Shown here piece after piece: positions 1 through 64,000 of a stretch of 64,000 nt of DNA. The stretch comes from Proteiniphilum acetatigenes DSM 18083. Lineage in GTDB: Bacteria; Bacteroidota; Bacteroidia; Bacteroidales; Dysgonomonadaceae. The stretch is taken from assembly GCF_000380985.1 (NCBI RefSeq), contig NZ_KB905695.1, positions 186,001 to 250,000 of the forward strand, in the 5' to 3' direction. The notes under the pieces are model-generated. The model ran no database searches. It was given only the letters and a program-made list of their open reading frames with translations, and had not been told where the DNA came from. Numbering within the stretch: the stretch's first letter is position 1; the number at the start of each line of letters is the position of its first letter. Made by a program: the position numbers and the translations under genes.

Positions 1-10
1 CTTTCCCACC

Positions 11-772
11 TTATTTACCAAACTTGGTGAAGGGGATGCGGTTGCCCATGGCGTTGATGATATAATTGGCACGCTGGCCATTCACAATCCACATCTCCAC
101 ACTGTGCAGCATACATATTTCTGCAGCATGTACTTTGGAAGACATACCGCCGGTACCGAGTAATGATTCTTTCTCTTCGATGTATTCTTTGATGGAATTC
201 AGATCGGATACTTCGGCAATCAATTGTGCATCGGCATGCAAATGAGGATTCCGGTCGAAAATGCCATCGATATCGGAGACAAGGATGAGTAGATCCGCTT
301 CAGTGATTGCTGCGACCAAAGCTGAGAGTTTATCGTTGTCGCCCAACACGATCTCTTCGATGGAGACGGTATCGTTCTCATTGACAATAGGAATATAATC
401 GACTTGCCAGAGGCGTTTGATGGTGTTTCGGGTATTCTCGTTAGCTACCGGATTTTCAAAATCACGATAGGTCAGTAATATCTGGGCGATATTCAGTCCG
501 AATGTGCTGAAAATATTGTCGTACAACTCCATCAGTTTGGTCTGTCCGATAGCAGCCAGGGCCTGTTTTGAGTCGACCCGCTTGTTAAAACCATTGATTT
601 CTACAAATTGTCTTGCGGTAGCAATTGCCCCTGATGAAACGATTACGATATCATAATCTTTTTTCAGTTCTACGATCTGTCGTGCCAGGCTTTCGATTAC
701 AGCAAATGATATCCGGTTCGTCCCTGCCGTAAGCGTAGAGGTGCCGATTTTTATGATCAGTTTTTTTTTCAT
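11..772 (-). CDS. proB: Glutamate 5-kinase (PUA-less)
   Basis: This enzyme phosphorylates L-glutamate to glutamyl 5-phosphate, the first step of proline synthesis, in the cytoplasm. The 253-residue product is a complete amino-acid-kinase fold: the N-terminal phosphate-binding segment (KIGTSTLTAG), SSGAIATAR, the substrate loop NENDTVSIEEI followed by GDNDKLSALV, LVSDIDGIF and the GTGGMSSKV nucleotide loop. It ends right after the kinase domain, so the C-terminal PUA domain of the roughly 370-residue E. coli enzyme is absent; the stop codon is inside the window, so this is not an edge effect. It lies 130 bp downstream of proA on the same strand, and the gap carries a copy of the dispersed repeat. 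Function assignment is firm; whether loss of PUA changes feedback inhibition is inference. Confidence 0.95.
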   Translation of the reverse strand: MKKKLIIKIGTSTLTAGTNRISFAVIESLARQIVELKKDYDIVIVSSGAIATARQFVEINGFNKRVDSKQALAAIGQTKLMELYDNIFSTFGLNIAQILLTYRDFENPVANENTRNTIKRLWQVDYIPIVNENDTVSIEEIVLGDNDKLSALVAAITEADLLILVSDIDGIFDRNPHLHADAQLIAEVSDLNSIKEYIEEKESLLGTGGMSSKVHAAEICMLHSVEMWIVNGQRANYIINAMGNRIPFTKFGK

Positions 773-820
773 CCTATTTACTCGCAGATTTCACTTTTAG
801 TTTTTATTTTTTTACTTTTT

Positions 821-896
821 ACTCCGTAGATTTTCTGTCGTCTCCCGGCATAAAACAAACGTGTTTGCTTCTGCTCTCGCTCCTGAGAGAATTCAC
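821..896 (-). repeat. Dispersed hairpin repeat, copy P (proA-proB spacer)
   Basis: Read on the minus strand this starts GTGAATTCTCTCAGGAGCGA, contains GCAGA, the small hairpin CAAAC-AC-GTTTG, then ATGCCGG and GACGACAGAAAATCTACG. It aligns almost end to end with the copy at 50177-50253 and shares its central block with the other family members. It lies inside the putative proA-proB transcript. Confidence 0.6.
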
Positions 897-902
897 GTTT
901 TT

Positions 903-2090
903 CTACTCCCTTATATGCCCGTTCCCATACACAAACCACTTGTTAGTGACCAACTCCTGCGCACCCAATGGGCCACGGAAGTGCAACTTCTGGGTACTAA
1001 TGGCGATCTCCGCCCCAACGCCGAACTGTCCCCCGTCGGTAAAACGCGATGAAGCATTGTGATAGACTGCGGCACAATCTACCTGTTGCATAAATTCAAC
1101 GGCTTTTGTGGCATCATTAGTGACTATCACCGCCGTATGTCCACCGGAGTAGTAGTTGATCATATTGATGGCATCCTGTATCCCGTCTACGAGAGATATA
1201 TATAGTTTTGGCGCCAGATATTCTTCGCAAAGCGTGGCTGCATTGTTTTCTACCTTAATACTGTTACAGAGAGAGGCTATTTCTTTGTTTCCCCACACCT
1301 CGATACCTTTTTCTGTAAGGTTTGTCACCAGATTAGACAGTTTTTCTTCCAATTCATCGATATCTTTGTGAAGCAACACTTTGTCTATGGCGTTGCATAC
1401 GCTGATACGCTTTTTCCCGTTCACTACCAACCGGACAGCCATTGCGAAATCGGAGTTATCATCCACATAGAGAAAATTATTGCCCCTGCCGCTCACAATG
1501 ACCGGTACCGAAGCGTTCTCCTGCACGAACCGGATCAACCCTTCTCCACCGCGGGGAATAATGAGATCCACCCGGTGACTGTTTTCCCTGATGAGGCGTT
1601 GTGTCTCTTCGCGGGATAGATCGAGATACTGTATGTAGTCCGTGCTGGCATTTTGCCCGGTGAGTGCCTGTTGCCACAGCTCGGTGAGTAATAGATTGGT
1701 CTGGCGCGCTTCTTTCCCTCCTTTCAGCAAAATATGGTTACCGGCCTTGAAAGCAGTTGCCGCCGCTTCGATGGTAACGTCCGGGCGCGATTCGTAAATG
1801 ATCAGGATGGTTCCGAACGGTACCGTCTGATTGACAACACGCAGTCTGTCTTCCCGAACGAATTCATAGAGGGTTTTTCCTTCCGGATCGGGTTGTGAAG
1901 CGACTTCTTCCAATGAACGGATCATTCCGTTGATCTTCTTTTCATCTACTTTAAGCCGGTCCAGCATGGAGTCGTCCATATCGGGAAATGCACTTATATC
2001 GGCCTCGTTGACCTTCATAATCTTCTCTCTGTTTAACTCCAATAGCTGCGCGAGAGAGAGTAATACGTTGTTTTTTTGTTCATTCTTCAT
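903..2090 (-). CDS. proA: Glutamate-5-semialdehyde dehydrogenase (gamma-glutamyl phosphate reductase)
   Basis: This enzyme reduces glutamyl 5-phosphate with NADPH to glutamate 5-semialdehyde, the second step of proline synthesis. The 395-residue protein is near the usual ProA length and belongs to the aldehyde dehydrogenase superfamily. Visible signatures are IYESRPDVTIEAA near residue 98, LLKGGKEA, the stretch IIPRGGEGLI, and the catalytic cysteine C232 in SVCNAIDKVL. The C-terminal GGQFGVGAEIAISTQKLH block is typical of the family. It is the first gene of a proA-proB pair. A -7 element on the minus strand at 2245-2252 and a dispersed repeat at 2150-2231 lie in front of it, so the repeat would be in its leader RNA. 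Confidence 0.96.
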   Translation of the reverse strand: MKNEQKNNVLLSLAQLLELNREKIMKVNEADISAFPDMDDSMLDRLKVDEKKINGMIRSLEEVASQPDPEGKTLYEFVREDRLRVVNQTVPFGTILIIYESRPDVTIEAAATAFKAGNHILLKGGKEARQTNLLLTELWQQALTGQNASTDYIQYLDLSREETQRLIRENSHRVDLIIPRGGEGLIRFVQENASVPVIVSGRGNNFLYVDDNSDFAMAVRLVVNGKKRISVCNAIDKVLLHKDIDELEEKLSNLVTNLTEKGIEVWGNKEIASLCNSIKVENNAATLCEEYLAPKLYISLVDGIQDAINMINYYSGGHTAVIVTNDATKAVEFMQQVDCAAVYHNASSRFTDGGQFGVGAEIAISTQKLHFRGPLGAQELVTNKWFVYGNGHIRE

Positions 2091-2116
2091 ATTGCTGTGA
2101 AATCGAGATGGTGAAA

Positions 2117-2152
2117 AAACTATTTCAGAAAGAAATAGTCTAAATTTATTGA
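2117..2152 (+). repeat. Miniature version of the dispersed hairpin repeat
   Basis: ACTATTTC, five bases, then GAAATAGTCTAA and TTATTGAA. The two ends match the outer stem and tail of the full repeat (ACTATTT...AAATAGTCTAATGTAATTGAA) with the middle removed. It abuts copy D. Confidence 0.45.
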
Positions 2153-2231
2153 ACGTTTTCGTTAAGCTAAATGAGCAAAGTCAAACTTGTTTGAACTTTG
2201 CCATAGCAAGAAGACGACTAATGTAATTGAA
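2150..2231 (+). repeat. Dispersed hairpin repeat, copy D
   Basis: Starts GAACGTTTTCGTTAAGC, contains GAGCAAAGT, the hairpin CAAAC-TT-GTTTG and TTTGCC, and ends with ACGACTAATGTAATTGAA, the family tail. It lacks the GAATTGAAAATCGAGGAGCG segment present in copies A, B and C. Confidence 0.6.
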
Positions 2232-2244
2232 AGTATTTTGGTTC

Positions 2245-2252
2245 CAAAGGTA
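2245..2252 (-). promoter_or_regulatory. Bacteroidetes -7 element for proAB
   Basis: On the minus strand this reads TACCTTTG, a perfect match to TAnnTTTG. It is 155 bases upstream of proA. No convincing -33 TTTG partner is seen at the expected spacing, so this is provisional. Confidence 0.35.
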
Positions 2253-2345
2253 ACAAATTATTCTTAAAAGAATTGCTATGCTACTCAATTTGAATTATGA
2301 TTAAGATGATTTAAACCCTTTGCGGTTTGTAAAGTCCAACTGCCA

Positions 2346-4151
2346 ATGATTAATAAAGAAACTTACACTCAATCTTTTAGAGCCCTTTTCCGGAATCTGG
2401 TTCCTTTTGTGAAACCTTATAGGAGGATGATCGCAGGAACTCTTTTCCTCACACTGATCGGATCATTTGCAGCCCAGGTAAATCCGCTCCTGGTGAATGA
2501 AACGATCACCCGTGTGGAGGAGTTACTCAGGCACCCCGATCCGTTTGAGAACGGGGTCCGGCTGCTGTTGATCATTTCAGCCATTATGTTAGCCAATGAG
2601 CTGTTGAATATCGGTATTCAGTTCGGACAAAAATATTTCGGGGAAAAAATCCGCATTAAAGTGGGGAGTGATCTCTCGCAAGCGTCGGTAGAGAGGATTC
2701 TAAGTTATAAAATGTCTTTTTTTTCCGAGCCCGGGAATCAGACCGGATTGCTACAAACACGTATCAACAGGGGGATAGAGAGCCTTATCGGATTAGTGCA
2801 AAACTTCTTCCTCGATATATTACCCTTGTTCTCTACCGCCATTATCGCTCTTGTGGTGATGTATAACGCCAATCTTTATGTGGGTTTGCTGGCAACGATC
2901 ATCATGCCGGCCTATTTCTACGTAAGCCAGAAACAGGCAGGCCGCCTGAAAGGATGGCGTATCCAGTTGCGTGGACAACGTGAACGTAAAAACCATGGAC
3001 TTATCAATATCATCGACTCTATCACGGTGATCAAAAGTTTTGTACGGGAAGAACCGGAGGGGAAAAAACAATATGATGTGCAGATGGAAATGCTGAACAA
3101 TCAGTTACAGACCCGTCGGACAAGTTATGTATATGAGAGCCTGAAATCGTTTATCCAGCAGATCGGGGTGGTGCTTATCATCATCCTGACTGTGTTCCTT
3201 GTGCTCGACGGGCAGATGGGAATCGGCGCCATTATGATGCATATCATGCTCTTTCGCAACGTATCGGCGCCTATTAGCCAGTTACATCGTATCTACGATC
3301 AGGTCAACGACGCCCTGATCTATGCCGACGGTTTTTTTGAAGTGCTTGCCAACGAAGATGCAGTGGAAGCCGGAGGTGACATCAGGGCCGGGAATGTGCA
3401 GGGGCAGTTTGAAGTGCGTGATGTCACCTTCACCTATCCTAACGGAAAGCAGGCGCTTTCGGATATAAATCTCTTCCTTGAAAAAGGAAAGACTACTGCC
3501 ATCGTAGGATTGAGCGGTGCCGGTAAGAGCACACTCATCAATCTTCTCTGTAAATTTTATAAACCCGATAGTGGAAATATCCTGTTGGACGGGATCGACC
3601 TGGAAGACTATGAGAATGGTTCGTTGCGGAACAATATAGGTCTGGTACTGCAAAAGAATCATATCTTTAAAGGAACAATCTACGACAATATCCTTTACGG
3701 GAAACTCGACGCTACACGGGAAGAGGTGATCGAAGCTTCGAAAAGGGCTTTCCTTCATGAACAGGTACTTTTACTTCCGGAGGGTTACGATACCGATGCT
3801 TTTAATCTGAGCGGCGGTCAACAGCAACGAATTGCCATTGCCCGGCTGTTCCTGAAGAATCCACCCGTAATCTTTCTCGATGAACCTACTGCCAGTCTTG
3901 ATGCGATAGCTACAGAGCATATTAAAATGAGCCTCGATGCCATTAAGGAGGGACGTACCGTGGTGATTATTTCACACTCGCTATCGCAGATCATCGATGC
4001 CGACGTGATCCATGTGTTAAAGGACGGACGATTAGTAGAAACCGGATCACATGAATCGCTCTATAAACTGAACGGAGAATACCGCAAAATATTCGACGCT
4101 TCGGCCCGCAGCCTTAACCTCAATAAGATGCTCGATACCCTTGCCGTTTGA
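2346..4151 (+). CDS. ABC exporter, fused permease-ATPase (type I exporter)
   Basis: A 601-residue half-transporter that should act as a homodimer in the inner membrane, pumping an unknown lipid, peptide or drug with ATP. An N-terminal six-helix exporter domain (about residues 20-330) precedes the nucleotide-binding domain. The latter has Walker A GLSGAGKST at 388-396, the signature LSGGQQQR at 488-495, Walker B VIFLDE at 508-513 and the switch histidine in ISHSL. The Q-loop region reads IGLVLQKNHIFKGTIYDNI. All catalytic residues are present. It stands alone, divergent from proAB. The substrate cannot be told; MsbA-like lipid export and general multidrug export are both possible. Confidence 0.9.
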   Translation: MINKETYTQSFRALFRNLVPFVKPYRRMIAGTLFLTLIGSFAAQVNPLLVNETITRVEELLRHPDPFENGVRLLLIISAIMLANELLNIGIQFGQKYFGEKIRIKVGSDLSQASVERILSYKMSFFSEPGNQTGLLQTRINRGIESLIGLVQNFFLDILPLFSTAIIALVVMYNANLYVGLLATIIMPAYFYVSQKQAGRLKGWRIQLRGQRERKNHGLINIIDSITVIKSFVREEPEGKKQYDVQMEMLNNQLQTRRTSYVYESLKSFIQQIGVVLIIILTVFLVLDGQMGIGAIMMHIMLFRNVSAPISQLHRIYDQVNDALIYADGFFEVLANEDAVEAGGDIRAGNVQGQFEVRDVTFTYPNGKQALSDINLFLEKGKTTAIVGLSGAGKSTLINLLCKFYKPDSGNILLDGIDLEDYENGSLRNNIGLVLQKNHIFKGTIYDNILYGKLDATREEVIEASKRAFLHEQVLLLPEGYDTDAFNLSGGQQQRIAIARLFLKNPPVIFLDEPTASLDAIATEHIKMSLDAIKEGRTVVIISHSLSQIIDADVIHVLKDGRLVETGSHESLYKLNGEYRKIFDASARSLNLNKMLDTLAV

Positions 4152-4165
4152 ATTCAATTACCAAT

Positions 4166-4303
4166 CTTTCACTATACTGTAATTCCCGGTAGGGGTGACT
4201 TCTACCCATTTGCCTTCCACCTTTTTTCGCTTTTGCTGCGGTTCTTGATATAAGTGTAAGCACGTATGAAACAATTCTTTTCCGGTATGCCAGTCTTATC
4301 TTA
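4166..4303 (-). pseudogene. Possible C-terminal gene remnant, unidentified
   Basis: On the minus strand a start-less open frame reads DWHTGKELFHTCLHLYQEPQ followed by QKRKKVEGKWVEVTPTGNYS and IVKDW, then a stop. The composition is protein-like (aromatic residues, charged turns) rather than random, but an in-frame stop sits directly upstream and no ATG is available. It occupies the gap between the convergent ABC exporter and TonB-dependent receptor genes. I do not recognise the family; it could equally be a chance open frame. Confidence 0.3.
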
Positions 4304-6661
4304 AAATTCGAACTTATAGCTGACAAAAGGTACGATGCTGCTGAAATAGTCGTCCTCAATTTGTTGAGTTCTCAGATTAAACTTTTTACCCTGGTATTGT
4401 CTACCCATGAAATTTTTGAGCTGTACAACAAAAATAGATGCTGTCTTCACGTTATTTATGCTATACGAAAAGGTGACATCACTCATGTATTCCACGGATG
4501 AATTGCGATAAACAAAAGGGCTGTTACTGTCATAAATAATATCCTGAGCTAACAGGCTTGCTTTGGTATTTACGGGTTGGGACAGATAAGGTCCCATTAA
4601 TGTCAGTTTCAGGTTGAGTCCCAGATTATTCTTTCCCTTTATTGTGAACTCTTTTCCACCGAGTAAATTAAACACGTAACCGCCGTCGAACCGCGACCTG
4701 TATTTCAGATCGTCACCGCCTGTGTAGTCCGATTTATAGAGCGAGAGGGTCGATAAAAGATAGTACCCTTTATCGAGAAATCTTTCGACAGTAACGTCAA
4801 CTCCATAGTTCGTTCCTTTTCCCTTGTTGACCAGTTCCCTGTTAAACGTCCAGTCACTAAGGAAATTAATCATCGAGTAGGCTGTGCCGTCCACAACAGG
4901 GACATTATACAGTTTTTGCAAATAAGGTTCTATTTTCAGCCTGATATTGGAGGTGACCTTGTAATCGTACGACAACACCAGGTGGTGAGCACCATACCTC
5001 TTCAGTTTTTTATTCGGATAATAATGTCTGTATTGCACGGAATCGTACTTGCTTACATAATATATGGAAAGCTGTTCGGTCTGATGATGCAATCCATAGC
5101 CCAGCGAAATCATTTGCTTGGGTGTTATTTGGTAGGATGCAGATAAACGGGGTTCAATTTTGGTTTCGTTATTGAGGTTGAACCACGACAGGTTAAAACC
5201 TCCGGTAACAAAAAAGAGGTTATTGACGTGCCACTTTGACTGGAGATGCGTATTCACCAAAAGAGAATTACCCTCACCCTGCATGGTCTGTTCTTTATGG
5301 CCGGAAGAATAATTCAGGGCGTCGCCGGTGAGGTCGAATCTTTCTGCACCGATATTTATACCGCCACGTAATATGATTTTGCTGCTAAGGACATGGTTTA
5401 TACGTGTGTAATAATTTAATCTTTTGTTAAGGGAACGTACTTCGAACAGATCGGTAAATATATCAGGAGTATCGGATGAGAGCCGGCCCGCTTCCCTATA
5501 GCCTGTAGTGAATACACTTAAGGCCAGGCCGGAGTTGATAAGTGTTTTTGATTTCAGGGTTTTGGAATGGCTGATACCGGTTACTCCCATGTTGTAATAA
5601 AAGTCCATCTTTATCCTGTTTTCGGGGTATATCCAATTCAGAGTGTCGTTGGTTCCTCTCATCCGGCTGCTGCTTAACCCGCCGATACCCCATACCGAGA
5701 AGTTGCCGGCTCTCCCGGCAGGAAGATTCAATTTAAACGAGAGGTCCTGATAAACAGGCAGCTCGTCTGAATTTTTCATTTCGGGCAGTAAAGGGAAAAT
5801 CAAAGCCAGGGTAGAGTACCGGTAGTTGAAGAGGTAAGAACTGTTATATCCTTTAGCCAGAGGCCCTTCGGCAGCTGCTTCCACACCATGTATTCCCGCC
5901 TGCAGACCGAACTCTGCTTTATGGTTATTCCCGTTCCTTAGTTTCATGTCGAATACGCCGGCACCGGCATTGGCAAATTCGGCAGGAAAAGCTCCGGTAT
6001 AAAAGTCGGAGTTCGCCAGTAGCCGACTGCTGAACATGGTAATACCACCTCCTCCGGCCACGTTTGAACCTGCAAAATGGCTCGGAACCGGCACATCGAT
6101 GCCTTCAATTCTCCATAACACACCTTTGGGGCTGTTTCCACGTACGACTATTGCGTTTACTGCCACTCCTGCCGATGCTACACCCGCGAAATTGGCTGCC
6201 ATCCGCCCGGGATCGTCGAAGCTACCGGCATAACGCGATGACTCTTCTACCAATAGGGTGCGTGCACTCACGGATGCCATGCTATTGATGGGACGGTCTT
6301 TGCTGATAGTAGGTGTGATGACTACTCCTTCCAGTTCAGTGGTTAGCTGTTCGAGGAGTACTTCAAGGAGTACTTCTTTCCCGGAACCTACTAATATATC
6401 TGGAATTATTAACGGTTTATATCCCACAAACCCGAACTGTATATTATAGCGGCCGACATCAATATTCTCTAGCGTGAAATTACCGTCTGCATCTGAGGTT
6501 GTCCCCTTACCGCTTTCCGGAAGCAAGACGGTTGCATAGGGCAGAGGTTCTCTTGTTTGTGCATCTAAGATGATCCCACGCATCGTTTGGGTAGATTTCT
6601 GGGCTACACTCACAACGCAAAGGATAAACAAAAAGCACAGAACAATCATTATCTTCCTCAT
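4301..6661 (-). CDS. TonB-dependent receptor with carboxypeptidase-regulatory N-domain
   Basis: An outer-membrane beta-barrel receptor of 786 residues, expected to import or bind a ligand using TonB energy. From the chosen start MRKIMIV a signal peptide ends near VVSVAQ; a carboxypeptidase-regulatory-like beta-sandwich follows (GIILDAQTREPLPYATVLLP to EQLTTELEGVVI, about residues 25-115), then a plug domain (IVVRGNSPKGVLWRIEGIDVP) and a barrel that ends in FVSYKFEF, the terminal aromatic expected for BAM insertion. The ORF could start 30 bases earlier, but that would put a polar stretch before the signal peptide. No SusD partner follows, so a polysaccharide-utilisation role is unlikely. It may be co-transcribed with the histidine kinase 62 bases upstream. 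Ligand unknown. Confidence 0.85.
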   Translation of the reverse strand: MRKIMIVLCFLFILCVVSVAQKSTQTMRGIILDAQTREPLPYATVLLPESGKGTTSDADGNFTLENIDVGRYNIQFGFVGYKPLIIPDILVGSGKEVLLEVLLEQLTTELEGVVITPTISKDRPINSMASVSARTLLVEESSRYAGSFDDPGRMAANFAGVASAGVAVNAIVVRGNSPKGVLWRIEGIDVPVPSHFAGSNVAGGGGITMFSSRLLANSDFYTGAFPAEFANAGAGVFDMKLRNGNNHKAEFGLQAGIHGVEAAAEGPLAKGYNSSYLFNYRYSTLALIFPLLPEMKNSDELPVYQDLSFKLNLPAGRAGNFSVWGIGGLSSSRMRGTNDTLNWIYPENRIKMDFYYNMGVTGISHSKTLKSKTLINSGLALSVFTTGYREAGRLSSDTPDIFTDLFEVRSLNKRLNYYTRINHVLSSKIILRGGINIGAERFDLTGDALNYSSGHKEQTMQGEGNSLLVNTHLQSKWHVNNLFFVTGGFNLSWFNLNNETKIEPRLSASYQITPKQMISLGYGLHHQTEQLSIYYVSKYDSVQYRHYYPNKKLKRYGAHHLVLSYDYKVTSNIRLKIEPYLQKLYNVPVVDGTAYSMINFLSDWTFNRELVNKGKGTNYGVDVTVERFLDKGYYLLSTLSLYKSDYTGGDDLKYRSRFDGGYVFNLLGGKEFTIKGKNNLGLNLKLTLMGPYLSQPVNTKASLLAQDIIYDSNSPFVYRNSSVEYMSDVTFSYSINNVKTASIFVVQLKNFMGRQYQGKKFNLRTQQIEDDYFSSIVPFVSYKFEF

Positions 6662-6723
6662 TGTACAAGATAAGTAACTGCTGAAATTCATTGTTATGTT
6701 TTACATTTTATGTTAGAAGTTTT

Positions 6724-8022
6724 TTAATCGAACCGGATGATAAATCGTGTCCATCCGTCGGGATAAGTGCGGAGAGAGTACTGGAAGTCGTGCTGGGTAA
6801 GTACTTCGCGGATAAAAAGCAGCCCGATTCCTTGTCCTTGGGGTTTACTGGAAAAGAAGGGATTAAATATCTTTTTCTCGATCTCCTTACTGATTCCTTT
6901 GCCGTTATCCGCCACGACCAGTGTTCGCGGTTGCGAACCTGTGGTGATGACTATTTTTCCCCCTTCTTCAATACTTTCTACCGAGTTCTTGATGATATTA
7001 AGCAACACCTGCTCAAACAGTGATGTGTCGAGTAATACCGGTTGGAGGTTTTCATCGGGTTGAAAAGTGAGTTGAATATTCCTGTTGTGGCACATCACTT
7101 CCATAAAACGCGTCAGGTTGCCGATTAACCGGTTCAGGTCGACAGGTTCCCGCTCCGCTTTCGGAATCTTTACCACATCTGCGAAGTTGGTAATAAAGCG
7201 GCTCATCCCGTAGCACCTCTCCACGCAAATTTGCATGGCCTGGCGCATATCCTGCGCTTCGGGAAGAGACGCCAGTTCCTCGATCACAGTATCGAGGGTA
7301 GAGGTGATCCCCGCAGTGGTATTGTTCACCTCATGCGATATCATACGGATCACTTTTTCGTATGCTTTCTTCTCGGCCCGGCGTACCTCCTCGGTGAGAC
7401 CCTCGATTAAATAGAACGGACGAGGGAATCCCCGGTCGACGAACGATTCCAGCGTACATTTATATACAGTACCGTTACTTAAACCTATAGAACGGGTTTC
7501 ATGCATAGGGATTTCCGAAAGGTCGATCGGCACCGATCCCTTTATTTCAGTGAGTTTTTTACCTTTTATTTCATCTGCATTATCCAGATCCAGTAGTTTG
7601 ACCGCTGCAGGATTCAGGTCGGTGATCTGATGGTCGTAGTTTAGTACGATGACTCCCATGGGTGAAGCGGAGATGAGCAGGTCGAGAAATTCATTCTGTT
7701 CCCTGAGTTGGAGACGTTCGTTCTTCAATTGTGCCATCATCTTATTGAAAATGGCGACCACCCTGTCGGCTTCAAACTGTCCCACCTCACGGAGTCTGGA
7801 ACTGAAATCCTGCTCCCGGAGCAGATCCATTCCGCTACTGATCATTTGCAGCGGTCGTACCGTTTTCCGGTAGAAAACAGCCAGATATACCAAGGCCACC
7901 AGGATGAGCCCTTCTAAGGTTACTGTTTTCCACGACAATGTATGCAGATTTTCGTAGAGTATGAACCCGAAGATCAACAGCAATAAAAATACCAGGATAT
8001 AGAAGTATACTCTCAATTTCAT
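6724..8022 (-). CDS. Membrane sensor histidine kinase (NtrB/NtrY-like)
   Basis: Inner-membrane sensor kinase of 432 residues. Two transmembrane helices occupy about residues 5-22 and 33-51 with almost no periplasmic loop between them, so the signal is probably sensed in or close to the membrane. A HAMP-like segment, a PAS domain (about 105-200, ASPMGVIVLNYDHQITDLNP), the H-box with H230 in MISHEVNNT, an N-box NIIKNSVESI and G-boxes VVADNGKGIS and GQGIGLLF follow. It is encoded downstream of the sigma-54 response regulator, which is its likely phosphorylation partner, and belongs to the tolC-led operon. Partner assignment rests on gene order. Confidence 0.9.
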   Translation of the reverse strand: MKLRVYFYILVFLLLLIFGFILYENLHTLSWKTVTLEGLILVALVYLAVFYRKTVRPLQMISSGMDLLREQDFSSRLREVGQFEADRVVAIFNKMMAQLKNERLQLREQNEFLDLLISASPMGVIVLNYDHQITDLNPAAVKLLDLDNADEIKGKKLTEIKGSVPIDLSEIPMHETRSIGLSNGTVYKCTLESFVDRGFPRPFYLIEGLTEEVRRAEKKAYEKVIRMISHEVNNTTAGITSTLDTVIEELASLPEAQDMRQAMQICVERCYGMSRFITNFADVVKIPKAEREPVDLNRLIGNLTRFMEVMCHNRNIQLTFQPDENLQPVLLDTSLFEQVLLNIIKNSVESIEEGGKIVITTGSQPRTLVVADNGKGISKEIEKKIFNPFFSSKPQGQGIGLLFIREVLTQHDFQYSLRTYPDGWTRFIIRFD

Positions 8023-8159
8023 ATTTTAAATTCAAGAATCAAGAATCAAGATTTGGCTTACACCTATTGTTAATTGACTACGTCGATTACTAATTCAGAT
8101 TTAAATCACTCTATCTTTTAATCATCACACCATCACATCTCCGAATCATTATATCATTT
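8023..8159. other. Spacer with AT-rich direct repeats
   Basis: The gap between the regulator and kinase genes begins with ATTCAAGAATCAAGAATCAAG and includes TTGACTACGTCGATTA, the same kind of spacer text found at 37140, 45770, 46916 and 62048. No gene or clear promoter seen. Confidence 0.4.
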
Positions 8160-9518
8160 TCACAACCCGTATTTCTCAATACGCCGGTAAAGGGCGGTTC
8201 TGCTTATCCCCAATGTACGGGCGGCTTTTGACAGATTACCGTTGTGTTGCTCGATAGCATTGCGGATGGTCTGCGCTTCCAGATTGTCTAACGTCATACC
8301 CTGAATTGTGCCGTGGGCTGCCGGAGATATTTCCCGCATAGATGTCTGGTTTTGCAGATCATCTGCCTGAATACGACTCTTTCCACTGACAAGTATGGTA
8401 CGCTCCACTAAGTTCTTCAACTCCCGGATATTTCCGGGGAAAGGCAAGATTTGGAGCAATTCGAATGCCTCGGGAGTAAATGATACTGATGGCAGCCTGT
8501 TTTGTGTCGATTGTCGGTCGGCAAAAAATTGTGCCAGCAAGGGGATGTCCTCTTTACGCTCACGCAGAGCCGGTAAATGGATTTGAATAAGGTTGATGCG
8601 GTAGAAGAGATCTTCCCTGAAGGTCTTATCTCGCACCATTTGCTGCAAATCGGCATTGGTAGCGCTAACCACACGCACATCCACTTTCCGGGGATTGCTG
8701 TCGCCCAGCACTTCGAAGGTCTGGTCCTGTAATACACGTAGAAGTTTCACCTGACAGGTGGTGTCGAGTTCGCCGATCTCATCGAGAAAGATGGTTCCCT
8801 TATCGGCCAGTTCGAAGCGTCCGGTACGGTCGGCATGTGCATCTGTGAATGCCCCTTTGCGGTGTCCAAACATCTCACTTTCGAAAAGACTTTGCGATAC
8901 ACCTCCCAGATTGACTTTCACGAATCGCTGTTTTTTTCGTGAGCTGTTTTTGTGAATTGCCTCTGCTATCAACTCTTTACCTGTTCCGCTTTCTCCCGTG
9001 ATCAATACCGATGCGTTGGTATCGGCGATACGGGCTACGGTGGAGAGCACATCGACCAATGCCTTTGATTGACCGATGATCGAAGAGAAATCGTATTGAC
9101 TATCCAGTTCGCGGCGGGTTTGTGGCGAGCCGGAGGTCATTTTTCGCGTTTTCAGTTCGAGTGCTGTTTCTATCGATTTTAGCAGATGGCGGTTATCCCA
9201 CGGTTTGGTGATAAAGTCGAAAGCCCCGGCCTTCATTCCACGCACGGCTAGCGAGATAGATCCCCATGCCGTGATCAGTATTACCGGTACCCTTGGACAA
9301 AAAACCTGGACTTTCTGCAGCAATTCCAATCCCTCTTCACCCTTGGTCGTCAATGAGAAATTCATATCCATAAGCATCAGATCGGGTGGAGTATGGCGTA
9401 TGAATTCCAGCGCCGCTTCGGGAGAAGTTAGCGCTTCGGTTTCATAACCTGCACGTTTCAACAGTAATGAAAGTGAAGAACGTACAATCGCATCATCGTC
9501 AATTATCAGGATCATCAT
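8160..9518 (-). CDS. Sigma-54-dependent response regulator (NtrC family)
   Basis: A 452-residue transcription activator: receiver domain (1-120, acidic pocket IIDDDA and phospho-acceptor D51 in MLMDMNF), AAA+ domain (about 145-380) and a C-terminal Fis-type helix-turn-helix (NGNLSKAARTLGISRTALYR). The AAA+ domain has Walker A GESGTGKE and Walker B GTIFLDEIGE. The sigma-54 contact loop reads GAFTDA at 222-227 instead of the canonical GAFTGA. Phosphorylation should allow hexamer assembly and opening of sigma-54 promoters. The two palindromes upstream of the tolC and MFP genes are its most likely binding sites. It starts 20 bases after tolC and is followed by the kinase. Confidence 0.94.
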   Translation of the reverse strand: MMILIIDDDAIVRSSLSLLLKRAGYETEALTSPEAALEFIRHTPPDLMLMDMNFSLTTKGEEGLELLQKVQVFCPRVPVILITAWGSISLAVRGMKAGAFDFITKPWDNRHLLKSIETALELKTRKMTSGSPQTRRELDSQYDFSSIIGQSKALVDVLSTVARIADTNASVLITGESGTGKELIAEAIHKNSSRKKQRFVKVNLGGVSQSLFESEMFGHRKGAFTDAHADRTGRFELADKGTIFLDEIGELDTTCQVKLLRVLQDQTFEVLGDSNPRKVDVRVVSATNADLQQMVRDKTFREDLFYRINLIQIHLPALRERKEDIPLLAQFFADRQSTQNRLPSVSFTPEAFELLQILPFPGNIRELKNLVERTILVSGKSRIQADDLQNQTSMREISPAAHGTIQGMTLDNLEAQTIRNAIEQHNGNLSKAARTLGISRTALYRRIEKYGL

Positions 9519-9538
9519 AAGCGCAAAATTACTATTTT

Positions 9539-11014
9539 TTATTCTCTTATCAGTCGTTCAAACTCCGCATCCATATTTACTCCTTTCTCAAAGTCGTATA
9601 ATGTAAGGCTCCGCAGTTGATAGAGGTAATACCAGTATAGGTGCATTTCTGAGACATAGTTGGCGCGGGCATTGTCTTTTGAGAGTTGTGCATCATTCAG
9701 GTCGAGTGTGTTGATTTTTCCGATCATGAATGACTCGACCGATGTGTTATAACGTTTTTGCGCAATCTCATCGGCTTCCCGGGCAATACGTAACTGTTCC
9801 GTCTGGTGATTGTATTGTTCCACCAGCAGGAAAATATCCTGATTGAAATCCATCTGTTCCTGTTTGAGGCGTGAGGCGATCACATCGCGGTTAGATTCCG
9901 CTACTTTTACGCGCCCTTTGCGTTTTCCCCAATCCAGAATAGGAATCTTCACTCCTACCTGCACTACCTGATAATCCATCAGGTTCTGATATGCTGCGCG
10001 GAGTACCTGATCCTGTCCGGTATAACCTATTGAAGCGAACAGATCTATCTCCCGTTGTGCCCCTTTGGCTTTCGCTACTTCGTAATCTGCTTCCAACTGA
10101 CGGCGACGGATATTTTGTGCAAGCGGGTTGTTCTGTTGTGCTTTTTCCAGTACCTCGTGATAACTGATCACGGGATATTGCACCATTTCCGGGATAACCG
10201 GATCGATGGTATCGGTTTCGCTTAATCCTAAAAACGACCGCAGGCGGAACATCGCACCGTTGAGGGCCGACTGTTCTTTGGTGAGATTTGATGCTGCTTT
10301 CAGGGCCGAAAGTTCTAATTGCAGCAGTTCGTTTTCTGATATCTGTCCCATTTTACGGCGTGCCTGTGCAATCTCGTAAATACGGTCGGCGTTTTTCTTG
10401 TTTTGTTCGGCAATATGTAGGTTTTCTTTTGCCAGCAGTAGTTGGAAATAGTAGGTGATGGTGCGGAGTGTGATGATCTCCACATTTTCCAGGTAAGCCG
10501 CTTTCGCTTCATTATACCGGATGGGTTCAATGCGCCGTTTCCATTTCATGCTATTTACACCGAAGATAGGCTGGGTGTATGTGACTCCCACCGGTACACT
10601 CATATAGTATCGGTTGGCTCCGCTGGTATTCAGCGGATCGATATATTGCAATGATGTATTGAGTGACAACTTCCCGCCTGTCAGCCAGATATTCTGGTCG
10701 ATGGAGACATCTCCTGTTATACCCAGTGAATTGGTTCTGACAAATTTATAGGTGCCGTCTTCACTCTGGTACAGATTATAGCTTCGGCGATAATCAGGGA
10801 GGGTAGCGGAAAAATTCACTTCGGGCAGCAGATCTGCCCGGTAGGTACGATATTCCCAATAGGATGTTTTTAATTCATTAAGTGCTACTGCTGCATCCAC
10901 TGATTGCCGTCGTGCCATTTCTACGGCTTCGGAGAGTGTCAGCACCTGCTGTGCTGACGTCCCCGTTGCCAGAGAGAATAAAACAAGTAAAGTGATGAAA
11001 GTTATTTTTTGCAT
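9539..11014 (-). CDS. TolC-family outer membrane efflux protein
   Basis: A 491-residue outer-membrane channel that should complete a tripartite export system. The chosen start gives the signal peptide MQKITFITLLVLFSLATGTS-AQQ. Two OEP repeats follow, rich in long amphipathic helices with alanine and glutamine (for example TYYFQLLLAKENLHIAEQNK, KINTLDLNDAQLSKDNARAN). A longer reading frame begins at a TTG at 11065, but that codon lies inside the predicted sigma-54 promoter, which decides the start. First gene of an operon with the response regulator and histidine kinase; the ABC partner genes lie immediately upstream under a matching promoter. Confidence 0.92.
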   Translation of the reverse strand: MQKITFITLLVLFSLATGTSAQQVLTLSEAVEMARRQSVDAAVALNELKTSYWEYRTYRADLLPEVNFSATLPDYRRSYNLYQSEDGTYKFVRTNSLGITGDVSIDQNIWLTGGKLSLNTSLQYIDPLNTSGANRYYMSVPVGVTYTQPIFGVNSMKWKRRIEPIRYNEAKAAYLENVEIITLRTITYYFQLLLAKENLHIAEQNKKNADRIYEIAQARRKMGQISENELLQLELSALKAASNLTKEQSALNGAMFRLRSFLGLSETDTIDPVIPEMVQYPVISYHEVLEKAQQNNPLAQNIRRRQLEADYEVAKAKGAQREIDLFASIGYTGQDQVLRAAYQNLMDYQVVQVGVKIPILDWGKRKGRVKVAESNRDVIASRLKQEQMDFNQDIFLLVEQYNHQTEQLRIAREADEIAQKRYNTSVESFMIGKINTLDLNDAQLSKDNARANYVSEMHLYWYYLYQLRSLTLYDFEKGVNMDAEFERLIRE

Positions 11015-11048
11015 AAGATTTTCGTTGTGTCGAATTCGTTTGTCTATA

Positions 11049-11064
11049 GACAAAGTATGTGCCA
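11049..11064 (-). promoter_or_regulatory. Sigma-54 promoter of the tolC-regulator-kinase operon
   Basis: On the minus strand TGGCAC, five bases, then TTGTC: the -24 GG is intact and the -12 element reads GT instead of GC. It sits 34 bases upstream of the tolC start codon and 40 bases downstream of a palindromic enhancer. The same TGGCA...TTGT form recurs before the MFP gene. Confidence 0.65.
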
Positions 11065-11104
11065 AAAATATAACCTTCTGTGTGTTAGTGTATAATGAAA
11101 ACGG

Positions 11105-11147
11105 GACTGTCCGAAAACGAACACTCAGAGTTCGAATTCGGACAGTC
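11105..11147 (-). promoter_or_regulatory. 43-bp palindromic enhancer (UAS) for the sigma-54 regulator
   Basis: Two 21-base arms around a single central base; 18 of 21 positions are complementary. The left arm is GACTGTCCG-AAAA-CGAACACT. The block TGTCCG-N4-CGAACA is also found, with identical spacing, in the palindrome before the MFP gene at 18635-18676. Confidence 0.65.
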
Positions 11148-11233
11148 TCTGCTTTAGTTGCGTGTATTCCACCAGTTTTTTTACACTAAAAATATGATTT
11201 CATTCCTTCCTACTTTCCACCGTTCCATATCCG

Positions 11234-12421
11234 CTATTCATCCCTCAATGCTTCCACCGGATGTACTTTCGACGCCTGCCGGGCAGGGATCCATGCACTG
11301 AAAGCCACAATAGTGGCAAGCAGTATATAGGTAATTCCGTTTGTTATCAGAAAGCGAAGCCATTTGTTGGCCGTAATATAGCCGCTGTTGGTTACTTCCT
11401 GCCCCAACGTTTTAATAAGATCTGCCTGCAAAATAACTATATTGATGAAGACGGCAGGAATTGTAGCTAGTGTCAATATCAATAAGGCTTCTATAAGATA
11501 CTGAATTTGAATTTGCCTGTGGCTGCTCCCCATTGCCATGCGCAACCCTATTTCGCTGCGCCGCGTCTGATTACGGAACCAGAATGTACCGATAACTCCC
11601 AGTGCGATATTGAGCAGGAAGAAAATCATTACACCGTTTCTTATCCGCACCTCTTTGGTAATTCCCCACTCAAACTCCTGTGCTCGTTGTATAGCGCGAT
11701 AAGATTTTATATCTGATGATACTTCGCGTTTAAATTGCTCCAGGGAAAAATTACTGCCCGTACGGATAGATATTTCCGAAGATGACATCTCGTTCAGATC
11801 ATCGGGATAAAAAATCACATTGCCCGGTTGAGAATAGTCGAACCGTTTTTGGTTTTCTACTACATCGGTAACCCGGTATGTCTTATTGTGAAAATAGACA
11901 GTTTTGCCTATAGGGCTTTCTTCCCCGAATAACGATTCTGCCAGGTTTTGAGTAAGCATGACCGTGTTATAGTCCGATAAAAATAACCGTGCCGGTTGTT
12001 TCGTATTGATTGAATGAATATTAAATACATCGAAATAACTGTTTGATCCAATTCTTTTGGTCTGTGCATTATAGCCTGTGGATGTTGAGTCACGTTGTAT
12101 CTGATATCCGGTATATGAGCCACCGAAAGGGGTAACACCCCAGTCCGATGTGGCAAAAATATGTTGCACTCCCGGAAACCGTTTGACTTTATCAAGAAAA
12201 CGGTCGAAATCGGAACGTGTGCTGTCATTTATATTCTTTCCAGATACGATTTGCCAGGTATCGGTGATATCGTATCCATTCGGGATCATCCGGTTATGTA
12301 CCATTACAAAAGCATAATCCGCAATATACCAGCACAGTACGAAAACTAATAATAATTCACTGAAGATCCAGCCATTGCGGCGGCGTTGTGTCCAGATTTG
12401 TTTTAATATATGTTGTATCAT
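11234..12421 (-). CDS. ABC transporter permease, FtsX/MacB-like, type a (second copy)
   Basis: A 395-residue inner-membrane permease. One transmembrane helix (about 19-40, WIFSELLLVFVLCWYIADYA) is followed by a periplasmic MacB core-type domain of about 220 residues, then three C-terminal helices of the FtsX fold (IFFLLNIALGVIGTFWF, IEALLILTLATIPAVFINIV, GITYILLATIVAFSAWIPA). The motif RRSEIGLRMAMGSSHRQI is the cytoplasmic coupling helix region. It resembles the permease at 13844-15100 more than its immediate neighbour, showing that the four permeases form a duplicated a/b pair. Last gene of the ABC operon. Such permeases usually work as mechanotransmitters driving substrate through TolC. Confidence 0.88.
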   Translation of the reverse strand: MIQHILKQIWTQRRRNGWIFSELLLVFVLCWYIADYAFVMVHNRMIPNGYDITDTWQIVSGKNINDSTRSDFDRFLDKVKRFPGVQHIFATSDWGVTPFGGSYTGYQIQRDSTSTGYNAQTKRIGSNSYFDVFNIHSINTKQPARLFLSDYNTVMLTQNLAESLFGEESPIGKTVYFHNKTYRVTDVVENQKRFDYSQPGNVIFYPDDLNEMSSSEISIRTGSNFSLEQFKREVSSDIKSYRAIQRAQEFEWGITKEVRIRNGVMIFFLLNIALGVIGTFWFRNQTRRSEIGLRMAMGSSHRQIQIQYLIEALLILTLATIPAVFINIVILQADLIKTLGQEVTNSGYITANKWLRFLITNGITYILLATIVAFSAWIPARQASKVHPVEALRDE

Positions 12422-12433
12422 ATTTTTCAGACT

Positions 12434-13750
12434 TCAATTTGTGTAGTTCTCGCTTAATGAGTCGGTAATGTTCTTTTTTGTAAACCGGTAAGCCGGAATA
12501 ATGGCTGATAAGGTGTTGACAATGAGTGCTGCCACGAATGCCTGCGAAAAAACTGTGAAATTGATAAGCATTCCCGGGGTTATACCCGATGTGCTTCCGG
12601 TAACAGTCTCTATATCTGATGATAGGATAGAGAGTCCACTGAGCAACATATCACTGAAAACCGTTATCAGTAGATAAGATATCAGCAAGCCGACAAACGC
12701 CCCGATAAGTGTGAGCAGGAAGTTTTCGATAAGGATATGGTTTAACAGCGTGCTATTTGGCGCACCAAAGGCTTTGCGTACCCCCATTTCAGCCAAACGC
12801 TTTTCCATACGGCTACTGTTTAATCCCGACAGGTTAATTGCAGGCACCAACATAAAAATCAGTAATACGAAAACGAATTTCTGAAGAATATCATTGATAT
12901 CCAATGGACTGTTTCCCATACGAAAAGAGCTTGCCAAAACATTGTCGGGTTGTCCCAATAAGTCGATATTGTGTGTAAGATTGGAGCTGTATCGTTGTAG
13001 GCTGGTATGGATTTCTTCACTTACTCTTCGGGTATCGCCGGAATTTTTCATAAGAATGACTACTGAGAAAAAACCCAGGATACCTTCTTGAGCAAAAGTT
13101 TCCGTATGATTTGGGTGCAGTGTATAAGGTAGCCAGATATGGGCGAATGATTCCGAAAGTAGGTAAGATGCATCTTTAACCACACCGTTTACATGGTACT
13201 CTTTTTCATTCATGATAAAATATTCTCCGATTGCCTGACCATTGGGAAAAAGATGCTGTGAAAGGCTTTCCGAGATTACCACGGATGGAATGGCAGAATC
13301 GAATTCTTCCTGTGAAAACGGTTTACCTTGTAAAAAACGAAATTGAAATACCTTCCAGAAATTTGCATCTGTATATTTTACATATACCTTTTTGTCTATT
13401 GTACTCCCCAATGTATGTACCTTATAGTTCTCTTTATAGGTAAAGAGTGTTGCCGTTGCCACTTCGGCCGATTGAAGATTGTAAAAACAGTTTTTTACTG
13501 TCTGTAACGATAGGAATGCACTTGCATTTGACCTTTCGGTAGTGTCTTTGGGGGTTATTTGAGCCATCTTTACGAATAACAATCTGTTTCGTTCCAGTTC
13601 GGGGTAAATATTACCTGTTTTCAGATAGAAAAAGATGGCAATTACCATTACCATAGAAATCGCCAGCGCTGTTCCGGCAACGTAAATAATACTGAAGAGT
13701 TTATTTTGCCTTATCAGTTCCCACGCCTGTTTGAAATATTGTCGGATCAT
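12434..13750 (-). CDS. ABC transporter permease, FtsX/MacB-like, type b (second copy)
   Basis: A 438-residue permease of the MacB/FtsX family. I chose MIRQYFKQAW as the start because the paralogue at 15109-16395 begins MIQQYFKQAW; the frame is open six codons further upstream. A first helix (IIYVAGTALAISMVMVIAIFF), a large periplasmic domain with VVISESLSQHLFPNGQAIGEYF, then three helices beginning FVFVLLIFMLVPAINLSGL. The coupling motif is KRLAEMGVRKAFGAP. Twelve bases separate it from the next permease. It should pair with the type-a protein and share the single upstream ATPase. Confidence 0.87.
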   Translation of the reverse strand: MIRQYFKQAWELIRQNKLFSIIYVAGTALAISMVMVIAIFFYLKTGNIYPELERNRLLFVKMAQITPKDTTERSNASAFLSLQTVKNCFYNLQSAEVATATLFTYKENYKVHTLGSTIDKKVYVKYTDANFWKVFQFRFLQGKPFSQEEFDSAIPSVVISESLSQHLFPNGQAIGEYFIMNEKEYHVNGVVKDASYLLSESFAHIWLPYTLHPNHTETFAQEGILGFFSVVILMKNSGDTRRVSEEIHTSLQRYSSNLTHNIDLLGQPDNVLASSFRMGNSPLDINDILQKFVFVLLIFMLVPAINLSGLNSSRMEKRLAEMGVRKAFGAPNSTLLNHILIENFLLTLIGAFVGLLISYLLITVFSDMLLSGLSILSSDIETVTGSTSGITPGMLINFTVFSQAFVAALIVNTLSAIIPAYRFTKKNITDSLSENYTN

Positions 13751-13843
13751 TTTTATTTTAATTACCAATTACCAGTTACTAATTACCAATTATCAAATCG
13801 TAAAATCATCACATTTTGGCACATTAATTAGCACATCATCATA

Positions 13844-15100
13844 CTACTCATCCCGCAATGCTGTTGCCGGCGGTACTTTTACCGCTTTAAGGGCGGGAAT
13901 TCGTATGCCGAGAACAATCATTATTATCAAAAGGATATATGTAATGGCAAAGCCAATAAAATACCTTCCGGGGGTGAAATGCATAAGGTAAGTAGCAAAT
14001 ATCCCTTCTCTGCCGAGTATATAGATCACGATCATTGTCGGAACCATTGCCGTTGTGAGTAGTAGCAAGCCTTCGATGTAAAATTTTCTCAGTACCTGTT
14101 TGGGAGTATCACCCAGCGAAACACGCAGGCCAATTTCACTCCGTCGGTGTTGTGTCCTGAACCAGAATATTCCGGTAATCCCCAGGAAAATATTGACCAG
14201 CAAAAAGAAGACAATAAACATCCTCATTTTCAGATCGTTGATGTCGTCTTTCTGAAATGCTTTTTTATTGATGGGTATTGATTGTATTTCTCCCAGATAA
14301 TAGTTGCCGAGACGCAATTGTTGAGTCATATTCTCCCGGAAACGACGGATAAAATCATGATCTTCTTCGGGTGTTACCCGCACGCAGAATTCCAGACCGC
14401 CGACCCATTCGCCGGTGAAAGTTTTGAGGAAGTCATTGTCTATACGTTGTGCAAAATAAGAATTCCAATTGGAGAAATTGTCATACCGGACTACCCTGGA
14501 GACAGCTCCCACTCTGTATAGTTGAGCAGAGTCACTCTTCTCGAAGGATACCTGTTTCCCGACTGGCGGTTCATCGTGGGGAAAGAGCTCTTTGGCCACT
14601 CCGGGTGAGATCACCAACTCATTGCGTTCGAGTGCTTGCACCAGTTCATCGGTGCTCCCGTTCTCCACCTGGTATTTGAATACTCTGAAAAAGTTGGGTG
14701 TGACCGTCCGGTTCAGTACACTATATTTCGTACTGAGTGTATCCCGGTGGATATTTCGCGATCTGTTACTTCCGATATGAGGGCTGGAGTGGAATGATAT
14801 GCTTGCCGCTTCAATCATCGGATTCCGCTGGATGCGTTCCAACGCTGTGTATAGATATCCTACAGCAGTTTCAGTGGATATATCTTTTACATACTCATAG
14901 CTGCTTTCATTTAATAATCCCAGGCGCATGATATAGGTATGCTCCGTATCGAAACCTAATGGCTTGTAGTAATTATTCAGCGTTACATACACGTTATCTA
15001 CAATATACCAAAGGAAGAGGGCGACAATCAGCAACTCTATCCATAAACCGATATTTTGCCTGCGTTCGTTTTTGATGATCGTGAGGATATGCTTAAACAT
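13844..15100 (-). CDS. ABC transporter permease, FtsX/MacB-like, type a (first copy)
   Basis: A 418-residue permease with the same layout as 11234-12421: short N-terminus, helix LWIELLIVALFLWYIVDNVY, periplasmic domain of roughly 240 residues, then helices MFIVFFLLVNIFLGITGIFW, LLLLTTAMVPTMIVIYIL and ITYILLIIMIVLGIRIPAL. The coupling segment RRSEIGLRVSLGDTPKQV matches the second copy closely. It starts 8 bases after the type-b gene at 15109. The gap to the following type-b gene (13751-13843) holds AT-rich direct repeats of the form ATTACCAATTACCAGTTACT. Confidence 0.88.
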   Translation of the reverse strand: MFKHILTIIKNERRQNIGLWIELLIVALFLWYIVDNVYVTLNNYYKPLGFDTEHTYIMRLGLLNESSYEYVKDISTETAVGYLYTALERIQRNPMIEAASISFHSSPHIGSNRSRNIHRDTLSTKYSVLNRTVTPNFFRVFKYQVENGSTDELVQALERNELVISPGVAKELFPHDEPPVGKQVSFEKSDSAQLYRVGAVSRVVRYDNFSNWNSYFAQRIDNDFLKTFTGEWVGGLEFCVRVTPEEDHDFIRRFRENMTQQLRLGNYYLGEIQSIPINKKAFQKDDINDLKMRMFIVFFLLVNIFLGITGIFWFRTQHRRSEIGLRVSLGDTPKQVLRKFYIEGLLLLTTAMVPTMIVIYILGREGIFATYLMHFTPGRYFIGFAITYILLIIMIVLGIRIPALKAVKVPPATALRDE

Positions 15101-15108
15101 AATATGAT

Positions 15109-16395
15109 TTATTTTGAGTGAATAGAATCTACGATGGGCTTGTGTGATACGTTCCGTGCGGGAATAAATGCAGATAGCGTGTTAAGTAACAGGCAAAACA
15201 GAAGTGCGTATAGGAAAATAGCGGGACTGAGCAATGAAACAGGGTTGAGGGTGACCTCGCCCAAATGGAATGCCATATCACTGTTTTCATAAATTATTCC
15301 TTTCAGGGCATAAGCGGCAATGTAGGAGAAAATTAAACCTAATGCACCGCCTAACAGTGTTTGCAGCATACTTTCCCACATCACTTGTGAAAGCAGGTTT
15401 TTCTGAGAGGCTCCAAAGGCCCGCCTTACTCCGAGTTCGGAGAGGCGTTTTCTCATCCTTGAATTCATCATTCCCGATAAGTTGATGGCTGGAACGATCA
15501 ACAAAAGCACCAGTACAATGACCGATTGTCGTACGATTGATTTCATATCAGGTTCCTGGTTTGCCCATTTACGATGTAAAAAGACGAAATGGGTATCTGG
15601 TTGATTGCGATAGAAGGCTTCGTAGGTAGTCGTTCCGTCGTTGTATTTTTTACGAAGTATTTCCGCTTCCTCCTTTATTGCCGGAAAATCTCTTTTGTGT
15701 TTTGCCAGAATAAATACTCTGCAGGAGCCGCTTATTCCCTCTGCACCCCCTTCCGGAAGAATTTCGGTAGTGATCGGCATCCATATCTGCGAGTAAGCGG
15801 CCGTTGCCAGTGCAGAGACATCTTTTACCACACCGCTTACTGTAAACTCCGTGTAATCGATCAAAATGCGTTGTCCGGAAACAATTGTGGTACCGAATGT
15901 TTTGAGGGCTACTTTTTCAGTGATGACGACTTTCCGTAATCCGGCGTCTACATCGGCCTTTGTGTACGGTTTACCATCAATGAATATGAAATCGAATACC
16001 TGCCAGAAATCCTCGTCGGTAAGCATTTTATCATAATTCTCAGCTATATTCTGGCCCGGCATGGCTACCATAGCCGATGGTGCAAAAGCTGACACAATAG
16101 AGACTGCCTCAGGTGTTTCCAGTGCTTTGAAGCATGATTTGGCGAAACCGTAACCCATCGGGCCGTTGGACGAGCCAGTGTTCGTCGAATTTTTTTCCCT
16201 GCTTGACATCCATTTCACGTACAGCATTCGATCCCGGTTGGTTTCGGGCGGATAAGGGGCATTTTTTACCTGATGCGACATCACGATCACCATGATCATG
16301 CAGATCGCCAATGCTGTGCCAATAATGGAAATGGCACTTAATACTGGATTCTCTTTCAGTAGCCGCCACGCCTGTTTGAAATATTGTTGAATCAT
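15109..16395 (-). CDS. ABC transporter permease, FtsX/MacB-like, type b (first copy)
   Basis: A 428-residue permease of the MacB/FtsX superfamily: helix 1 about residues 21-43 (ISIIGTALAICMIMVIVMSH), periplasmic MacB core-like domain to about 280, then helices VIVLVLLLIVPAINLSGM, MLQTLLGGALGLIFSYIAAY and LFCLLLNTLSAFIPARNV. The coupling segment is KRLSELGVRRAFGASQ. It lies 15 bases downstream of the ATPase gene, so it is the first permease of the operon. The second type-b gene at 12434 is a recognisable paralogue with the same N-terminal and NLSG motifs. Confidence 0.88.
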   Translation of the reverse strand: MIQQYFKQAWRLLKENPVLSAISIIGTALAICMIMVIVMSHQVKNAPYPPETNRDRMLYVKWMSSREKNSTNTGSSNGPMGYGFAKSCFKALETPEAVSIVSAFAPSAMVAMPGQNIAENYDKMLTDEDFWQVFDFIFIDGKPYTKADVDAGLRKVVITEKVALKTFGTTIVSGQRILIDYTEFTVSGVVKDVSALATAAYSQIWMPITTEILPEGGAEGISGSCRVFILAKHKRDFPAIKEEAEILRKKYNDGTTTYEAFYRNQPDTHFVFLHRKWANQEPDMKSIVRQSVIVLVLLLIVPAINLSGMMNSRMRKRLSELGVRRAFGASQKNLLSQVMWESMLQTLLGGALGLIFSYIAAYALKGIIYENSDMAFHLGEVTLNPVSLLSPAIFLYALLFCLLLNTLSAFIPARNVSHKPIVDSIHSK

Positions 16396-16410
16396 TTTTT
16401 TAGATTTTCT

Positions 16411-17085
16411 TTATGAGATCTGTCGACCGTCGAGGAAGCGGATGATACGTGAAGTTTCTTTGGCCTTGCTTTCGTCGTGCGTTACCATCACGATGGTACG
16501 ACCGTCTTCGCAGTTGAGTTTGTGAAGTAGGTCCATTACTTCAGCGCCCATTTTCGAATCAAGGTTTCCTGTCGGCTCATCGGCAAGTATAATCGACGGG
16601 TTACCGATGACGGCGCGGGCGATGGCTACGCGCTGGCACTGTCCGCCCGATAGTTGTGTGGGAAAATGGCGCATCCGGTGTGACAGGCCGACGCGTGTAA
16701 GTACCTCCTCTGCCAGCCGGCGACGCTCGCGTGCTCCCGTCTTGCGATAAAGTAGAGGAAGTTCTACATTATCGAGCACATTGAGTGAATTGATCAGGTG
16801 GAAGCTCTGAAACACAAAGCCCAGGTTTTCGTTGCGGAACCTGGCTAGTTCACGGTCTTTCATTTCAGCTGTTTCTTTGCCGTCGATAATTACTTTTCCG
16901 GATGTGGGTGCATCGAGCAAGCCCATCACGTTGAGAAGAGTCGATTTGCCGCACCCCGACGGTCCCATTACGGCCAGGAATTCACCTTTCCTCACTTCGA
17001 GGTTCACGTTTTCCAATGCTACGGTTTCAATCTCTTCTGTACGGTAAATTTTGTGTACTTTGTCCAATAAAATCATCGTTTCCAT
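16411..17085 (-). CDS. ABC transporter ATPase, LolD/MacB type
   Basis: A 224-residue nucleotide-binding subunit energising the permeases encoded behind it. All motifs are present: Walker A GPSGCGKST near residue 41, Q-loop FVFQSFHLINSL, signature LSGGQCQRVAIARA, Walker B IILADEPTGNLDS and switch histidine VTHDES. The LNVLDNVELPLLY segment is typical of the LolD/MacB/FtsE class that works with FtsX-fold permeases. It is the only ATPase gene for four permeases, so it probably serves two alternative heterodimers or one larger assembly (inference). It is preceded by a 217-bp spacer full of short repeats but most likely belongs to the MFP-led transcript. Confidence 0.93.
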   Translation of the reverse strand: METMILLDKVHKIYRTEEIETVALENVNLEVRKGEFLAVMGPSGCGKSTLLNVMGLLDAPTSGKVIIDGKETAEMKDRELARFRNENLGFVFQSFHLINSLNVLDNVELPLLYRKTGARERRRLAEEVLTRVGLSHRMRHFPTQLSGGQCQRVAIARAVIGNPSIILADEPTGNLDSKMGAEVMDLLHKLNCEDGRTIVMVTHDESKAKETSRIIRFLDGRQIS

Positions 17086-17302
17086 TTTGTCATTTATTTG
17101 TTTAAATATTACTTCTTCTTGGGAGCCAAGACTAAACCAATGTGCTAATTTATTAATATGTCAAACAACGTTCAACGGAACGAAGTGTAGTTAATGTGCC
17201 AATGAAATTTATCTACCAATTTAATCATTAAATTATTGTTTACATTGGTCTCATTGGCATGTTGGCATGTAGCCACATTGGCACATTGGTCTCATTGGCA
17301 TT
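17086..17302. repeat. Spacer made of short direct repeats
   Basis: The gap between MFP and ATPase genes holds repeated units of CATTGGCACATTGGTCTCATTGGCA and variants (17238-17302) plus ACAACGTTCAACGGAACGAA near 17165. Similar text (GTGCCAATGAGACTAAT) occurs at 37051-37130. No coding potential or promoter seen. Confidence 0.5.
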
Positions 17303-18550
17303 TTATTCAGACACTTTCAACCTGCTCTTATCCCTGTACCGGCTCATATCGGATACTACTACGCGGTCGCCCGGTTCCAGACCGGAGATCACTTCGACAT
17401 ATTGATAATTGCTTTCGCCTAATTGTACTTTTCGTTTTTCAAGGGTACCGCCATTCAGTACAAACAGTTCATACGTGCCCTGACCACTGTAATATGTGCC
17501 GTTGTCAATACGTAATACGTCCTCCTTGACGGCATTCATCACATAAACATCGGTACGTAATCCCGACCGCAATCGTTGGTTATCGGGATCATCCAATTGC
17601 ACGGTGAACTGGATCACACCATTTTTCGACAGTGGGGTGACGTTGCTGACAACCCCCGTCAATTCATCACTTCCGATCCTTACGACAGACTTGCTTCCAA
17701 CAGAAATACGGTCACCGTAACTGTCGGCAATCTCGCCATCGATACGGAACTGTGACAGGTCTGACAGGATAGCTACCTCTATTCCCTGTCCCACACGGGC
17801 GCCCACCTGATTATTGATATAAGTGAGTATGGCTTTCCGTGGAGAGCGGATCTGTGCATCTTCGAGGATACGTCTGGTCTCGGCAAGTGTTTTGCGGAAA
17901 ATTTCCAGTTCCAGTTCCTGTACGCGTAATTCAGCATCAGCCACCTTACGGTCGTTCTCGAATTTTTTGCGTGCCTGCTCTTGTTCCAGTTTTGCTACGT
18001 TGTAACTGATCTCCACTTCACGCACCTTATCGGTAGTACCTGCTCCGATGCTGTCGAGGTATTTCTCGTTGACCACTTCTACCGCCATCTTGTCGATCTG
18101 CATATCATTCACTTTTAGCTGCATCTCCATATCGCTGAGTGTACTGCTGTTTTTGATACGCTGTTGTTCGATACGGTACTGTCGCATTTGTAGCTCGTCC
18201 AGCATTTTACGATAATCGGTCTCAATGCTTTGCAGGTCGAGTTGCAAAAGAGGAGTACCTACATCTACGGAGTCGCCGGCTCTTTTATGCACTTTCATGA
18301 TACGGCTTTCGATAGGAGCAATGACGGTCTCTTCAAATGCCGGTACCACTTTTCCCGATGCGCTCACGGTAACTTCAATCGTTCCTTTATCGACGGAGGA
18401 GAGTTGGATATTTTTCAGGGATATACTGTCCCGGAGCAAGGAGATGATCACAGCGATGACCACTATAGAGGAAAGGATAATAGTTCCATATTTGATCCAT
18501 CTTTTTCTTTTCTCTTTGAGGAGAACATCTTTGGGTATTTTTCTGTCCAT
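17303..18550 (-). CDS. Periplasmic adaptor (HlyD/MacA-family membrane fusion protein)
   Basis: A 415-residue adaptor that should bridge inner-membrane permeases and TolC. One N-terminal helix (YGTIILSSIVVIAVIISLL, about residues 23-41) anchors it; then a lipoyl-like half (SGKVVPAFEETVIAP), a long coiled-coil hairpin (about 120-250, rich in Glu, Lys, Gln), the second lipoyl half (SPRKAILTYI), and a beta-barrel plus membrane-proximal domain ending with GLEPGDRVVVSD. The frame is open to 18589, but that upstream ATG is inside the sigma-54 promoter, so the start is MDRKIPKD at 18550. First gene of the ABC export operon. Confidence 0.92.
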   Translation of the reverse strand: MDRKIPKDVLLKEKRKRWIKYGTIILSSIVVIAVIISLLRDSISLKNIQLSSVDKGTIEVTVSASGKVVPAFEETVIAPIESRIMKVHKRAGDSVDVGTPLLQLDLQSIETDYRKMLDELQMRQYRIEQQRIKNSSTLSDMEMQLKVNDMQIDKMAVEVVNEKYLDSIGAGTTDKVREVEISYNVAKLEQEQARKKFENDRKVADAELRVQELELEIFRKTLAETRRILEDAQIRSPRKAILTYINNQVGARVGQGIEVAILSDLSQFRIDGEIADSYGDRISVGSKSVVRIGSDELTGVVSNVTPLSKNGVIQFTVQLDDPDNQRLRSGLRTDVYVMNAVKEDVLRIDNGTYYSGQGTYELFVLNGGTLEKRKVQLGESNYQYVEVISGLEPGDRVVVSDMSRYRDKSRLKVSE

Positions 18551-18578
18551 ATATGTTGTCTGTTTTGCTTTATTAAAA

Positions 18579-18593
18579 ACAAAACGCATGCCA
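18579..18593 (-). promoter_or_regulatory. Sigma-54 promoter of the MFP-ABC operon
   Basis: Minus strand reads TGGCATG, four bases, TTGT. The -24 GG is intact and the -12 region has GT, the same deviation as in the tolC promoter. It is 28 bases upstream of the chosen MFP start and 41 bases downstream of the palindromic enhancer. Confidence 0.65.
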
Positions 18594-18634
18594 TAAATAT
18601 AATACGCTGATTATTAGGATTGAATGTGGAGATT

Positions 18635-18676
18635 AAGTGTCCGTTTCCGAACAGTTCTGTACGGAAGCGGACACTT
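18635..18676 (-). promoter_or_regulatory. 42-bp palindromic enhancer (UAS) for the sigma-54 regulator
   Basis: Two 21-base arms, 18 of 21 complementary positions, left arm AAGTGTCCG-TTTC-CGAACAGT. It shares TGTCCG-N4-CGAACA with the palindrome before tolC. There is no T-tract, so a terminator role for the upstream symporter gene is less likely. Confidence 0.65.
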
Positions 18677-18715
18677 GGAAAGATGTAGAGATGTAACTAC
18701 GGAAAAGAAGAAGGA

Positions 18716-20050
18716 TTAGTGCAGGGATATATCATTCTGATTATGGAGTGGATTTTCTTCCTTTTGTACAGAATGATGTAATTTGCCAAGTGATTTGGCT
18801 ACTACCACTGATACCATGGCGTCGCCTGAGATGTTGATTACTGTGCGACACATATCGAGCGGACGGTCAATGGCAAAGATCAATGCAAGGCCGATCGCCA
18901 ACTTGTCGGCAGGAAAGCCGATCGATTCCAGTACGATTACCAGCATGATCATTCCGGTACCGGGTACGGCTGCTGCACCGATAGAAGCCAGCAGAGCGGT
19001 AAGAATAATAGTCAACTGGTCGGAGAAATCCAATGGGAAATGAAGTGCCTGGGTGATGAAGACTGCGGCCACGGCCTGGTAAAGACTGGTGCCGTCCATA
19101 TTGATAGTGGCGCCTACCGGCAATACAAAACTCGACACTTCATTATCTACACCCAGGTGTTCAGTTACCCGCTCCATCGTCACCGGCAATGTGGCTGCGC
19201 TCGAACTGGTGGAGAAAGCGAGAAGTTGTGCCGGAGCAATCCCCTTGATAAACCAATGGGGATTTCTTCCTGTAAAAAGATAGACGACGATCAGGTAGAA
19301 GCTAAGCATCAGTATAAGCCCTAAAACCACAGTGGCTCCGTAGAAGAGTAATTTTTGGAGTATTTCCACATTGTCGGTGCTGACAATAATCTGTGCCAGA
19401 AGAGCAAATACGGCAAAGGGCGCCATCAGCATGATCAGGTTGACCATCTTCAGCACCACTTCGTTCAATCCGTTGATCAGTCTGGAGACCGGTCTTGCAC
19501 TTTCCGGATCGATCAACAACATGCTGATACCAAAAATGATAGAGAAGAAGATCACCTGTAACATCAAACTGTTATTGCCGAAAGCGGTAAAAATATTTTC
19601 AGGTACTATATCGATCAGGAAAGTCAATGGACCGCTGTCTTGCTGTTCTATTTCCTGTAGGTTGGTGATGATGGATGTATTTCCCGCATAGGTCTCTGTC
19701 AACTCGTCAATAGTCTCCTGCGAGATCCCGGCTCCCGGCTTTAGCGTATTAACCAGCAACAGCCCGATGATGATAGCAATTACTGTGGTACTGATATATA
19801 GAATAATAGTCCGGACTCCGATATGTCGGAATCTCGATATATCTTTCAGGTCGGATATCCCTTTTACTAACGAAGTAAAGATTAACGGAATTGCTATCAA
19901 CTTTAATAACCTGATGAAGATGGTGCCGAAAGGGGCGATCCAGTCACTTACAAACTGTTTCCCCCAACTGAAGTTACTGACCAGTGCGCCGAACAATATG
20001 CCGAGCGTCATTCCTATTACTATCTTCCAATGCAGGGGGAGTTTCCTCAC
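18716..20050 (-). CDS. Dicarboxylate/amino acid:cation symporter (DAACS family)
   Basis: A 444-residue inner-membrane transporter that should take up acidic amino acids or C4-dicarboxylates with Na+ or H+. Family marks are the serine-rich hairpin FSTSSSAATLPVT, the cation-site motif TINMDGTSLYQA and the final substrate helix DRPLDMCRTVINISGD, which keeps Asp, Asp, Arg and Asn at the positions known from GltPh. The arginine favours aspartate or glutamate over neutral amino acids (family knowledge). Eight hydrophobic segments and two re-entrant hairpins fit. A DUF488 gene lies 6 bases upstream on the same strand, so both are likely co-transcribed. Confidence 0.93.
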   Translation of the reverse strand: MRKLPLHWKIVIGMTLGILFGALVSNFSWGKQFVSDWIAPFGTIFIRLLKLIAIPLIFTSLVKGISDLKDISRFRHIGVRTIILYISTTVIAIIIGLLLVNTLKPGAGISQETIDELTETYAGNTSIITNLQEIEQQDSGPLTFLIDIVPENIFTAFGNNSLMLQVIFFSIIFGISMLLIDPESARPVSRLINGLNEVVLKMVNLIMLMAPFAVFALLAQIIVSTDNVEILQKLLFYGATVVLGLILMLSFYLIVVYLFTGRNPHWFIKGIAPAQLLAFSTSSSAATLPVTMERVTEHLGVDNEVSSFVLPVGATINMDGTSLYQAVAAVFITQALHFPLDFSDQLTIILTALLASIGAAAVPGTGMIMLVIVLESIGFPADKLAIGLALIFAIDRPLDMCRTVINISGDAMVSVVVAKSLGKLHHSVQKEENPLHNQNDISLH

Positions 20051-20056
20051 TTTTAA

Positions 20057-20407
20057 TTACGTTTTTTTATTTAACATTTTCAGTAATACCAATGCATGGG
20101 TATGCTCCTCATCTTTTCCTGCGTAGAGCAGTGTCACGTTACCATGCTCTTTTTCGAGGTCTTTTATCCGGTGCAGGTTCTCCTTTTCTTTGAAGAGCTC
20201 TTTCCGGTATCGTTCACCAAACTCTTTCCATTTTGCAGGATCGTGTTGGAACCACTTTCTTAATTCGGTTGACGGGGCGATCTCTTTCAACCAGAGATCC
20301 ACATCGGCTTTTTCTTTGGATATGCCGCGGGGCCAAAGCCGGTCTATCAGTATACGATAACCGTCATCATCACCCAATTGTTCATATATACGCTTAATCC
20401 GGATCAT
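20057..20407 (-). CDS. DUF488 (YeaO-like) family protein
   Basis: A 116-residue cytoplasmic protein. The family mark [12 protein letters not shown] sits at about residues 17-28, followed by [15 protein letters not shown] and a C-terminal [10 protein letters not shown]-like strand ([16 protein letters not shown]). Length matches the family. DUF488 members have no established reaction; a Rossmann-like small-molecule or nucleic-acid role has been suggested. It ends 6 bases before the symporter and probably shares its promoter. Confidence 0.9.
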
Positions 20408-20672
20408 AATGTTTCAATTATGCGGTATTATTATATCCGTTAGATTGATTGAATTGCCACTTTATAACAAAAGGATAAATAGAAAGTTCAACATTTTTTC
20501 ACTTAGATTTTCACTCCCTGCTCTTACTGCATAAATAGCTATTTTTATGAGTTCGTGTTATTTTCAGAAAAAATCATGTAATTTTGCCTTACGAACCCGA
20601 TAGAAGAGTCAATATAATGGTGAAATGACCCGGTAAATCGGACGATTGAATAAACAGAAATAAAATAATCGC
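20408..20672. other. Divergent intergenic region with -7 element
   Basis: AT-rich gap between divergent genes. A TAnnTTTG match, TAATTTTG, lies at 20579-20586 on the plus strand, about 87 bases before the peptidase start. No small gene or repeat seen. Confidence 0.4.
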
Positions 20673-22817
20673 ATGAGACATATTAATTTGGTGATTGTGA
20701 GTGTTATTACACTTATGGTCGTATCGTGCAATCCTAAAAAAGAAGAAGTGAAGATTTTGAAACAATCCGATTTTCCCGCTCCTCCGGTAGCGGAAGTGAT
20801 TCCCGATACGTTTATCAACTTCGGGCAACAGCGTGTCGACAACTATTATTGGTTGAAAGACAAAAACAACCCGAAGGTAATTGATTACCTCAATGCCGAG
20901 AATATCTATACAGATAGCATAATGGCCTCTACCAAAGCGCTTCAGCAGACCATTTTTGATGAGATTGTAGGTAGAATGAAAGAGGATGATGAGAGTTATC
21001 CCTCGTTTAAGGATGGTTATTACTACTATAGCCGCACTGAAAAAGGGAAACAGTATCGCACCTATTGTCGTCGTAAAGGGGCGATGGAATCCCCGGAAGA
21101 GATTATTTTCGATGTGAATGCGATGGCCGAAGGGAAACTTGCATTTATTTTCAGAGGCTATTCTATCAGTCCGGATAACAGCAAGGCGGTTTATTTCTAT
21201 AATGAGACCGGTTCATATGCCGAATTTAAAATGAAAGTCAAAGACCTTGCTTCGGGTGAAGATGTAGGGTTTTCGATGGATGGCGTTGCCTCGGTAGCAT
21301 GGGCTAACGACAACAGGACGCTTTTCTACAGCCTGATCGACCAGACATTACGATCTTCTAAAATATACAGGCAACAACTGGATGCGACAGCAGGTGAGTT
21401 GGTATATGAAGAGACGGATGCCCGTTTTGGCACTTACGTCTACGGTAGCAAGACCAGGCAGCATATTTTTATTGCCAGTGCAAGTTCTACCACATCCGAA
21501 GAGAGATATATCTCTGCCGACCGGCCTGCCGATCCGTTTAAAGTGTTCCTTCCCCGCGTGCAGGATGTGGAGTATAGTGTTTATCCGCATAAGGACAAGT
21601 TTTTTGTGCGTTATAAAGACAAAGAGAATCTTAACGGTATGATCTACGAAATGCCGCTCACCGGCTATGAAGATCGTGCTACCTGGAAACTGTTTATGCC
21701 CCATGATAAAAATGTCCGTATAGAATCGATCGATATACTGAAAGATCATGTGTTGCTCGAGTTAAGGAAAAACGGACTGGCTGAAATTCAGATCAAACCG
21801 GTGTCCGGAGAGGGAAAAACGGAAACGATTGCTTTTCCCGAACCGGTCTATACGGCATCACTCAGCGGTAATCCCGAATATGATGCCGTCACTTTCCGGT
21901 ATTCGTATACGTCGCTTAACCGCCCCACTACTTTATACGAATATAACATAGAGACAAAAGAAACGGAAAAACTGAAAGAACAGGAAGTGCCTTCCGGATT
22001 CAACCCTGATGATTATACAGTGGAACGGCTTTGGGCGACCGCTCCCGACGGAGTGCAGGTTCCGATGGCTGTCGTTTACAAGAAAGGATTGAAGAAAGAT
22101 GGCAGCAATCCCGCGTTGCTCTATTCCTATGGAAGTTACGGAATAAGTTCCGATGTCTATTTCAGTGCGAGCATGTACAGCCTGATCGATCGCGGTTTTG
22201 TGTACGCCGTTGCCCAGATCCGTGGAGGAAGTGACCTGGGTGAGCAATGGTATGAAGATGGCAAACTGTTGCATAAAAAGAATACCTTTACCGATTTTAT
22301 CTCCTGCAGCGAAAAACTGATACAGGATGGTTATACATCTTCCGACAGACTGGCTGCGATGGGGGGAAGTGCAGGGGGATTGCTGATGGGTGCCGTGGCG
22401 AATATGCGTCCGGACCTTTACCAGACTATCGTAGCGCAGGTACCGTTTATCGATGTAGTCAACACTATGCTCGACGATACGCTGCCACTCACCACAGGTG
22501 AATATGAAGAGTGGGGGAACCCCAATGAAGAGGAATATTACAACTATATCCTTTCTTACTCGCCCTATGATAATATCACCGCGCAGGATTATCCCAATAT
22601 ATTGATTACCGGCGGTATCAACGATTCGCAGGTGCTTTTTCACGAACCGGCCAAATATGCGGCTAAACTGCGTGCACTGAAGACGGATGATAATATCCTG
22701 TTACTTCATATGAATATGGATTCAGGCCATGGAGGTGCTACGGGGCGATATGACGGTATCAAAGATACTGCCTTTGAGTTTGCCTTTATCCTGAATCGTG
22801 TCGGGATCGATAAATAG
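20673..22817 (+). CDS. S9 family serine peptidase (oligopeptidase B-like), lipoprotein
   Basis: A 714-residue peptidase that should cleave short peptides, by family after basic residues or proline. A lipoprotein signal (VSVITLMVVSC, lipobox cysteine about residue 16) places it on a membrane facing the periplasm. A seven-bladed propeller domain (about 60-440) precedes the alpha/beta hydrolase. The triad is S566 in MGGSAGGLL, D651 in GGINDSQV and H686 in DSGHGG. The sequence VPFIDVVNTMLDDTLPLTTGEYEEWGNP is characteristic of the oligopeptidase B branch. It is followed 17 bases later by a metal exporter; a functional link is not obvious. Confidence 0.9.
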   Translation: MRHINLVIVSVITLMVVSCNPKKEEVKILKQSDFPAPPVAEVIPDTFINFGQQRVDNYYWLKDKNNPKVIDYLNAENIYTDSIMASTKALQQTIFDEIVGRMKEDDESYPSFKDGYYYYSRTEKGKQYRTYCRRKGAMESPEEIIFDVNAMAEGKLAFIFRGYSISPDNSKAVYFYNETGSYAEFKMKVKDLASGEDVGFSMDGVASVAWANDNRTLFYSLIDQTLRSSKIYRQQLDATAGELVYEETDARFGTYVYGSKTRQHIFIASASSTTSEERYISADRPADPFKVFLPRVQDVEYSVYPHKDKFFVRYKDKENLNGMIYEMPLTGYEDRATWKLFMPHDKNVRIESIDILKDHVLLELRKNGLAEIQIKPVSGEGKTETIAFPEPVYTASLSGNPEYDAVTFRYSYTSLNRPTTLYEYNIETKETEKLKEQEVPSGFNPDDYTVERLWATAPDGVQVPMAVVYKKGLKKDGSNPALLYSYGSYGISSDVYFSASMYSLIDRGFVYAVAQIRGGSDLGEQWYEDGKLLHKKNTFTDFISCSEKLIQDGYTSSDRLAAMGGSAGGLLMGAVANMRPDLYQTIVAQVPFIDVVNTMLDDTLPLTTGEYEEWGNPNEEEYYNYILSYSPYDNITAQDYPNILITGGINDSQVLFHEPAKYAAKLRALKTDDNILLLHMNMDSGHGGATGRYDGIKDTAFEFAFILNRVGIDK

Positions 22818-22834
22818 ACAGAGTTGAATTAGTT

Positions 22835-23734
22835 ATGCATGCACATCAGCACCACCATCACGATCATCACTACGGACACACGGATGTAAAGAATATCAGA
22901 GCGGCTTTTTTTCTGAATCTTTCTTTCACCATTATTGAGTTAGTCGGTGGTTTGATAACCAATAGTGTGGCAATCCTTTCGGATGCAGTCCATGATCTGG
23001 GCGATAGTTTTTCGCTCGGGCTGTCATGGTATTTCCAAAAAGTGGCAAAGAGACCCCGAACCAAGGAATATACCTATGGCTACAAACGTTTTTCGTTATT
23101 AGGAGCCGTGATCAATTCGGTGGTACTGCTGGTGGGAAGTATTCTGATCCTGACGCATGCTATTCCCCGTCTGTTTAATCCTCAACATCCCGATGTGAAA
23201 GGGATGTTGTTGCTTGCCGTTCTGGGAGTGATCATTAACGGGATGGCTGTCCTTCGGCTGAGGAAGGGAAGCTCAATCAACGAAAGGGTAGTGTCGCTAC
23301 ATCTCCTGGAAGATGTGCTGGGGTGGCTGGCGGTATTGATAGGTGCAGGGATCATGTATTTTGTCGACGCGCCATTTATCGATCCTCTCCTTTCCATTCT
23401 CATTTCTCTCTATATCCTTTATAATGTGTATAGAAATATCCGTCAAAGCTTGCGTATTATTTTGCAGGGAAGTCCTTCGCAGCTTGATATGGAAGAAGTG
23501 AAACGGTCGCTACTGGAAATCGGAGAAGTGCAAGATGTACACGATCTCCATGCATGGTCGGTAGACGGCGAATATAACGTAATGACCGTTCACGTGGTAC
23601 TTCGTAGCGCTCTTCCGATGGAGGCACAACACCGACTAAAATTGGAGATCCGGGACAAACTGCTGTCAATGGGGGTACAGCACTGTACCATTGAGTTTGA
23701 AGTGGTGGACGAGGAATGCGCTTATTCCAGATAA
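22835..23734 (+). CDS. Cation diffusion facilitator (CzcD/ZitB-like metal exporter)
   Basis: A 299-residue inner-membrane divalent-metal/H+ antiporter, probably exporting zinc. It starts with a histidine-rich tail (HQHHHHDHHYGH) and has six predicted helices. Metal-site motifs are SDAVHDLGDSF in helix 2 and HLLEDVLGW in helix 5, each supplying His/Asp pairs. The C-terminal cytoplasmic domain has VHDLHAWSVDGEYNVMTVHV. The 3' end overlaps the 3' end of the convergent arginine decarboxylase gene by 13 bases. Metal specificity is inferred from the motif only. Confidence 0.92.
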   Translation: MHAHQHHHHDHHYGHTDVKNIRAAFFLNLSFTIIELVGGLITNSVAILSDAVHDLGDSFSLGLSWYFQKVAKRPRTKEYTYGYKRFSLLGAVINSVVLLVGSILILTHAIPRLFNPQHPDVKGMLLLAVLGVIINGMAVLRLRKGSSINERVVSLHLLEDVLGWLAVLIGAGIMYFVDAPFIDPLLSILISLYILYNVYRNIRQSLRIILQGSPSQLDMEEVKRSLLEIGEVQDVHDLHAWSVDGEYNVMTVHVVLRSALPMEAQHRLKLEIRDKLLSMGVQHCTIEFEVVDEECAYSR

Positions 23735-25620
23735 GTATATCCGTACAACCCCGACCGGTAGTTCGAGAGGAATTCTTTCCCTTCTTCTACCGAGATCTTC
23801 CCTTGTTTTACGGAGCTCATCACCCAGGTCTCCACGGTACGAACCAGTTTCTTGGGATTATACTGCGCATATTCCAGTACTTCCGCTACTGACTCACCAT
23901 CGATCATCTGATCGATCTTATATCCGCTTTCGCCCGTAGAAACATGTACCACATTGGTGTCGCCGAATAGGTTATGCAGGTCGCCCAGAATCTCCTGATA
24001 AGCCCCCACCAGGAAAACACCTATATAATAAGATTCATCTTTTTTAAGAGAATGGACGGGAAGATAAGCGGATCGGAATCCATCCTGCGAAGCAAAGTTG
24101 GATATTTTCCCGTCCGAGTCACAGGTGATATCCTGCAGTGTGGCTGTCCTGTCGGGTTTCTCGTCCAACCTGTGGATTGGGATGATCGGAAACACCTGGT
24201 CGATAGCCCATGAGTCGGGTAGCGACTGGAATAACGAGAAGTTACAGAAATATTTGTCGGGTAGCAGAGTCGATAGTTGCCTTAGTTCTTCGGGGGCATG
24301 TTTAGCCCGGTTGCTGGTGATATTGATTTCCCGCACGATGGAGAAATAGAGTTGCTCCATCTGTGCCCGGGTTTTCAAATCGAGCATGCCCAGACTGAAA
24401 AGGTCGAGTGACTCTTCCCTTATTTGCTGTGCGTCGTGCCATGCTTCCAGCATCCGCGCCTGTGTAAGCGTATCCCAAATATTGTAGAGTTCTTTCACCA
24501 ATTCATGGGCATCCTCTTCCAACTCCTGGTCCTCCGGCCATGCCGGTAAGGTAGCCGTTTCCAGCACTTCAAAGATTAAAACCGAATGATGTGCTGTAAG
24601 TGCGCGTCCCGATTCTGTGATAATGTCGGGGTGGGGTAGCTCGTTCTTGTTTGCCGCATCCACAAAAGCAAATACAGAGTCATTCACATATTCCTGAATA
24701 GAATAATTGATACTGTTTTCGGTAAAAGAGGAACGTGTGCCGTCGTAATCGACACCCAATCCTCCTCCTATATCTACATATTTAATCTTGAACCCCATGG
24801 CATGGAGCTGCACGTAGAACTGTGCTGCTTCACGCAGCGCCGTCTTGATGCGGCGTATTTTTGTGATCTGGCTTCCTATGTGAAAATGGATAAGCTGAAA
24901 GCAATCCTCCATCTTATTTGTTTTAAGCACCTCCAGTGCTTCAAGCAGTTCACTCGAATTGAGTCCGAATTTGCTGCCGTCGCCGCCCGACTCTTCCCAC
25001 TTGCCACTGCCGGAGCTGGCCAGCTTCACACGGATACCAATATTGGGTTTTACCTTTAGCCGCTTAGCGATCTGGATGGTCAGGTCGAGTTCATTCAGTT
25101 TTTCTACCACAATAAACACCTTCTTTCCCATCTTTTGCGCCAGCAACGCCAGTTCAATATAGCTTTCATCTTTGTATCCGTTGCATATGATAAGCGAGTC
25201 GTTATCGGTATTGATTGCAAGTACGGCATGCAATTCCGGCTTGGAGCCGGCTTCAAGGCCGATGTTGAATCTTTTACCACTTGAAACGATTTCCTCTACT
25301 ACCTGACGCATCTGATTTACCTTGATAGGATAGATGATGTAATTCTGGGCGTGGTATTCATATTCTTTGGATGCGATGGCAAAGCTCTGGGATATCTTTT
25401 CAATACGGTTGTCCAGTATCTCGGGAAACCGTATCAATACGGGAGCTGAAACATCGCGCAGGTACAATTCACGCATTAGCTCGCTCAGGTCTACGCTATA
25501 GCCTCCCTGTTTACGTGGAGTTACCTGCACATGACCCTTTTCGTTGACGGAGAAATAACCGTTTCCCCAACCGTTGATATTATACAACTCTTCCGAGTCT
25601 TCAATACGCCATCTTCTCAT
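23722..25620 (-). CDS. speA: Biosynthetic arginine decarboxylase
   Basis: This PLP enzyme converts arginine to agmatine, the first step of polyamine synthesis by the agmatine route. The 632-residue length fits the family. The PLP lysine is in YIIYPIKVNQ; GLEAGSKPEL, IHFHIGSQITKIRRI and DIGGGLGVDYDG mark the alanine-racemase-like barrel; DVSTGESGYKIDQM-like text (VHVSTGESGYKIDQ) lies near the C-terminus. The start MRRWRIEDSE is preferred over an ORF start four codons upstream because it matches the usual N-terminus. A -7 element, TATTTTTG on the minus strand, is at 25691-25698. Tail-to-tail overlap with the CDF gene. Confidence 0.95.
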   Translation of the reverse strand: MRRWRIEDSEELYNINGWGNGYFSVNEKGHVQVTPRKQGGYSVDLSELMRELYLRDVSAPVLIRFPEILDNRIEKISQSFAIASKEYEYHAQNYIIYPIKVNQMRQVVEEIVSSGKRFNIGLEAGSKPELHAVLAINTDNDSLIICNGYKDESYIELALLAQKMGKKVFIVVEKLNELDLTIQIAKRLKVKPNIGIRVKLASSGSGKWEESGGDGSKFGLNSSELLEALEVLKTNKMEDCFQLIHFHIGSQITKIRRIKTALREAAQFYVQLHAMGFKIKYVDIGGGLGVDYDGTRSSFTENSINYSIQEYVNDSVFAFVDAANKNELPHPDIITESGRALTAHHSVLIFEVLETATLPAWPEDQELEEDAHELVKELYNIWDTLTQARMLEAWHDAQQIREESLDLFSLGMLDLKTRAQMEQLYFSIVREINITSNRAKHAPEELRQLSTLLPDKYFCNFSLFQSLPDSWAIDQVFPIIPIHRLDEKPDRTATLQDITCDSDGKISNFASQDGFRSAYLPVHSLKKDESYYIGVFLVGAYQEILGDLHNLFGDTNVVHVSTGESGYKIDQMIDGESVAEVLEYAQYNPKKLVRTVETWVMSSVKQGKISVEEGKEFLSNYRSGLYGYTYLE

Positions 25621-25690
25621 TCCGACAGACACTATTTAAAGGTGATACATAAATTCGATCAACCAGTATAAGGCCTGATCAATCAGCAGG

Positions 25691-25698
25691 CAAAAATA
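25691..25698 (-). promoter_or_regulatory. Bacteroidetes -7 element for speA
   Basis: Minus strand TATTTTTG matches TAnnTTTG and lies 71 bases before the chosen start. A short inverted repeat (GCCTG...CAGGC) follows directly in the leader. No clear -33 box. Confidence 0.35.
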
Positions 25699-25736
25699 CG
25701 CATTAATTTTGTCATTTACAGTTACCGCAGCCAAAA

Positions 25737-25858
25737 TCTTCATCCATCATCTCCAGCCATCTCCCAGTCCCCTCAGTCTCCCGGTCATCTTTCCCACCTT
25801 CCCGCCTTCCCACCTTTTCTCTTTTTTACCTTTTTTAATGGTCTTTTTGCAACAATTT
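25737..25858. other. Polypyrimidine tract
   Basis: About 95 bases are almost all C and T on the plus strand, with repeats such as CTTTCCCACCTTCCCGCCTTCCCACC. It lies upstream of the serpin gene; no ORF or promoter is visible in it. Confidence 0.5.
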
Positions 25859-25918
25859 GCCGTTTAAATACATCATATAAATATGTAAATGGAGAATGTT
25901 CACTTAAATATAACTGTT

Positions 25919-27187
25919 ATGCTATCGAAGATCAACTCATTATTATTAATGGTAATTATTACAAGCCTGTTTTGGGCTATGTCTTGTGATAAAAACGGCA
26001 GTGATGTGCGGGCCGGAGATCTCCCCGATCCCATCCGGATAGACCTGCGCTCGGCAGAGCAGCAGATGGTACGTGCAGACCAGACTTTTGCGTTTGAATT
26101 CTTTGAACATCTGTTTGTGGAAGAATCCCTCGGCGAAGACAATAATTTTATGGTTTCGCCGCTGAGCCTGAGCATGGCTCTTGCCATGACATGGAACGGT
26201 GCTGCCGGCAAAACAAAGGAGGCTATGCAGCAAACGCTGAAAATGGATGGATTTTCCGATGATGAACTCAATAGTTACTATAAAAAACTCAGGGAGGCAT
26301 TATTAAAAACAGATCCTTCTACTAAGTTATCAATTGCCAACGCTATTTTTACCAATCAATCCGTTAAGATCAAGCCCGATTTTGTTAATACTAATCGCTC
26401 GTTCTATGAGGCGACTGTAGAAGCTGTCGATTTTACTCGTCCTGAAACCGTAAGTATTATTAATAAGTGGGCATCGGATAATACCAACGGTTTGATAGAG
26501 AAAGTGATAGAGAATACCAAACCTGAAGATCTGATGTATCTGCTTAATGCCATTTACTTTAAAGGTATATGGACTTCAGAATTTGACAAGAAGAACACTT
26601 CTGAAAGGCCGTTTACCTATGAAAATGGTACACGGAAAAATGTGGAGATGATGAAGCAAACTGCAAAGTTTAATTATACCAATGATGAGAACCTCCAGTT
26701 AGTACAACTTCCCTATGGTAATCAGGCTTTCAGTATGATGGTACTCCTGCCTGCAGAGGATAAAAAACTACAGGATGTGATAGCAACAACCCGTCAGGAG
26801 GGTTATTGGGAAAATTTGAAGTCGGGATTACATGAGACCGAGGTTGAACTCTCCTTACCTAAATTCAAAACAGAGTATAGTAAAAGGTTGAATGAGGTAC
26901 TTGCAAAAATGGGGATGGGGATCGCTTTTGCCAATGCGGCCGATTTTTCACGGATGAGTGATGCACCTGCTAAAATTGATTTCGTTAAACAGGATACCTA
27001 TATCAGTACTGATGAGTTGGGTACCGAAGCGGCAGCTGTTACTACAATCGGGATGATAATGACCTCCCTTCCTGTAAATCCGGAAAAAGTGGTATTTAAC
27101 GCTAATCGTCCTTTCCTTTATCTCATTCAGGAAAATTCCACCGGTGCCATTCTCTTTATGGGTGCAGTAAAAAATTTCGACAAGTAG
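25919..27187 (+). CDS. Serpin-family protease inhibitor, lipoprotein
   Basis: A 422-residue serpin on a lipoprotein signal (NSLLLMVIITSLFWAMSC). Serpins trap serine or cysteine proteases by insertion of a cleaved reactive loop. The fold is complete: FMVSPLSLSMALAMTWNGAAG, IANAIFTNQS, LLNAIYFKGIW, and C-terminal NANRPFLYLIQ. The reactive-loop hinge reads DELGTEAAAVTTIGM; small residues and alanines here are the hallmark of inhibitory, loop-inserting serpins. The scissile bond lies within about TIGMIMTSLP. A start ten codons earlier is possible but adds a non-signal-like stretch. Target protease unknown; host, competitor or own secreted proteases are candidates. Confidence 0.92.
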   Translation: MLSKINSLLLMVIITSLFWAMSCDKNGSDVRAGDLPDPIRIDLRSAEQQMVRADQTFAFEFFEHLFVEESLGEDNNFMVSPLSLSMALAMTWNGAAGKTKEAMQQTLKMDGFSDDELNSYYKKLREALLKTDPSTKLSIANAIFTNQSVKIKPDFVNTNRSFYEATVEAVDFTRPETVSIINKWASDNTNGLIEKVIENTKPEDLMYLLNAIYFKGIWTSEFDKKNTSERPFTYENGTRKNVEMMKQTAKFNYTNDENLQLVQLPYGNQAFSMMVLLPAEDKKLQDVIATTRQEGYWENLKSGLHETEVELSLPKFKTEYSKRLNEVLAKMGMGIAFANAADFSRMSDAPAKIDFVKQDTYISTDELGTEAAAVTTIGMIMTSLPVNPEKVVFNANRPFLYLIQENSTGAILFMGAVKNFDK

Positions 27188-27239
27188 ATTTATACACCAT
27201 TTATAATCCGGGACGACTTATTAATCATCCGGGAGTCCT

Positions 27240-27277
27240 ATCACTCAGCAGGTTTCACCTGTTGGGTGATTTTTTTA
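27240..27277 (+). terminator. Rho-independent terminator after the serpin gene
   Basis: ATCACTCAGCAGG and CCTGTTGGGTGAT form an imperfect 13-base stem around TTTCA, followed by seven T residues and more A/T. Confidence 0.8.
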
Positions 27278-27690
27278 TTTATATTTTCTCTGTTTTTTAT
27301 ATTCTTTTTTTTACTTATTTATTTGTTTGAAATTCAGTGAAGTTATACCAATTGGAAAACTTTTTCTCTCTTTGGTAAAATTAATTATCTGATTATTAAT
27401 ATTTTATGATTTTTTATGGAGAACTTTGGGATTTTGTTGATAAAAAAATAGATAAAAATTTTGGATTCTTAGAAACTTTCCATAAACTTGCAAAACCAAA
27501 AAACCTTACTTTGATAAATTGAGTGGTCTGTTTTGGAGAATAAGTGACATTTTAGAACTATTTCGTTAAGTGAGAGCAGAAACAAAGCTTGCTTTGGTTT
27601 TGCCGAGCGCAGAATTGGAAATCGAGAAGCGAAGGCGATTCAAAATGTCTAATGTAATTGAAATTTTATTTATTATATAATTTTTTCCTG
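27278..27690. other. AT-rich leader region upstream of nrdJ
   Basis: Over 400 bases without a gene. The first 260 bases are very AT-rich and featureless to my eye; the last part is filled by a dispersed repeat (27546-27662). No cobalamin riboswitch could be recognised even though the downstream enzyme needs B12. Confidence 0.4.
27546..27662 (+). repeat. Dispersed hairpin repeat, copy B
   Basis: Core AACTATTTCGTTAAGTGAGA, then GCAGAAA, hairpin CAAAGC-TT-GCTTTG, TGCCGAGCGCAGAATTGGAA, ATCGAGAAGCGAAGGCGATT and the tail TCTAATGTAATTGAA. The outer stem is GACATTTT (27546-27553) with AAAATGTC (27642-27649), a different pairing from copies A and C. Ends 28 bases before the nrdJ start. Confidence 0.7.
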
Positions 27691-30228
27691 ATGAAAAAGA
27701 AGACATACACTTTCGACGAAGCCTATAACGCCTCGTTAAGGTATTTCCAGGGCGATGAACTGGCGGCCAAGGTGTGGGTAAGCAAATACGCCCTCAAAGA
27801 CAGTCAGGGTGATATCTATGAAAAGACGCCCGAAGATATGCATTGGCGTTTGGCCAAAGAAGTAGCCCGGATCGAAAAGAAATATACCAATCCATTGAGC
27901 GAAAAAGAGTTGTTTGACCTTTTCGACCGTTTTCGTTATATCATTCCCCAGGGAAGTCCTATGACCGGTATCGGAAATGATTACCAGGTGGCCTCGTTAT
28001 CAAATTGCTTTGTGATAGGGATGGATGGCGATGCCGATTCCTATGGCGCCATTATCCGTATCGACGAGGAGCAGGTACAATTAATGAAACGCCGCGGCGG
28101 GGTAGGGCACGACCTCTCTCATATCCGGCCGAAAGGATCGCCCGTAAAGAATTCGGCACTCACTTCCACTGGCTTGGTTCCTTTTATGGAACGCTACTCC
28201 AATTCCACGCGTGAAGTGGCACAGGACGGTCGTAGAGGTGCTCTGATGTTGAGCGTATCTATCAAGCATCCCGACTCGGAAGATTTTATCAATGCCAAGT
28301 TGGAGCAGGGTAAAGTAACCGGAGCCAATATCTCGGTAAAAATCGATGATGGATTTATGGAAGCTGCATCAGAAGGAAAACCCTATGTACAGAAGTTTCC
28401 TGTCGATTCCGACAAACCGAAATATGAAAAAACGATTGATGCCGAGAGGTTATGGAAAAAGATCGTGCACAATGCCTGGCAATCGGCTGAACCTGGTGTG
28501 CTGTTCTGGGATACCATCATCCGCGAGTCGATCCCCGACTGTTATGCCGACCTGGGTTTCAGAACCGTATCGACCAATCCGTGCGGTGAAATCCCTTTGT
28601 GTCCTTACGATAGTTGCCGCCTGTTGGCTATCAACCTTTATTCCTATGTGGTGAATCCCTTTAAGAAGGATGCTTATTTCGATTTCGAACTGTTTGGCAA
28701 ACATGTACGGTTGGCGCAGCGTATCATGGACGATATCGTGGATCTGGAATCGGAAAAGATCGATATGATCCTCGAAAAAATAGAAGCCGACCCCGAATCG
28801 GAAGAAGTAAAATATTCCGAGCGTAATCTCTGGAAGAAGATCCAACTTAAAACCCTGCAAGGGCGTCGTACCGGTGTAGGTATCACTGCAGAGGGAGATA
28901 TGCTCGCTGCATTGGGTATTCGTTATGGAACTGACGAGGGTAATGATTTCTCGGAAAAAGTACACCGTACAGTGGCACTCAATGCCTATGCCTCATCTGT
29001 GGAGATGGCAAAAGAGCGGGGTGCATTCGAAATATTCGATATAGAAAGAGAGAAAAACAATCCCTTTATCAATCGCCTGAAAGAGGCTGATCCTCAGCTG
29101 TATGAGGATATGGTGAAATACGGAAGGCGTAATATAGCCCTCCTTACCATCGCCCCTACAGGAACAACCAGTCTTATGTCGCAGACCACTTCGGGTATCG
29201 AGCCGGTCTTTTTGCCTGTTTATACCCGTCGTCGTAAGGTAAACCCCAATGACAAGGATGTGAAGATCGACTTCGTGGATGAGAACGGCGATTCATGGGA
29301 AGAATACACGGTGTTCCATCATAAATTCGTGACCTGGATGGAAGCCAAGGGCTATTCTACTACCAAACGCTACACCAACGAAGAAATCGATGAGATGGTG
29401 GCAAAATCACCCTACTATAAAGCTACCTCCAACGATGTGGACTGGCTGCAAAAGGTAAAGATGCAGGGAAGAGTGCAGAAATGGGTAGACCACTCAATTA
29501 GCGTGACTATCAACCTGCCGAATGATGTGACCGAGGAGCTGGTGGGCGAATTATACATGGAAGCATGGAAGAGCGGTTGTAAAGGTTGTACGGTCTATCG
29601 CGACGGATCGCGGGCCGGTGTGCTTATCTCCAACGGTGACAAAAAAGAAGAAAAAGACGATGACTGTTACGAATTGCCGGCAATTGTCACCTCCCGTCCT
29701 GTTGAGTTGGAAGCCGATGTGATCAAGTTCCAGAATAATAAGGAGAAGTGGATCGCTTTCATCGGATTACATAATGGCAGGCCGTATGAGATCTTCACTG
29801 GGATCAATGATGAGGATGATGGTATTATGTTGCCTAAGACGGTTACTTCCGGGAAGATTATCAAGGCATATGACAGCGACGGCCGGAAGCATTATGATTT
29901 CCAGTTCCAGAACAGGCGTGGTTACAAGGTGACCATCGAAGGGCTGGATGGTAAGTTCAATCCCGAGTACTGGAACTATGCAAAGTTGATTTCCGGTGTA
30001 TTGCGTTACGGGATGCCTATCGACCAGGTGATCAAGCTGGTATCGGGACTGGAACTCGACAGCGAGACCATTAACACATGGAAGAACGGTGTGGAGCGGG
30101 CACTGAAGAAATACCTGCCCAACGAAACCGAAGCCAAAGGGCAGAAATGTCCTGTCTGCGGTCAGGAAACATTGGTTTATCAGGAAGGATGCCTTAAGTG
30201 CCGTAACTGCGGTGCATCCAAGTGTTAA
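27691..30228 (+). CDS. nrdJ: Adenosylcobalamin-dependent (class II) ribonucleotide reductase
   Basis: Reduces ribonucleotides to deoxyribonucleotides for DNA synthesis using coenzyme B12, so it works with or without oxygen. The 845-residue protein starts MKKKTYTFDEAY; an ORF start 11 codons upstream lies in the AT-rich leader. C106 in LSNCFVIG and the active-site motif N296-P-C298-G-E300 in STNPCGEIPL are in place, as is PTGTTSLMSQTTSGIEP. The C-terminus has a zinc ribbon (CPVCGQE...CLKCRNCGASKC), common in vitamin B12 RNRs. Downstream is a hairpin at 30273-30314. The preceding repeat may lie in its leader RNA. Confidence 0.96.
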   Translation: MKKKTYTFDEAYNASLRYFQGDELAAKVWVSKYALKDSQGDIYEKTPEDMHWRLAKEVARIEKKYTNPLSEKELFDLFDRFRYIIPQGSPMTGIGNDYQVASLSNCFVIGMDGDADSYGAIIRIDEEQVQLMKRRGGVGHDLSHIRPKGSPVKNSALTSTGLVPFMERYSNSTREVAQDGRRGALMLSVSIKHPDSEDFINAKLEQGKVTGANISVKIDDGFMEAASEGKPYVQKFPVDSDKPKYEKTIDAERLWKKIVHNAWQSAEPGVLFWDTIIRESIPDCYADLGFRTVSTNPCGEIPLCPYDSCRLLAINLYSYVVNPFKKDAYFDFELFGKHVRLAQRIMDDIVDLESEKIDMILEKIEADPESEEVKYSERNLWKKIQLKTLQGRRTGVGITAEGDMLAALGIRYGTDEGNDFSEKVHRTVALNAYASSVEMAKERGAFEIFDIEREKNNPFINRLKEADPQLYEDMVKYGRRNIALLTIAPTGTTSLMSQTTSGIEPVFLPVYTRRRKVNPNDKDVKIDFVDENGDSWEEYTVFHHKFVTWMEAKGYSTTKRYTNEEIDEMVAKSPYYKATSNDVDWLQKVKMQGRVQKWVDHSISVTINLPNDVTEELVGELYMEAWKSGCKGCTVYRDGSRAGVLISNGDKKEEKDDDCYELPAIVTSRPVELEADVIKFQNNKEKWIAFIGLHNGRPYEIFTGINDEDDGIMLPKTVTSGKIIKAYDSDGRKHYDFQFQNRRGYKVTIEGLDGKFNPEYWNYAKLISGVLRYGMPIDQVIKLVSGLELDSETINTWKNGVERALKKYLPNETEAKGQKCPVCGQETLVYQEGCLKCRNCGASKC

Positions 30229-30272
30229 AGGGACACCTTTCAGGTAGGTTTGAGCATATCCTGTATAACTTA

Positions 30273-30314
30273 CTTACCCGTCATTCCGGTTCAACTACCG
30301 GTTTGGCGGGTAAG
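30273..30314 (+). terminator. Probable terminator hairpin after nrdJ
   Basis: CTTACCCG pairs with CGGGTAAG, with an inner CCGG/CCGG pairing, followed by CCTTTTGAT. The T-tract is short, so termination strength is uncertain. Confidence 0.5.
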
Positions 30315-30488
30315 CCTTTTGATATATACCTATAATTCTTGCAATTTAGAATGTAAAATCATATTTTCGTAGGTGTTATGTATCACAAGTAAAACTTACG
30401 GGTGATAGTGATTTGAGAAGAAATCATCCTCAGTATAAGTACGCATCAAAACGATAAATCGTCTAACACGATAAATCTTTGAATAATT
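30315..30488. other. Intergenic region before the ADP-ribosylglycohydrolase gene
   Basis: AT-rich. Two direct copies of ACGATAAATC (near 30450 and 30468) and GTAAAACTTACGGGTGATAG are visible. No promoter consensus or gene identified. Confidence 0.3.
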
Positions 30489-31283
30489 ATGCTTTATCCT
30501 ACACCAACTATCATAGGTGCAATCGCGGGTGATATCATTGGTTCCGTTTTTGAACGGAATAACATGAAGACGACAAAGTTTCCGTTGTTCTCGGATAAAT
30601 CGGACTTTACGGATGACACTGTACTCACGGTCGCTGTGGCCGATGCTATTCTCCATGACAAAGATTTTGCCGAAACTATTTGGAAATATGGACGGAAGCA
30701 TCCTTACCGGGGTTATGGCGGCTTTTTTATCGAGTGGCTGCAATCGGAAAACCGTGCACCATATGGAAGTTATGGAAACGGTTCGGCGATGCGTGTGAGT
30801 CCTGTCGGTTTTGCCTTTGACACGCTGGAAGAGGTGCTGGACGTTGCCAGACAAACAGCGGAAGTGACCCACGATCATCCTGAAGGTATCAAAGGCGCAC
30901 AGGCAGTTGCTTCTGCCGTTTTTTTCGCCCGAAAGGGAAAAACGAAGGATGAAATAAAACAATACATCACCGAAACTTTTGGCTACGATCTCAATTTTAC
31001 GCTTGATGAGATCCGTTCGTATTATACTTTCGACACTACTTGCCAGGGTTCCGTCCCACAAGCGATCAGGGCTTTCCTCGAAAGTTCGGATTATGAAAGC
31101 GCTATCCGGCTGGCTATTTCAATCGGAGGCGACAGCGATACCATAGCCTGTATGACAGGAGCCATTGCAGCAGCTTATTACAAGGAAATCCCCATCTATA
31201 TTCTCGATTTTGTATATAACATCTTACCCGAAACGTTCATCGACCTGTTGAACCTGTTTGAAAAGAGAATATCTTCGAGATAA
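30489..31283 (+). CDS. ADP-ribosylglycohydrolase (DraG-like) family protein
   Basis: A 264-residue all-helical hydrolase expected to remove ADP-ribose from a protein, nucleic acid or small molecule. The di-magnesium site is visible as FTDDTVLTVAVADA near residue 37 and GGDSDTIACMTGAIAAAYY near 215; GAIAGDIIGSVFE opens the fold and GNGSAMRVSPVGF binds the ribose region. No ADP-ribosyltransferase or nitrogenase gene is nearby, so a NAD-toxin or signalling partner cannot be named. Single-gene unit. Confidence 0.93.
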   Translation: MLYPTPTIIGAIAGDIIGSVFERNNMKTTKFPLFSDKSDFTDDTVLTVAVADAILHDKDFAETIWKYGRKHPYRGYGGFFIEWLQSENRAPYGSYGNGSAMRVSPVGFAFDTLEEVLDVARQTAEVTHDHPEGIKGAQAVASAVFFARKGKTKDEIKQYITETFGYDLNFTLDEIRSYYTFDTTCQGSVPQAIRAFLESSDYESAIRLAISIGGDSDTIACMTGAIAAAYYKEIPIYILDFVYNILPETFIDLLNLFEKRISSR

Positions 31284-31432
31284 AAGAGTCATAGGCATAA
31301 TAGCTGTTAAAGAGAATTATTTGCGTATAAATATTGATAAAGGAAATACCGTGGGAGGAACATTATCTGAGCAGATATGTTTATATACCTGTATCGTAGT
31401 CTATTATAAATATAAAAAAGAAAGGAACTGGT

Positions 31433-31702
31433 ATGGCTAAGTATTCGAAAAAAGCACAGGAAAAGATCGGCGAAGTTATGTCTGAATTTAAGAAGGGAAA
31501 ACTAAAGACTTCGGCCGGCAAAAAAGTAACCGACAGAGACCAGGCTATCGCCATAGGAATTTCCGAGGCAGACCAGGCCGGATATAAAGTCCCGGAACTG
31601 CCAGATAAAAAAAGATCTTCGAAACAGTCGGACAAAAAAACAACATCAAAACAATCCGATAAGAAGACATCTTCAAAACAGCAGAAACAGTCAAAGAAAT
31701 AA
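31433..31702 (+). CDS. DUF6496-type small basic protein
   Basis: An 89-residue very basic protein: conserved-looking core AKYSKKAQEKIGEVMSEFKK, GKLKTSAGKKVTDRDQAIAI and GISEADQAGYKVPEL (1-55), then a low-complexity tail of repeated SKQSDKKT units. I recall the core as the DUF6496 family, common in Bacteroidetes and other bacteria with no proven role. The lysine-rich tail suggests nucleic-acid association (inference). Start is supported by AAAGGAACTGGT 6 bases upstream (GGA-like ribosome site). Confidence 0.75.
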   Translation: MAKYSKKAQEKIGEVMSEFKKGKLKTSAGKKVTDRDQAIAIGISEADQAGYKVPELPDKKRSSKQSDKKTTSKQSDKKTSSKQQKQSKK

Positions 31703-31766
31703 TTAAGTTGAGCGTGAAACATTAAAACAACCCTGTCGGCATTATGCCTGTTCCATCCACTTTTAC

Positions 31767-31774
31767 TATTTTTG
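31767..31774 (+). promoter_or_regulatory. -7 element immediately before the YigZ start codon
   Basis: TATTTTTG matches TAnnTTTG and ends 4 bases before the ATG at 31779. If used, transcription would start at or near the A of ATG, giving a leaderless message. No -33 box is obvious. Confidence 0.35.
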
Positions 31775-31778
31775 TGGT

Positions 31779-32447
31779 ATGGACGATACTTATAAGACCG
31801 TGATCCGGCCTGCCGAAGGGTATATTACCGAAAAAAAGAGTAAATTTATCTCTCATATCTTTCCGGTAAAGAGTGCCGATGAGGTAAAGGTAATCCTGGA
31901 GGAGCAGCGTAAGAAATATTACGATGCCCGTCATGTCTGCTGGGCATATATGCTGGGGTGGGAGAGAAACGATTTCCGTTCGAACGATGATGGTGAACCG
32001 TCGGGAACGGCCGGAAGACCTATTCTTGGGCAGATCAATTCGGCAGAACTGACCGATGTGCTTATCATCGTAGTACGCTATTTCGGTGGTACTCTCCTGG
32101 GGACAGGAGGACTTATCAAGGCATACAAGGAAGCTGCTGCCGATGCTGTTGCCAACGCGAAGATCGTGGAGAGAACAGTGGACGATACCATCGATATTAC
32201 TTTCGATTATATTTTACTTAACGAGGTGATGCGTGTGTTAAAACAATTTGACGCTGTGCGATGGACACAGAATTTTACCGATAGTTGCTGCATGCGCCTG
32301 GAAATACGTCGTTCACTGTCTTTGCAACTCTCTGATATACTGACATCTATTCATGGGGTTGCCGTTTCCTATCCGCAAAGCAGACCGGCCGATCCCAAAT
32401 CCCAATTCCCCGATTCCAAATCAGGAGATAAGCATAAAACACCTTAA
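31779..32447 (+). CDS. YigZ/IMPACT family protein
   Basis: A 222-residue cytoplasmic protein. The IMPACT (UPF0029) domain fills the N-terminal two thirds: KKSKFISHIFPVKSADEV, HVCWAYMLG, the signature DDGEPSGTAGRPIL and VVVRYFGGTLLGTGGLIKAY. A DUF1949-type ferredoxin-like domain follows. The last 15 residues (PADPKSQFPDSKSGDKHKTP) are low-complexity. Eukaryotic IMPACT modulates translation control; the bacterial role is unproven, possibly ribosome- or nucleic-acid-linked. The start codon may be leaderless (see the -7 element). Confidence 0.93.
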   Translation: MDDTYKTVIRPAEGYITEKKSKFISHIFPVKSADEVKVILEEQRKKYYDARHVCWAYMLGWERNDFRSNDDGEPSGTAGRPILGQINSAELTDVLIIVVRYFGGTLLGTGGLIKAYKEAAADAVANAKIVERTVDDTIDITFDYILLNEVMRVLKQFDAVRWTQNFTDSCCMRLEIRRSLSLQLSDILTSIHGVAVSYPQSRPADPKSQFPDSKSGDKHKTP

Positions 32448-32472
32448 TAAAGAAGGAATTTCGGGGAAAATT

Positions 32473-32503
32473 GTTGCTCCTTGCACAAAACTTAGTACTT
32501 TTG
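32473..32503 (+). promoter_or_regulatory. Bacteroidetes promoter for topA
   Basis: TTG at 32474-32476, 19 bases, then TACTTTTG at 32496-32503: good -33/-7 pair. Leader of about 105 bases to the topA start. Confidence 0.6.
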
Positions 32504-32612
32504 CACCCGAAAAGTAGACTTGTTAAGTTCGGATGAGGTGAGATAGAAGAAAATTGTTTATAAGACGTGCATTGTTTTCTAATAGAATAAATAAGAAGAA
32601 AGATCATTTTGA

Positions 32613-35033
32613 ATGGATAAAAACCTGGTTATCGTTGAGTCGCCTGCAAAAGCAAGGACAATTGAGAGGTTTCTCGGAAAGGATTTTCATGTCATGTCCA
32701 GCTATGGACATATTCGCGATTTAAAGAAAAAAGATTTTAGCATTGATATCGAGAATGGTTTCACACCGATCTATGAAATTCCATCCGATAAGAAAAAAGT
32801 TGTCTCTGAACTGAAAGCGGCGGCAAAAAAAGCCGAAACGGTATGGTTGGCTTCCGATGAGGACCGTGAAGGAGAAGCTATCTCATGGCATCTCTTCGAT
32901 GCACTGGACCTGAAAGAGGATAAGACCAAACGTATTGTGTTTCATGAGATCACCAGGGATGCCATTCAGCAAGCTATCAAGAATCCCCGTAACATTGATC
33001 AGAACTTAGTAGATGCACAGCAGGCGCGGAGGGTTCTTGACCGTATCGTGGGGTTTGAACTGTCACCGGTACTGTGGAGAAAGATAAAACCCGCCCTCTC
33101 TGCCGGACGTGTACAGTCGGTTGCCGTACGCCTTATCGTGGAGCGGGAACGGGATATCCAGAATTTTCAGTCGGAAGCAGCTTACCGTATCGTAGCTCAT
33201 TTCACGAAAGAGGAAAACGGCCATCAGTATGAGATCAAGGCCGAATACAACAAACGGTTAAAGACCAAAGCCGAAGCGCTGGCATTGTTAGAGAAACTCA
33301 AGACATCGACCTTTACCGTGGGAGATGTCCACGTCCGCCCGGCCAGGAAATCACCCGCACCTCCATTCACTACCTCCACCCTGCAACAGGAAGCATCACG
33401 CAAGTTAGGCTTTTCGGTGGGACAGACGATGATGGTAGCACAACGTCTCTATGAGTCGGGGAAGATCACCTATATGCGTACCGACTCGGTACACCTGTCT
33501 GCATTGGCGATCGGAACCGCTAAGACGGAGATTGACGCGCAATACGGAGAGAAATATATCAAAAGCCGGCAGTATGCTACCCAGTCGAAAGGTGCACAGG
33601 AAGCGCACGAAGCCATCCGGCCGACCTATATCAGTACGCATGAGATCGATGGTACTGTCCAGGAAAAACGACTCTATGAACTGATCTGGAAGCGCACTAT
33701 TGCTTCGCAGATGGCCGATGCCGAACTGGAACGTACCACTGCGGATATTACCATCTCCAACAACGACGGTAAATTCGTGGCTAACGGAGAAGTGATCAAA
33801 TTCGACGGTTTCCTGCGCGTTTATCTGGAAGGGACTGATGAGGAGAACGGGGAGAATGAAGAGGGGATGTTACCTCCCATGAAAAAAGGTGAACAACTTG
33901 CCATGCTGGAAACCAATGCTACGGAGCGTTTCACACAGCGCCCTCCAAGATATACCGAAGCGGCATTGGTGAGAAAGATGGAAGAACTGGGTATCGGACG
34001 TCCCTCCACCTACGCACCGACCATCTCCACTATTATTAATCGGGAGTATGTGGAAAAAGGAAATGTAGAAGGAGAAGAGAGAATCTATAATATCCTTACC
34101 CTCAAAAAAGGTGTTATCAAAGACACCGACAAGAAAGAAATTGCCGGCGCCGACAAAAACAAATTAATCCCGACCGATATCGGTATGGTTGTGAACGATT
34201 TTCTGATAGAATATTTCCCCTCGATCGTCGATTATAACTTCACTGCGAATGTGGAGAAGGATTTCGACAGGATTGCCGAAGGAAAAGCGCAGTGGAATAA
34301 AGCAATCGCTGATTTCTATAAGATGTTTCATCCCATTGTGGAGGAGACATCCCAGATGCGTACCGAACATAAGGCGGGGGAACGGGTGTTGGGTACAGAT
34401 CCTAAGACGGGACGGCAGGTGTCTGTGAAGATCGGCCGTTATGGCGCCATGGCGCAGATCGGTACCCAGGATGAAGAGGAGAAGCCGCTTTTTGCTTCAT
34501 TACAGAAATCACAATCCATTGAAACCATTACCCTCGAAGAGACCCTTAAACTCTTTGAACTACCGCGGACACTTGGTGACTTCAGGGGAAAAGAGGTAGT
34601 GATAGGAGTGGGCCGTTTCGGCCCTTATATCCGTCACAACAGTAAGTTTGTTTCTCTACCCAAAGGAGTCGATCCATTAGAGATCCAACTTGATGAAGCT
34701 ATCGAACTGATCGAAGCAAAAGAGAAAAAAGATCAGGAAAAGATCATTAAAACATTTGAGGAAGAACCCGATCTACAGGTGCTGAACGGGCGTTATGGTC
34801 CTTATATCGCCTATAAAAAGTCGAATTATAAAATTCCAAAGGGACGGAAACCTGAGGAGCTCTCATTTGAAGATTGTCAGAAGATCATTGCAGATACCGA
34901 TAAGGGGAAAGAGCCCAAAACGGAAAAAGGAGCAGGAAAAGCAACCACTGCTAAAGCAACTGCAAAGAAAACTACGGGAAAACCGACAGCCAGGAAGGCG
35001 ACGGCAAAGAAAACATCAGCCAAAAAGGCATAA
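32613..35033 (+). CDS. topA: DNA topoisomerase I (type IA)
   Basis: Relaxes negative supercoils by single-strand passage. An 806-residue protein: TOPRIM domain (VIVESPAKARTIERFLG near 5, SDEDREGEAISWHL near 86), then the type IA core with the nucleophile Y287 in GKITYMRTDS and ALVRKMEELGIGRPSTYAPT. Instead of zinc fingers the C-terminus carries glycine-rich repeats (KIGRYGAMAQIG, GVGRFGPYIRH, GRYGPYIAYKK), followed by a roughly 45-residue lysine/alanine/threonine tail (for example TAKATAKKTTGKPTARKATA) that should bind DNA or RNA. This tail style is known in Bacteroidetes and actinobacteria. Confidence 0.96.
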   Translation: MDKNLVIVESPAKARTIERFLGKDFHVMSSYGHIRDLKKKDFSIDIENGFTPIYEIPSDKKKVVSELKAAAKKAETVWLASDEDREGEAISWHLFDALDLKEDKTKRIVFHEITRDAIQQAIKNPRNIDQNLVDAQQARRVLDRIVGFELSPVLWRKIKPALSAGRVQSVAVRLIVERERDIQNFQSEAAYRIVAHFTKEENGHQYEIKAEYNKRLKTKAEALALLEKLKTSTFTVGDVHVRPARKSPAPPFTTSTLQQEASRKLGFSVGQTMMVAQRLYESGKITYMRTDSVHLSALAIGTAKTEIDAQYGEKYIKSRQYATQSKGAQEAHEAIRPTYISTHEIDGTVQEKRLYELIWKRTIASQMADAELERTTADITISNNDGKFVANGEVIKFDGFLRVYLEGTDEENGENEEGMLPPMKKGEQLAMLETNATERFTQRPPRYTEAALVRKMEELGIGRPSTYAPTISTIINREYVEKGNVEGEERIYNILTLKKGVIKDTDKKEIAGADKNKLIPTDIGMVVNDFLIEYFPSIVDYNFTANVEKDFDRIAEGKAQWNKAIADFYKMFHPIVEETSQMRTEHKAGERVLGTDPKTGRQVSVKIGRYGAMAQIGTQDEEEKPLFASLQKSQSIETITLEETLKLFELPRTLGDFRGKEVVIGVGRFGPYIRHNSKFVSLPKGVDPLEIQLDEAIELIEAKEKKDQEKIIKTFEEEPDLQVLNGRYGPYIAYKKSNYKIPKGRKPEELSFEDCQKIIADTDKGKEPKTEKGAGKATTAKATAKKTTGKPTARKATAKKTSAKKA

Positions 35034-35090
35034 AGAGAGATAAGAGTCAAGAATCAGGACAATTCAACTGTGGTGCTGTAAATAATTAAA

Positions 35091-35585
35091 ATGATCACCC
35101 GGATACGACCCACAACCTATGACGATCTGCCGGAGGTGATGGAAATATACGCCATCGCACGTGATTTTATGTGCCGTACAGGGAATGCTTCACAATGGAT
35201 AGAGGGATATCCTTCGACTGCATATATCACGGAAGAGATCGGTGCCGGACATAGTTTCGTTTGTGAAAATCAGGATGGAGAGCTGGTCGGGACTTTCTGC
35301 TTTATTGTCGGAGAAGATCCCACTTATAAGAAGATCTATAAAGGGGAATGGCTCAATAGTGACCTCTATGGTACAGTGCATCGTATCGCATCGGCAGGAA
35401 AGGAAAAAGGAGTGGCTGAAGCTTGTTTCCGGTGGTGTTTCGAACAGTGCCGCAACATCCGGGTAGATACCCATCGTGATAACCGGGTGATGCAGCAGAT
35501 CCTGGAAAAACTCGGATTTACCCGCTGTGGTATCATCTATGTATCCAACGGAACGGAACGGCTTGCTTATCAGAAAGTAGTATGA
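35091..35585 (+). CDS. GNAT-family N-acetyltransferase
   Basis: A 164-residue acetyltransferase using acetyl-CoA; substrate unknown. The fold is recognisable from TRIRPTTYDDLPEVMEIY, the HRIASAGKEKGVAEACFRWC region (CoA-binding helix start) and the C-terminal IRVDTHRDNRVMQQ plus EKLGFTRCGIIYV, typical of the small GNATs found as single genes in Bacteroidetes. Its stop overlaps the start of the next gene by 4 bases (ATGA), indicating translational coupling. Confidence 0.88.
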   Translation: MITRIRPTTYDDLPEVMEIYAIARDFMCRTGNASQWIEGYPSTAYITEEIGAGHSFVCENQDGELVGTFCFIVGEDPTYKKIYKGEWLNSDLYGTVHRIASAGKEKGVAEACFRWCFEQCRNIRVDTHRDNRVMQQILEKLGFTRCGIIYVSNGTERLAYQKVV

Positions 35586-35938
35586 GGAAAATAAATAGAA
35601 TAGAACAGAAAACGATATTTAGGAGAGTTGCAGGATTATGGGGTTTAGTATCAGTCCCGTTGTCGGGTGTTGCTGCCGAAGAGATAGCCGGCATCAACCT
35701 TAATATAGATATTGACTACACCAGCGATCCATTTTATACTGAAACATGGTTTTTGATCCTGATTGCGGTATTCCTCCTGTTCTTGCTGATACTACTTATC
35801 CGTGGGGGAAAGAGAGCACGGCGTAGGCAGAAAGCAAAGAAAGCATTGAAAAAAGCACTAAAAGAGTCAGGGGAATTTCAAAAGGAAGTATTCAATAAGA
35901 CAAATGAATCCGGGATATCAGAGAAACCGGTTCAGTAA
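35582..35938 (+). CDS. Small membrane protein, unknown
   Basis: A 118-residue product. A hydrophobic stretch near residues 17-31 may be a signal or leader (GLWGLVSVPLSGVAAEE); a clear transmembrane helix lies at about 55-77 (TWFLILIAVFLLFLLILLI), followed by a strongly basic segment (RGGKRARRRQKAKKALKKAL). Predicted topology: short periplasmic domain, helix, cytoplasmic basic tail. Family not recognised. Coupled to the GNAT gene through an ATGA overlap and overlapping the convergent chromate-transporter gene by 7 bases at its end. Confidence 0.6.
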   Translation: MRKINRIEQKTIFRRVAGLWGLVSVPLSGVAAEEIAGINLNIDIDYTSDPFYTETWFLILIAVFLLFLLILLIRGGKRARRRQKAKKALKKALKESGEFQKEVFNKTNESGISEKPVQ

Positions 35939-36489
35939 AAAATCAACCCGATCACTCCGGAGAGAAAAAAGAGCAGGATGGGATCTACCTTTTTGATGGA
36001 TGCCACTAATACCGCTCCGAAAATAATCCAACTTTTATAATCGATAAAATTGTAGGGGGTGATCAGTATAAGTGCTGCAGAGGCAATCAATCCGATAATA
36101 GCCGGTTTTAGTATCGAGAGGGCTGACTGCATCCATGGGTTATTCTTGAGCCGGAAGAAAAAGGCGGTGACAAGTGTCATCAGGATAAGAGAGGGAAGAC
36201 TTACCGCAAAGGTGCAGATTGCCGAGCCAATCACTCCGTAACCCGACGCAAATCCCATCTCCGTAACGGCCGAATAACCTATATAAGTAGCTGAATTGAA
36301 GGCTATAGGCCCCGGCGTGGTCTGCGAGATAGCTACGATATCTGTGAAGTCGCTTACCGACATCCATTGATGCGTATCGACGATCTCGTGCTGTATAAGA
36401 GGCAGCATGGCATACCCTCCTCCAAAACCGAACAGGCCGATCTTAAAGAACGCTACAAACAATGCCAGATACAGGTCCAATAGTTCCAT
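35932..36489 (-). CDS. Chromate transporter, second half (split ChrA)
   Basis: A 185-residue short-chain CHR-family membrane protein. It opens with the family mark FFKIGLFGFGGGYAMLPLIQ and contains ISQTTPGPIAFNSATYIGY; five or six hydrophobic segments follow. In short-chain systems two homologous halves encoded by adjacent genes act together as an anion exporter for chromate or an antiporter. The paired half is encoded directly upstream with a single intergenic base. Real substrate in the cell may be sulfate-like anions; not determinable here. Confidence 0.9.
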   Translation of the reverse strand: MELLDLYLALFVAFFKIGLFGFGGGYAMLPLIQHEIVDTHQWMSVSDFTDIVAISQTTPGPIAFNSATYIGYSAVTEMGFASGYGVIGSAICTFAVSLPSLILMTLVTAFFFRLKNNPWMQSALSILKPAIIGLIASAALILITPYNFIDYKSWIIFGAVLVASIKKVDPILLFFLSGVIGLIFY

Positions 36490-36490
36490 A

Positions 36491-37051
36491 TTACTTATTT
36501 ATTTTCGTTCTCAAATAAATAAAATGGGAAATTCCTAAAAGGATAGCTGCGAGTACAATATACATAGGGGAGACGTTTAGCTGCCAGACTGCAAGCGCCA
36601 CGACAACCGGAATCCATAGGTTTTTCCATCTTACACCGGCTGATTTACCCAGGCTCAACAGTGGAGCGACAATCAGCGCTACCACTGCGGGACGGATCCC
36701 TTTGAAAATACGCTCTACCAGCGGGTTATCTTTGAATTGAGTAAATACCATGGCGATAAGCAGGATCACGATAAACGAGGGTAGGATAACGCCTGCGCCT
36801 GAAAAGAGGCTCCCCTTGAACCCAAGCCGTTTATTTCCCGCGAACAGGGCTGTATTCAGCGCAATAGGCCCCGGCATGGACTGGGCAATGGCAAGCATAT
36901 CCATAAATTCATCATCTTCCAGCCATCTCTTTTTGTTGACCACCTCATTACGGATAAGGGGAATCATGGCGTAACCACCTCCAAAAGTGAAGGCGCCGAT
37001 CTTAAAGAAGATAAGGAAGAGTTCCCAATATTGTTTTATTGTAGCCATCAA
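36491..37051 (-). CDS. Chromate transporter, first half (split ChrA)
   Basis: A 186-residue short-chain CHR-family membrane protein with IFFKIGAFTFGGGYAMIPLI near residue 14 and IAQSMPGPIALNTALFAG near 56, the same motifs as its partner. First gene of the two-gene operon. The region upstream carries short repeats (GTGCCAATGAGACT twice). Confidence 0.9.
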   Translation of the reverse strand: MMATIKQYWELFLIFFKIGAFTFGGGYAMIPLIRNEVVNKKRWLEDDEFMDMLAIAQSMPGPIALNTALFAGNKRLGFKGSLFSGAGVILPSFIVILLIAMVFTQFKDNPLVERIFKGIRPAVVALIVAPLLSLGKSAGVRWKNLWIPVVVALAVWQLNVSPMYIVLAAILLGISHFIYLRTKINK

Positions 37052-37604
37052 ACTAATGTGTCAATGTGCCAATGAGACTAATCCCGACAAGTCGGAACAT
37101 GTAGTGCCAATGAGACTGATAAAACTAATGTGATAATTTTACGATTTGATTACGTCGATTTGCAATTCATAATCTTAAATCTGAATTGAAACAACGTTCG
37201 GCGGAGCCAAAATCAGCGTAGCTAAATCTTGAATCATCTTACATATAAAGTGAAAAGCAGACTGCAATCAGAGAAGATCTTCTTGCTAATCTGCTTTTTA
37301 TAAAAAGCCGCACCGGTGGAATAAGACGAAACTCCTTATGACAGGATTTGAGTGTCCGGGTATCTTTGTAATCCGCTGTCCCGGTAAAACCGGAATCCCG
37401 AAGGATGCGGCCCGCCATTGATACCAAAAACGAGTCTCGGTTCATAAAATGTAATTGATGAGTTTCCCAATCGACCAATGCGGCAATAACTCATTCAATT
37501 GTATTTTCAAAGATAGGGGCTAAAAATGAAACTTCCAAATTATTTATGTTATTTTTTACCCTTTTTCGTCTGTTTATCCGCAATAGCGCTTATTTTCAGT
37601 GGAG
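37052..37604. other. Long intergenic region with short repeats, no convincing gene
   Basis: First part: CAATGTGCCAATGAGACTAAT twice, then CGTCGATTTGCAATTCATAATC, ACAACGTTCGGCGGAGCC and GCGTAGCTAAATCTTGAATC, all of types seen in other gaps. A 79-codon minus-strand frame (37239-37478) is open but has no recognisable motifs and no ribosome site; I do not call it a gene. Confidence 0.4.
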
Positions 37605-38960
37605 TTATGACTCTGCTAAAAACTTACTGATTTCTTCATCAGAAACCTCATGATTAGTCAGGTCACCCGCCAGGTACTGGTCATAGGCAGCCATATCCAC
37701 CAATCCGTGTCCTGAGAGATTAAACAGGATCACCTTTTTTTTCCCTTCTGCCTTGGCTTGAAGTGCTTCCCGGACGGCGACAGCAATAGCATGGGTCGAT
37801 TCGGGAGCAGGGATAATGCCTTCGGTACGGGCAAAGAGTACGCCTGCTTCGAATGTCTCCAGTTGTTTGACGCTTACCGCTTCGATTAAATTGTCTTTCA
37901 GCAACTGGCTTACGATGCTGCCGGCGCCGTGATAGCGGAGTCCTCCGGCATGGATATTGGCCGGTGCGAATTTGTGTCCTAATGTGTACATCGGGATCAG
38001 CGGTGTATAACCGGTCTCGTCACCAAAATCATAACGGAACTCCCCTCGTGTTAGCTTGGGACAGGATGCAGGTTCGGCCGCAATAAACCGTGTGTTGGTT
38101 TTTCCGGCTATATTGTGACGCAGGAACGGAAAGCTGATACCGGAAAAGTTGGAACCACCGCCGAAACAGCCGATTATCACGTCGGGATACTCATCGGCCA
38201 TTGCCATCTGTTTCTCTGCTTCCAGACCGATGATCGTCTGGTGCAGTGCCACATGGTTAAGTACACTTCCCAGCGTATATTTGCATTTGGGAGTCTGCAT
38301 CGCCAGTTCAATGGCTTCGGAAATAGCTGTACCTAAACTGCCCTGGTAATTGGGATGCTCGGTGATGATCTTCCGTCCTGCTTTAGTCGACATACTGGGA
38401 GAGGGGATCACCTGCGCTCCCCAGGTCTGCATAAGCGAGCGGCGGTAAGGTTTCTGTTCGTAGCTGATCTTTACCATATAAACGGCCAGTTCCAGATCGA
38501 ATGCTCTGGCAGCAAATGCCAGCGCGGTACCCCATTGTCCGGCTCCGGTCTCGGTAGTGATATTGGTGATTCCTTCTATCTTATTGTAGTATGCCTGGGG
38601 CAGTGCCGAATTGAGCTTATGGGATCCGACCGGGCTTACACTTTCGTTTTTAAAATAGATATGCGCCGGTGTATCGAGAGCTTTTTCCAATCCGGTAGCA
38701 CGTACCAGTGGGCTGGGGCGGTATATCTTGTACTTTTCTCTTACCTCTTCAGGGATATCAATCCATACATCGGTCTGGTTCATCTCCTGACGCGATAACT
38801 CTTCGGCAAAAAGAGGATAAAGATCTTCCGCTTTCAACGGCTCTTTCGTCTGCGGGTTGATCATGGGTTGAGGTTTGTTTTTCATTTCAGCCGTTACATT
38901 GTACCACTGCGTAGGAATCTCTGCTTCCGGGAGAATAAATTTTTTTCTTTTTTCCATCAT
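37605..38960 (-). CDS. Tryptophan synthase beta chain-like protein TrpB2
   Basis: A 451-residue PLP enzyme of the TrpB2 branch, converting indole and serine to tryptophan. PLP lysine in SPVGSHKLNSALPQ; the phosphate loop GCFGGGSNFSG; ETGAGQWGTALAFAA; and C-terminal LFNLSGHGLVDM. It is about 50 residues longer than TrpB1 and lacks trpA or other trp genes nearby. By family knowledge TrpB2 often acts as an indole-salvage enzyme independent of TrpA. The -7 element TATTTTTG is on the minus strand at 39024-39031. Confidence 0.93.
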   Translation of the reverse strand: MMEKRKKFILPEAEIPTQWYNVTAEMKNKPQPMINPQTKEPLKAEDLYPLFAEELSRQEMNQTDVWIDIPEEVREKYKIYRPSPLVRATGLEKALDTPAHIYFKNESVSPVGSHKLNSALPQAYYNKIEGITNITTETGAGQWGTALAFAARAFDLELAVYMVKISYEQKPYRRSLMQTWGAQVIPSPSMSTKAGRKIITEHPNYQGSLGTAISEAIELAMQTPKCKYTLGSVLNHVALHQTIIGLEAEKQMAMADEYPDVIIGCFGGGSNFSGISFPFLRHNIAGKTNTRFIAAEPASCPKLTRGEFRYDFGDETGYTPLIPMYTLGHKFAPANIHAGGLRYHGAGSIVSQLLKDNLIEAVSVKQLETFEAGVLFARTEGIIPAPESTHAIAVAVREALQAKAEGKKKVILFNLSGHGLVDMAAYDQYLAGDLTNHEVSDEEISKFLAES

Positions 38961-39023
38961 TACTATTTATTGTTTAAGTTCAACAGTCATAATTTATTAT
39001 TTGTTTTACCGGATTTTACCGGA

Positions 39024-39031
39024 CAAAAATA
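39024..39031 (-). promoter_or_regulatory. Bacteroidetes -7 element for the TrpB2 gene
   Basis: Minus strand TATTTTTG, matching TAnnTTTG, 63 bases before the start codon. An ATCCGGTAAA/TCCGGTAAAA direct repeat follows in the leader. Confidence 0.4.
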
Positions 39032-39051
39032 GCTTTCCTGCGCATCCTCTT

Positions 39052-41355
39052 TTATTCAATCCTTGTGAGTTGATTTGTTTGGATATTTTCTTCCACGATC
39101 GCGTCTATTACCGCTACCGCCACCATATTGACGATATCACGTACCGATGTCTCCACATCGAGGATATGTACCGGTTTCTTCAATCCCATTTGGATCGGAC
39201 CGATAATATCTTTCGTACCGGTTTCCCTTAACAATTTATAGGCTGAATTGGCCGAGCTGAGATTGGGAAATACCAAGGTATTTACTTCTTTATCACGTAG
39301 GCGGGTAAACGGGTATTTCTTGTCGCGCAGTTCTTTGTTGAGTGCATAGTTTACCTGCATTTCACCGTCCACTACCAGTTCCGGATATCTTTCATGCAGC
39401 GTGTCCACTACCTTATGCACACTTGCGGGACTACCTACGGAGTCGGCGCCGAAATTGGAGTAGGAGATCATGGCGATTACCGGATCGTGCGCGAAAAACT
39501 TAACAGTAGCGTTGGCCAGCCGGGCGATATCTATCAGCGCCTCGGTGTCGGGATGGCGGTTGAAGAGTGTATCGGCAAGGAAGAGTACACCCTTTTTTGT
39601 ATTGACAATATGCATGGCGCCGATGTGGTTCAACCCGTCACGGATACCGATCACCTCTTTGGCAATATCAGTGGTATCGGCATATTTACTGAACACACCC
39701 GTAATCATGGCGTCCACATCGCCCGTCTCTACCATCATCATGCCGAAATAGTTCCGCTCAAACATCTTCTCGGCTGCTTCGTCGAAGGTCATACCGTGTC
39801 GTTTCCGCTTCTGTGCAAGGAGTTCCGCATAACGTAAACGCCTCTCCTCTTCCCGGTCGTGCCGGAGGTTCACGATCTCAATTCCTTCGAGGCTGATCTG
39901 GTTTTCTTTGGCTACTTTGGCAATCTTCTCTTCGTTCCCGAGCAGAACGGGTTTGCATATCCCTTCGGCATACGCCGTTTCGGCTGCCTTGAGCATGTTG
40001 AGGTGGTTAGTTTCGGAAAAGACTACTCGCTTCGGATTCTGGCGCGCCATCTCGAACAGGCGGCGGATCATCTTGTTGTCCAATCCCATCAGGTCACGCA
40101 ACTTATGGTCATATTGTTCCCAGTCGGTGATCGGTTTGCGGGCTATACCCGACTCCATAGCTGCTTTTGCCACTGCCGGGGCGACAGTAGTCAGCAATCT
40201 CGGATCCAGGGGTTTGGGTATGATATAGTCTCTGCCGAAACTCAGTTTCTTGATGCTATAGGCGGCATTCACCACGTCGGGCACCGCTTTTTTAGTCAGC
40301 TCTGCCAGTGCGTACACCGTGGCGACTTTCATCTCCTCGTTGATGCAGGTTGCCTGCACATCGAGCGCTCCGCGGAAAATATAGGGGAATCCCAGTACAT
40401 TATTGATCTGGTTGGGATAATCGGAACGTCCTGTAGCGAAAATAATGTCCTCTCTTGATGCCATGGCCAGTTCGTAAGAAATCTCCGGGTTGGGGTTGGC
40501 CAGTGCAAATACGATCGGGTCGGAATTCATTGACTGGAGCATTTCGGGAGTAAGAACATCGGCTACGGAAAGACCAAGGAACATATCGGCGTCCTTTATA
40601 GCTTCCTCTAAAGTAAAGATATTGCGGGTAGTGGCAAATGGTTTTTTGCGATCATTCAGGTCGGTCCTCGAAGTGTTGATCACCCCTTTTGAGTCGAGCA
40701 TCACGATATTTTCCGGTTTTGCTCCCAAAGCGATGTATAACTGTGTACAAGAGTTGGCAGCGGCTCCCGCACCGTTCACCACGATACGGATATCTTCAAT
40801 CTTCTTACCGTTTAGTTCCAATGCATTCAACAATCCGCAGGCGGAGATGATTGCCGTACCATGCTGGTCGTCATGCATAATGGGTATATCCAGTTCATTT
40901 TTCAGGCGTTCTTCGATCTCGAAGCATTCCGGCGCTTTGATATCCTCCAGGTTGATGCCCCCGAAAGTAGGGGAGATGGCTTTCACCACTTCAATAAATT
41001 TTTCAGGATCTTTTTCGTTTACCTCGATATCGAACACATCGATCCCGGCGAATATTTTGAAGAGCAATCCTTTCCCTTCCATCACGGGTTTACCTGCCAT
41101 TGCACCAATATCACCCAGACCCAGTACGGCGGTACCGTTGGAGATTACTGCCACTAAATTACCTTTCGATGTGTAATCATAGGCTGTCTGCGGATCTTTT
41201 TCGATCTCCAGGCAAGGTTCTGCCACGCCGGGAGAGTAGGCGAGTGAGAGATCGCGTTGCGAACTATGGGGTTTTGTGGGAACAACTTCTATTTTTCCGG
41301 GGCGCCCCTGCGAATGATAGGCAAGGGCGTCGTCATGTAGTTTATTATTTGCCAT
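39052..41355 (-). CDS. maeB: NADP-dependent malic enzyme fused to phosphotransacetylase-like domain
   Basis: Oxidatively decarboxylates malate to pyruvate. A 767-residue MaeB-type protein: malic enzyme domain about 1-420 (SQRDLSLAYSPGVAEPC, the DDQHGTAIISACGLLNAL motif, dinucleotide loop NGAGAAANSC and the substrate region FALANPNPEI), then a phosphotransacetylase-like domain about 430-767 (VFSETNHLNMLKAAE, MITGVFSKYADTTD). In E. coli the PTA-like domain has a regulatory role, binding acetyl-CoA, rather than catalysis. A -7 element TAAATTTG lies on the minus strand at 41393-41400. Confidence 0.95.
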   Translation of the reverse strand: MANNKLHDDALAYHSQGRPGKIEVVPTKPHSSQRDLSLAYSPGVAEPCLEIEKDPQTAYDYTSKGNLVAVISNGTAVLGLGDIGAMAGKPVMEGKGLLFKIFAGIDVFDIEVNEKDPEKFIEVVKAISPTFGGINLEDIKAPECFEIEERLKNELDIPIMHDDQHGTAIISACGLLNALELNGKKIEDIRIVVNGAGAAANSCTQLYIALGAKPENIVMLDSKGVINTSRTDLNDRKKPFATTRNIFTLEEAIKDADMFLGLSVADVLTPEMLQSMNSDPIVFALANPNPEISYELAMASREDIIFATGRSDYPNQINNVLGFPYIFRGALDVQATCINEEMKVATVYALAELTKKAVPDVVNAAYSIKKLSFGRDYIIPKPLDPRLLTTVAPAVAKAAMESGIARKPITDWEQYDHKLRDLMGLDNKMIRRLFEMARQNPKRVVFSETNHLNMLKAAETAYAEGICKPVLLGNEEKIAKVAKENQISLEGIEIVNLRHDREEERRLRYAELLAQKRKRHGMTFDEAAEKMFERNYFGMMMVETGDVDAMITGVFSKYADTTDIAKEVIGIRDGLNHIGAMHIVNTKKGVLFLADTLFNRHPDTEALIDIARLANATVKFFAHDPVIAMISYSNFGADSVGSPASVHKVVDTLHERYPELVVDGEMQVNYALNKELRDKKYPFTRLRDKEVNTLVFPNLSSANSAYKLLRETGTKDIIGPIQMGLKKPVHILDVETSVRDIVNMVAVAVIDAIVEENIQTNQLTRIE

Positions 41356-41754
41356 TTTGATTGTTATTGTGCGGTAAAAATATAAATGTGTGCAAATTTA
41401 TAAAATTATCATCACAAATTATAATTTTTATTGCTTCTCCTTCACAATACCAATAAACCATTTGCGTTCATGGGCCTGGCGTTACCCCTTACCGATGCAA
41501 CTTACAGATAATAGCAGGAGAGTTGTCTCCAACGAGAAAAAGAATAAAAAAATGTGTTTCTTTTCATATGGCTTACTGTTATTTTCATACATTTACAGCC
41601 CAAAGATAAATATTATCCAGGACGGAGAAAAAAGGTATCGTTTAAAGGAAAAAATAGTTCATTCGTCGGGTAAATCGGATGCGTTCATCGATTTTCAGTT
41701 GTTTCCGACCCCTTTTGAAGCGTAAATTTGTGCAAATTCTAAATTGTATTTATT
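41356..41754. other. Divergent intergenic region with two -7 elements
   Basis: Holds TAAATTTG on the minus strand (41393-41400) for maeB and TAAATTTG on the plus strand (41723-41730) for the LiaF-like gene. A 111-codon plus-strand frame (41390-41725) spans most of it; it has no recognisable motif and its start falls in the maeB promoter, so it is not called. Confidence 0.5.
41723..41730 (+). promoter_or_regulatory. Bacteroidetes -7 element for the LiaF-like operon
   Basis: TAAATTTG matches TAnnTTTG; a TTG/TTT-rich candidate -33 lies around 41698-41704. It is 24 bases before the start codon. Confidence 0.5.
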
Positions 41755-42510
41755 ATGGAAACAAATTCATGTTCTACATTTCATCATTCGCCAAAGTCGA
41801 AAGGGATTATTTTCGGTCTGTTGTTGATTATAGCCGGGTTGCTGTTTCTATCATTTAATTTCGGATGGATTGATGCCGCCCTCAGACCTATCCTGTTTTC
41901 ATGGCCGATGATCTTTATTGTACTTTCCATTATCAGTTTTTCCAAAAGAGATTATTCCTTCGGGGTGATTTGGTTGATCGCAGGACTCTTCTTCCTGCTT
42001 CCCCGTATAGCGGAAGCTTATCCGGGATTTATCAGCGGCGTTGATACGGATTTTGCCCGTATCTATTGGCCGGTATTGCTCATCCTCCTGGGACTTGTGC
42101 TTGTTTTCAGGATAGGTTCCGGCAGGGGTAGGAGGCAGCACGGATACAAACAGATAGGAGCCGATTCTACAGAAAACGTAAACGGGAGAATAGACAAAAG
42201 CGTACTATTCGGCGGTTCCGAGAGCATTTTCTTAGACCCTGTTTTCAGCGGCGGCAGCATAAACGCCACTTTTGGCGGTGTGGTGCTCGACCTGAGAAGA
42301 ACCACGCTCCCGGAAGGAGAGACCTTTCTCGATATTGACGCCACTTTTGGCGGAGTGGAACTCTATATTCCCGGTGATTGGTGGATCGAGACACGATTTC
42401 AGACTGTTCTGGGAGGTGTTGAAGATAATCGGATCATTTCCCAGCCCGATCATACCCGAAAGTTGATACTGCAAGGCAATCTGACCTTCGGAGGATGCGA
42501 AATACGGTAG
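41755..42510 (+). CDS. LiaF-like envelope stress membrane protein
   Basis: A 251-residue protein. Four transmembrane helices span about residues 15-125 (IIFGLLLIIAGLLFLSFNFG, WPMIFIVLSIISF, VIWLIAGLFFLLPRI, YWPVLLILLGLVLVF). The C-terminal domain, about 140-251, has the repeated beta pattern SINATFGGVVLDLRR and DIDATFGGVELYIPGDW plus LTFGGCEIR of the LiaF/DUF2154 (cell-wall-active antibiotic response) family. In Firmicutes LiaF inhibits a cell-envelope stress kinase. Here it precedes a membrane LytTR regulator by 38 bases, so a sensor-regulator pair is likely (inference). Confidence 0.85.
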   Translation: METNSCSTFHHSPKSKGIIFGLLLIIAGLLFLSFNFGWIDAALRPILFSWPMIFIVLSIISFSKRDYSFGVIWLIAGLFFLLPRIAEAYPGFISGVDTDFARIYWPVLLILLGLVLVFRIGSGRGRRQHGYKQIGADSTENVNGRIDKSVLFGGSESIFLDPVFSGGSINATFGGVVLDLRRTTLPEGETFLDIDATFGGVELYIPGDWWIETRFQTVLGGVEDNRIISQPDHTRKLILQGNLTFGGCEIR

Positions 42511-42548
42511 ACAAACAGAAAAACGGTAACCCAATTTAAAAACAAGGA

Positions 42549-43397
42549 ATGAAACTCTCATTGACGTATATACCCTTACGACTGTTACCGGTGATAGTCC
42601 TGGGCGTAATGTACGCCCTATTGCAAACGGCGGCATTTCGCCCGATTGTCTCCTTTCCCTGCGGTTTGCTTTTACTCAAGAGTTGCATCGATGCGATCAT
42701 CTTGTTGGGAATGGGGATGCTGCTGGCAGTCATCATTCCATCTTCCAACTATGTGAGATTAGATGTCTTTCAGCGGTTTATCAATTATTTCGCATTGGGG
42801 TTCCTCTATGTATCCATCTGGGTGCTCTTTGGTTATCTCTCTTCCATCCTTCTGCTCGGGAATGAAAACAGGGATGAGATTCGTTCACTTATTCCGTTGT
42901 CCGTTTTTATCGGCCTGTTTATGTATGTGATACATGTGCAAATGATCCATTTCAGGATGATACAAAGGGAAACTGAAAAGGAGAGGCAGAAAGAAGAGGG
43001 ACCGGAAACAGACTCCGCGGAACCGCACGCCGACAGGGAAAAAGAGAATAACAATGAAGAGAGCGAAGTGCTGGAACGGGTAGCGGTAAAGATTGGTCAG
43101 AAGATACACGTGATTCTTGTCCCTGATATTGTCTATATCCAATCCGACGGCGATTATGTGCAGATAGTAACCGACCAGAACAGGTTTCTCAAAGAAGAGA
43201 CCATGAAGTATTTCGAAGCCGGTCTGTCTTCGTCTCAGTTCGTTAGAGTGCATCGTTCTTATATTGTGAATGTGGAAAAGATACTTCGTATAGAGATGTA
43301 CGAAAAACAGAATCAGATGCTTACCCTTAAGAACGGAGACAAGATCAGGGCCAGCATTGCGGGCTACAAGGCGTTGCGGACCGTGCTGAACCTCTGA
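42549..43397 (+). CDS. Membrane-anchored LytTR-domain regulator
   Basis: A 282-residue protein with four transmembrane helices in the first 130 residues (LLPVIVLGVMYALLQTAAF, LLLLKSCIDAIILLGMGML, YFALGFLYVSIWVLFGYL, LIPLSVFIGLFMYVIHVQM), an acidic/lysine linker (about 135-175), and a C-terminal LytTR DNA-binding domain (about 178-282: KIGQKIHVILVPDIVYIQSD, VRVHRSYIVNVEKI). There is no receiver domain, so the signal is presumably passed through the membrane part, perhaps by the LiaF-like neighbour. Direct DNA binding by a membrane-held regulator is inferred from domain layout. Confidence 0.88.
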   Translation: MKLSLTYIPLRLLPVIVLGVMYALLQTAAFRPIVSFPCGLLLLKSCIDAIILLGMGMLLAVIIPSSNYVRLDVFQRFINYFALGFLYVSIWVLFGYLSSILLLGNENRDEIRSLIPLSVFIGLFMYVIHVQMIHFRMIQRETEKERQKEEGPETDSAEPHADREKENNNEESEVLERVAVKIGQKIHVILVPDIVYIQSDGDYVQIVTDQNRFLKEETMKYFEAGLSSSQFVRVHRSYIVNVEKILRIEMYEKQNQMLTLKNGDKIRASIAGYKALRTVLNL

Positions 43398-43444
43398 GCG
43401 TAACAGAATCTTAATGTAAAGTATGTTAAAACTTGGAAAACCAA

Positions 43445-43476
43445 TTTGAGTTTTTGAGTTTTCCGTTTTACCTTTG
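43445..43476 (+). promoter_or_regulatory. Strong Bacteroidetes promoter for tetR1
   Basis: TTTG at 43445-43448, a 20-base spacer and TACCTTTG at 43469-43476: both boxes are perfect. Start of transcription should be about 16 bases before the ATG at 43499. GGAAAAC (43435-43441) and GTTTTCC (43458-43464) form an inverted repeat across the -33 box, a candidate operator. Confidence 0.75.
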
Positions 43477-43498
43477 CACCGCTTTTTTAAATTTAAAA

Positions 43499-44107
43499 AT
43501 GGAATTAAAGGAACGAATTATAGAAAAAGCGGGCGATCTGTTCCGGCAATACGGTATAAAGAATGTGTCGATGGATGAGATAGCATCCTCGATAGGTATC
43601 TCTAAAAGAACATTGTATGAGAATTTCAAAGATAAGGAAGATATTCTGTTGTCTACACTTGTCTGGTTTGGAGATAGAAGAAAAGAGATGTTTGAAACTC
43701 TTTTCGCTCAATGCAATAATGTGGTGGAGGTTTTTATCAAAATCATCGAAGTGCATGAGAATGCACCTGTTTGCAATGTAAAATTCTTCGAAGATATTCA
43801 GAAATATTATCCTCGGGCTGCCAGTCTAATCAGGAGGCATACCGAGATCAATAATATTCATTTGAGGAATTTCCTGCGGCAGGGGATTGAAGAGGGATAT
43901 ATCCGTGAGGATCTGAATGTGAATGTAGCTGCCTTTCTGGTAGAAGAAAGTACCTACACTTATATCCGCGCCTCCTACCTCGAAAAGCCTCCTTTTTCGT
44001 TTAGAGAACTTTTTTACACAATGATGATCAATTTTGTGCGGGGTATCATGACCGGAAAAGGGATTCGGATTATAGATGCCTACCTGGAACAACAAAAAAA
44101 CAAATGA
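43499..44107 (+). CDS. TetR/AcrR-family regulator 1 (efflux operon)
   Basis: A 202-residue repressor-type protein. The N-terminal helix-turn-helix is MELKERIIEKAGDLFRQYG, IKNVSMDEIASSIGISKRTL and YENFKDKEDI; the ligand domain has no family-wide motif. The open frame begins at 43433, but those codons cover the -33/-7 promoter, which fixes the start at 43499. It precedes the tolC-MFP-RND operon on the same strand by 210 bases, a gap containing a dispersed repeat. It closely resembles the second TetR at 58821 (ERIIQQATDLFSLHGIKNVS), so the two came from one ancestor. It likely represses its own operon. Confidence 0.92.
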   Translation: MELKERIIEKAGDLFRQYGIKNVSMDEIASSIGISKRTLYENFKDKEDILLSTLVWFGDRRKEMFETLFAQCNNVVEVFIKIIEVHENAPVCNVKFFEDIQKYYPRAASLIRRHTEINNIHLRNFLRQGIEEGYIREDLNVNVAAFLVEESTYTYIRASYLEKPPFSFRELFYTMMINFVRGIMTGKGIRIIDAYLEQQKNK

Positions 44108-44190
44108 ACTGTTTCTTTGCTGGAAATTAACTGAGATTAGTTGACTATGTCGAACGTAGAAAAAGTCTGAAAGAAACGGTCTTTTTAATG

Positions 44191-44296
44191 AACTATTTCG
44201 TTAAGCGAATACATAGTCAAAACTTGTTTTGACTATTTGAGCGTAGAATTGAAAATCGAGGAGCGAAGACGACTCAAATAGTCTAATATAATTGAA
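44191..44296 (+). repeat. Dispersed hairpin repeat, copy A
   Basis: AACTATTTCGTTAAGCGAAT, then the perfect 11-bp hairpin ATAGTCAAAAC-TT-GTTTTGACTAT (44213-44236), TGAGCGTAGAATTGAAAATC, GAGGAGCGAAGACGACTC and AAATAGTCTAATATAATTGAA. Outer stem ACTATTT/AAATAGT. A degenerate 3' half (GACTATGTCGAACGTAGAAAAAGTCT) precedes it near 44140-44168. Confidence 0.75.
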
Positions 44297-44317
44297 CTAT
44301 TAAAAGAAGTGATTATA

Positions 44318-45766
44318 ATGAATCTACGAAGTATAATACTATTATTACTAATGCTGTCGGGCCTTGCCGGCTTATCGACGGCGACAGCACAACAAACCGA
44401 TAGTTTGCGGATCGATTTGAACCGGGCATTGGAGATTGCCTTGAGCGAAAATCCCACGGTGAAGATAGCCGATATGGAGATCACCAAGAAGCAGTATGCG
44501 AAGAAATCGGCCTACGGTGCACTCCTGCCGCAGATGGACCTGATCGGGCAGTACCAGCGTGCCATCAAAAGGCAGACGGTATATTTTGATGAAGGTTTCA
44601 GCTTCATGGGTGGCGACATTAATCCCGGAGACTATACCGACGATGAGTTACAGATACTGCAGGTGTTGCAAAAGGTGATGGGTGGTGATACCGAAAGTTC
44701 CGGAGAAGGTATCCAGATGGGACGTTTCAATTCCTGGTCGGCGGGGTTGAATGTAAGCCTGCCGTTAGTGGTACCCTCGCTCTGGAAAAATATCCAGATG
44801 AGTGAGGTGGATATCCAACTTTCCATGGAGAAAGCACGTGCATCGCGCATCGATCTGGTGAACCAGGTAAAGAAATCATTCTTCAGCCTGCTGCTGGCAC
44901 AGGACAGCCACGACGTTTTCAGGAAAACCTACGAAACAGACTCCATTAACCTGGAGGACATCCGTAACCGCTACAATCAGGGGATAGTGGCTGAATATGA
45001 TGTGATCACCGCCGATGTACGGCTGAAAAGCCTTATCCCCAGTATACTCCAGTCGGAGAATATGATGAAAATCGCCGAACTGCAACTGAAAATGCTGATG
45101 GGGATCGACAGCGATATGCCGCTGAAAGTGGTAGGTTCACTGGATGATTATGAGAAGAGTATGTTTGATGCCATTATCCCGGCAGACACTTCGCTCATGA
45201 ACAACAGCGATATCAGGCAATTCGACCTGCAGACCGAACAAGCACAGAAAGCCTATGAACTGCAGAAACTGCAGTATGCTCCCTCACTCGTTACCTCTTT
45301 CAACTGGACTTATATGAGCCAGAACAACGATTTCAAGATCAGCACTTACCGCTGGGATCCTTATTCCATGCTGGGTGTTACGCTTCAGATACCTCTCTTC
45401 AGTGGCGGACAACGCTACCACAACTTGAAACAATCGCAGATACAGCTATGGCAGTTGGATGAACAGCGCAAGGATGTGGAACGGGGGCTCAAACTGTCGA
45501 TCAGGAACAACTACGACCTTATCCACAAAAATATCGAGCAGGTGGTGGCTACCCAGTCATCTGTGGAGCAGGCCCGCAAAGGTCATGAGATCACTCTGAA
45601 GCGATACGAGACGGGGATGGGTACCATCGTGGATGTCAATGCGGCGGCATTGGCTGTGCTGAATGCCGAATTGCAGTACAGGAACGCTATTTACGACTAT
45701 CTCTCAGCCAAAGCTGACCTGGAAAAGGTGCTCGGCTATGATATTGCACCGGTGAATATAGAATAA
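44318..45766 (+). CDS. TolC-family outer membrane factor 1 (RND system)
   Basis: A 482-residue channel. Signal peptide MNLRSIILLLLMLSGLAGLS to ATAQQ; two OEP domains with characteristic text (LNRALEIALSENPTVKIADM, YDVITADVRLKSLIPSILQS, GTIVDVNAAALAVLNAELQY, RNAIYDYLSAKADLEKVLGY). The ORF opens three codons earlier (MII), but the AAAGAAG ribosome site is better spaced for the MNLRS start. First structural gene of an efflux operon with the adaptor 126 bases and the pump a further 73 bases downstream. Highly similar to the second copy at 59442. Confidence 0.94.
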   Translation: MNLRSIILLLLMLSGLAGLSTATAQQTDSLRIDLNRALEIALSENPTVKIADMEITKKQYAKKSAYGALLPQMDLIGQYQRAIKRQTVYFDEGFSFMGGDINPGDYTDDELQILQVLQKVMGGDTESSGEGIQMGRFNSWSAGLNVSLPLVVPSLWKNIQMSEVDIQLSMEKARASRIDLVNQVKKSFFSLLLAQDSHDVFRKTYETDSINLEDIRNRYNQGIVAEYDVITADVRLKSLIPSILQSENMMKIAELQLKMLMGIDSDMPLKVVGSLDDYEKSMFDAIIPADTSLMNNSDIRQFDLQTEQAQKAYELQKLQYAPSLVTSFNWTYMSQNNDFKISTYRWDPYSMLGVTLQIPLFSGGQRYHNLKQSQIQLWQLDEQRKDVERGLKLSIRNNYDLIHKNIEQVVATQSSVEQARKGHEITLKRYETGMGTIVDVNAAALAVLNAELQYRNAIYDYLSAKADLEKVLGYDIAPVNIE

Positions 45767-45892
45767 AGATTTAAGATTCAAGATTCAAAATTTAATATTC
45801 GAATGGCAAATCAACGTAGTCAAATCTGAAATCTGAAATCTTGAATTTTGAATGTGGAACCCAATTTAAAAATAAAATATATAAATAATTAT
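45767..45892. repeat. AATCTTGAATTT-type spacer repeat
   Basis: Gap between tolC1 and the adaptor gene: AAGATTTAAGATTCAAGATT, AATCAACGTAGTCAAATCTG and AAATCTTGAATTTTGAATG. Related text lies at 8030, 37150, 46920 and 62050. Confidence 0.45.
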
Positions 45893-46915
45893 ATGAGACG
45901 ATACAGTTTATTGAGAATAACTCCTTTACTGGCAGTTGCATTGCTTGCTTCCTGTGGAGGAGCAGACCGTACCGGAAGCGCTGAAAGTGAAGCTTCACAG
46001 AAAACAAGGGTACGTGTAGAAGAGGTGCAGTTAGTGCCGGTGGATCAGATATCTACCTTTACCGCTACGGTAGAGGCCGATCAGGTGAATAATATTGCTC
46101 CCGCCATGGGAGGACGGATCCGCGAGATTAAAGTAGATGTAGGTTCGCAGGTTCGTCGTGGGCAGGCCCTGGTAACCATGGATAAGGCAAATCTTTCACA
46201 ACAACAGACACAGGTTGCCACGTTAAAGAGGGACTATGAACGCTATAAAGAGTTGTATGAAGTGGGTGGTATTTCCAAACAGCAGCTCGATCAGGCAAAG
46301 ACCCAACTCGATGTGGCGGAGTATGCCCTGAATAATCTGGATGAGAATACTACACTGACCAGTCCGGTAAACGGGGTGGTGACTGCCCGTAATTACGATC
46401 CGGGTGATGTGGCCGGACAATTGCCTATCCTCACCATTGAGAGTATCAATCCGGTGAAGGTGAAAGTCAATGTTTCAGAGTCTTATTATAGCCAGGTGGT
46501 GAAGGGAATGCCTGTGGAAGTGTTAGTAGACGCCTTGGGCGGTGAAAGGTTTCAGGGAAGTGTATCACTGATCTACCCCACGCTTGACCCGGTTTCGCAC
46601 ACTTTTACCGTAGAGATATCGGTGCCTAACGGTGATCAGCGGCTGCGTCCCGGCATGTTCGCCCGTGTGAGGATGAATTTCGGCACCAACGAGCGTCCGT
46701 TGCTTTCCGACAGGGCTGTCCTGAAGCAGGTAGGTTCTAATGATCGCTATGTATTTGTGGAAAAAGACGGGAAAGCTGTCTATACGTTGGTACAACTGGG
46801 AGTCCGGATCAATGATAAATATGAGATCGTCTCAGGGCTGAACGATGGTGACAGGGTAATCGTAGAGGGTAATACAGGCCTGATTGACGGGACTGAAGTG
46901 GAAGTTATTGATTAA
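45893..46915 (+). CDS. RND periplasmic adaptor lipoprotein 1 (HlyD/AcrA family)
   Basis: A 340-residue membrane-fusion lipoprotein. Start MRRYSLLRITPLLAVALLAS gives a lipobox with C21; earlier frame positions are unlikely. Lipoyl halves surround a helical hairpin: ATVEADQVNNIAPAMGGRIR, VGSQVRRGQALVTMDKAN, the coiled hairpin VATLKRDYERYKELYEVGGI, then TLTSPVNGVVTARNYDPGDV. The barrel and membrane-proximal domains follow (VKVNVSESYYSQVVKGM, RLRPGMFARVRMNFG). It should be bound to the inner membrane through its lipid and dock TolC1 and RND1. Confidence 0.94.
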   Translation: MRRYSLLRITPLLAVALLASCGGADRTGSAESEASQKTRVRVEEVQLVPVDQISTFTATVEADQVNNIAPAMGGRIREIKVDVGSQVRRGQALVTMDKANLSQQQTQVATLKRDYERYKELYEVGGISKQQLDQAKTQLDVAEYALNNLDENTTLTSPVNGVVTARNYDPGDVAGQLPILTIESINPVKVKVNVSESYYSQVVKGMPVEVLVDALGGERFQGSVSLIYPTLDPVSHTFTVEISVPNGDQRLRPGMFARVRMNFGTNERPLLSDRAVLKQVGSNDRYVFVEKDGKAVYTLVQLGVRINDKYEIVSGLNDGDRVIVEGNTGLIDGTEVEVID

Positions 46916-46988
46916 AATTCAAAATTTGAATTGCAAATCAGCGAAGCTAAATCTTGAATTTGAAATCTTGAATTAAAAATATATAAGT
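46916..46988. repeat. AATCTTGAATTT-type spacer repeat
   Basis: TTCAAAATTTGAATTGCAAA, TCAGCGAAGCTAAATCTTG and AAATCTTGAATTAAAAATAT, the same kind of text as before RND2 and after tolC1. Confidence 0.45.
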
Positions 46989-49900
46989 ATGAAGATATAT
47001 GAAACCGCGGTGAAAAATCCCGTGGGAACATCATTAATATTTATCGGTGTTGTGCTGATAGGCTTTTTGTTCTACAGGCAATTGCCTATAGATCTCTATC
47101 CCAATATCGACCTGAATATCGTCTCGGTCATGACCTCCTATGCGGGTGCAGGTGCTGAAGACGTGGAGACCAATGTAACCCGTCCGCTTGAAGATGTCCT
47201 GAACTCTACCGAGAAACTGAAAGAAATTACATCACAATCGAGGGACGGTATGTCAATGATCATGCTGGAGTTCGAATTCGGTACAGATATGGATGCCGTG
47301 ATGAACGATGTGCGGGATAAGGTATCTCTGATATCGGGCTTTTTGCCTGACGGTACGGAAGATCCCATGATCCTGAAGTTCAGCTCTGACATGATACCGG
47401 TAGTAGTGCTCTCTGCCACCGCACAAGAGAGCTCGGGAGCACTGTATAAGATACTCGACGAACAGGTGGCCAACCCGCTCAACCGTATTTCGGGTGTGGG
47501 TACTGTTTCCGTCAGTGGTGCCCCCCAAAGGGAGATACAGGTGAATGTGGTACCTGAAAAACTGGAGGCATACAATATTTCCCTGGAACAGATCGCACAA
47601 GTGATCGCCACTGAAAATGTGAATGTCCCTGCCGGTAATTTCGATATCGGCACGCAGACCTATATGTTACGTCTCGAGGGAGAATTCAAGAACAGCCGCG
47701 ACCTGAACAATATCATTGTGGGTAACAACCAGGGACGCGCCATCTATCTGCGGGATGTGGCATCGGTGAAAGATACACTGGAGTCCCGTATACAGGAGAA
47801 TTATACCAACGGACAGCGGAGTGCTTCCATTGTGGTACAGAAACAGTCGGGTGCCAACACCGCAGCGATTGCTGATGCGGTAAAAGCACAGTTGCCTGTG
47901 CTGGAAAAGAGTCTTCCGCCCGATATCAAGCTTGTTACGGTAATGGATACTTCCGATTATATTAAAGTATCCATCAATAGTTTGCTGGAGACGATCGTGC
48001 TGGCACTTATTATCGTCGGTATCATCGTGCTTTTCTTCCTGGGGCGGTGGCGTGCCACTATCATTATCATGGTGACCATACCCATCTCGCTGATCGGGTC
48101 GTTTATTTATCTTTACCTTACCGGGAACTCCATTAATATCATCTCGCTCTCGGCTCTTTCCATTACCATCGGGATGGTGGTGGATGATGCCATTGTGGTG
48201 TTGGAAAACATTACCACCCATATTGAACGGGGGAGCCGAGTCAGACAGGCTGCTGTGTACGGTACGGAAGAAGTATCCCTTTCCGTAATCGCCTCTACAC
48301 TGACCATTATTGCGGTATTCTTACCGATGACTATGGTCGGTGGTTTTGCCGGTGTGATGTTCAAGCAGTTGGGATGGATGGTAACCATCATTATTTCTCT
48401 GTCGCTGATCATAGCCTTGACACTTACCCCGATGATGAGTGCGAAGATGATGCGGTCGAACAAGGATGCCAAGGTGTCCGGTTTTGACAGGTGGTATAAT
48501 AAAAGGATATTACCGGTACTCAACAGAATCGATCATGCTTATGCCCGATTGGTGAATTGGGTGGCCCGCAGGAGGCGACTCACATTATTGGGTGTGCTGG
48601 TTGTTTTTATTATAAGTGTGGTTGTCAGTGCTATCACGTTGAAAACGGAATTTATGCCGGCGTCCGACAACAATGAAATTGCCATTACCGTGGAGATGCC
48701 TACCGGAACCCGTATGGAAGTCGCCCGGGAGACAGGCCACAGGATAGCACAGGGAATGCAGGAGAAATATCCGGAGATAGAGATCATCTCTTTCAGTGTG
48801 GGTGCGGCCGATGAAGATAACACCTGGGCGGCTATGCAGGAAAATGCTTCCAATATCATGACCTATACGATGCGTTTGACGGAGGCCAAGAACAGAAAAA
48901 AGACGATCTACGATATATCAGACGAAATACGTCAGGATCTTGCCAATATGCCGGAGTTGCACCGTTTCCGGGTAATGCCGGGTGGAGGCGATATGGGAAT
49001 GACCGGTGGAAGTAATGTCGCATTGGATATATATGGTTACGATTTGGCTGCGACCGACCAACTCGCTGCTGAGATGAGAACTAAACTGGAAGGAGTGAAA
49101 GGATTGCGCGATATCACGGTATCGAGAAAAGATTACCGGATGGAGTACCAGATACAGTTCGATCGTGAGAAATTAGCGTTGAACGGACTGAACATGAGTA
49201 CGGCGGCCAATGCTATCAGAAACAGGATCAACGGTCTTGTCATGTCACGTTTCCGTGAAGAAGGAGAAGAGTATGATATTCGGGTACGGTATGAAGAACA
49301 ATACCGCCAGTCTATCGAAGATATCGAAAATATATTGATATACAACACGATGGGAGCCGGTGTGCGGGTACGTGATCTGGGGACAGTAATAGAAACTTCT
49401 ACACTGCCGCAGATCGACCGTCAGGATCGCCAGCGTATTGTGACGGTGACCGGTACCATTTACGGACGTGCCCTGAGTGAGGTGGTGACCGATGTAAATA
49501 CCATTATGGCCGAAGCAGATCTGCCGGCAGGAGTACAGATGGAGATCGGTGGATCGCTGGAAGACCAGCAGGAATCATTTTCACAGTTGGGACTTCTTCT
49601 TATGATCGTTTCTCTGCTGGTATATATTGTATTGGCATCGCAGTTCGAATCGCTCACCTATCCGTTTATGATCATCCTGACCGTGCCGTTTGCTTTTACC
49701 GGTTCTATCCTCTTCCTTGCCCTTACGGGAGAACCGCTCGGCATCATGGGATTTGTGGGATTGATCATGCTTGTGGGGATGGTGGTAAAGAACGCCATCG
49801 TGTTGATCGACTACATCAACCTGAACAGGGAGAGAGGTATGTCCATTATCACGGCGGTAGTACATGGAGGCCGTTCGAGGTTGCGCCCCGTATTGATGAC

Positions 49901-50117
49901 CACCCTTACTACTATCCTGGGTATGGTTCCCCTGGCAATTGGTACAGGGCAGGGATCGGAAATGTGGAAATCACTGGGTATCTCCATTATCGGTGGGATG
50001 ACTTTCTCCACTATCATTACCCTTATATTGATCCCGGCGCTCTATTCCATGATGGCGGGTTACGGTGTGCGCAGAAGACGCAGGAAACACCGTGCAGTAT
50101 TGGTAATTGACAATTGA
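46989..50117 (+). CDS. RND-family efflux pump 1 (HAE1/AcrB type)
   Basis: A complete 1042-residue inner-membrane proton/drug antiporter. Twelve helices in the 1+5+1+5 pattern, with two large periplasmic domains. The proton relay is D399-D400 in GMVVDDAIVVLENI; the last repeat carries GFVGLIMLVGMVVKNAIVLI with the matching lysine. N-terminal MKIYETAVKNPVGTSLIFIG is nearly identical to pump 2. With TolC1 and its adaptor it should export hydrophobic compounds or bile-salt- and drug-like molecules, controlled by TetR1. The C-terminus is basic (RRRRKHRA). Confidence 0.96.
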   Translation: MKIYETAVKNPVGTSLIFIGVVLIGFLFYRQLPIDLYPNIDLNIVSVMTSYAGAGAEDVETNVTRPLEDVLNSTEKLKEITSQSRDGMSMIMLEFEFGTDMDAVMNDVRDKVSLISGFLPDGTEDPMILKFSSDMIPVVVLSATAQESSGALYKILDEQVANPLNRISGVGTVSVSGAPQREIQVNVVPEKLEAYNISLEQIAQVIATENVNVPAGNFDIGTQTYMLRLEGEFKNSRDLNNIIVGNNQGRAIYLRDVASVKDTLESRIQENYTNGQRSASIVVQKQSGANTAAIADAVKAQLPVLEKSLPPDIKLVTVMDTSDYIKVSINSLLETIVLALIIVGIIVLFFLGRWRATIIIMVTIPISLIGSFIYLYLTGNSINIISLSALSITIGMVVDDAIVVLENITTHIERGSRVRQAAVYGTEEVSLSVIASTLTIIAVFLPMTMVGGFAGVMFKQLGWMVTIIISLSLIIALTLTPMMSAKMMRSNKDAKVSGFDRWYNKRILPVLNRIDHAYARLVNWVARRRRLTLLGVLVVFIISVVVSAITLKTEFMPASDNNEIAITVEMPTGTRMEVARETGHRIAQGMQEKYPEIEIISFSVGAADEDNTWAAMQENASNIMTYTMRLTEAKNRKKTIYDISDEIRQDLANMPELHRFRVMPGGGDMGMTGGSNVALDIYGYDLAATDQLAAEMRTKLEGVKGLRDITVSRKDYRMEYQIQFDREKLALNGLNMSTAANAIRNRINGLVMSRFREEGEEYDIRVRYEEQYRQSIEDIENILIYNTMGAGVRVRDLGTVIETSTLPQIDRQDRQRIVTVTGTIYGRALSEVVTDVNTIMAEADLPAGVQMEIGGSLEDQQESFSQLGLLLMIVSLLVYIVLASQFESLTYPFMIILTVPFAFTGSILFLALTGEPLGIMGFVGLIMLVGMVVKNAIVLIDYINLNRERGMSIITAVVHGGRSRLRPVLMTTLTTILGMVPLAIGTGQGSEMWKSLGISIIGGMTFSTIITLILIPALYSMMAGYGVRRRRRKHRAVLVIDN

Positions 50118-50362
50118 AAGTGGAAAATTGAAAATTAAGAATTAAGAATGAATAGTGAAGAAGTTAAAACTAAAAGTGAATTTTCTTAGGAGCGAGGGCA
50201 GAGTCAAATTTATTTGCACTATGCCGAGTGATGACAGAAAACCTACGTAGTGAAAAGTGAATATGAGAGCCAAGAATCAAGACTATAGAAATTCTTGACT
50301 TCTTGGACTTCTCCACTTCCTACTTCTAATTTTTAACTTCTAACTTCTAAAAGATAAAAAGA
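50118..50362. other. Spacer between RND1 and the PG0541-like gene
   Basis: Contains a dispersed repeat (copy E), ATTGAAAATTAAGAATTAAG near 50130 and CTTCTAATTTTTAACTTCTAACTTCTAAAA before the gene. No gene seen. Confidence 0.4.
50177..50253 (+). repeat. Dispersed hairpin repeat, copy E
   Basis: GTGAATTTTCTTAGGAGCGA, GGGCAGAGT, hairpin CAAAT-TT-ATTTG, CACTATGCCGAGTGATGACA and GAAAACCTACGTAGTGAAA. Near-collinear with the copy between proA and proB (minus strand, 821-896). Confidence 0.65.
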
Positions 50363-50656
50363 ATGAAAGCAGTAATGATAACTTTAGACCAGGCGCATTA
50401 CGATGAGATCGTGGGCAACCTGAGCTCACTCAATATACGCGGGTTCACTTCATGGAAAGAGATCCACGGACGGGGAAGCAAGACCGGAGAGCCGCATTAC
50501 GGCTCCCACGCCTGGCCTTCGGTGAACAAGGCCATCCTCACCATTGTAGAGGATGACAGGGTGAAGCTGTTGCTGGACTATCTGAGGAAACTCGATGAAG
50601 AGTCGCCCAACCTGGGCCTACGTGCCTTTGTCTGGAATATTGAAGATATGATGTAA
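50363..50656 (+). CDS. PG0541-type PII-like transporter-associated protein
   Basis: A 97-residue ferredoxin-like protein of the PII superfamily: MKAVMITLDQAHYDEIVGNL, SSLNIRGFTSWKEIHGRGSK and TIVEDDRVKLLLDYLRKL. Small PII-like proteins of the PG0541 type are often encoded just after RND pump genes in Bacteroidetes; they may bind the pump or a small ligand, but no role is proven. It follows RND1 on the same strand and ends in a strong terminator at 50680-50712, suggesting it closes the efflux operon. Whether pump 2 has one lies outside the window. Confidence 0.85.
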   Translation: MKAVMITLDQAHYDEIVGNLSSLNIRGFTSWKEIHGRGSKTGEPHYGSHAWPSVNKAILTIVEDDRVKLLLDYLRKLDEESPNLGLRAFVWNIEDMM

Positions 50657-50679
50657 TTTGATCCGGATGATCAATTTCG

Positions 50680-50712
50680 GAAAGGCGTTGCTGAAAAGTA
50701 GCGCCTTTCTTG
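50680..50712 (+). terminator. Terminator of efflux operon 1
   Basis: GAAAGGCG (50680-50687) and CGCCTTTC (50702-50709) pair perfectly over 8 bases around a 14-base loop, followed by TT. Its last 26 bases recur exactly at 51389-51414. Confidence 0.75.
50686..50711 (+). repeat. 26-bp exact direct repeat, left copy
   Basis: CGTTGCTGAAAAGTAGCGCC-TTTCTT, identical to 51389-51414. The two copies enclose the toxin-antitoxin remnant. The left copy is part of a complete terminator hairpin. Confidence 0.85.
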
Positions 50713-50809
50713 ACTGTAAATGATTATGAACTTAGTGATGTAAGTCCACGGTTTATTCAAATAAAACTTTTATCTTTGTTTCATTATTAACAGTGAAATC
50801 CAATTTATT

Positions 50810-51151
50810 ATGCTGACCGATGACCAACTGCGCGACCGGTTACACCGGCAGATCACCAACCTTCCACCTGAAAGTCTTCGTCTCGTGGAACAGTTTCTTT
50901 CCAGGTTGGAAACAGATACCCTATCGGATATTGTGAGGGAAGATCCGGCTGAATATCTTTCCGGAGAGAAAACAGAAATGAACCCTATTACTTCTGAACA
51001 AAAATGGCATCCAAATGAACCTTTCATTGCAGGACAAGAGGAGTGGTTTCAATATTTTCGTGAAATAGAAGAAGGAGAATTTACCCCACTAGAAGAAGCT
51101 AATCAGGAATTTGAGCAATGGAAAGCCCAGCAGATCAAAAACCGGTTGTAA
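50810..51151 (+). CDS. Putative antitoxin (DUF2281-like N-terminus)
   Basis: A 113-residue acidic protein. The N-terminal helix LHRQITNLPPESLRLVEQFL-SRLE resembles the short LPPE...V..F motif found in antitoxins that partner RelE/ParE toxins. The rest is acidic and low in structure (EEGEFTPLEEANQEFEQWKA), suited to wrapping a toxin. The downstream ParE-like frame overlaps its last 34 bases in another frame, a standard antitoxin-first arrangement. It is surrounded by a 26-bp direct repeat. Identification depends on neighbour and motif; if the toxin is dead this gene is an orphan. Confidence 0.6.
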   Translation: MLTDDQLRDRLHRQITNLPPESLRLVEQFLSRLETDTLSDIVREDPAEYLSGEKTEMNPITSEQKWHPNEPFIAGQEEWFQYFREIEEGEFTPLEEANQEFEQWKAQQIKNRL

Positions 51152-51279
51152 TAAGTCGATTGTTCAAGACACATCGCAAGGAAATTTATATTTACGGTCT
51201 CGAAACATTCGGCTTCTATCAGGCCGAAGTGTACGATAAGCTTATTCAGCTTCGAGCATCCGAAAAATACGTGATGTGA
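51118..51279 (+). pseudogene. Truncated ParE/RelE-family toxin
   Basis: A 53-residue frame, MESPADQKPVVISRLFKTHR then KEIYIYGLETFGFYQAEVYD and KLIQLRASEKYVM. The IYxYGxETFGxxQAExY block is typical of the first helical hairpin of RelE/ParE toxins. Intact members run about 95-105 residues and end in a basic beta-sheet with the RNA- or gyrase-active residues; those are missing here and no continuation is found in the other frames downstream. It begins inside the antitoxin gene. Probably inactive; C-terminal loss seems linked to the boundary with the repeat-rich patch. Confidence 0.6.
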
Positions 51280-51388
51280 AAAATATATCTCCTTAAATAC
51301 TCCATCTTTTATTATTCCTTCCAATTATTTCAATACTGCTATACTGAAGTTTGGCAGGTAAAGTACCGTTTGGATAGCTCTATGTCGA

Positions 51389-51414
51389 CGTTGCTGAAAA
51401 GTAGCGCCTTTCTT
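51389..51414 (+). repeat. 26-bp exact direct repeat, right copy
   Basis: Same sequence as 50686-50711. The upstream arm that would complete the terminator (AAAGGCG) is absent; the preceding bases are TATGTCGA. It retains the T-run (TTTCTTTTT). Confidence 0.85.
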
Positions 51415-51629
51415 TTTGGATTTTCCGTCGTACATGTTACAGTCGGCAACTTTTTGGTATCGATTTTTTACAGTTGGGTAACCAAAACATTCGTTTCGGT
51501 AAGTTTGTAAAAAAAGGCGCGAAACTGTACTATAACTTTGTATTATAAAAATTAGGGATTATTCAAATTTTATCAAGCAATGAAACGAGCATAATAATCA
51601 TTCACACATAAGTAAATGATTGAAGCGAG

Positions 51630-51703
51630 TTCACTAAAGTTAGACTTTTTCTACACTCGGCAAAGTAAATAAATTTACTCTGCTCTCGTTTAACGAAAAA
51701 GTT
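51630..51703 (-). repeat. Dispersed hairpin repeat, copy F
   Basis: On the minus strand: AACTTTTTCGTTAAACGAGA, GCAG, hairpin AGTAAAT-TT-ATTTACT, TTGCCGAGTGT, AGAAAAAGTCTAAC. Outer stem ACTTTTT/AAAAAGT, a compensated change relative to copies A and C. Confidence 0.65.
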
Positions 51704-51726
51704 CCATACACCATAAAGAAAAAATA
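51675..51726 (+). repeat. 52-bp duplication, left copy
   Basis: TTACTCTGCTCTCGTTTAAC...CATACACCATAAAGAAAAAATA; matches 52311-52362 with three mismatches. The two copies flank the small-peptide and thioredoxin-like genes. The left half is part of repeat copy F. Confidence 0.8.
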
Positions 51727-51730
51727 TCGT

Positions 51731-51844
51731 ATGAAAAAGGGATTAAGGATAGCCATTGTATCTACCGTATCTGTAATAGTGTTTTCAGTGATGAGTTTTA
51801 CAGGAATAATCTTATTGAGAAGGCAGATTATAAGCAGATATTGA
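51731..51844 (+). CDS. Predicted 37-residue single-pass membrane peptide
   Basis: Reads MKKGLRIAIVSTVSVIVFSV then MSFTGIILLRRQIISRY. A basic N-terminus, one hydrophobic helix (about 7-29) and a basic C-terminus form a credible small membrane protein. It lies 11 bases upstream of the thioredoxin-like gene on the same strand. An A-rich stretch (AAAGAAAAAATATCGT) precedes the ATG; no strong Shine-Dalgarno is expected in this phylum. It is bracketed, with its neighbour, by the 52-bp duplication. Evidence is composition and context only. Confidence 0.4.
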   Translation: MKKGLRIAIVSTVSVIVFSVMSFTGIILLRRQIISRY

Positions 51845-51855
51845 AGAGGTAAATA

Positions 51856-52308
51856 ATGGATAATAGTCATTCTTTTTATTTCAGACCCTGGCATTTTATA
51901 TTGGCAATTGTAATATTCTTCGTACTGACCGGAGTTATAGCCGAAAAAAAAGTGAACCATATTCCTTTGTCGGAAGAAGGCAATTCGATTCTGACCGAAT
52001 TACATGAGGTTAATCTTGACAAAGAGAGTATAAACTTCCTGTTTTTCTATCGGAAAGATTCCGAATTATGCCGGAAGATGCGATACAATATAGAGCAATT
52101 GGATGCCGAAAGTCTTCACGGTATCAATTTTTACGCTATGGATATTGAAGAGAATTCTGAATATTATTATAAGTACAATATCTCCGGAATTCCCAACCTG
52201 TTAATACTTAACGGAGATGTTGAAACAAAACGAGTCATGGGTATTGTATCTACCGATAATTTAGAGAAAATAGTGAATAGGGTAAAAGCTATTGATCCAA
52301 ATAAATAA
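51856..52308 (+). CDS. Membrane-anchored thioredoxin-like protein without CxxC
   Basis: A 150-residue protein. One N-terminal helix (WHFILAIVIFFVLTGVIA, about 12-29) and an extracytoplasmic thioredoxin-like domain: strand NFLFFYRKDSELCRKM, DIEENSEYYYKYNISGIPNL-LIL with the cis-proline motif SGIPN. The active-site CxxC is reduced to a single Cys (SELCRKM), so it is unlikely to be a classic oxidoreductase and may instead bind or chaperone a protein. Co-directional with the 37-residue peptide upstream. Family identification is from pattern only. Confidence 0.65.
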   Translation: MDNSHSFYFRPWHFILAIVIFFVLTGVIAEKKVNHIPLSEEGNSILTELHEVNLDKESINFLFFYRKDSELCRKMRYNIEQLDAESLHGINFYAMDIEENSEYYYKYNISGIPNLLILNGDVETKRVMGIVSTDNLEKIVNRVKAIDPNK

Positions 52309-52310
52309 AA

Positions 52311-52362
52311 TTACTCTGCTCTTGTTTAACGAAAAAGTTACATACACCATAACGAAAAAATA
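52311..52362 (+). repeat. 52-bp duplication, right copy (half of repeat family)
   Basis: TTACTCTGCTCTTGTTTAAC...CATACACCATAACGAAAAAATA; three mismatches to 51675-51726. Contains, on the minus strand, the first part of a dispersed repeat (AACTTTTTCGTTAAAC, AAGAGCAGAGTAA) that stops at the central hairpin. Confidence 0.8.
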
Positions 52363-52504
52363 AAAATATAAAACGAGCAGAAGAAAAGTTCTTACAAAGG
52401 AACATGATTACTGCGGAACAACGTTCGACGACCGAACGGGTGTCAATTCCACACACCATAATGTATATATAAAATAATCGTGTGAAAATAAATGATTTAA
52501 TCAT

Positions 52505-53446
52505 ATGAAACAAAGAACCATAAGAGAAGCTTTTTCTATCAAGGGGAAAGGATTACACACAGGGGTAAAAACTACTATCACATTCCGGCCGGCGCCTGTT
52601 GATTTCGGATACAAGATCAAACGGACTGATCTTCAAGGAAGCCCGGTAATTACGGCTTCTGCCGAAAATGTAATGAATACCCAAAGATGTACTGTCTTAC
52701 TTGTAGATGGAGTACAGGTTGCTACGATAGAACATGCGTTGGCTGCACTTTACGGATGTGAGATTGATAATTGCCTGATTGAAATTGATTCTCCTGAATT
52801 TCCGATACTGGATGGGAGCGCTGTTGAATATGTGAATAATATTCACAGGGTAGGTTTCGAAGAGCAGTCTGAAGAGAGGATCTATTATGAGGTGGATCAG
52901 AATATTGAATATTTCGATGCTGAAACAGGATCATACCTGATATTAATGCCCTCTGACAGATTTAGCATCCATGTGCAGATAGCATTCGACTCGGAGGTTT
53001 TACCTGTACAAAAGGCCTTTCTGGAAAATTTATCCGATTTTAAAGATGAAGTCTCGATGTGCAGAACATTTGTCTTTATAAGAGAGATCGAAAGTCTCCT
53101 GAAAACCGGATTGATTAAGGGCGGGGACCTGGATAACGCAATTGTTATTTACGATCAACTCATTCAACAGAAGGAATTGGATCGGTTGGCCGATGTCATG
53201 GGTATAGAGAGGAGAAAGATTGATAAAACCGGATATATAGTAAATAAGCCGCTTTTGTTTCCTAATGAACCCGCAAGGCATAAATTACTGGATGTTATCG
53301 GAGATATAGCCCTTGTCGGCAGGTTTATCAAAGGAAGAATAATCGCAAATCGTCCCGGTCACCGGATCAATAACCTGTTCGCAAGGAATATAGTTGAACA
53401 GATCGAAACGAGGTCTGTCTTTGAGATGCATACAAATTTTTCATAG
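52505..53446 (+). CDS. lpxC: Stand-alone LpxC, UDP-3-O-acyl-GlcNAc deacetylase
   Basis: Catalyses the committed step of lipid A synthesis, zinc-dependent deacetylation of UDP-3-O-acyl-GlcNAc. The 313-residue protein keeps the catalytic set: E76-H77 in TIEHALAALYG, H259 and D263 in ARHKLLDVIGD, and H286 in NRPGHRINN, plus SPEFPILDGSAVEYV and MCRTFVF. Bacteroidetes usually encode LpxC fused to FabZ in a protein of about 460 residues; here the protein ends after LpxC and no fabZ follows. It may be an extra, accessory copy. It lies among repeats beside efflux genes, not in the usual lpx cluster. Essential versus accessory cannot be decided from this window. Confidence 0.9.
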   Translation: MKQRTIREAFSIKGKGLHTGVKTTITFRPAPVDFGYKIKRTDLQGSPVITASAENVMNTQRCTVLLVDGVQVATIEHALAALYGCEIDNCLIEIDSPEFPILDGSAVEYVNNIHRVGFEEQSEERIYYEVDQNIEYFDAETGSYLILMPSDRFSIHVQIAFDSEVLPVQKAFLENLSDFKDEVSMCRTFVFIREIESLLKTGLIKGGDLDNAIVIYDQLIQQKELDRLADVMGIERRKIDKTGYIVNKPLLFPNEPARHKLLDVIGDIALVGRFIKGRIIANRPGHRINNLFARNIVEQIETRSVFEMHTNFS

Positions 53447-53461
53447 AAAACCCCCATTAAT

Positions 53462-53722
53462 ATGAAGACTATCTTTTTATTTGTCAGGAGAAACATGATC
53501 TCTTTTCTGGGTATGACTCTGGGATTGATAGGCGGATATCTTTACTGGCTATATTATGGGATCTATGACGGTACATTTGGTTTTTCTTCGGAATTGTGGA
53601 CAAATTGCGTGTATGGATTATTGTTTGGAGGATTGATAGGCAGCTTAATTAGAAAAAAAACGATCAATCATTATGAGAAAAAAAACAATTTTGATCACAG
53701 GAGCGACACAGGGCATGGGTAA
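53462..53722 (+). CDS. DUF6132-like small membrane protein
   Basis: An 86-residue membrane protein with two hydrophobic helices (MISFLGMTLGLIGGYLYWLY, about 12-32, and CVYGLLFGGLIGSLI, about 50-64). The GGYLYW and YGxxxGxxxGSL pattern recalls the DUF6132 family, usually annotated as a YtxH- or rhodanese-linked small membrane protein, but the cysteines common there are absent. Its last 50 bases overlap the start of the SDR gene in a different frame, implying translational coupling. It follows lpxC by 15 bases. Confidence 0.6.
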   Translation: MKTIFLFVRRNMISFLGMTLGLIGGYLYWLYYGIYDGTFGFSSELWTNCVYGLLFGGLIGSLIRKKTINHYEKKNNFDHRSDTGHG

Positions 53723-54548
53723 AGCCGCGGCATTGGCCTTAGCAAAACAAGGGCACCATATTATTATCACGGGTCGTAAAGAGTACGAAACCGTTCAGGT
53801 ACAACAGGAGATCATTTTAGAAAGCGATAACCCTCATGTTGATTATCTTTTAGCCGATTTGTCACTGCTGGGTAATATCCATCAATTGGCAGAAAGGTTC
53901 AAGCAGCGCTTTGACGGATTAGACATACTCATCCACAATGCAGGAGGCATTTTTGGTAAGGAAAGGATGGAGACTGCCGACGCGATAGAAAAGACCATTG
54001 CCTTAAATTTCGTCGCACCTTACTTGTTGACCGCGTTACTTACCGACGAGCTACAAAAGCATTCCGATGCGCGCATTGTATTTACAGCTTCGGATGGACA
54101 TAGTTCTATGGCAAAACCCGACTTTGAGGATATAGAATTAAAACAGGGGTACACAGCCGGAAGGGCTTATGGGAATGCAAAACTCTTCTTGATCATGATG
54201 TCTCAGGAATTAGACCGGAAGTTTAAAGAGACAGGTATTGATATTACCGTCAACTCACTTCATCCCGGTGTGGTGATAAACCAGAAAATGGTGGAAGATG
54301 CGAAAAGAAGAGGCTTTTTAGGAAAAGCAATCATGCTTCCTCTGATGCGGTTGCTGATGAAAACAGCAGAACAGGGAGCGGATACCATTGTTTATCTCGC
54401 TTCTTCGGAAGAGGTGGAAGATACCAGCGGCTTGTATTTTTACAACCGCAAACCTAAGAAGGTAAATAAGAAATATATTTCGGTGGAGACAAAAGAGATC
54501 ATTTGGAACTATTGCGAGACGATAACAGGAGTAAAATTATTCAAATAA
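53673..54548 (+). CDS. Short-chain dehydrogenase/reductase (retinol-dehydrogenase-like)
   Basis: A 291-residue NAD(P)-dependent oxidoreductase. Cofactor motif TGATQGMGKAAA near residue 10, HNAGG near 89, and the catalytic pair in YGNAK (Tyr and Lys). ITVNSLHPGVVINQK follows the active site. The layout resembles retinol dehydrogenase/WW-oxidoreductase-type SDRs that are widespread as genes of unknown substrate. The start is within the preceding small gene (50-base overlap). Downstream is a dispersed repeat. Confidence 0.88.
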   Translation: MRKKTILITGATQGMGKAAALALAKQGHHIIITGRKEYETVQVQQEIILESDNPHVDYLLADLSLLGNIHQLAERFKQRFDGLDILIHNAGGIFGKERMETADAIEKTIALNFVAPYLLTALLTDELQKHSDARIVFTASDGHSSMAKPDFEDIELKQGYTAGRAYGNAKLFLIMMSQELDRKFKETGIDITVNSLHPGVVINQKMVEDAKRRGFLGKAIMLPLMRLLMKTAEQGADTIVYLASSEEVEDTSGLYFYNRKPKKVNKKYISVETKEIIWNYCETITGVKLFK

Positions 54549-54604
54549 AATCTCTTACTACTCGCTAATAAATTCTTGTACGCCGACAGAGATGACACAA
54601 ATGA

Positions 54605-54714
54605 AACTATTTCGTTAAGCAATACGAACAGAAGACAAGCTTGCTTGTATTATGTCGTTGCGAGAATTGAAAATCGAGGAGCGAAGGCGACTCAAATAGT
54701 CTAATGTAATTGAA
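54605..54714 (+). repeat. Dispersed hairpin repeat, copy C
   Basis: AACTATTTCGTTAAGCAATA, CGAACAGAAG, hairpin ACAAGC-TT-GCTTGT, TGTCG, TTGCGAGAATTGAAAATC, GAGGAGCGAAGGCGACTC, AAATAGTCTAATGTAATTGAA. Shares ends and tail with copies A and B, but the 5' central part differs. Confidence 0.75.
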
Positions 54715-54736
54715 TACAAACATATAACATCTGCTT

Positions 54737-55207
54737 ATGAGATTTAAAAAACTGTTTTTTACCGCATTTTCTATCACGGTGCTTACTTCCACTTTAAATG
54801 CACAAAATTACAATACATCTCTTGGTGTGAGATTAGGATATGACAGCGGTTTAACGCTAAAATATTTCTTCGCTCCCGAAAATGCGGCCGAGTTTATTCT
54901 CTCTGTATCACCCCGTTACTTTCAACTCACTGGAATGTATGAATATCAGCAATTTGTGCCGGGATCATCCGATCTATCGTGGATCGTAGGGGTTGGCGCC
55001 CATCTGGGAGCTATACACTATGAGAAGGAAAAATACAAAACCGATTTGTTGTTGGGAGTGGATTTGATGGCTGGCCTGGAATACAGTATCGCCCGAACAC
55101 CTTATACTGTTGGGCTGGACTGGAAACCATCTTTTAACTTCACTAACAGTTATAACGACTATTGGCTTAACGGATTTGCCCTTAGTTTGCGATATACACT
55201 CTATTAG
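54737..55207 (+). CDS. Predicted outer-membrane beta-barrel protein, small
   Basis: A 156-residue exported protein: signal peptide MRFKKLFFTAFSITVLTSTL-NAQ followed by alternating hydrophobic/polar strands (YNTSLGVRLGYDSGLTLKYF, GVGAHLGAIHY, LLLGVDLMAGLEYS) and the C-terminal strand GFALSLRYTLY. That pattern fits an eight-stranded porin-like or OmpA-type barrel. No partner domains. Terminator follows at 55317-55341. Function unknown. Confidence 0.7.
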   Translation: MRFKKLFFTAFSITVLTSTLNAQNYNTSLGVRLGYDSGLTLKYFFAPENAAEFILSVSPRYFQLTGMYEYQQFVPGSSDLSWIVGVGAHLGAIHYEKEKYKTDLLLGVDLMAGLEYSIARTPYTVGLDWKPSFNFTNSYNDYWLNGFALSLRYTLY

Positions 55208-55316
55208 GACTAAGGTTTACTATCTTTTGCAGATAACTGAACGTAATGATTGTGTTGTTTAATGAAACCTTTGCCGGGCCTTGACTTAAGTATTGATATG
55301 TTTTAATTCGGTATTC

Positions 55317-55341
55317 AAAATTACCGTTTGGGTAATTTTTA
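55317..55341 (+). terminator. Terminator hairpin
   Basis: AAAATTACC, five bases, GGTAATTTT then TT: a 9-bp perfect stem with a T-run. It closes the 54737-55207 unit. Confidence 0.65.
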
Positions 55342-55365
55342 GGAGCAGGCAGTGTTTTGAAGCCA

Positions 55366-55373
55366 TATCTTTG
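55366..55373 (+). promoter_or_regulatory. Bacteroidetes -7 element for the porin-like gene
   Basis: TATCTTTG matches TAnnTTTG, 57 bases before the start codon at 55431. The -33 position has no good TTTG. Confidence 0.45.
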
Positions 55374-55430
55374 CAATATCAAACAAGAGAAAAGAAAAAG
55401 ATTTTATTACTCAATTAATTATTCAGAAAA

Positions 55431-56042
55431 ATGAAAAAGATGTTTTTAGTGTGTTTGTCAGTATTGATGACAACAGGATTGGTGACAGTGAATGCTCAAA
55501 CTCCCATATCTTATGGCGTGAAAGCTGAAGCAAATATGTCGAATTTTTTACTTAGCGATTTAGATAATCAGTCAAGTACAATGAAATTGGGCCCTACGCT
55601 GGGTGGATTTATGAACATTGGTCTGCATGAGAATTTCTCCATCCAACCGGAAGTAATGTTCTTCTACCGTAATTCCAAAATGGAAACCGGAACTGCTGAA
55701 GACGACTTTAGGCAATGGGGTATGCAGGTACCGGTTTACTTTCTGGGACAAACCTATACCAATAGCGGTAAGTTTTATGCCGGTGTAGGGCCCTATCTGG
55801 GACTTGGCTTTGATGCAAGATATAAAGACGCCGATAAAGATCTGTACAAGAAGGTGAATGACGAGGCCGATATGAACCGGTGGGATTTTGGATTGGGAGC
55901 ACTGGTCGGCTATGAATTCCATAACGGTATCCAGATTAATGCCGGATACCAGCTCGGACTGGTGGATCAGTTAGACGCTCTTAAAGATCACGCTTCCATG
56001 CGTACACAGACTGTGAGTCTTGGCGTTGGTTATCGCTTCTAA
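55431..56042 (+). CDS. Porin-family outer-membrane protein (OMP beta-barrel)
   Basis: A 203-residue outer-membrane protein. Signal peptide MKKMFLVCLSVLMTTGLVTV-NAQ; then barrel strands (ISYGVKAEANMSNFLLSD, MKLGPTLGGFMNIGLHENFS, IQPEVMFFYRN, YAGVGPYLGLGFDARY, GLGALVGYEFHNGIQINAGY, TVSLGVGYRF) ending in phenylalanine. This is the PorT/OMP_b-brl type common in Bacteroidetes, roles mostly unknown. Likely monocistronic with its own -7 element; followed by a remnant and a strong hairpin. Confidence 0.85.
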   Translation: MKKMFLVCLSVLMTTGLVTVNAQTPISYGVKAEANMSNFLLSDLDNQSSTMKLGPTLGGFMNIGLHENFSIQPEVMFFYRNSKMETGTAEDDFRQWGMQVPVYFLGQTYTNSGKFYAGVGPYLGLGFDARYKDADKDLYKKVNDEADMNRWDFGLGALVGYEFHNGIQINAGYQLGLVDQLDALKDHASMRTQTVSLGVGYRF

Positions 56043-56053
56043 AGAGAACCTAA

Positions 56054-56176
56054 GGAAAAGAGATTGCCTCGATACCCGACATTTACCCCAACCATGCAGA
56101 TGTGCCGGCATTAAGTTTGTATCGCACGCCTGATGGGATAAAGGTGAAGTCTGACAGGGGCAATCTCCTCAAATAA
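56054..56176 (+). pseudogene. Start-less frame, probable C-terminal remnant
   Basis: In frame: GKEIASIPDIYPNHADVPAL then SLYRTPDGIKVKSDRGNLLK and stop. It reads like the end of a real protein but an in-frame stop precedes it and there is no ATG. I do not recognise the family. It lies between the porin gene and a terminator-like hairpin. GAGATTGCC (56060) and GGCAATCTC (56159) inside it also form a long-range inverted repeat. Confidence 0.35.
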
Positions 56177-56207
56177 GGTGAAGTATAGTGTTTCTTCTTC
56201 TTCAAAG

Positions 56208-56247
56208 CTCAACGGGCTGCAGGAAATATAATCCGAAGCCCGTTGAG
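56208..56247 (+). terminator. Strong stem-loop, terminator
   Basis: CTCAACGGGCT (56208-56218) and AGCCCGTTGAG (56237-56247) pair over 11 bases, followed by TTTGCTTCTTTG. Good hairpin with a weak T-tract on both strands. Confidence 0.65.
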
Positions 56248-56407
56248 TTTGCTTCTTTGTTTTGTAAGTGAGTGATTTTGATTATATTTGAATAATATAG
56301 GATGCGCCTCGGAAAAGCTCAAACAAGCTTGGCTCTTCTCTCGGCTTTCACTATATTTGCATTGCCCTGGCAGATCTATAAACAACCAATATATTACTAT
56401 AGCCCAA

Positions 56408-57535
56408 ATGTTTCGGAAAACAGAACCTTCTATTATTCGATTAGACAAAAGAACGGCCTTTTTATCAGCGCTGTTTATCAACATATTTTTTGTCTTTGTA
56501 CAGCTTGTCATTTTAATTTATAGTTACTATATGGGAGAAAATATAGGAGAAAGATTTTCTGAAAGAATTTCCGGATCAAAGTATTATATAGAACCTGTAA
56601 ACCTGTTTTTTGAACCTGTAATTCTATTTTTGATAAATACGTTTTTACTCTATCTCTTTTTTCGAATTGAATTTTGGATACTTACCCGCTTCTCTGATAA
56701 TCGAAGAAAGGCGTGGATGTCATTCTTCATTATGTTTATTTTTATAGGTGTTTTGAGCACTATGATTTCTCAACTGTTGGGAATTTGGTTCAAGAGTGAG
56801 CTAACAGCGCACCAATATTCTATTATTCAGTTTGTCAAAGATATGTTTCTTTTTATTGCTTCTGTTTTTTTTACTTATTTGATCTATCTGATCATTAAAA
56901 ATCAAGAGAGGATGGAAGAAAACAAGAATCTTACCATTGAAAATTTTAAAAACCGGTACAACGCGTTGAAAAATCAGACCGATCCCCATTTCCTTTTCAA
57001 TTCGCTCAACTCGCTCAACGGATTGATCGGTTACGATGATGAACGGGCACATGAGTACCTGATGCAGCTCTCGTCAGTATTTCGATATACTATACAGGAA
57101 CGTCCGGTGGTGACACTTTCCGATGAGCTGGAATTTACTGAATCTTATATTTATCTAATGAAGATCCGTTACGGAAACGCTTTTTCTGTCAACATTCGGG
57201 TTTTGGACAACTATCAAGAGTATTATATTTTACCTTTCGCTATACAGACGTTGGTGGAAAATGCGGTTAAACATAATATAGTAAGCTTGAATAAACCATT
57301 ACATCTAATTATTGAAATGATGGAAAATGATACGATTATTGTCGAAAATAATCTTCAACCAAGACAAGACGTGAGCCCTGGAAATGGTTTGGGATTGTCT
57401 AATCTTAACGAGCGTTATTGGTTGATGTTCAGGAAAAATATCAGCATACAAGCCAACGATGCTGTCTTCAGAGTGGAGATCCCGCTTATAAAAAATCTGG
57501 AGAAGTATAGCGATAAGTTTATCAATATAAAATAA
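56408..57535 (+). CDS. LytS-family sensor histidine kinase
   Basis: A 375-residue inner-membrane kinase of the LytS/YesM type. Four hydrophobic segments span about 20-175 (LFINIFFVFVQLVILIYSY, LFFEPVILFLINTFLLYLFF, FFIMFIFIGVLSTMISQLLG, DMFLFIASVFFTYLIYLI). A coiled linker leads to the His_kinase domain: QTDPHFLFNSLNSLNGLIGY with the phospho-acceptor histidine, N-box QTLVENAVKHN, and G-box GNGLGLSNLNERY. I chose MFRKTEPSII; the frame opens 40 codons earlier but that part does not look like a membrane sensor. It pairs with the LytTR regulator 12 bases downstream. Confidence 0.9.
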   Translation: MFRKTEPSIIRLDKRTAFLSALFINIFFVFVQLVILIYSYYMGENIGERFSERISGSKYYIEPVNLFFEPVILFLINTFLLYLFFRIEFWILTRFSDNRRKAWMSFFIMFIFIGVLSTMISQLLGIWFKSELTAHQYSIIQFVKDMFLFIASVFFTYLIYLIIKNQERMEENKNLTIENFKNRYNALKNQTDPHFLFNSLNSLNGLIGYDDERAHEYLMQLSSVFRYTIQERPVVTLSDELEFTESYIYLMKIRYGNAFSVNIRVLDNYQEYYILPFAIQTLVENAVKHNIVSLNKPLHLIIEMMENDTIIVENNLQPRQDVSPGNGLGLSNLNERYWLMFRKNISIQANDAVFRVEIPLIKNLEKYSDKFINIK

Positions 57536-57547
57536 CTCATAATTCAT

Positions 57548-58315
57548 ATGAACGCTGTAATTGTAGAAGACGAATTTGCTGCCGCGCAGAATCTTGAAAG
57601 ACTCATAAAGTCGGTAGATGAGAATATCGATATTATCGCGGTACTGCAAAATGTAGATGAGAGTATAGAGTGGTTCTCGACAAACAGGCTGCCCGATGTG
57701 GTTTTTATGGATATTCATCTTGCCGATGGAGACTCTTTCTCTATTTTTAAGAATATTGAAATCCGTTGCCCGATTATTTTTACCACTGCTTATGACCAGT
57801 ATGCATTGAAAGCGTTCGAGGTGAACAGCATCGACTATTTACTCAAACCGATCAGTAAAAACAGCCTTGAAAAGGCATTGGCCAAACTGAAGAACTTCTC
57901 GCCCAACAACAATCACTCCGATGTGATTGCACAGATAATGAAAAGTATCCATCAGGTGAATAAAACACACAAAAAAAGTTTCCTTATCCCGTTCAAGGAT
58001 AAACTGATACCTGTTTCATCCGACGATATTGCCTATGTTTATTCACAGAATAAAAAGGCCGTGATCACCTGTTTCAATAAGCGTGATTACATGATGGATA
58101 CATCGCTTGATGATTTTTTGAAACAACTCGATCCCGATCTGTTTTTCAGAGCAAACAGGCAATTCATTATTTCGCACCAGGCCGTAACCGACCTCTCGAT
58201 GTGGTTTGACGGGAAATTAGCAGTAAATCTTTCTGTTCCTACGCCCGAAAGAATAATTGTGAGTCGTGCCAGAAGTGCCGATTTTAAAAAATGGTACATG
58301 AAAACAGATGATTGA
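57548..58315 (+). CDS. LytTR-family response regulator
   Basis: A 255-residue regulator: receiver domain with phospho-acceptor D55 in VVFMDIHLADGDSF and FTTAYDQYALKAFEVNSIDY-LLKP, then a LytTR DNA-binding domain (KKSFLIPFKDKLIPVSSDDI, FFRANRQFIISHQAVTDLS). Acts with the upstream LytS kinase, a class that often regulates envelope, exopolysaccharide or transport genes. Its targets here are unknown; the flanking efflux operon and porin genes are candidates by proximity only. Confidence 0.93.
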   Translation: MNAVIVEDEFAAAQNLERLIKSVDENIDIIAVLQNVDESIEWFSTNRLPDVVFMDIHLADGDSFSIFKNIEIRCPIIFTTAYDQYALKAFEVNSIDYLLKPISKNSLEKALAKLKNFSPNNNHSDVIAQIMKSIHQVNKTHKKSFLIPFKDKLIPVSSDDIAYVYSQNKKAVITCFNKRDYMMDTSLDDFLKQLDPDLFFRANRQFIISHQAVTDLSMWFDGKLAVNLSVPTPERIIVSRARSADFKKWYMKTDD

Positions 58316-58336
58316 GAATGAGTAGCGTCGTTTTAA

Positions 58337-58522
58337 TTATATCCGCAAGTTCCAAAACGCCTTAAAGAATGGGCTTATGCAGGTTTTCTGTTCAACTTTA
58401 TTTTTGCGAGTATAAGCCATTTTGCAGTAGATGGAATGGGTTTTCAATCGTTTTTCCCGCTTATTTTTATCGGGATACTTGCGTTATCGTATATCAGTTA
58501 CCACAAATTAAATGCATTATGA
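58337..58522 (+). pseudogene. C-terminal fragment of a DoxX-like membrane protein
   Basis: Start-less frame reading PQVPKRLKEWAYAGFLFNFI then FASISHFAVDGMGFQSFFPL and IFIGILALSYISYHKLNAL before the stop. The PKRLKEWAYAG segment and the following helix are typical of the C-terminal half of DoxX-like family proteins (full length about 120 residues). The N-terminal half is missing and an in-frame stop precedes it. A remnant, not a gene. Confidence 0.6.
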
Positions 58523-58617
58523 AAAGTTGAAAGCAATTGGCGGACAAATCAGAGTAAGTCCGGTATCAGCTTAAAAACAAATGATAATACTACTTATTTA
58601 TAGCTCAACCCAACAGC

Positions 58618-58656
58618 AAAAACAGCTCAATTCTCATCAAAATTGAGCTGTTTTTA
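58618..58656. terminator. Bidirectional terminator
   Basis: AAAAACAGCTCAATT, then CTCATCA, then AATTGAGCTGTTTTT: about 13-15 paired bases with A- and T-runs on both sides, so it can stop transcription from either strand. It insulates the second efflux operon. Confidence 0.8.
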
Positions 58657-58759
58657 ATTAATAAATGAGTGATAACCACTTATAACTACCGCCGATGGAG
58701 ACTCGGCATTGTTTTTTTATATTTCAGCACTTAAAATAGCCGTTTGGGAATTACACTCT

Positions 58760-58780
58760 CTACAACCTGCGCGGTTGTAG
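58760..58780 (+). promoter_or_regulatory. Perfect palindrome, probable TetR2 operator
   Basis: CTACAACC-TGCGC-GGTTGTAG: 8-base perfect arms around 5 bases, located 40 bases before the tetR2 start, and directly upstream of TTACTTTG, a near -7 box at 58783-58790. Position and symmetry fit autorepression. Confidence 0.55.
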
Positions 58781-58820
58781 TATTACTTTGCATTGTCAAA
58801 AATGTAAATATGGGTGTATA

Positions 58821-59432
58821 ATGTTAAGAGAAAGAATAATTCAACAAGCAACAGACCTTTTCAGCCTTCATGGCATTAAAAATGTATCCATGGACGATTT
58901 GGCATCTTCCCTGGGTATCTCTAAACGAACTATCTATCAGAATTTTAAAAACAAAGAGGATATTTTGAAGAATTGTATCCTTGTTTCCCGGGAGAATAGA
59001 ACCCTGAGAATTATTGAGACCATGAGCCAATCGGAGAATGTTGTCTGTGGATGTTTACAAATAATTAATGATTATAAATACACCCGATTACCGGCTGCTA
59101 TATTCTGGGAGGATATTTACAAATATTATCCGGAAGTTTATCAAGGCATTTTGCAGGATGCAGAGAAAAATAATATCTATCTGAAACGACTGCTAAAAGA
59201 AGGAATAAAAGACAATTATTTCCGTAAAAAAATAAATTTGGATGAAACTGTCTTTATGTTGGATATAAGTACTTGCATAAAAATCTGCGGTATTTATTCA
59301 GTAAGAGTTTCTTTGTCTCGTATGGATCTGATTTCCAATATGATGATTAATATGCTTCGCGGAATTTCTACTCCTAAGGGTATTGAAATCATAGATCAAT
59401 ATATTGCCAACTTACCCCATTCAAATAATTAA
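58821..59432 (+). CDS. TetR/AcrR-family regulator 2 (efflux operon 2)
   Basis: A 203-residue repressor-like protein. HTH: MLRERIIQQATDLFSLHGIK, NVSMDDLASSLGISKRTIYQ, NFKNKEDIL. Strong resemblance to TetR1 at 43499. The frame opens at 58788 within the promoter region, so M12 of that frame is taken as start. Only 9 bases separate its stop from tolC2, implying co-transcription with the pump genes. The palindrome at 58760-58780 is the likely operator. The ligand domain diverges from TetR1 more than the HTH does, hinting at different inducers. Confidence 0.92.
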   Translation: MLRERIIQQATDLFSLHGIKNVSMDDLASSLGISKRTIYQNFKNKEDILKNCILVSRENRTLRIIETMSQSENVVCGCLQIINDYKYTRLPAAIFWEDIYKYYPEVYQGILQDAEKNNIYLKRLLKEGIKDNYFRKKINLDETVFMLDISTCIKICGIYSVRVSLSRMDLISNMMINMLRGISTPKGIEIIDQYIANLPHSNN

Positions 59433-59441
59433 TAATATTTT

Positions 59442-60887
59442 ATGAGAGCTACAAAAATTGGTATCGTCGTAATGACGATTTGTGGATTGTTAAGGTTATC
59501 TGTTACGACAGCACAGGAAGCAGATGACGGAATTTTACGTGTAGATCTGGAGACGGCTATTCAAATAGCGCTAAGTGAAAATCCTTTGGTAAAAGTCGCC
59601 GATATGGAGGTGGAGAAAAAGGATTATGCTAAAAAAAGCGCTTATGGCGCATTGCTTCCCCAGATAGATCTTATCGGACAGTATCAGTATACTTTAAAAC
59701 GCCAGACGATGTATCTGGACACGGATATGAGCAGTCTTTTTGGCGGCGGATCTGTTGATCCATCGCAATTCACCCCCGAAGAATTAAAAATCGTGGAAGT
59801 TTTCGGGAAAATGATGACACCCAGTTCCGATGCCGATGCCAATGAAGGAATTCAGGTGGGAAGGAAAAATATATGGAACGGAACAGTCAATGTTAGTTTA
59901 CCACTGGTCGTTCCTTCGTTATGGAAAAACATCCAGATGAGTAAGGTCGACCTGGAGATGGCCATGGAACAGTCGCGCTCTTCGAAGATCGACCTGACCC
60001 ATCAGGTAAAAAAAGCCTTTTACAGTATACTGTTGGCGAAAGACAGCTATGAACTGTTCAGGGAAACCTATGCGACCGACTCTTTGAACCTGGTGAATAT
60101 CAAAAATAAGTTCGAGCAGGGTATCGTTGCCGAATACGATGTCATTACCGCCGATGTCCGCCTCAAAAGCATTATTCCCAATATCCTGCAGTCAGAAAGC
60201 ATGTTGAAAATCGCAGAACTTCAATTGAAAATGCTGATGGGTATTGACTCTGAGCTGCCGGTGGAGATTGTGGGATCGCTTTCTGATTATGAAAAATGGA
60301 TGTTTGAAGCCATTGTACCTTCCGATAATAATTTGTCAGGTAATAGTGATTTAAGACAGTTCGACCTGCAAGCCATTCAGGCGAAGAACGCATATGAGAT
60401 TCAAAAACTTCAACGTTTGCCTACGCTTACCTCTTCTTTCAGCTATTCTTATATAAGCCAGAACAACGATTTCAAGTTTAACACATATCGTTGGGATCCT
60501 TATTCCGTGGTAGGAGTGACGCTTTCCATCCCTATTTTTAGCGGCGGACAACGGTATCACAATATCAAACAATCCGAAATTCAATTATTTCAACTGCAGG
60601 AGCAGCGTCATAACCTGAAACGCAATCTGCAGCTATCTGTCAGGAACAGTGTAGAGCTTATCAATAAAAGTATTGAACAGGTTGTCGCCGCTGAATCATC
60701 TGTACAGCAGGCAAAGAAGGGATACGAAATCACGCAGAAAAGATATGAAACAGGAGCGGGAACTATCGTGGACCTGAATGCGGCTGCTCTTGCGGTAACC
60801 AATGCTGAGTTGCAATACCGAAATGCGATCTATGACTACCTGGCATCCAAAGCAGATTTGGAAAAAACACTCGGTTATGATATCTAA
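59442..60887 (+). CDS. TolC-family outer membrane factor 2 (RND system)
   Basis: A 481-residue paralogue of TolC1. Shared blocks: ETAIQIALSENPLVKVADME, AKKSAYGALLPQIDLIGQYQ, WKNIQMSKVDLEMAMEQSRS, YDVITADVRLKSIIPNILQS, GTIVDLNAAALAVTNAELQY. Signal peptide at the N-terminus (IGIVVMTICGLLRLSVTTAQ). Main differences are in the loop regions near residue 85-130 (SSLFGGGSVDPSQF). Second gene of the tetR2 operon. Codon choice looks somewhat more A/T-rich than in TolC1. Confidence 0.94.
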   Translation: MRATKIGIVVMTICGLLRLSVTTAQEADDGILRVDLETAIQIALSENPLVKVADMEVEKKDYAKKSAYGALLPQIDLIGQYQYTLKRQTMYLDTDMSSLFGGGSVDPSQFTPEELKIVEVFGKMMTPSSDADANEGIQVGRKNIWNGTVNVSLPLVVPSLWKNIQMSKVDLEMAMEQSRSSKIDLTHQVKKAFYSILLAKDSYELFRETYATDSLNLVNIKNKFEQGIVAEYDVITADVRLKSIIPNILQSESMLKIAELQLKMLMGIDSELPVEIVGSLSDYEKWMFEAIVPSDNNLSGNSDLRQFDLQAIQAKNAYEIQKLQRLPTLTSSFSYSYISQNNDFKFNTYRWDPYSVVGVTLSIPIFSGGQRYHNIKQSEIQLFQLQEQRHNLKRNLQLSVRNSVELINKSIEQVVAAESSVQQAKKGYEITQKRYETGAGTIVDLNAAALAVTNAELQYRNAIYDYLASKADLEKTLGYDI

Positions 60888-61030
60888 GTTGATGTGATGA
60901 TTTGATGATCTATTGATCTATTGATGTGATGATACCGATAAACTGGTAAAAGTATTGATAATAAATGAATTGATTAGAATTTGAATATCGAAATATAAAA
61001 TCAAAGAAGTTGAAACTAAATAAAAATCAA

Positions 61031-62047
61031 ATGAAACGAAAAGTCTTTCTAAAATTTATGCCGTTGGCTGCTCTTCTAACACTCTCTTCATGCGGAGGAT
61101 CCGGTAAGAGTGAACAACAAACAGAGAACGCTAAAAGAAACATCATAGTGGAAGAGGTCAGATTGATGCCTGTAGACCAACTCTCATCTTTCACAGCAAC
61201 AGTTGAAGCAAAAGCTGTCAATCATATCACTCCCGCGATGGGTGGTCGTATCAGGGTTATTCATGTGGATATTGGCAGTCGGGTTTCCAAAGGACAGACT
61301 CTGGTAACAATGGATGCAGCCAATTACTCACAGCAGGAGACACAATTGGCTACTCTACGGCGCGATTATGAGAGATACAGTGAATTGTATAAAGTGGGAG
61401 GTGTTTCCAGACAACAACTGGATCAGATGAAAACACAACTTGATGTCGCCCAGACAGCACTGAATACTACCGGGGAAAATACCGGGTTGATAAGTCCCAT
61501 AAGTGGAATTGTAACCGCCCGTAATTATGATCCGGGTGATGTGGTTGCCGGAATGCCGATCCTGACGATTGAAAATATCAATCCGGTCAAGATAGTCATC
61601 AATGTATCGGAATCATATTATAGTAAAGTATCTCCGGGGATGCCTGCTACAATAGTCGTGGATGCGTTGGAGGGTGAAACTTTCGAAGGAAAAATATCTT
61701 TGATCCATCCGACGATTAACCCTACCTCACGTACTTTTCCTGTGGAGATTGAAGTGAACAACACCGAACAACGTCTTCGTCCGGGAATGTTTTCACGCGT
61801 GATACTTAATTTCGGAACCAATGAGCGTCCGCTCGTCACTGATTTGGCGGTCTTGAAACAAAGCGGGTCCAACGACCGGTATGTTTTTCTGGAAAAAGAT
61901 GGAAAGGCCGTCTATACGAAAGTAGAGCTGGGAACCCGGATTGGCGATAAATATGAGATAGTATCGGGGTTACATGTCGGTGACCGTGTGATCGTTCAGG
62001 GAAATTCCGGATTGATTGAAGGCGCCGAAGTGGAAGTTATTGATTAA
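61031..62047 (+). CDS. RND periplasmic adaptor lipoprotein 2 (HlyD/AcrA family)
   Basis: A 338-residue paralogue of adaptor 1 (MKRKVFLKFMPLAALLTLSS with lipobox C21). Shared blocks: VEAKAVNHITPAMGGRIRVI, VGGVSRQQLDQMKTQLDVAQ, GIVTARNYDPGDVVAGMPIL, NVSESYYSKVSPGMPATIVV, LRPGMFSRVILNFGTNERPL. The frame has a TTG start 21 bases earlier; I prefer the ATG at 61031 because it gives the standard lipoprotein signal. It lies 143 bases after tolC2 and 165 bases before the pump. Confidence 0.93.
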   Translation: MKRKVFLKFMPLAALLTLSSCGGSGKSEQQTENAKRNIIVEEVRLMPVDQLSSFTATVEAKAVNHITPAMGGRIRVIHVDIGSRVSKGQTLVTMDAANYSQQETQLATLRRDYERYSELYKVGGVSRQQLDQMKTQLDVAQTALNTTGENTGLISPISGIVTARNYDPGDVVAGMPILTIENINPVKIVINVSESYYSKVSPGMPATIVVDALEGETFEGKISLIHPTINPTSRTFPVEIEVNNTEQRLRPGMFSRVILNFGTNERPLVTDLAVLKQSGSNDRYVFLEKDGKAVYTKVELGTRIGDKYEIVSGLHVGDRVIVQGNSGLIEGAEVEVID

Positions 62048-62212
62048 AAATTTCAGATTTAAGATTCAAAATTCAAGAATTTAAAATTAGGGATTTGAAT
62101 TAAAAACCAGTGTAGATAAATCTGGATTGCAAATCGACGTAGTCAATTAATAATCGGCGTAAGCCAAATATTGAATCTGGAATCTGAAATCTTGAATTAA
62201 AAATAAAATAAT
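62048..62212. repeat. AATCTTGAATT-type spacer repeat
   Basis: AAGATTCAAAATTCAAGAAT, AAATCGACGTAGTCAATTAA, GAATCTGGAATCTGAAATCT and TTGAATTAAAAATAAAATA. Equivalent spacer text precedes RND1, so the duplicated operons carry related, though not identical, gaps. Confidence 0.45.
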
Positions 62213-64000
62213 ATGAAGATATATGAAACCGCGGTCAAGAATCCTGTTGGGACTTCGCTGATCTTTATTGGAATTGTGCTTATCGGGATCATGTTTTACC
62301 GGCAGCTTCCGGTTGACCTGTTGCCCGAAATGGATGTGAACATGGTATCGGTGATGACCGCTTATCCCGGTGCAGGTGCGGAAGACGTGGAGACAAATGT
62401 CACCCGTCCTTTGGAAGATGCGCTGAACTCTACGGAAAACATCAAAGAGATTACCTCCACTTCAAAGGACAATATATCGGTGATCATGCTCGAGTTCAAT
62501 TGGGGGTCGGATATGATCAATATTATGAACGACGTCCGGGATAAGATAGAGTTGATATCCAGCTCCCTTCCTGACGGAGCCAGTGACCCCATGCTGTTAA
62601 AATTCAGCACCGATATGATACCGGTGATCGTGCTCTCCGCGACGGCAAACGAGAGCGCGAACGCGTTATATAAGATTCTGGATGATCAGATTGCCACCCC
62701 CCTTAACAGGGTTCCGGGCGTAGGTACTGTTTCCGTCTCCGGTGCACCGCAACGTGAAGTGCAGGTAAACGTGCTCCCCGAAAAACTGGAGGCATACAAT
62801 ATTCCCCTTGAGCAAATCGCCCAGAAAATTGCCGCGGAAAATGTGAACGTTCCTGCCGGAAACCTCAACGTGGGGTCGCAAACCTACATGCTGCGTCTTC
62901 AAGGCGAGATATCCGAGAGTAGGGAATTAAACGACATCGTGATCGGCACCAGCCAGGGACAATCTGTTTATCTGAAAGATGTGGCCGTAGTAAGCGATAC
63001 CGTTCAGTCAGATGTAATGGAGAGTTATACCAACGGGCAACGCAGCGCCTCCATCATGATCCAGAAACAGACAGGAGCCAATACGGTCGCTATCGCGAAC
63101 GCGGTGAGAGAATTACTTCCCGGACTTCAGAAGAATCTTCCTCCCGATATCCAACTGGTAACGGTAATAGATACTTCGGATAATGTAAAGGTTTCTATCA
63201 ACAGCTTGCTTGAAACCATCCTGCTTGCCCTCGTTATTGTGGGTCTTGTTGTTTTATTATTCCTGGGGCGATGGAGGGCTACCGTAATTATCATGGTGGC
63301 TATCCCCATTTCGCTCATTGGATCGTTCATCTATTTGTATATCACTGGAAACACCATTAATATTATTTCGTTGTCGGCACTTTCAATCTGTATCGGCATG
63401 GTAGTGGACGACGCAATAGTAGTACTTGAGAATATTACCTCGCATATTGAACGCGGTAGTCGTCCCCGGCAAGCGGCGATTTACGGTACCGAAGAGGTCT
63501 CGCTTTCCGTGATTGCATCCACCTTGACCATTGTCGCGGCTTTCCTGCCGATGACTTTAGTTGGCGGTCTTGCAGGGGTAATGTTCAAACAACTCGGATG
63601 GATGGTGACCATCATCATTACTCTTTCAATGATCATTGCGTTGACACTTACCCCGATGATGAGTGCCAAAATGTTGAGATCGACGAAAGAAGCGAAAGTG
63701 AGTAAATTCGACAAATGGTATAATAAGCATATCCTTCCGTTGCTCGACAAATTAGACTTAGCTTATGGTAAGTTGGTGAACGGAGTAGTGAGAAAACGCG
63801 GCATTACATTGGGTGTGATTATAGGTATATTCATTATTGGGGCCGTAGTATCGGCAGTGACACTTAAAACCGAATTTATGCCGAGCTCTGATAATAATAC
63901 CATCTCAATGACTGTGGAATTGCCTACAGGGACAAGGATGGAGTTAGCCCGCGCCACGGGTCAACAGATCAATAGACTGATAGGAGAGAAGTATCCTGAG
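62213..64000 (+). CDS. RND-family efflux pump 2 (HAE1/AcrB type), partial
   Basis: The first 596 residues of a pump that continues beyond the window end. N-terminal MKIYETAVKNPVGTSLIFIG matches pump 1. Proton-relay D399-D400 in CIGMVVDDAIVVLENI occupies the same positions as in pump 1. Long runs shared: VSVSGAPQREVQVNVLPEKL, FLGRWRATVIIMVAIPISLI, MVTIIITLSMIIALTLTPMM. Differences cluster in the first periplasmic domain (residues about 85-130, STSKDNISVIMLEFNWGSDM), the substrate-entry region, so the substrate range may differ. No stop codon before the boundary. Confidence 0.95.
   Translation, partial: MKIYETAVKNPVGTSLIFIGIVLIGIMFYRQLPVDLLPEMDVNMVSVMTAYPGAGAEDVETNVTRPLEDALNSTENIKEITSTSKDNISVIMLEFNWGSDMINIMNDVRDKIELISSSLPDGASDPMLLKFSTDMIPVIVLSATANESANALYKILDDQIATPLNRVPGVGTVSVSGAPQREVQVNVLPEKLEAYNIPLEQIAQKIAAENVNVPAGNLNVGSQTYMLRLQGEISESRELNDIVIGTSQGQSVYLKDVAVVSDTVQSDVMESYTNGQRSASIMIQKQTGANTVAIANAVRELLPGLQKNLPPDIQLVTVIDTSDNVKVSINSLLETILLALVIVGLVVLLFLGRWRATVIIMVAIPISLIGSFIYLYITGNTINIISLSALSICIGMVVDDAIVVLENITSHIERGSRPRQAAIYGTEEVSLSVIASTLTIVAAFLPMTLVGGLAGVMFKQLGWMVTIIITLSMIIALTLTPMMSAKMLRSTKEAKVSKFDKWYNKHILPLLDKLDLAYGKLVNGVVRKRGITLGVIIGIFIIGAVVSAVTLKTEFMPSSDNNTISMTVELPTGTRMELARATGQQINRLIGEKYPE

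Follow-up and report, generated by a model that had tools for sequence, protein, structure and literature searches.

The hairpin repeats dispersed through the window, the whole 64-kb stretch of DNA that was analysed, apparently constitute a non-autonomous, non-coding family of mobile DNA hairpins, a reading to which we give a probability of roughly 0.7. A covariance model (R1), whose E-values are rough, was trained on 17 long copies (set A2), of which the window supplied three. In the 4.8-Mb genome of Proteiniphilum acetatigenes DSM 18083, where 150 of 2142 first-look candidates were scored, 130 matches were obtained at E<1e-3. Of the 101 family genomes, this one counted in, 63 have matches, and the relative G015 by itself has 94. 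An earlier note had proposed a dispersed repeat with at least seven copies; one model scores all seven that it listed, five with E<=5.6e-9 and two cousins with E-values of 0.0048 and 0.0085. The proposal survives because further copies exist and the covariation of paired positions lies above controls. The features of the window are as follows.

54605-54714, plus strand: long-form element (R1 match 54603-54716, E 2.4e-26, training copy)
54606-54612 and 54694-54700, plus strand: outer stem of this copy, ACTATTT/AAATAGT
54635-54648, plus strand: apical hairpin of this copy, ACAAGC-TT-GCTTGT
54701-54714, plus strand: right tail of this copy, CTAATGTAATTGAA
54665-54693, plus strand: 29-nt module, AATTGAAAATCGAGGAGCGAAGGCGACTC; its last 18 nt form a hairpin in which two G.A mismatches lie side by side (by eye)
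27546-27662, plus strand: long-form element (R1 match 27554-27664, E 1.1e-21, training copy)
44191-44296, plus strand: long-form element (R1 match 44189-44298, E 3.4e-21, training copy)
44105-44182, plus strand: possible decayed copy adjoining 44191-44296 (R1 E 0.62, weak)
2150-2231, plus strand: short-form element, without the 29-nt module (R1 match 2150-2233, E 4.1e-12, non-training)
2117-2152, plus strand: miniature consisting of outer stem and right tail only, read directly from the sequence
51630-51703, minus strand: short-form element, outer stem ACTTTTT/AAAAAGT (R1 match 51628-51705, E 5.6e-9, non-training)
821-896, minus strand: cousin subfamily copy (R1 match 790-895, E 0.0048, non-training)
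50177-50253, plus strand: cousin subfamily copy (R1 match 50177-50256, E 0.0085, non-training)
52299-52362, no strand assigned: partner of 51663-51726 in a 64-bp duplication (92% identity; R1 E 3.7)
56275-56360, minus strand: third hairpin repeat (R1 E 0.23, weak)

The copies at 821-896 and 50177-50253 are a cousin subfamily, with the central hairpin in common and different ends (by eye). The miniature was already listed in the earlier note, and a 'half copy' reported at 52311-52339 is not independent, lying inside the 64-bp duplication. The elements are mostly intergenic and 5' of genes, and they also occur inside the apex of other hairpin repeats. The earlier description of a dispersed, structured, MITE- or REP-like repeat between genes holds for the most part. 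The element at 27546-27662 ends 28 nt 5' of position 27691, the putative ATG start of a ribonucleotide reductase gene; an additional upstream arm, GACATTTT at 27546-27553, can pair with the element's right arm AAAATGTC. The copy at 44191-44296 lies 5' of an outer-membrane efflux gene, that at 2150-2231 sits in a divergent intergenic region, and that at 821-896 is flanked by an amino acid kinase gene and an aldehyde dehydrogenase family gene. At three other loci, a main-family element is found inside the apex of a repeat of the 56275-56360 kind. No coding role is apparent, with 21 of 125 copies overlapping an open reading frame under crude ORF calls.

The element is about 75-160 nt in size. Its core of about 80 nt comprises an outer stem, a middle stem, an apical hairpin whose loop has two bases, and a right tail, which in many cases forms a mini-hairpin itself (CTAA..TTGAA). 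The left end reads GAAC and the right end is the variable tail ending in TTGAA; the outer stem arms are inverted and subterminal. The two-base loop claimed for the central hairpin is confirmed by 102 readable tips among the 128 matches that score 42 bits or more, 26 being skipped in parsing: 78 are TT, 18 are AA, and 6 are other. The 29-nt hairpin module is optional, attached to the core as a separate addition at its right base, and tandem in some copies; in Dysgonomonas sp. 520, one 20-mer of it is also present in repeats that are unrelated. Whole elements are nested in the apex of others (by eye) at C4:137711, C13:38044, C2:342966, C1:355805, and C5:224353. An integron attC site was considered and rejected, as GTTAAGC occurs in the core but without the matching inverse box (by eye).

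The element looks mobile, judging from orthologous sites in relatives that are without it. The orthologous gap of the 54605 element lacks it in G015, and the copy at 50177-50253 is missing from the gap in all six relatives. Both readable gaps among six relatives (G012 and G015) lack the copy at 2150-2231, and that at 821-896 is absent in G015, G012, and G013 and present in G010 and G007 (five readable; G026 unreadable). In G010 the site of 44191-44296 carries three elements in tandem, whereas G015 and G007 have remnants there and G012, G026, and G013 have none (by eye); the G007 remnant resembles the 2117-2152 miniature. Orthologous sites without the element were also found for C13:94932 and C3:135236. 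At C14:51491, the site is empty in G010 and G015; it contains a single TGAAC when empty, and the insert has one on either side. At C2:109578, empty in G007, TTTGAAT flanks the insert on both sides, but the empty site reads TTTATGAAT, not TTTGAAT. A flanking direct repeat is plain only at some sites, with none clear at C13:94932 or window position 54605; in the 87 copies that were parsed, agreement between the left and right flanks exceeds permutation at 4 of 10 positions. The element sites are TTGAA/TGAAC-like. For C2:105937 in G015, the difference could be a deletion between repeats. Insertion rather than loss would lie behind most presence/absence differences, and a trans-acting enzyme would move the element, acting on folded DNA and a TGAAC-like target. 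The position upstream of genes would reflect where insertion is favoured or tolerated.

The paired positions change together well beyond chance, in line with the covariation claimed earlier. In the 17 copies, 59 double-change cells were counted against a shuffled mean of 24.1, and none of 500 shuffles reached 59. The 110 distinct rows of the own genome (from 100 loci, with L139-L156 among those left out) give 326 such cells against 126.9 in shuffles (0/500) and 10 to 59 with slid partners, and 63 distinct rows from other genomes give 172 against 55.5 (0/500) and 21 to 35; the counts for these two sets lean towards structure because the alignments are model-fitted and the copies related. Such covariation would be expected if the element were a structured leader RNA, co-transcribed with the downstream gene and folding to stabilise or regulate the mRNA, with selection on the RNA keeping the pairs. 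We consider this improbable on the sequence evidence, though several observations speak for it besides the strong covariation. In tandem gaps, 55 copies are co-directional with genes and 24 opposed (p=0.0006; 50:24, p=0.003, under other ORF rules), and gaps with elements are divergent in 33 cases and convergent in 4, against 8 and 6 for element-free gaps (p=0.018). The hairpin of the 29-nt module alone also leans to G.T over A.C, 12 to 5. However, the 24 opposed copies tell against a leader, the directional bias in other genomes is 15:8 (p=0.21), copies interrupt each other, and Rfam holds no match. A bias for one replication strand was considered and rejected: the two halves of the complete genome G015 carry 25+/24- and 20+/25- copies (p=0.54, with the origin assumed near position 1).

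The mismatches in the two covarying stems also argue against an RNA. In the outer and apical stems, G.T (30) is no commoner than A.C (26) among 1591 cells with two poor pairs excluded, unlike tRNA stems, where G.T stands at 10 and A.C at 0 of 120 cells in a small control whose offset was picked to maximise pairing. The balance varies with the pairs kept: counting in the poorly aligned apical pair gives G.T 33 against A.C 40, and the first outer pair, excluded from the main count, adds A.C 5 and G.T 0, and no version favours RNA. In addition, hairpin arms are found copied, swapped, and exactly inverted, each as a block. Two exact inversions of 28 nt and a third of 24 nt occur at the tips, and each of the arms AGAGGC and ATAGTC occurs both with GACTAT and with GCCTCT. 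An outer-arm table, noisy because the right arm is often misplaced, has 36 of 95 complementary against 13.8 expected. RNA selection as the origin of the pairing, which the earlier note had offered beside selection on single-stranded DNA, is thus unsupported, since G.T is about as frequent as A.C and the arms change blockwise, exact inversions included.

The blockwise copying, swapping, and inversion of arms agree with the prediction of template switching, which is described as homogenising arms and inverting spacers (PMC8604942, in part) and as generating compensatory changes (PMC8794818, in part). The paired substitutions look like the result of copying DNA from one hairpin arm to the other rather than the mark of a working RNA. 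Arm complementarity would be kept largely by template switching between the arms during DNA replication, a process that would yield compensatory changes in a single step. Selection on DNA structure may be an alternative to such mutational homogenisation. Covariation is widely regarded as strong proof that an RNA is functional, and here the paired changes seemingly arise at the DNA level; the family is therefore a caution for RNA discovery based on covariation, and its more than 100 related hairpins in one genome are a natural test set for the origin of compensatory changes.

For the means of movement, a possible alternative to the hairpin family proposed here, tentatively held and the most plausible of those weighed, is an ordinary MITE: an insertion sequence that has lost its interior and is mobilised by the transposase of the intact form. 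The element is short, non-coding, and high in copy number, within the 50-1000 bp described for MITEs in the consulted part of PMC4596501; it also has subterminal inverted arms, and TGAAC lies on either side of the insert at C14:51491. Against this, its ends are not clean inverted repeats, and among the 20 genes adjoining window copies or clusters, 18 have a Pfam match and none is a transposase or recombinase. Nor was a parent found at 16 loci whose left ends fall outside the R1 hits, where about 170 nt per match were inspected by eye and proved to be elements, complete or decayed, chance matches, or the rRNA region; this search is weak because the left-end pattern was exact and the genes at these loci are unannotated. 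Within its limits, the copies did not prove to be decayed IS ends. An insertion sequence at the contig-end copies was a rejected candidate: tRNA-Ile and tRNA-Ala apparently lie in L252 and L253 (the locus assignment is inferred, the positions being 23 bases apart) and therefore probably belong to an rRNA operon. Mobilisation of a REP/REPIN-like element by a single-copy RAYT, a link raised in the earlier note, fits a polymorphic, mostly extragenic, high-copy hairpin, but is very unlikely: PF01797 (RAYT/IS200-type) has no match at E<=1e-3 in the own 37-contig assembly (100% complete by estimate), while the same search finds matches in 5 of 14 control genomes. At one of its ends, a REP carries the tetranucleotide tag GTAG or CGTC (PMC3733652, in part), and none was seen by eye among the copies listed. 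It is conceivable, though a long shot, that the repeats are transposase-free parasites spreading by replication errors, the hairpin-folded strand switching template at short TTGAA homologies. If so, the same process would insert elements, nest them in apexes, invert tips, and keep arms complementary, and the covariation of such families would reflect how they are copied and not what they do.

The preferred family of mobile hairpins is abundant and modular, and apparently undescribed in the literature searched, which held no description of such repeats in Dysgonomonadaceae or of such an element, although this is not proof of absence. The earlier note knew of no matching named family, and Rfam likewise has none: RF01693 is the sole match in the window and lies elsewhere, with 54400-54900 empty up to E 1. 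Plasmids and phages gave zero matches with one long copy as query, and four exact left-end matches in viral contigs have no element behind any of them (by eye).

Double-hairpin elements, mobile hairpin elements of fungal mitochondria, are likewise mobile hairpins and differ in being organellar, a likeness drawn by partial description only. The small dispersed repeats (SDR) of Elhai et al. are said to be tiny mobile non-coding repeats of cyanobacteria, 21-27 bp long and nested in larger repeats; we know of no enzyme for them. The nesting and the 29-nt module of about SDR size recall them, whereas the element here belongs to another phylum and has a core of about 80 nt with three stems and exchanged arms, a distinction made by description. 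The consulted part of PMC3116915, which names the SDR, also presents REPIN/RAYT systems as extragenic, high-copy hairpin mobile DNA; the element here resembles them in this, but its genome gave no PF01797 match and, by eye, it does not consist of two inverted REPs. For the BrickBuilt MITEs of Porphyromonas gingivalis, the available part of PMC4596501 describes MITE-like TIRs that resemble those of IS elements, whereas no IS match was found here, and a 23-nt unit, AGAYCATARTATCCTCTCRTRTG, that looks unlike the 29-nt module (by eye). Both are nevertheless miniature elements of Bacteroidales that can contain an internal unit in tandem and that lack their own transposase.

The dispersed repeat proposed in the earlier note is a real and abundant element with many further copies outside the window. 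In the genome of Proteiniphilum acetatigenes DSM 18083 (4,776,693 bases in 37 contigs, the window being C4:186001-250000), the covariance model gave at least 135 matches at E ≤ 0.1 and at least 130 below 1e-3 with 150 of 2142 first-look candidates scored, a count that includes some overlapping or nested matches. On the window, the model recovered all seven copies noticed previously, five strongly and two (821 and 50177) as cousins. From 5' to 3', the core consists of GAAC, the outer left arm, CGTTAAGC, the middle stem, the apical hairpin with its two-base loop, the middle stem again, GAG, an optional 29-nt module, the outer right arm and the tail CTAA..TTGAA. Rfam held no match to the element, in agreement with the earlier note, which knew of no named family that fits it. 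Other features of the window are listed below.

8016-8103, 37135-37187, 45757-45847, 46914-46974, 62038-62204: AT-rich dispersed repeats, another repeat family; several carry TTGCAAATCGACGTAGTCAA-like sequence
37300-37485 (-): 6S-Bacteroidales RNA RF01693, 141 bits
43505-47600 and 58824-62824: a pair of paralogous regions sharing five blocks of 144-300 nt at 69-76% identity; TetR and outer-membrane efflux genes lie in the former
56275-56360 (-): a third hairpin repeat present in several copies (..GAGCCAAGCTTGTTTGAGCTTTTCCGAGGCGCATCC..); at three further loci, elements are nested in repeats of its type

Matches occur in 63 of 101 genomes of the family Dysgonomonadaceae, own genome included, across 10 of 15 genera, with 94 in the complete genome G015. 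The first relative set gave matches in 33 of 61 genomes (own included), with 32 of its 36 congeners positive and none of its 24 genomes from 24 other families. A wider draw from the order yielded 7 of 295 genomes, own included; five belong to other families, and in one of these, G303, all 12 scored candidates match. By eye, the cousins outside the family share the apical hairpin, some are tandem, and the G303 tail is also almost identical. Queried with a single long copy, plasmids and phages gave no match. The exact 20-mer of the module is present in 83 stretches of genome contigs, titled as Proteiniphilum, Petrimonas or Dysgonomonas, or as MAGs assigned to Bacteroidales or Prevotellaceae. One copy is common to four contig ends (L252, L253, L254 and L255) and probably adjoins an rRNA operon that contains tRNA-Ile and tRNA-Ala. 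Separately, locus L273 (C2:93000-106000) is 97-100% identical to G015 across ~13 kb; because long matches elsewhere are mostly 82-96% identical, this suggests recent exchange between lineages.

The element looks mobile, since orthologous sites in relatives lack it, in the window at the five of seven copies whose sites could be resolved (all but 27546 and 51630). The copy at 50177 is missing from the gap in all six relatives, that at 54605 from G015, that at 2150 from both readable relatives (G015 and G012), and that at 821 from three of five readable relatives (G015, G012 and G013; present in G010 and G007). The copy at 44191 is missing in G012, G026 and G013, and by eye its site holds three tandem elements in G010 and remnants in G015 and G007. 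Outside the window, relatives' gaps lack the copies at C13:94932 and C3:135236, and empty sites were found for C14:51491 (G010, G015 and G007), C2:109578 (G007) and C2:105937 (G015 and G007), although at the last an adjoining repeat makes deletion possible instead in G015.

For C14:51491, the sequence of the empty site in G010 is GGTGAACTATTAA, whereas TGAAC stands to the left and right of the insert in the filled one. The insert at C2:109578 has TTTGAAT on either side, yet the empty site is TTTATGAAT. Among 87 parsed copies, GAA or a close variant closes the left flank (G in 71, A in 86 and A in 85), and at 4 of 10 positions the two flanks match each other more than permutation predicts, with tandem copies contributing to this. 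The flanking repeat may have arisen by duplication or may belong to the element itself. By eye, among the copies listed, those with and without the module differ by one clean block, and some carry it at least twice. In Dysgonomonas sp. 520 its 20-mer lies within unrelated repeats; an unrelated inverted repeat, GTCATCCTGAACAGAGTGAAGGATCTG .. CAGATTCTTCGTTGCACTCAGAATGACA, carries it at L159, L166, L208 and other loci of that genome. Whole elements are nested, by eye, in the apex of other elements (C4:137711, C13:38044, C2:342966, C5:224353 and C1:355805), and at C6:111149, C3:221348 and C20:35237 in the apex of 56275-56360-type repeats, whose free copies have the apex TTGAGC, similar to the TGAAC-like target.

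Gene context was scored with crudely called ORFs that start with ATG and span 90 codons or more, copies sharing a gap not being independent. The 111 element-holding gaps comprise 74 tandem, 33 divergent and 4 convergent, against 49, 8 and 6 among 63 gaps of 100 nt or more that lack an element. Within tandem gaps, 55 copies are co-directional and 24 opposed (p=0.0006); earlier ORF rules, classifying 103 of 125 copies, gave 50:24, and 21 of the 125 overlap an ORF of 70 codons or more. For other genomes, 41 of 66 matches entered the count, after removal of weak and cut ones and of one partial match; of the 29 in gaps, 15 ran with the genes and 8 against them (p=0.21), while 4 were in divergent and 2 in convergent gaps. 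Insertion preference, tolerance or a function may underlie this pattern. Of 20 genes flanking window copies, clusters in the own genome or arrays in G303, 18 have a Pfam match, including amino acid kinase, ribonucleotide reductase, TetR, efflux, P-II, thioredoxin, MraZ and SusD; no transposase or recombinase appeared by Pfam among those 20. A RAYT/IS200-like transposase, raised in the earlier note, found no support, PF01797 having no match in the own genome, and no parent element was seen in a weak test; a mobiliser may lie elsewhere. The element is best filed as a new variety of miniature hairpin mobile DNA whose mobiliser was not found.

Paired changes far exceed shuffled controls in all three alignments, bearing out the covariation on which selection on structure had been proposed. 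An RNA under selection tolerates G.U but not A.C, and the control stems of 10 tRNAs from the analysed loci, with end offsets chosen to maximise pairing, held 10 G.T and 0 A.C in 120 pairs. The outer stem has 14 G.T and 12 A.C in 648 cells without its first, often unpaired pair, which adds 5 A.C and 0 G.T; the apical stem has 16 and 14 in 943 cells without one poorly aligned pair, and 19 and 28 in 1038 with it. G.T and A.C being about equal, these two covarying stems show no RNA preference in their mismatches, and selection on RNA finds no support as the origin of the pairing. The module hairpin (12 G.T and 5 A.C in 260 cells) leans weakly in the RNA-like direction.

The tips point to a process in DNA. 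The loop is TT in 78, AA in 18 and other in 6 of the 102 tips parsed from 128; two tip types are exactly inverted over 28 nt and a third over 24 nt, and one type exists in a mismatched form, in forms perfectly paired to the one or the other arm, and in an inverted form. Template switching makes block changes like these (PMC8604942; PMC8794818). The wider interest of the element lies in its strong covariation, which shows the signs of template switching in DNA.
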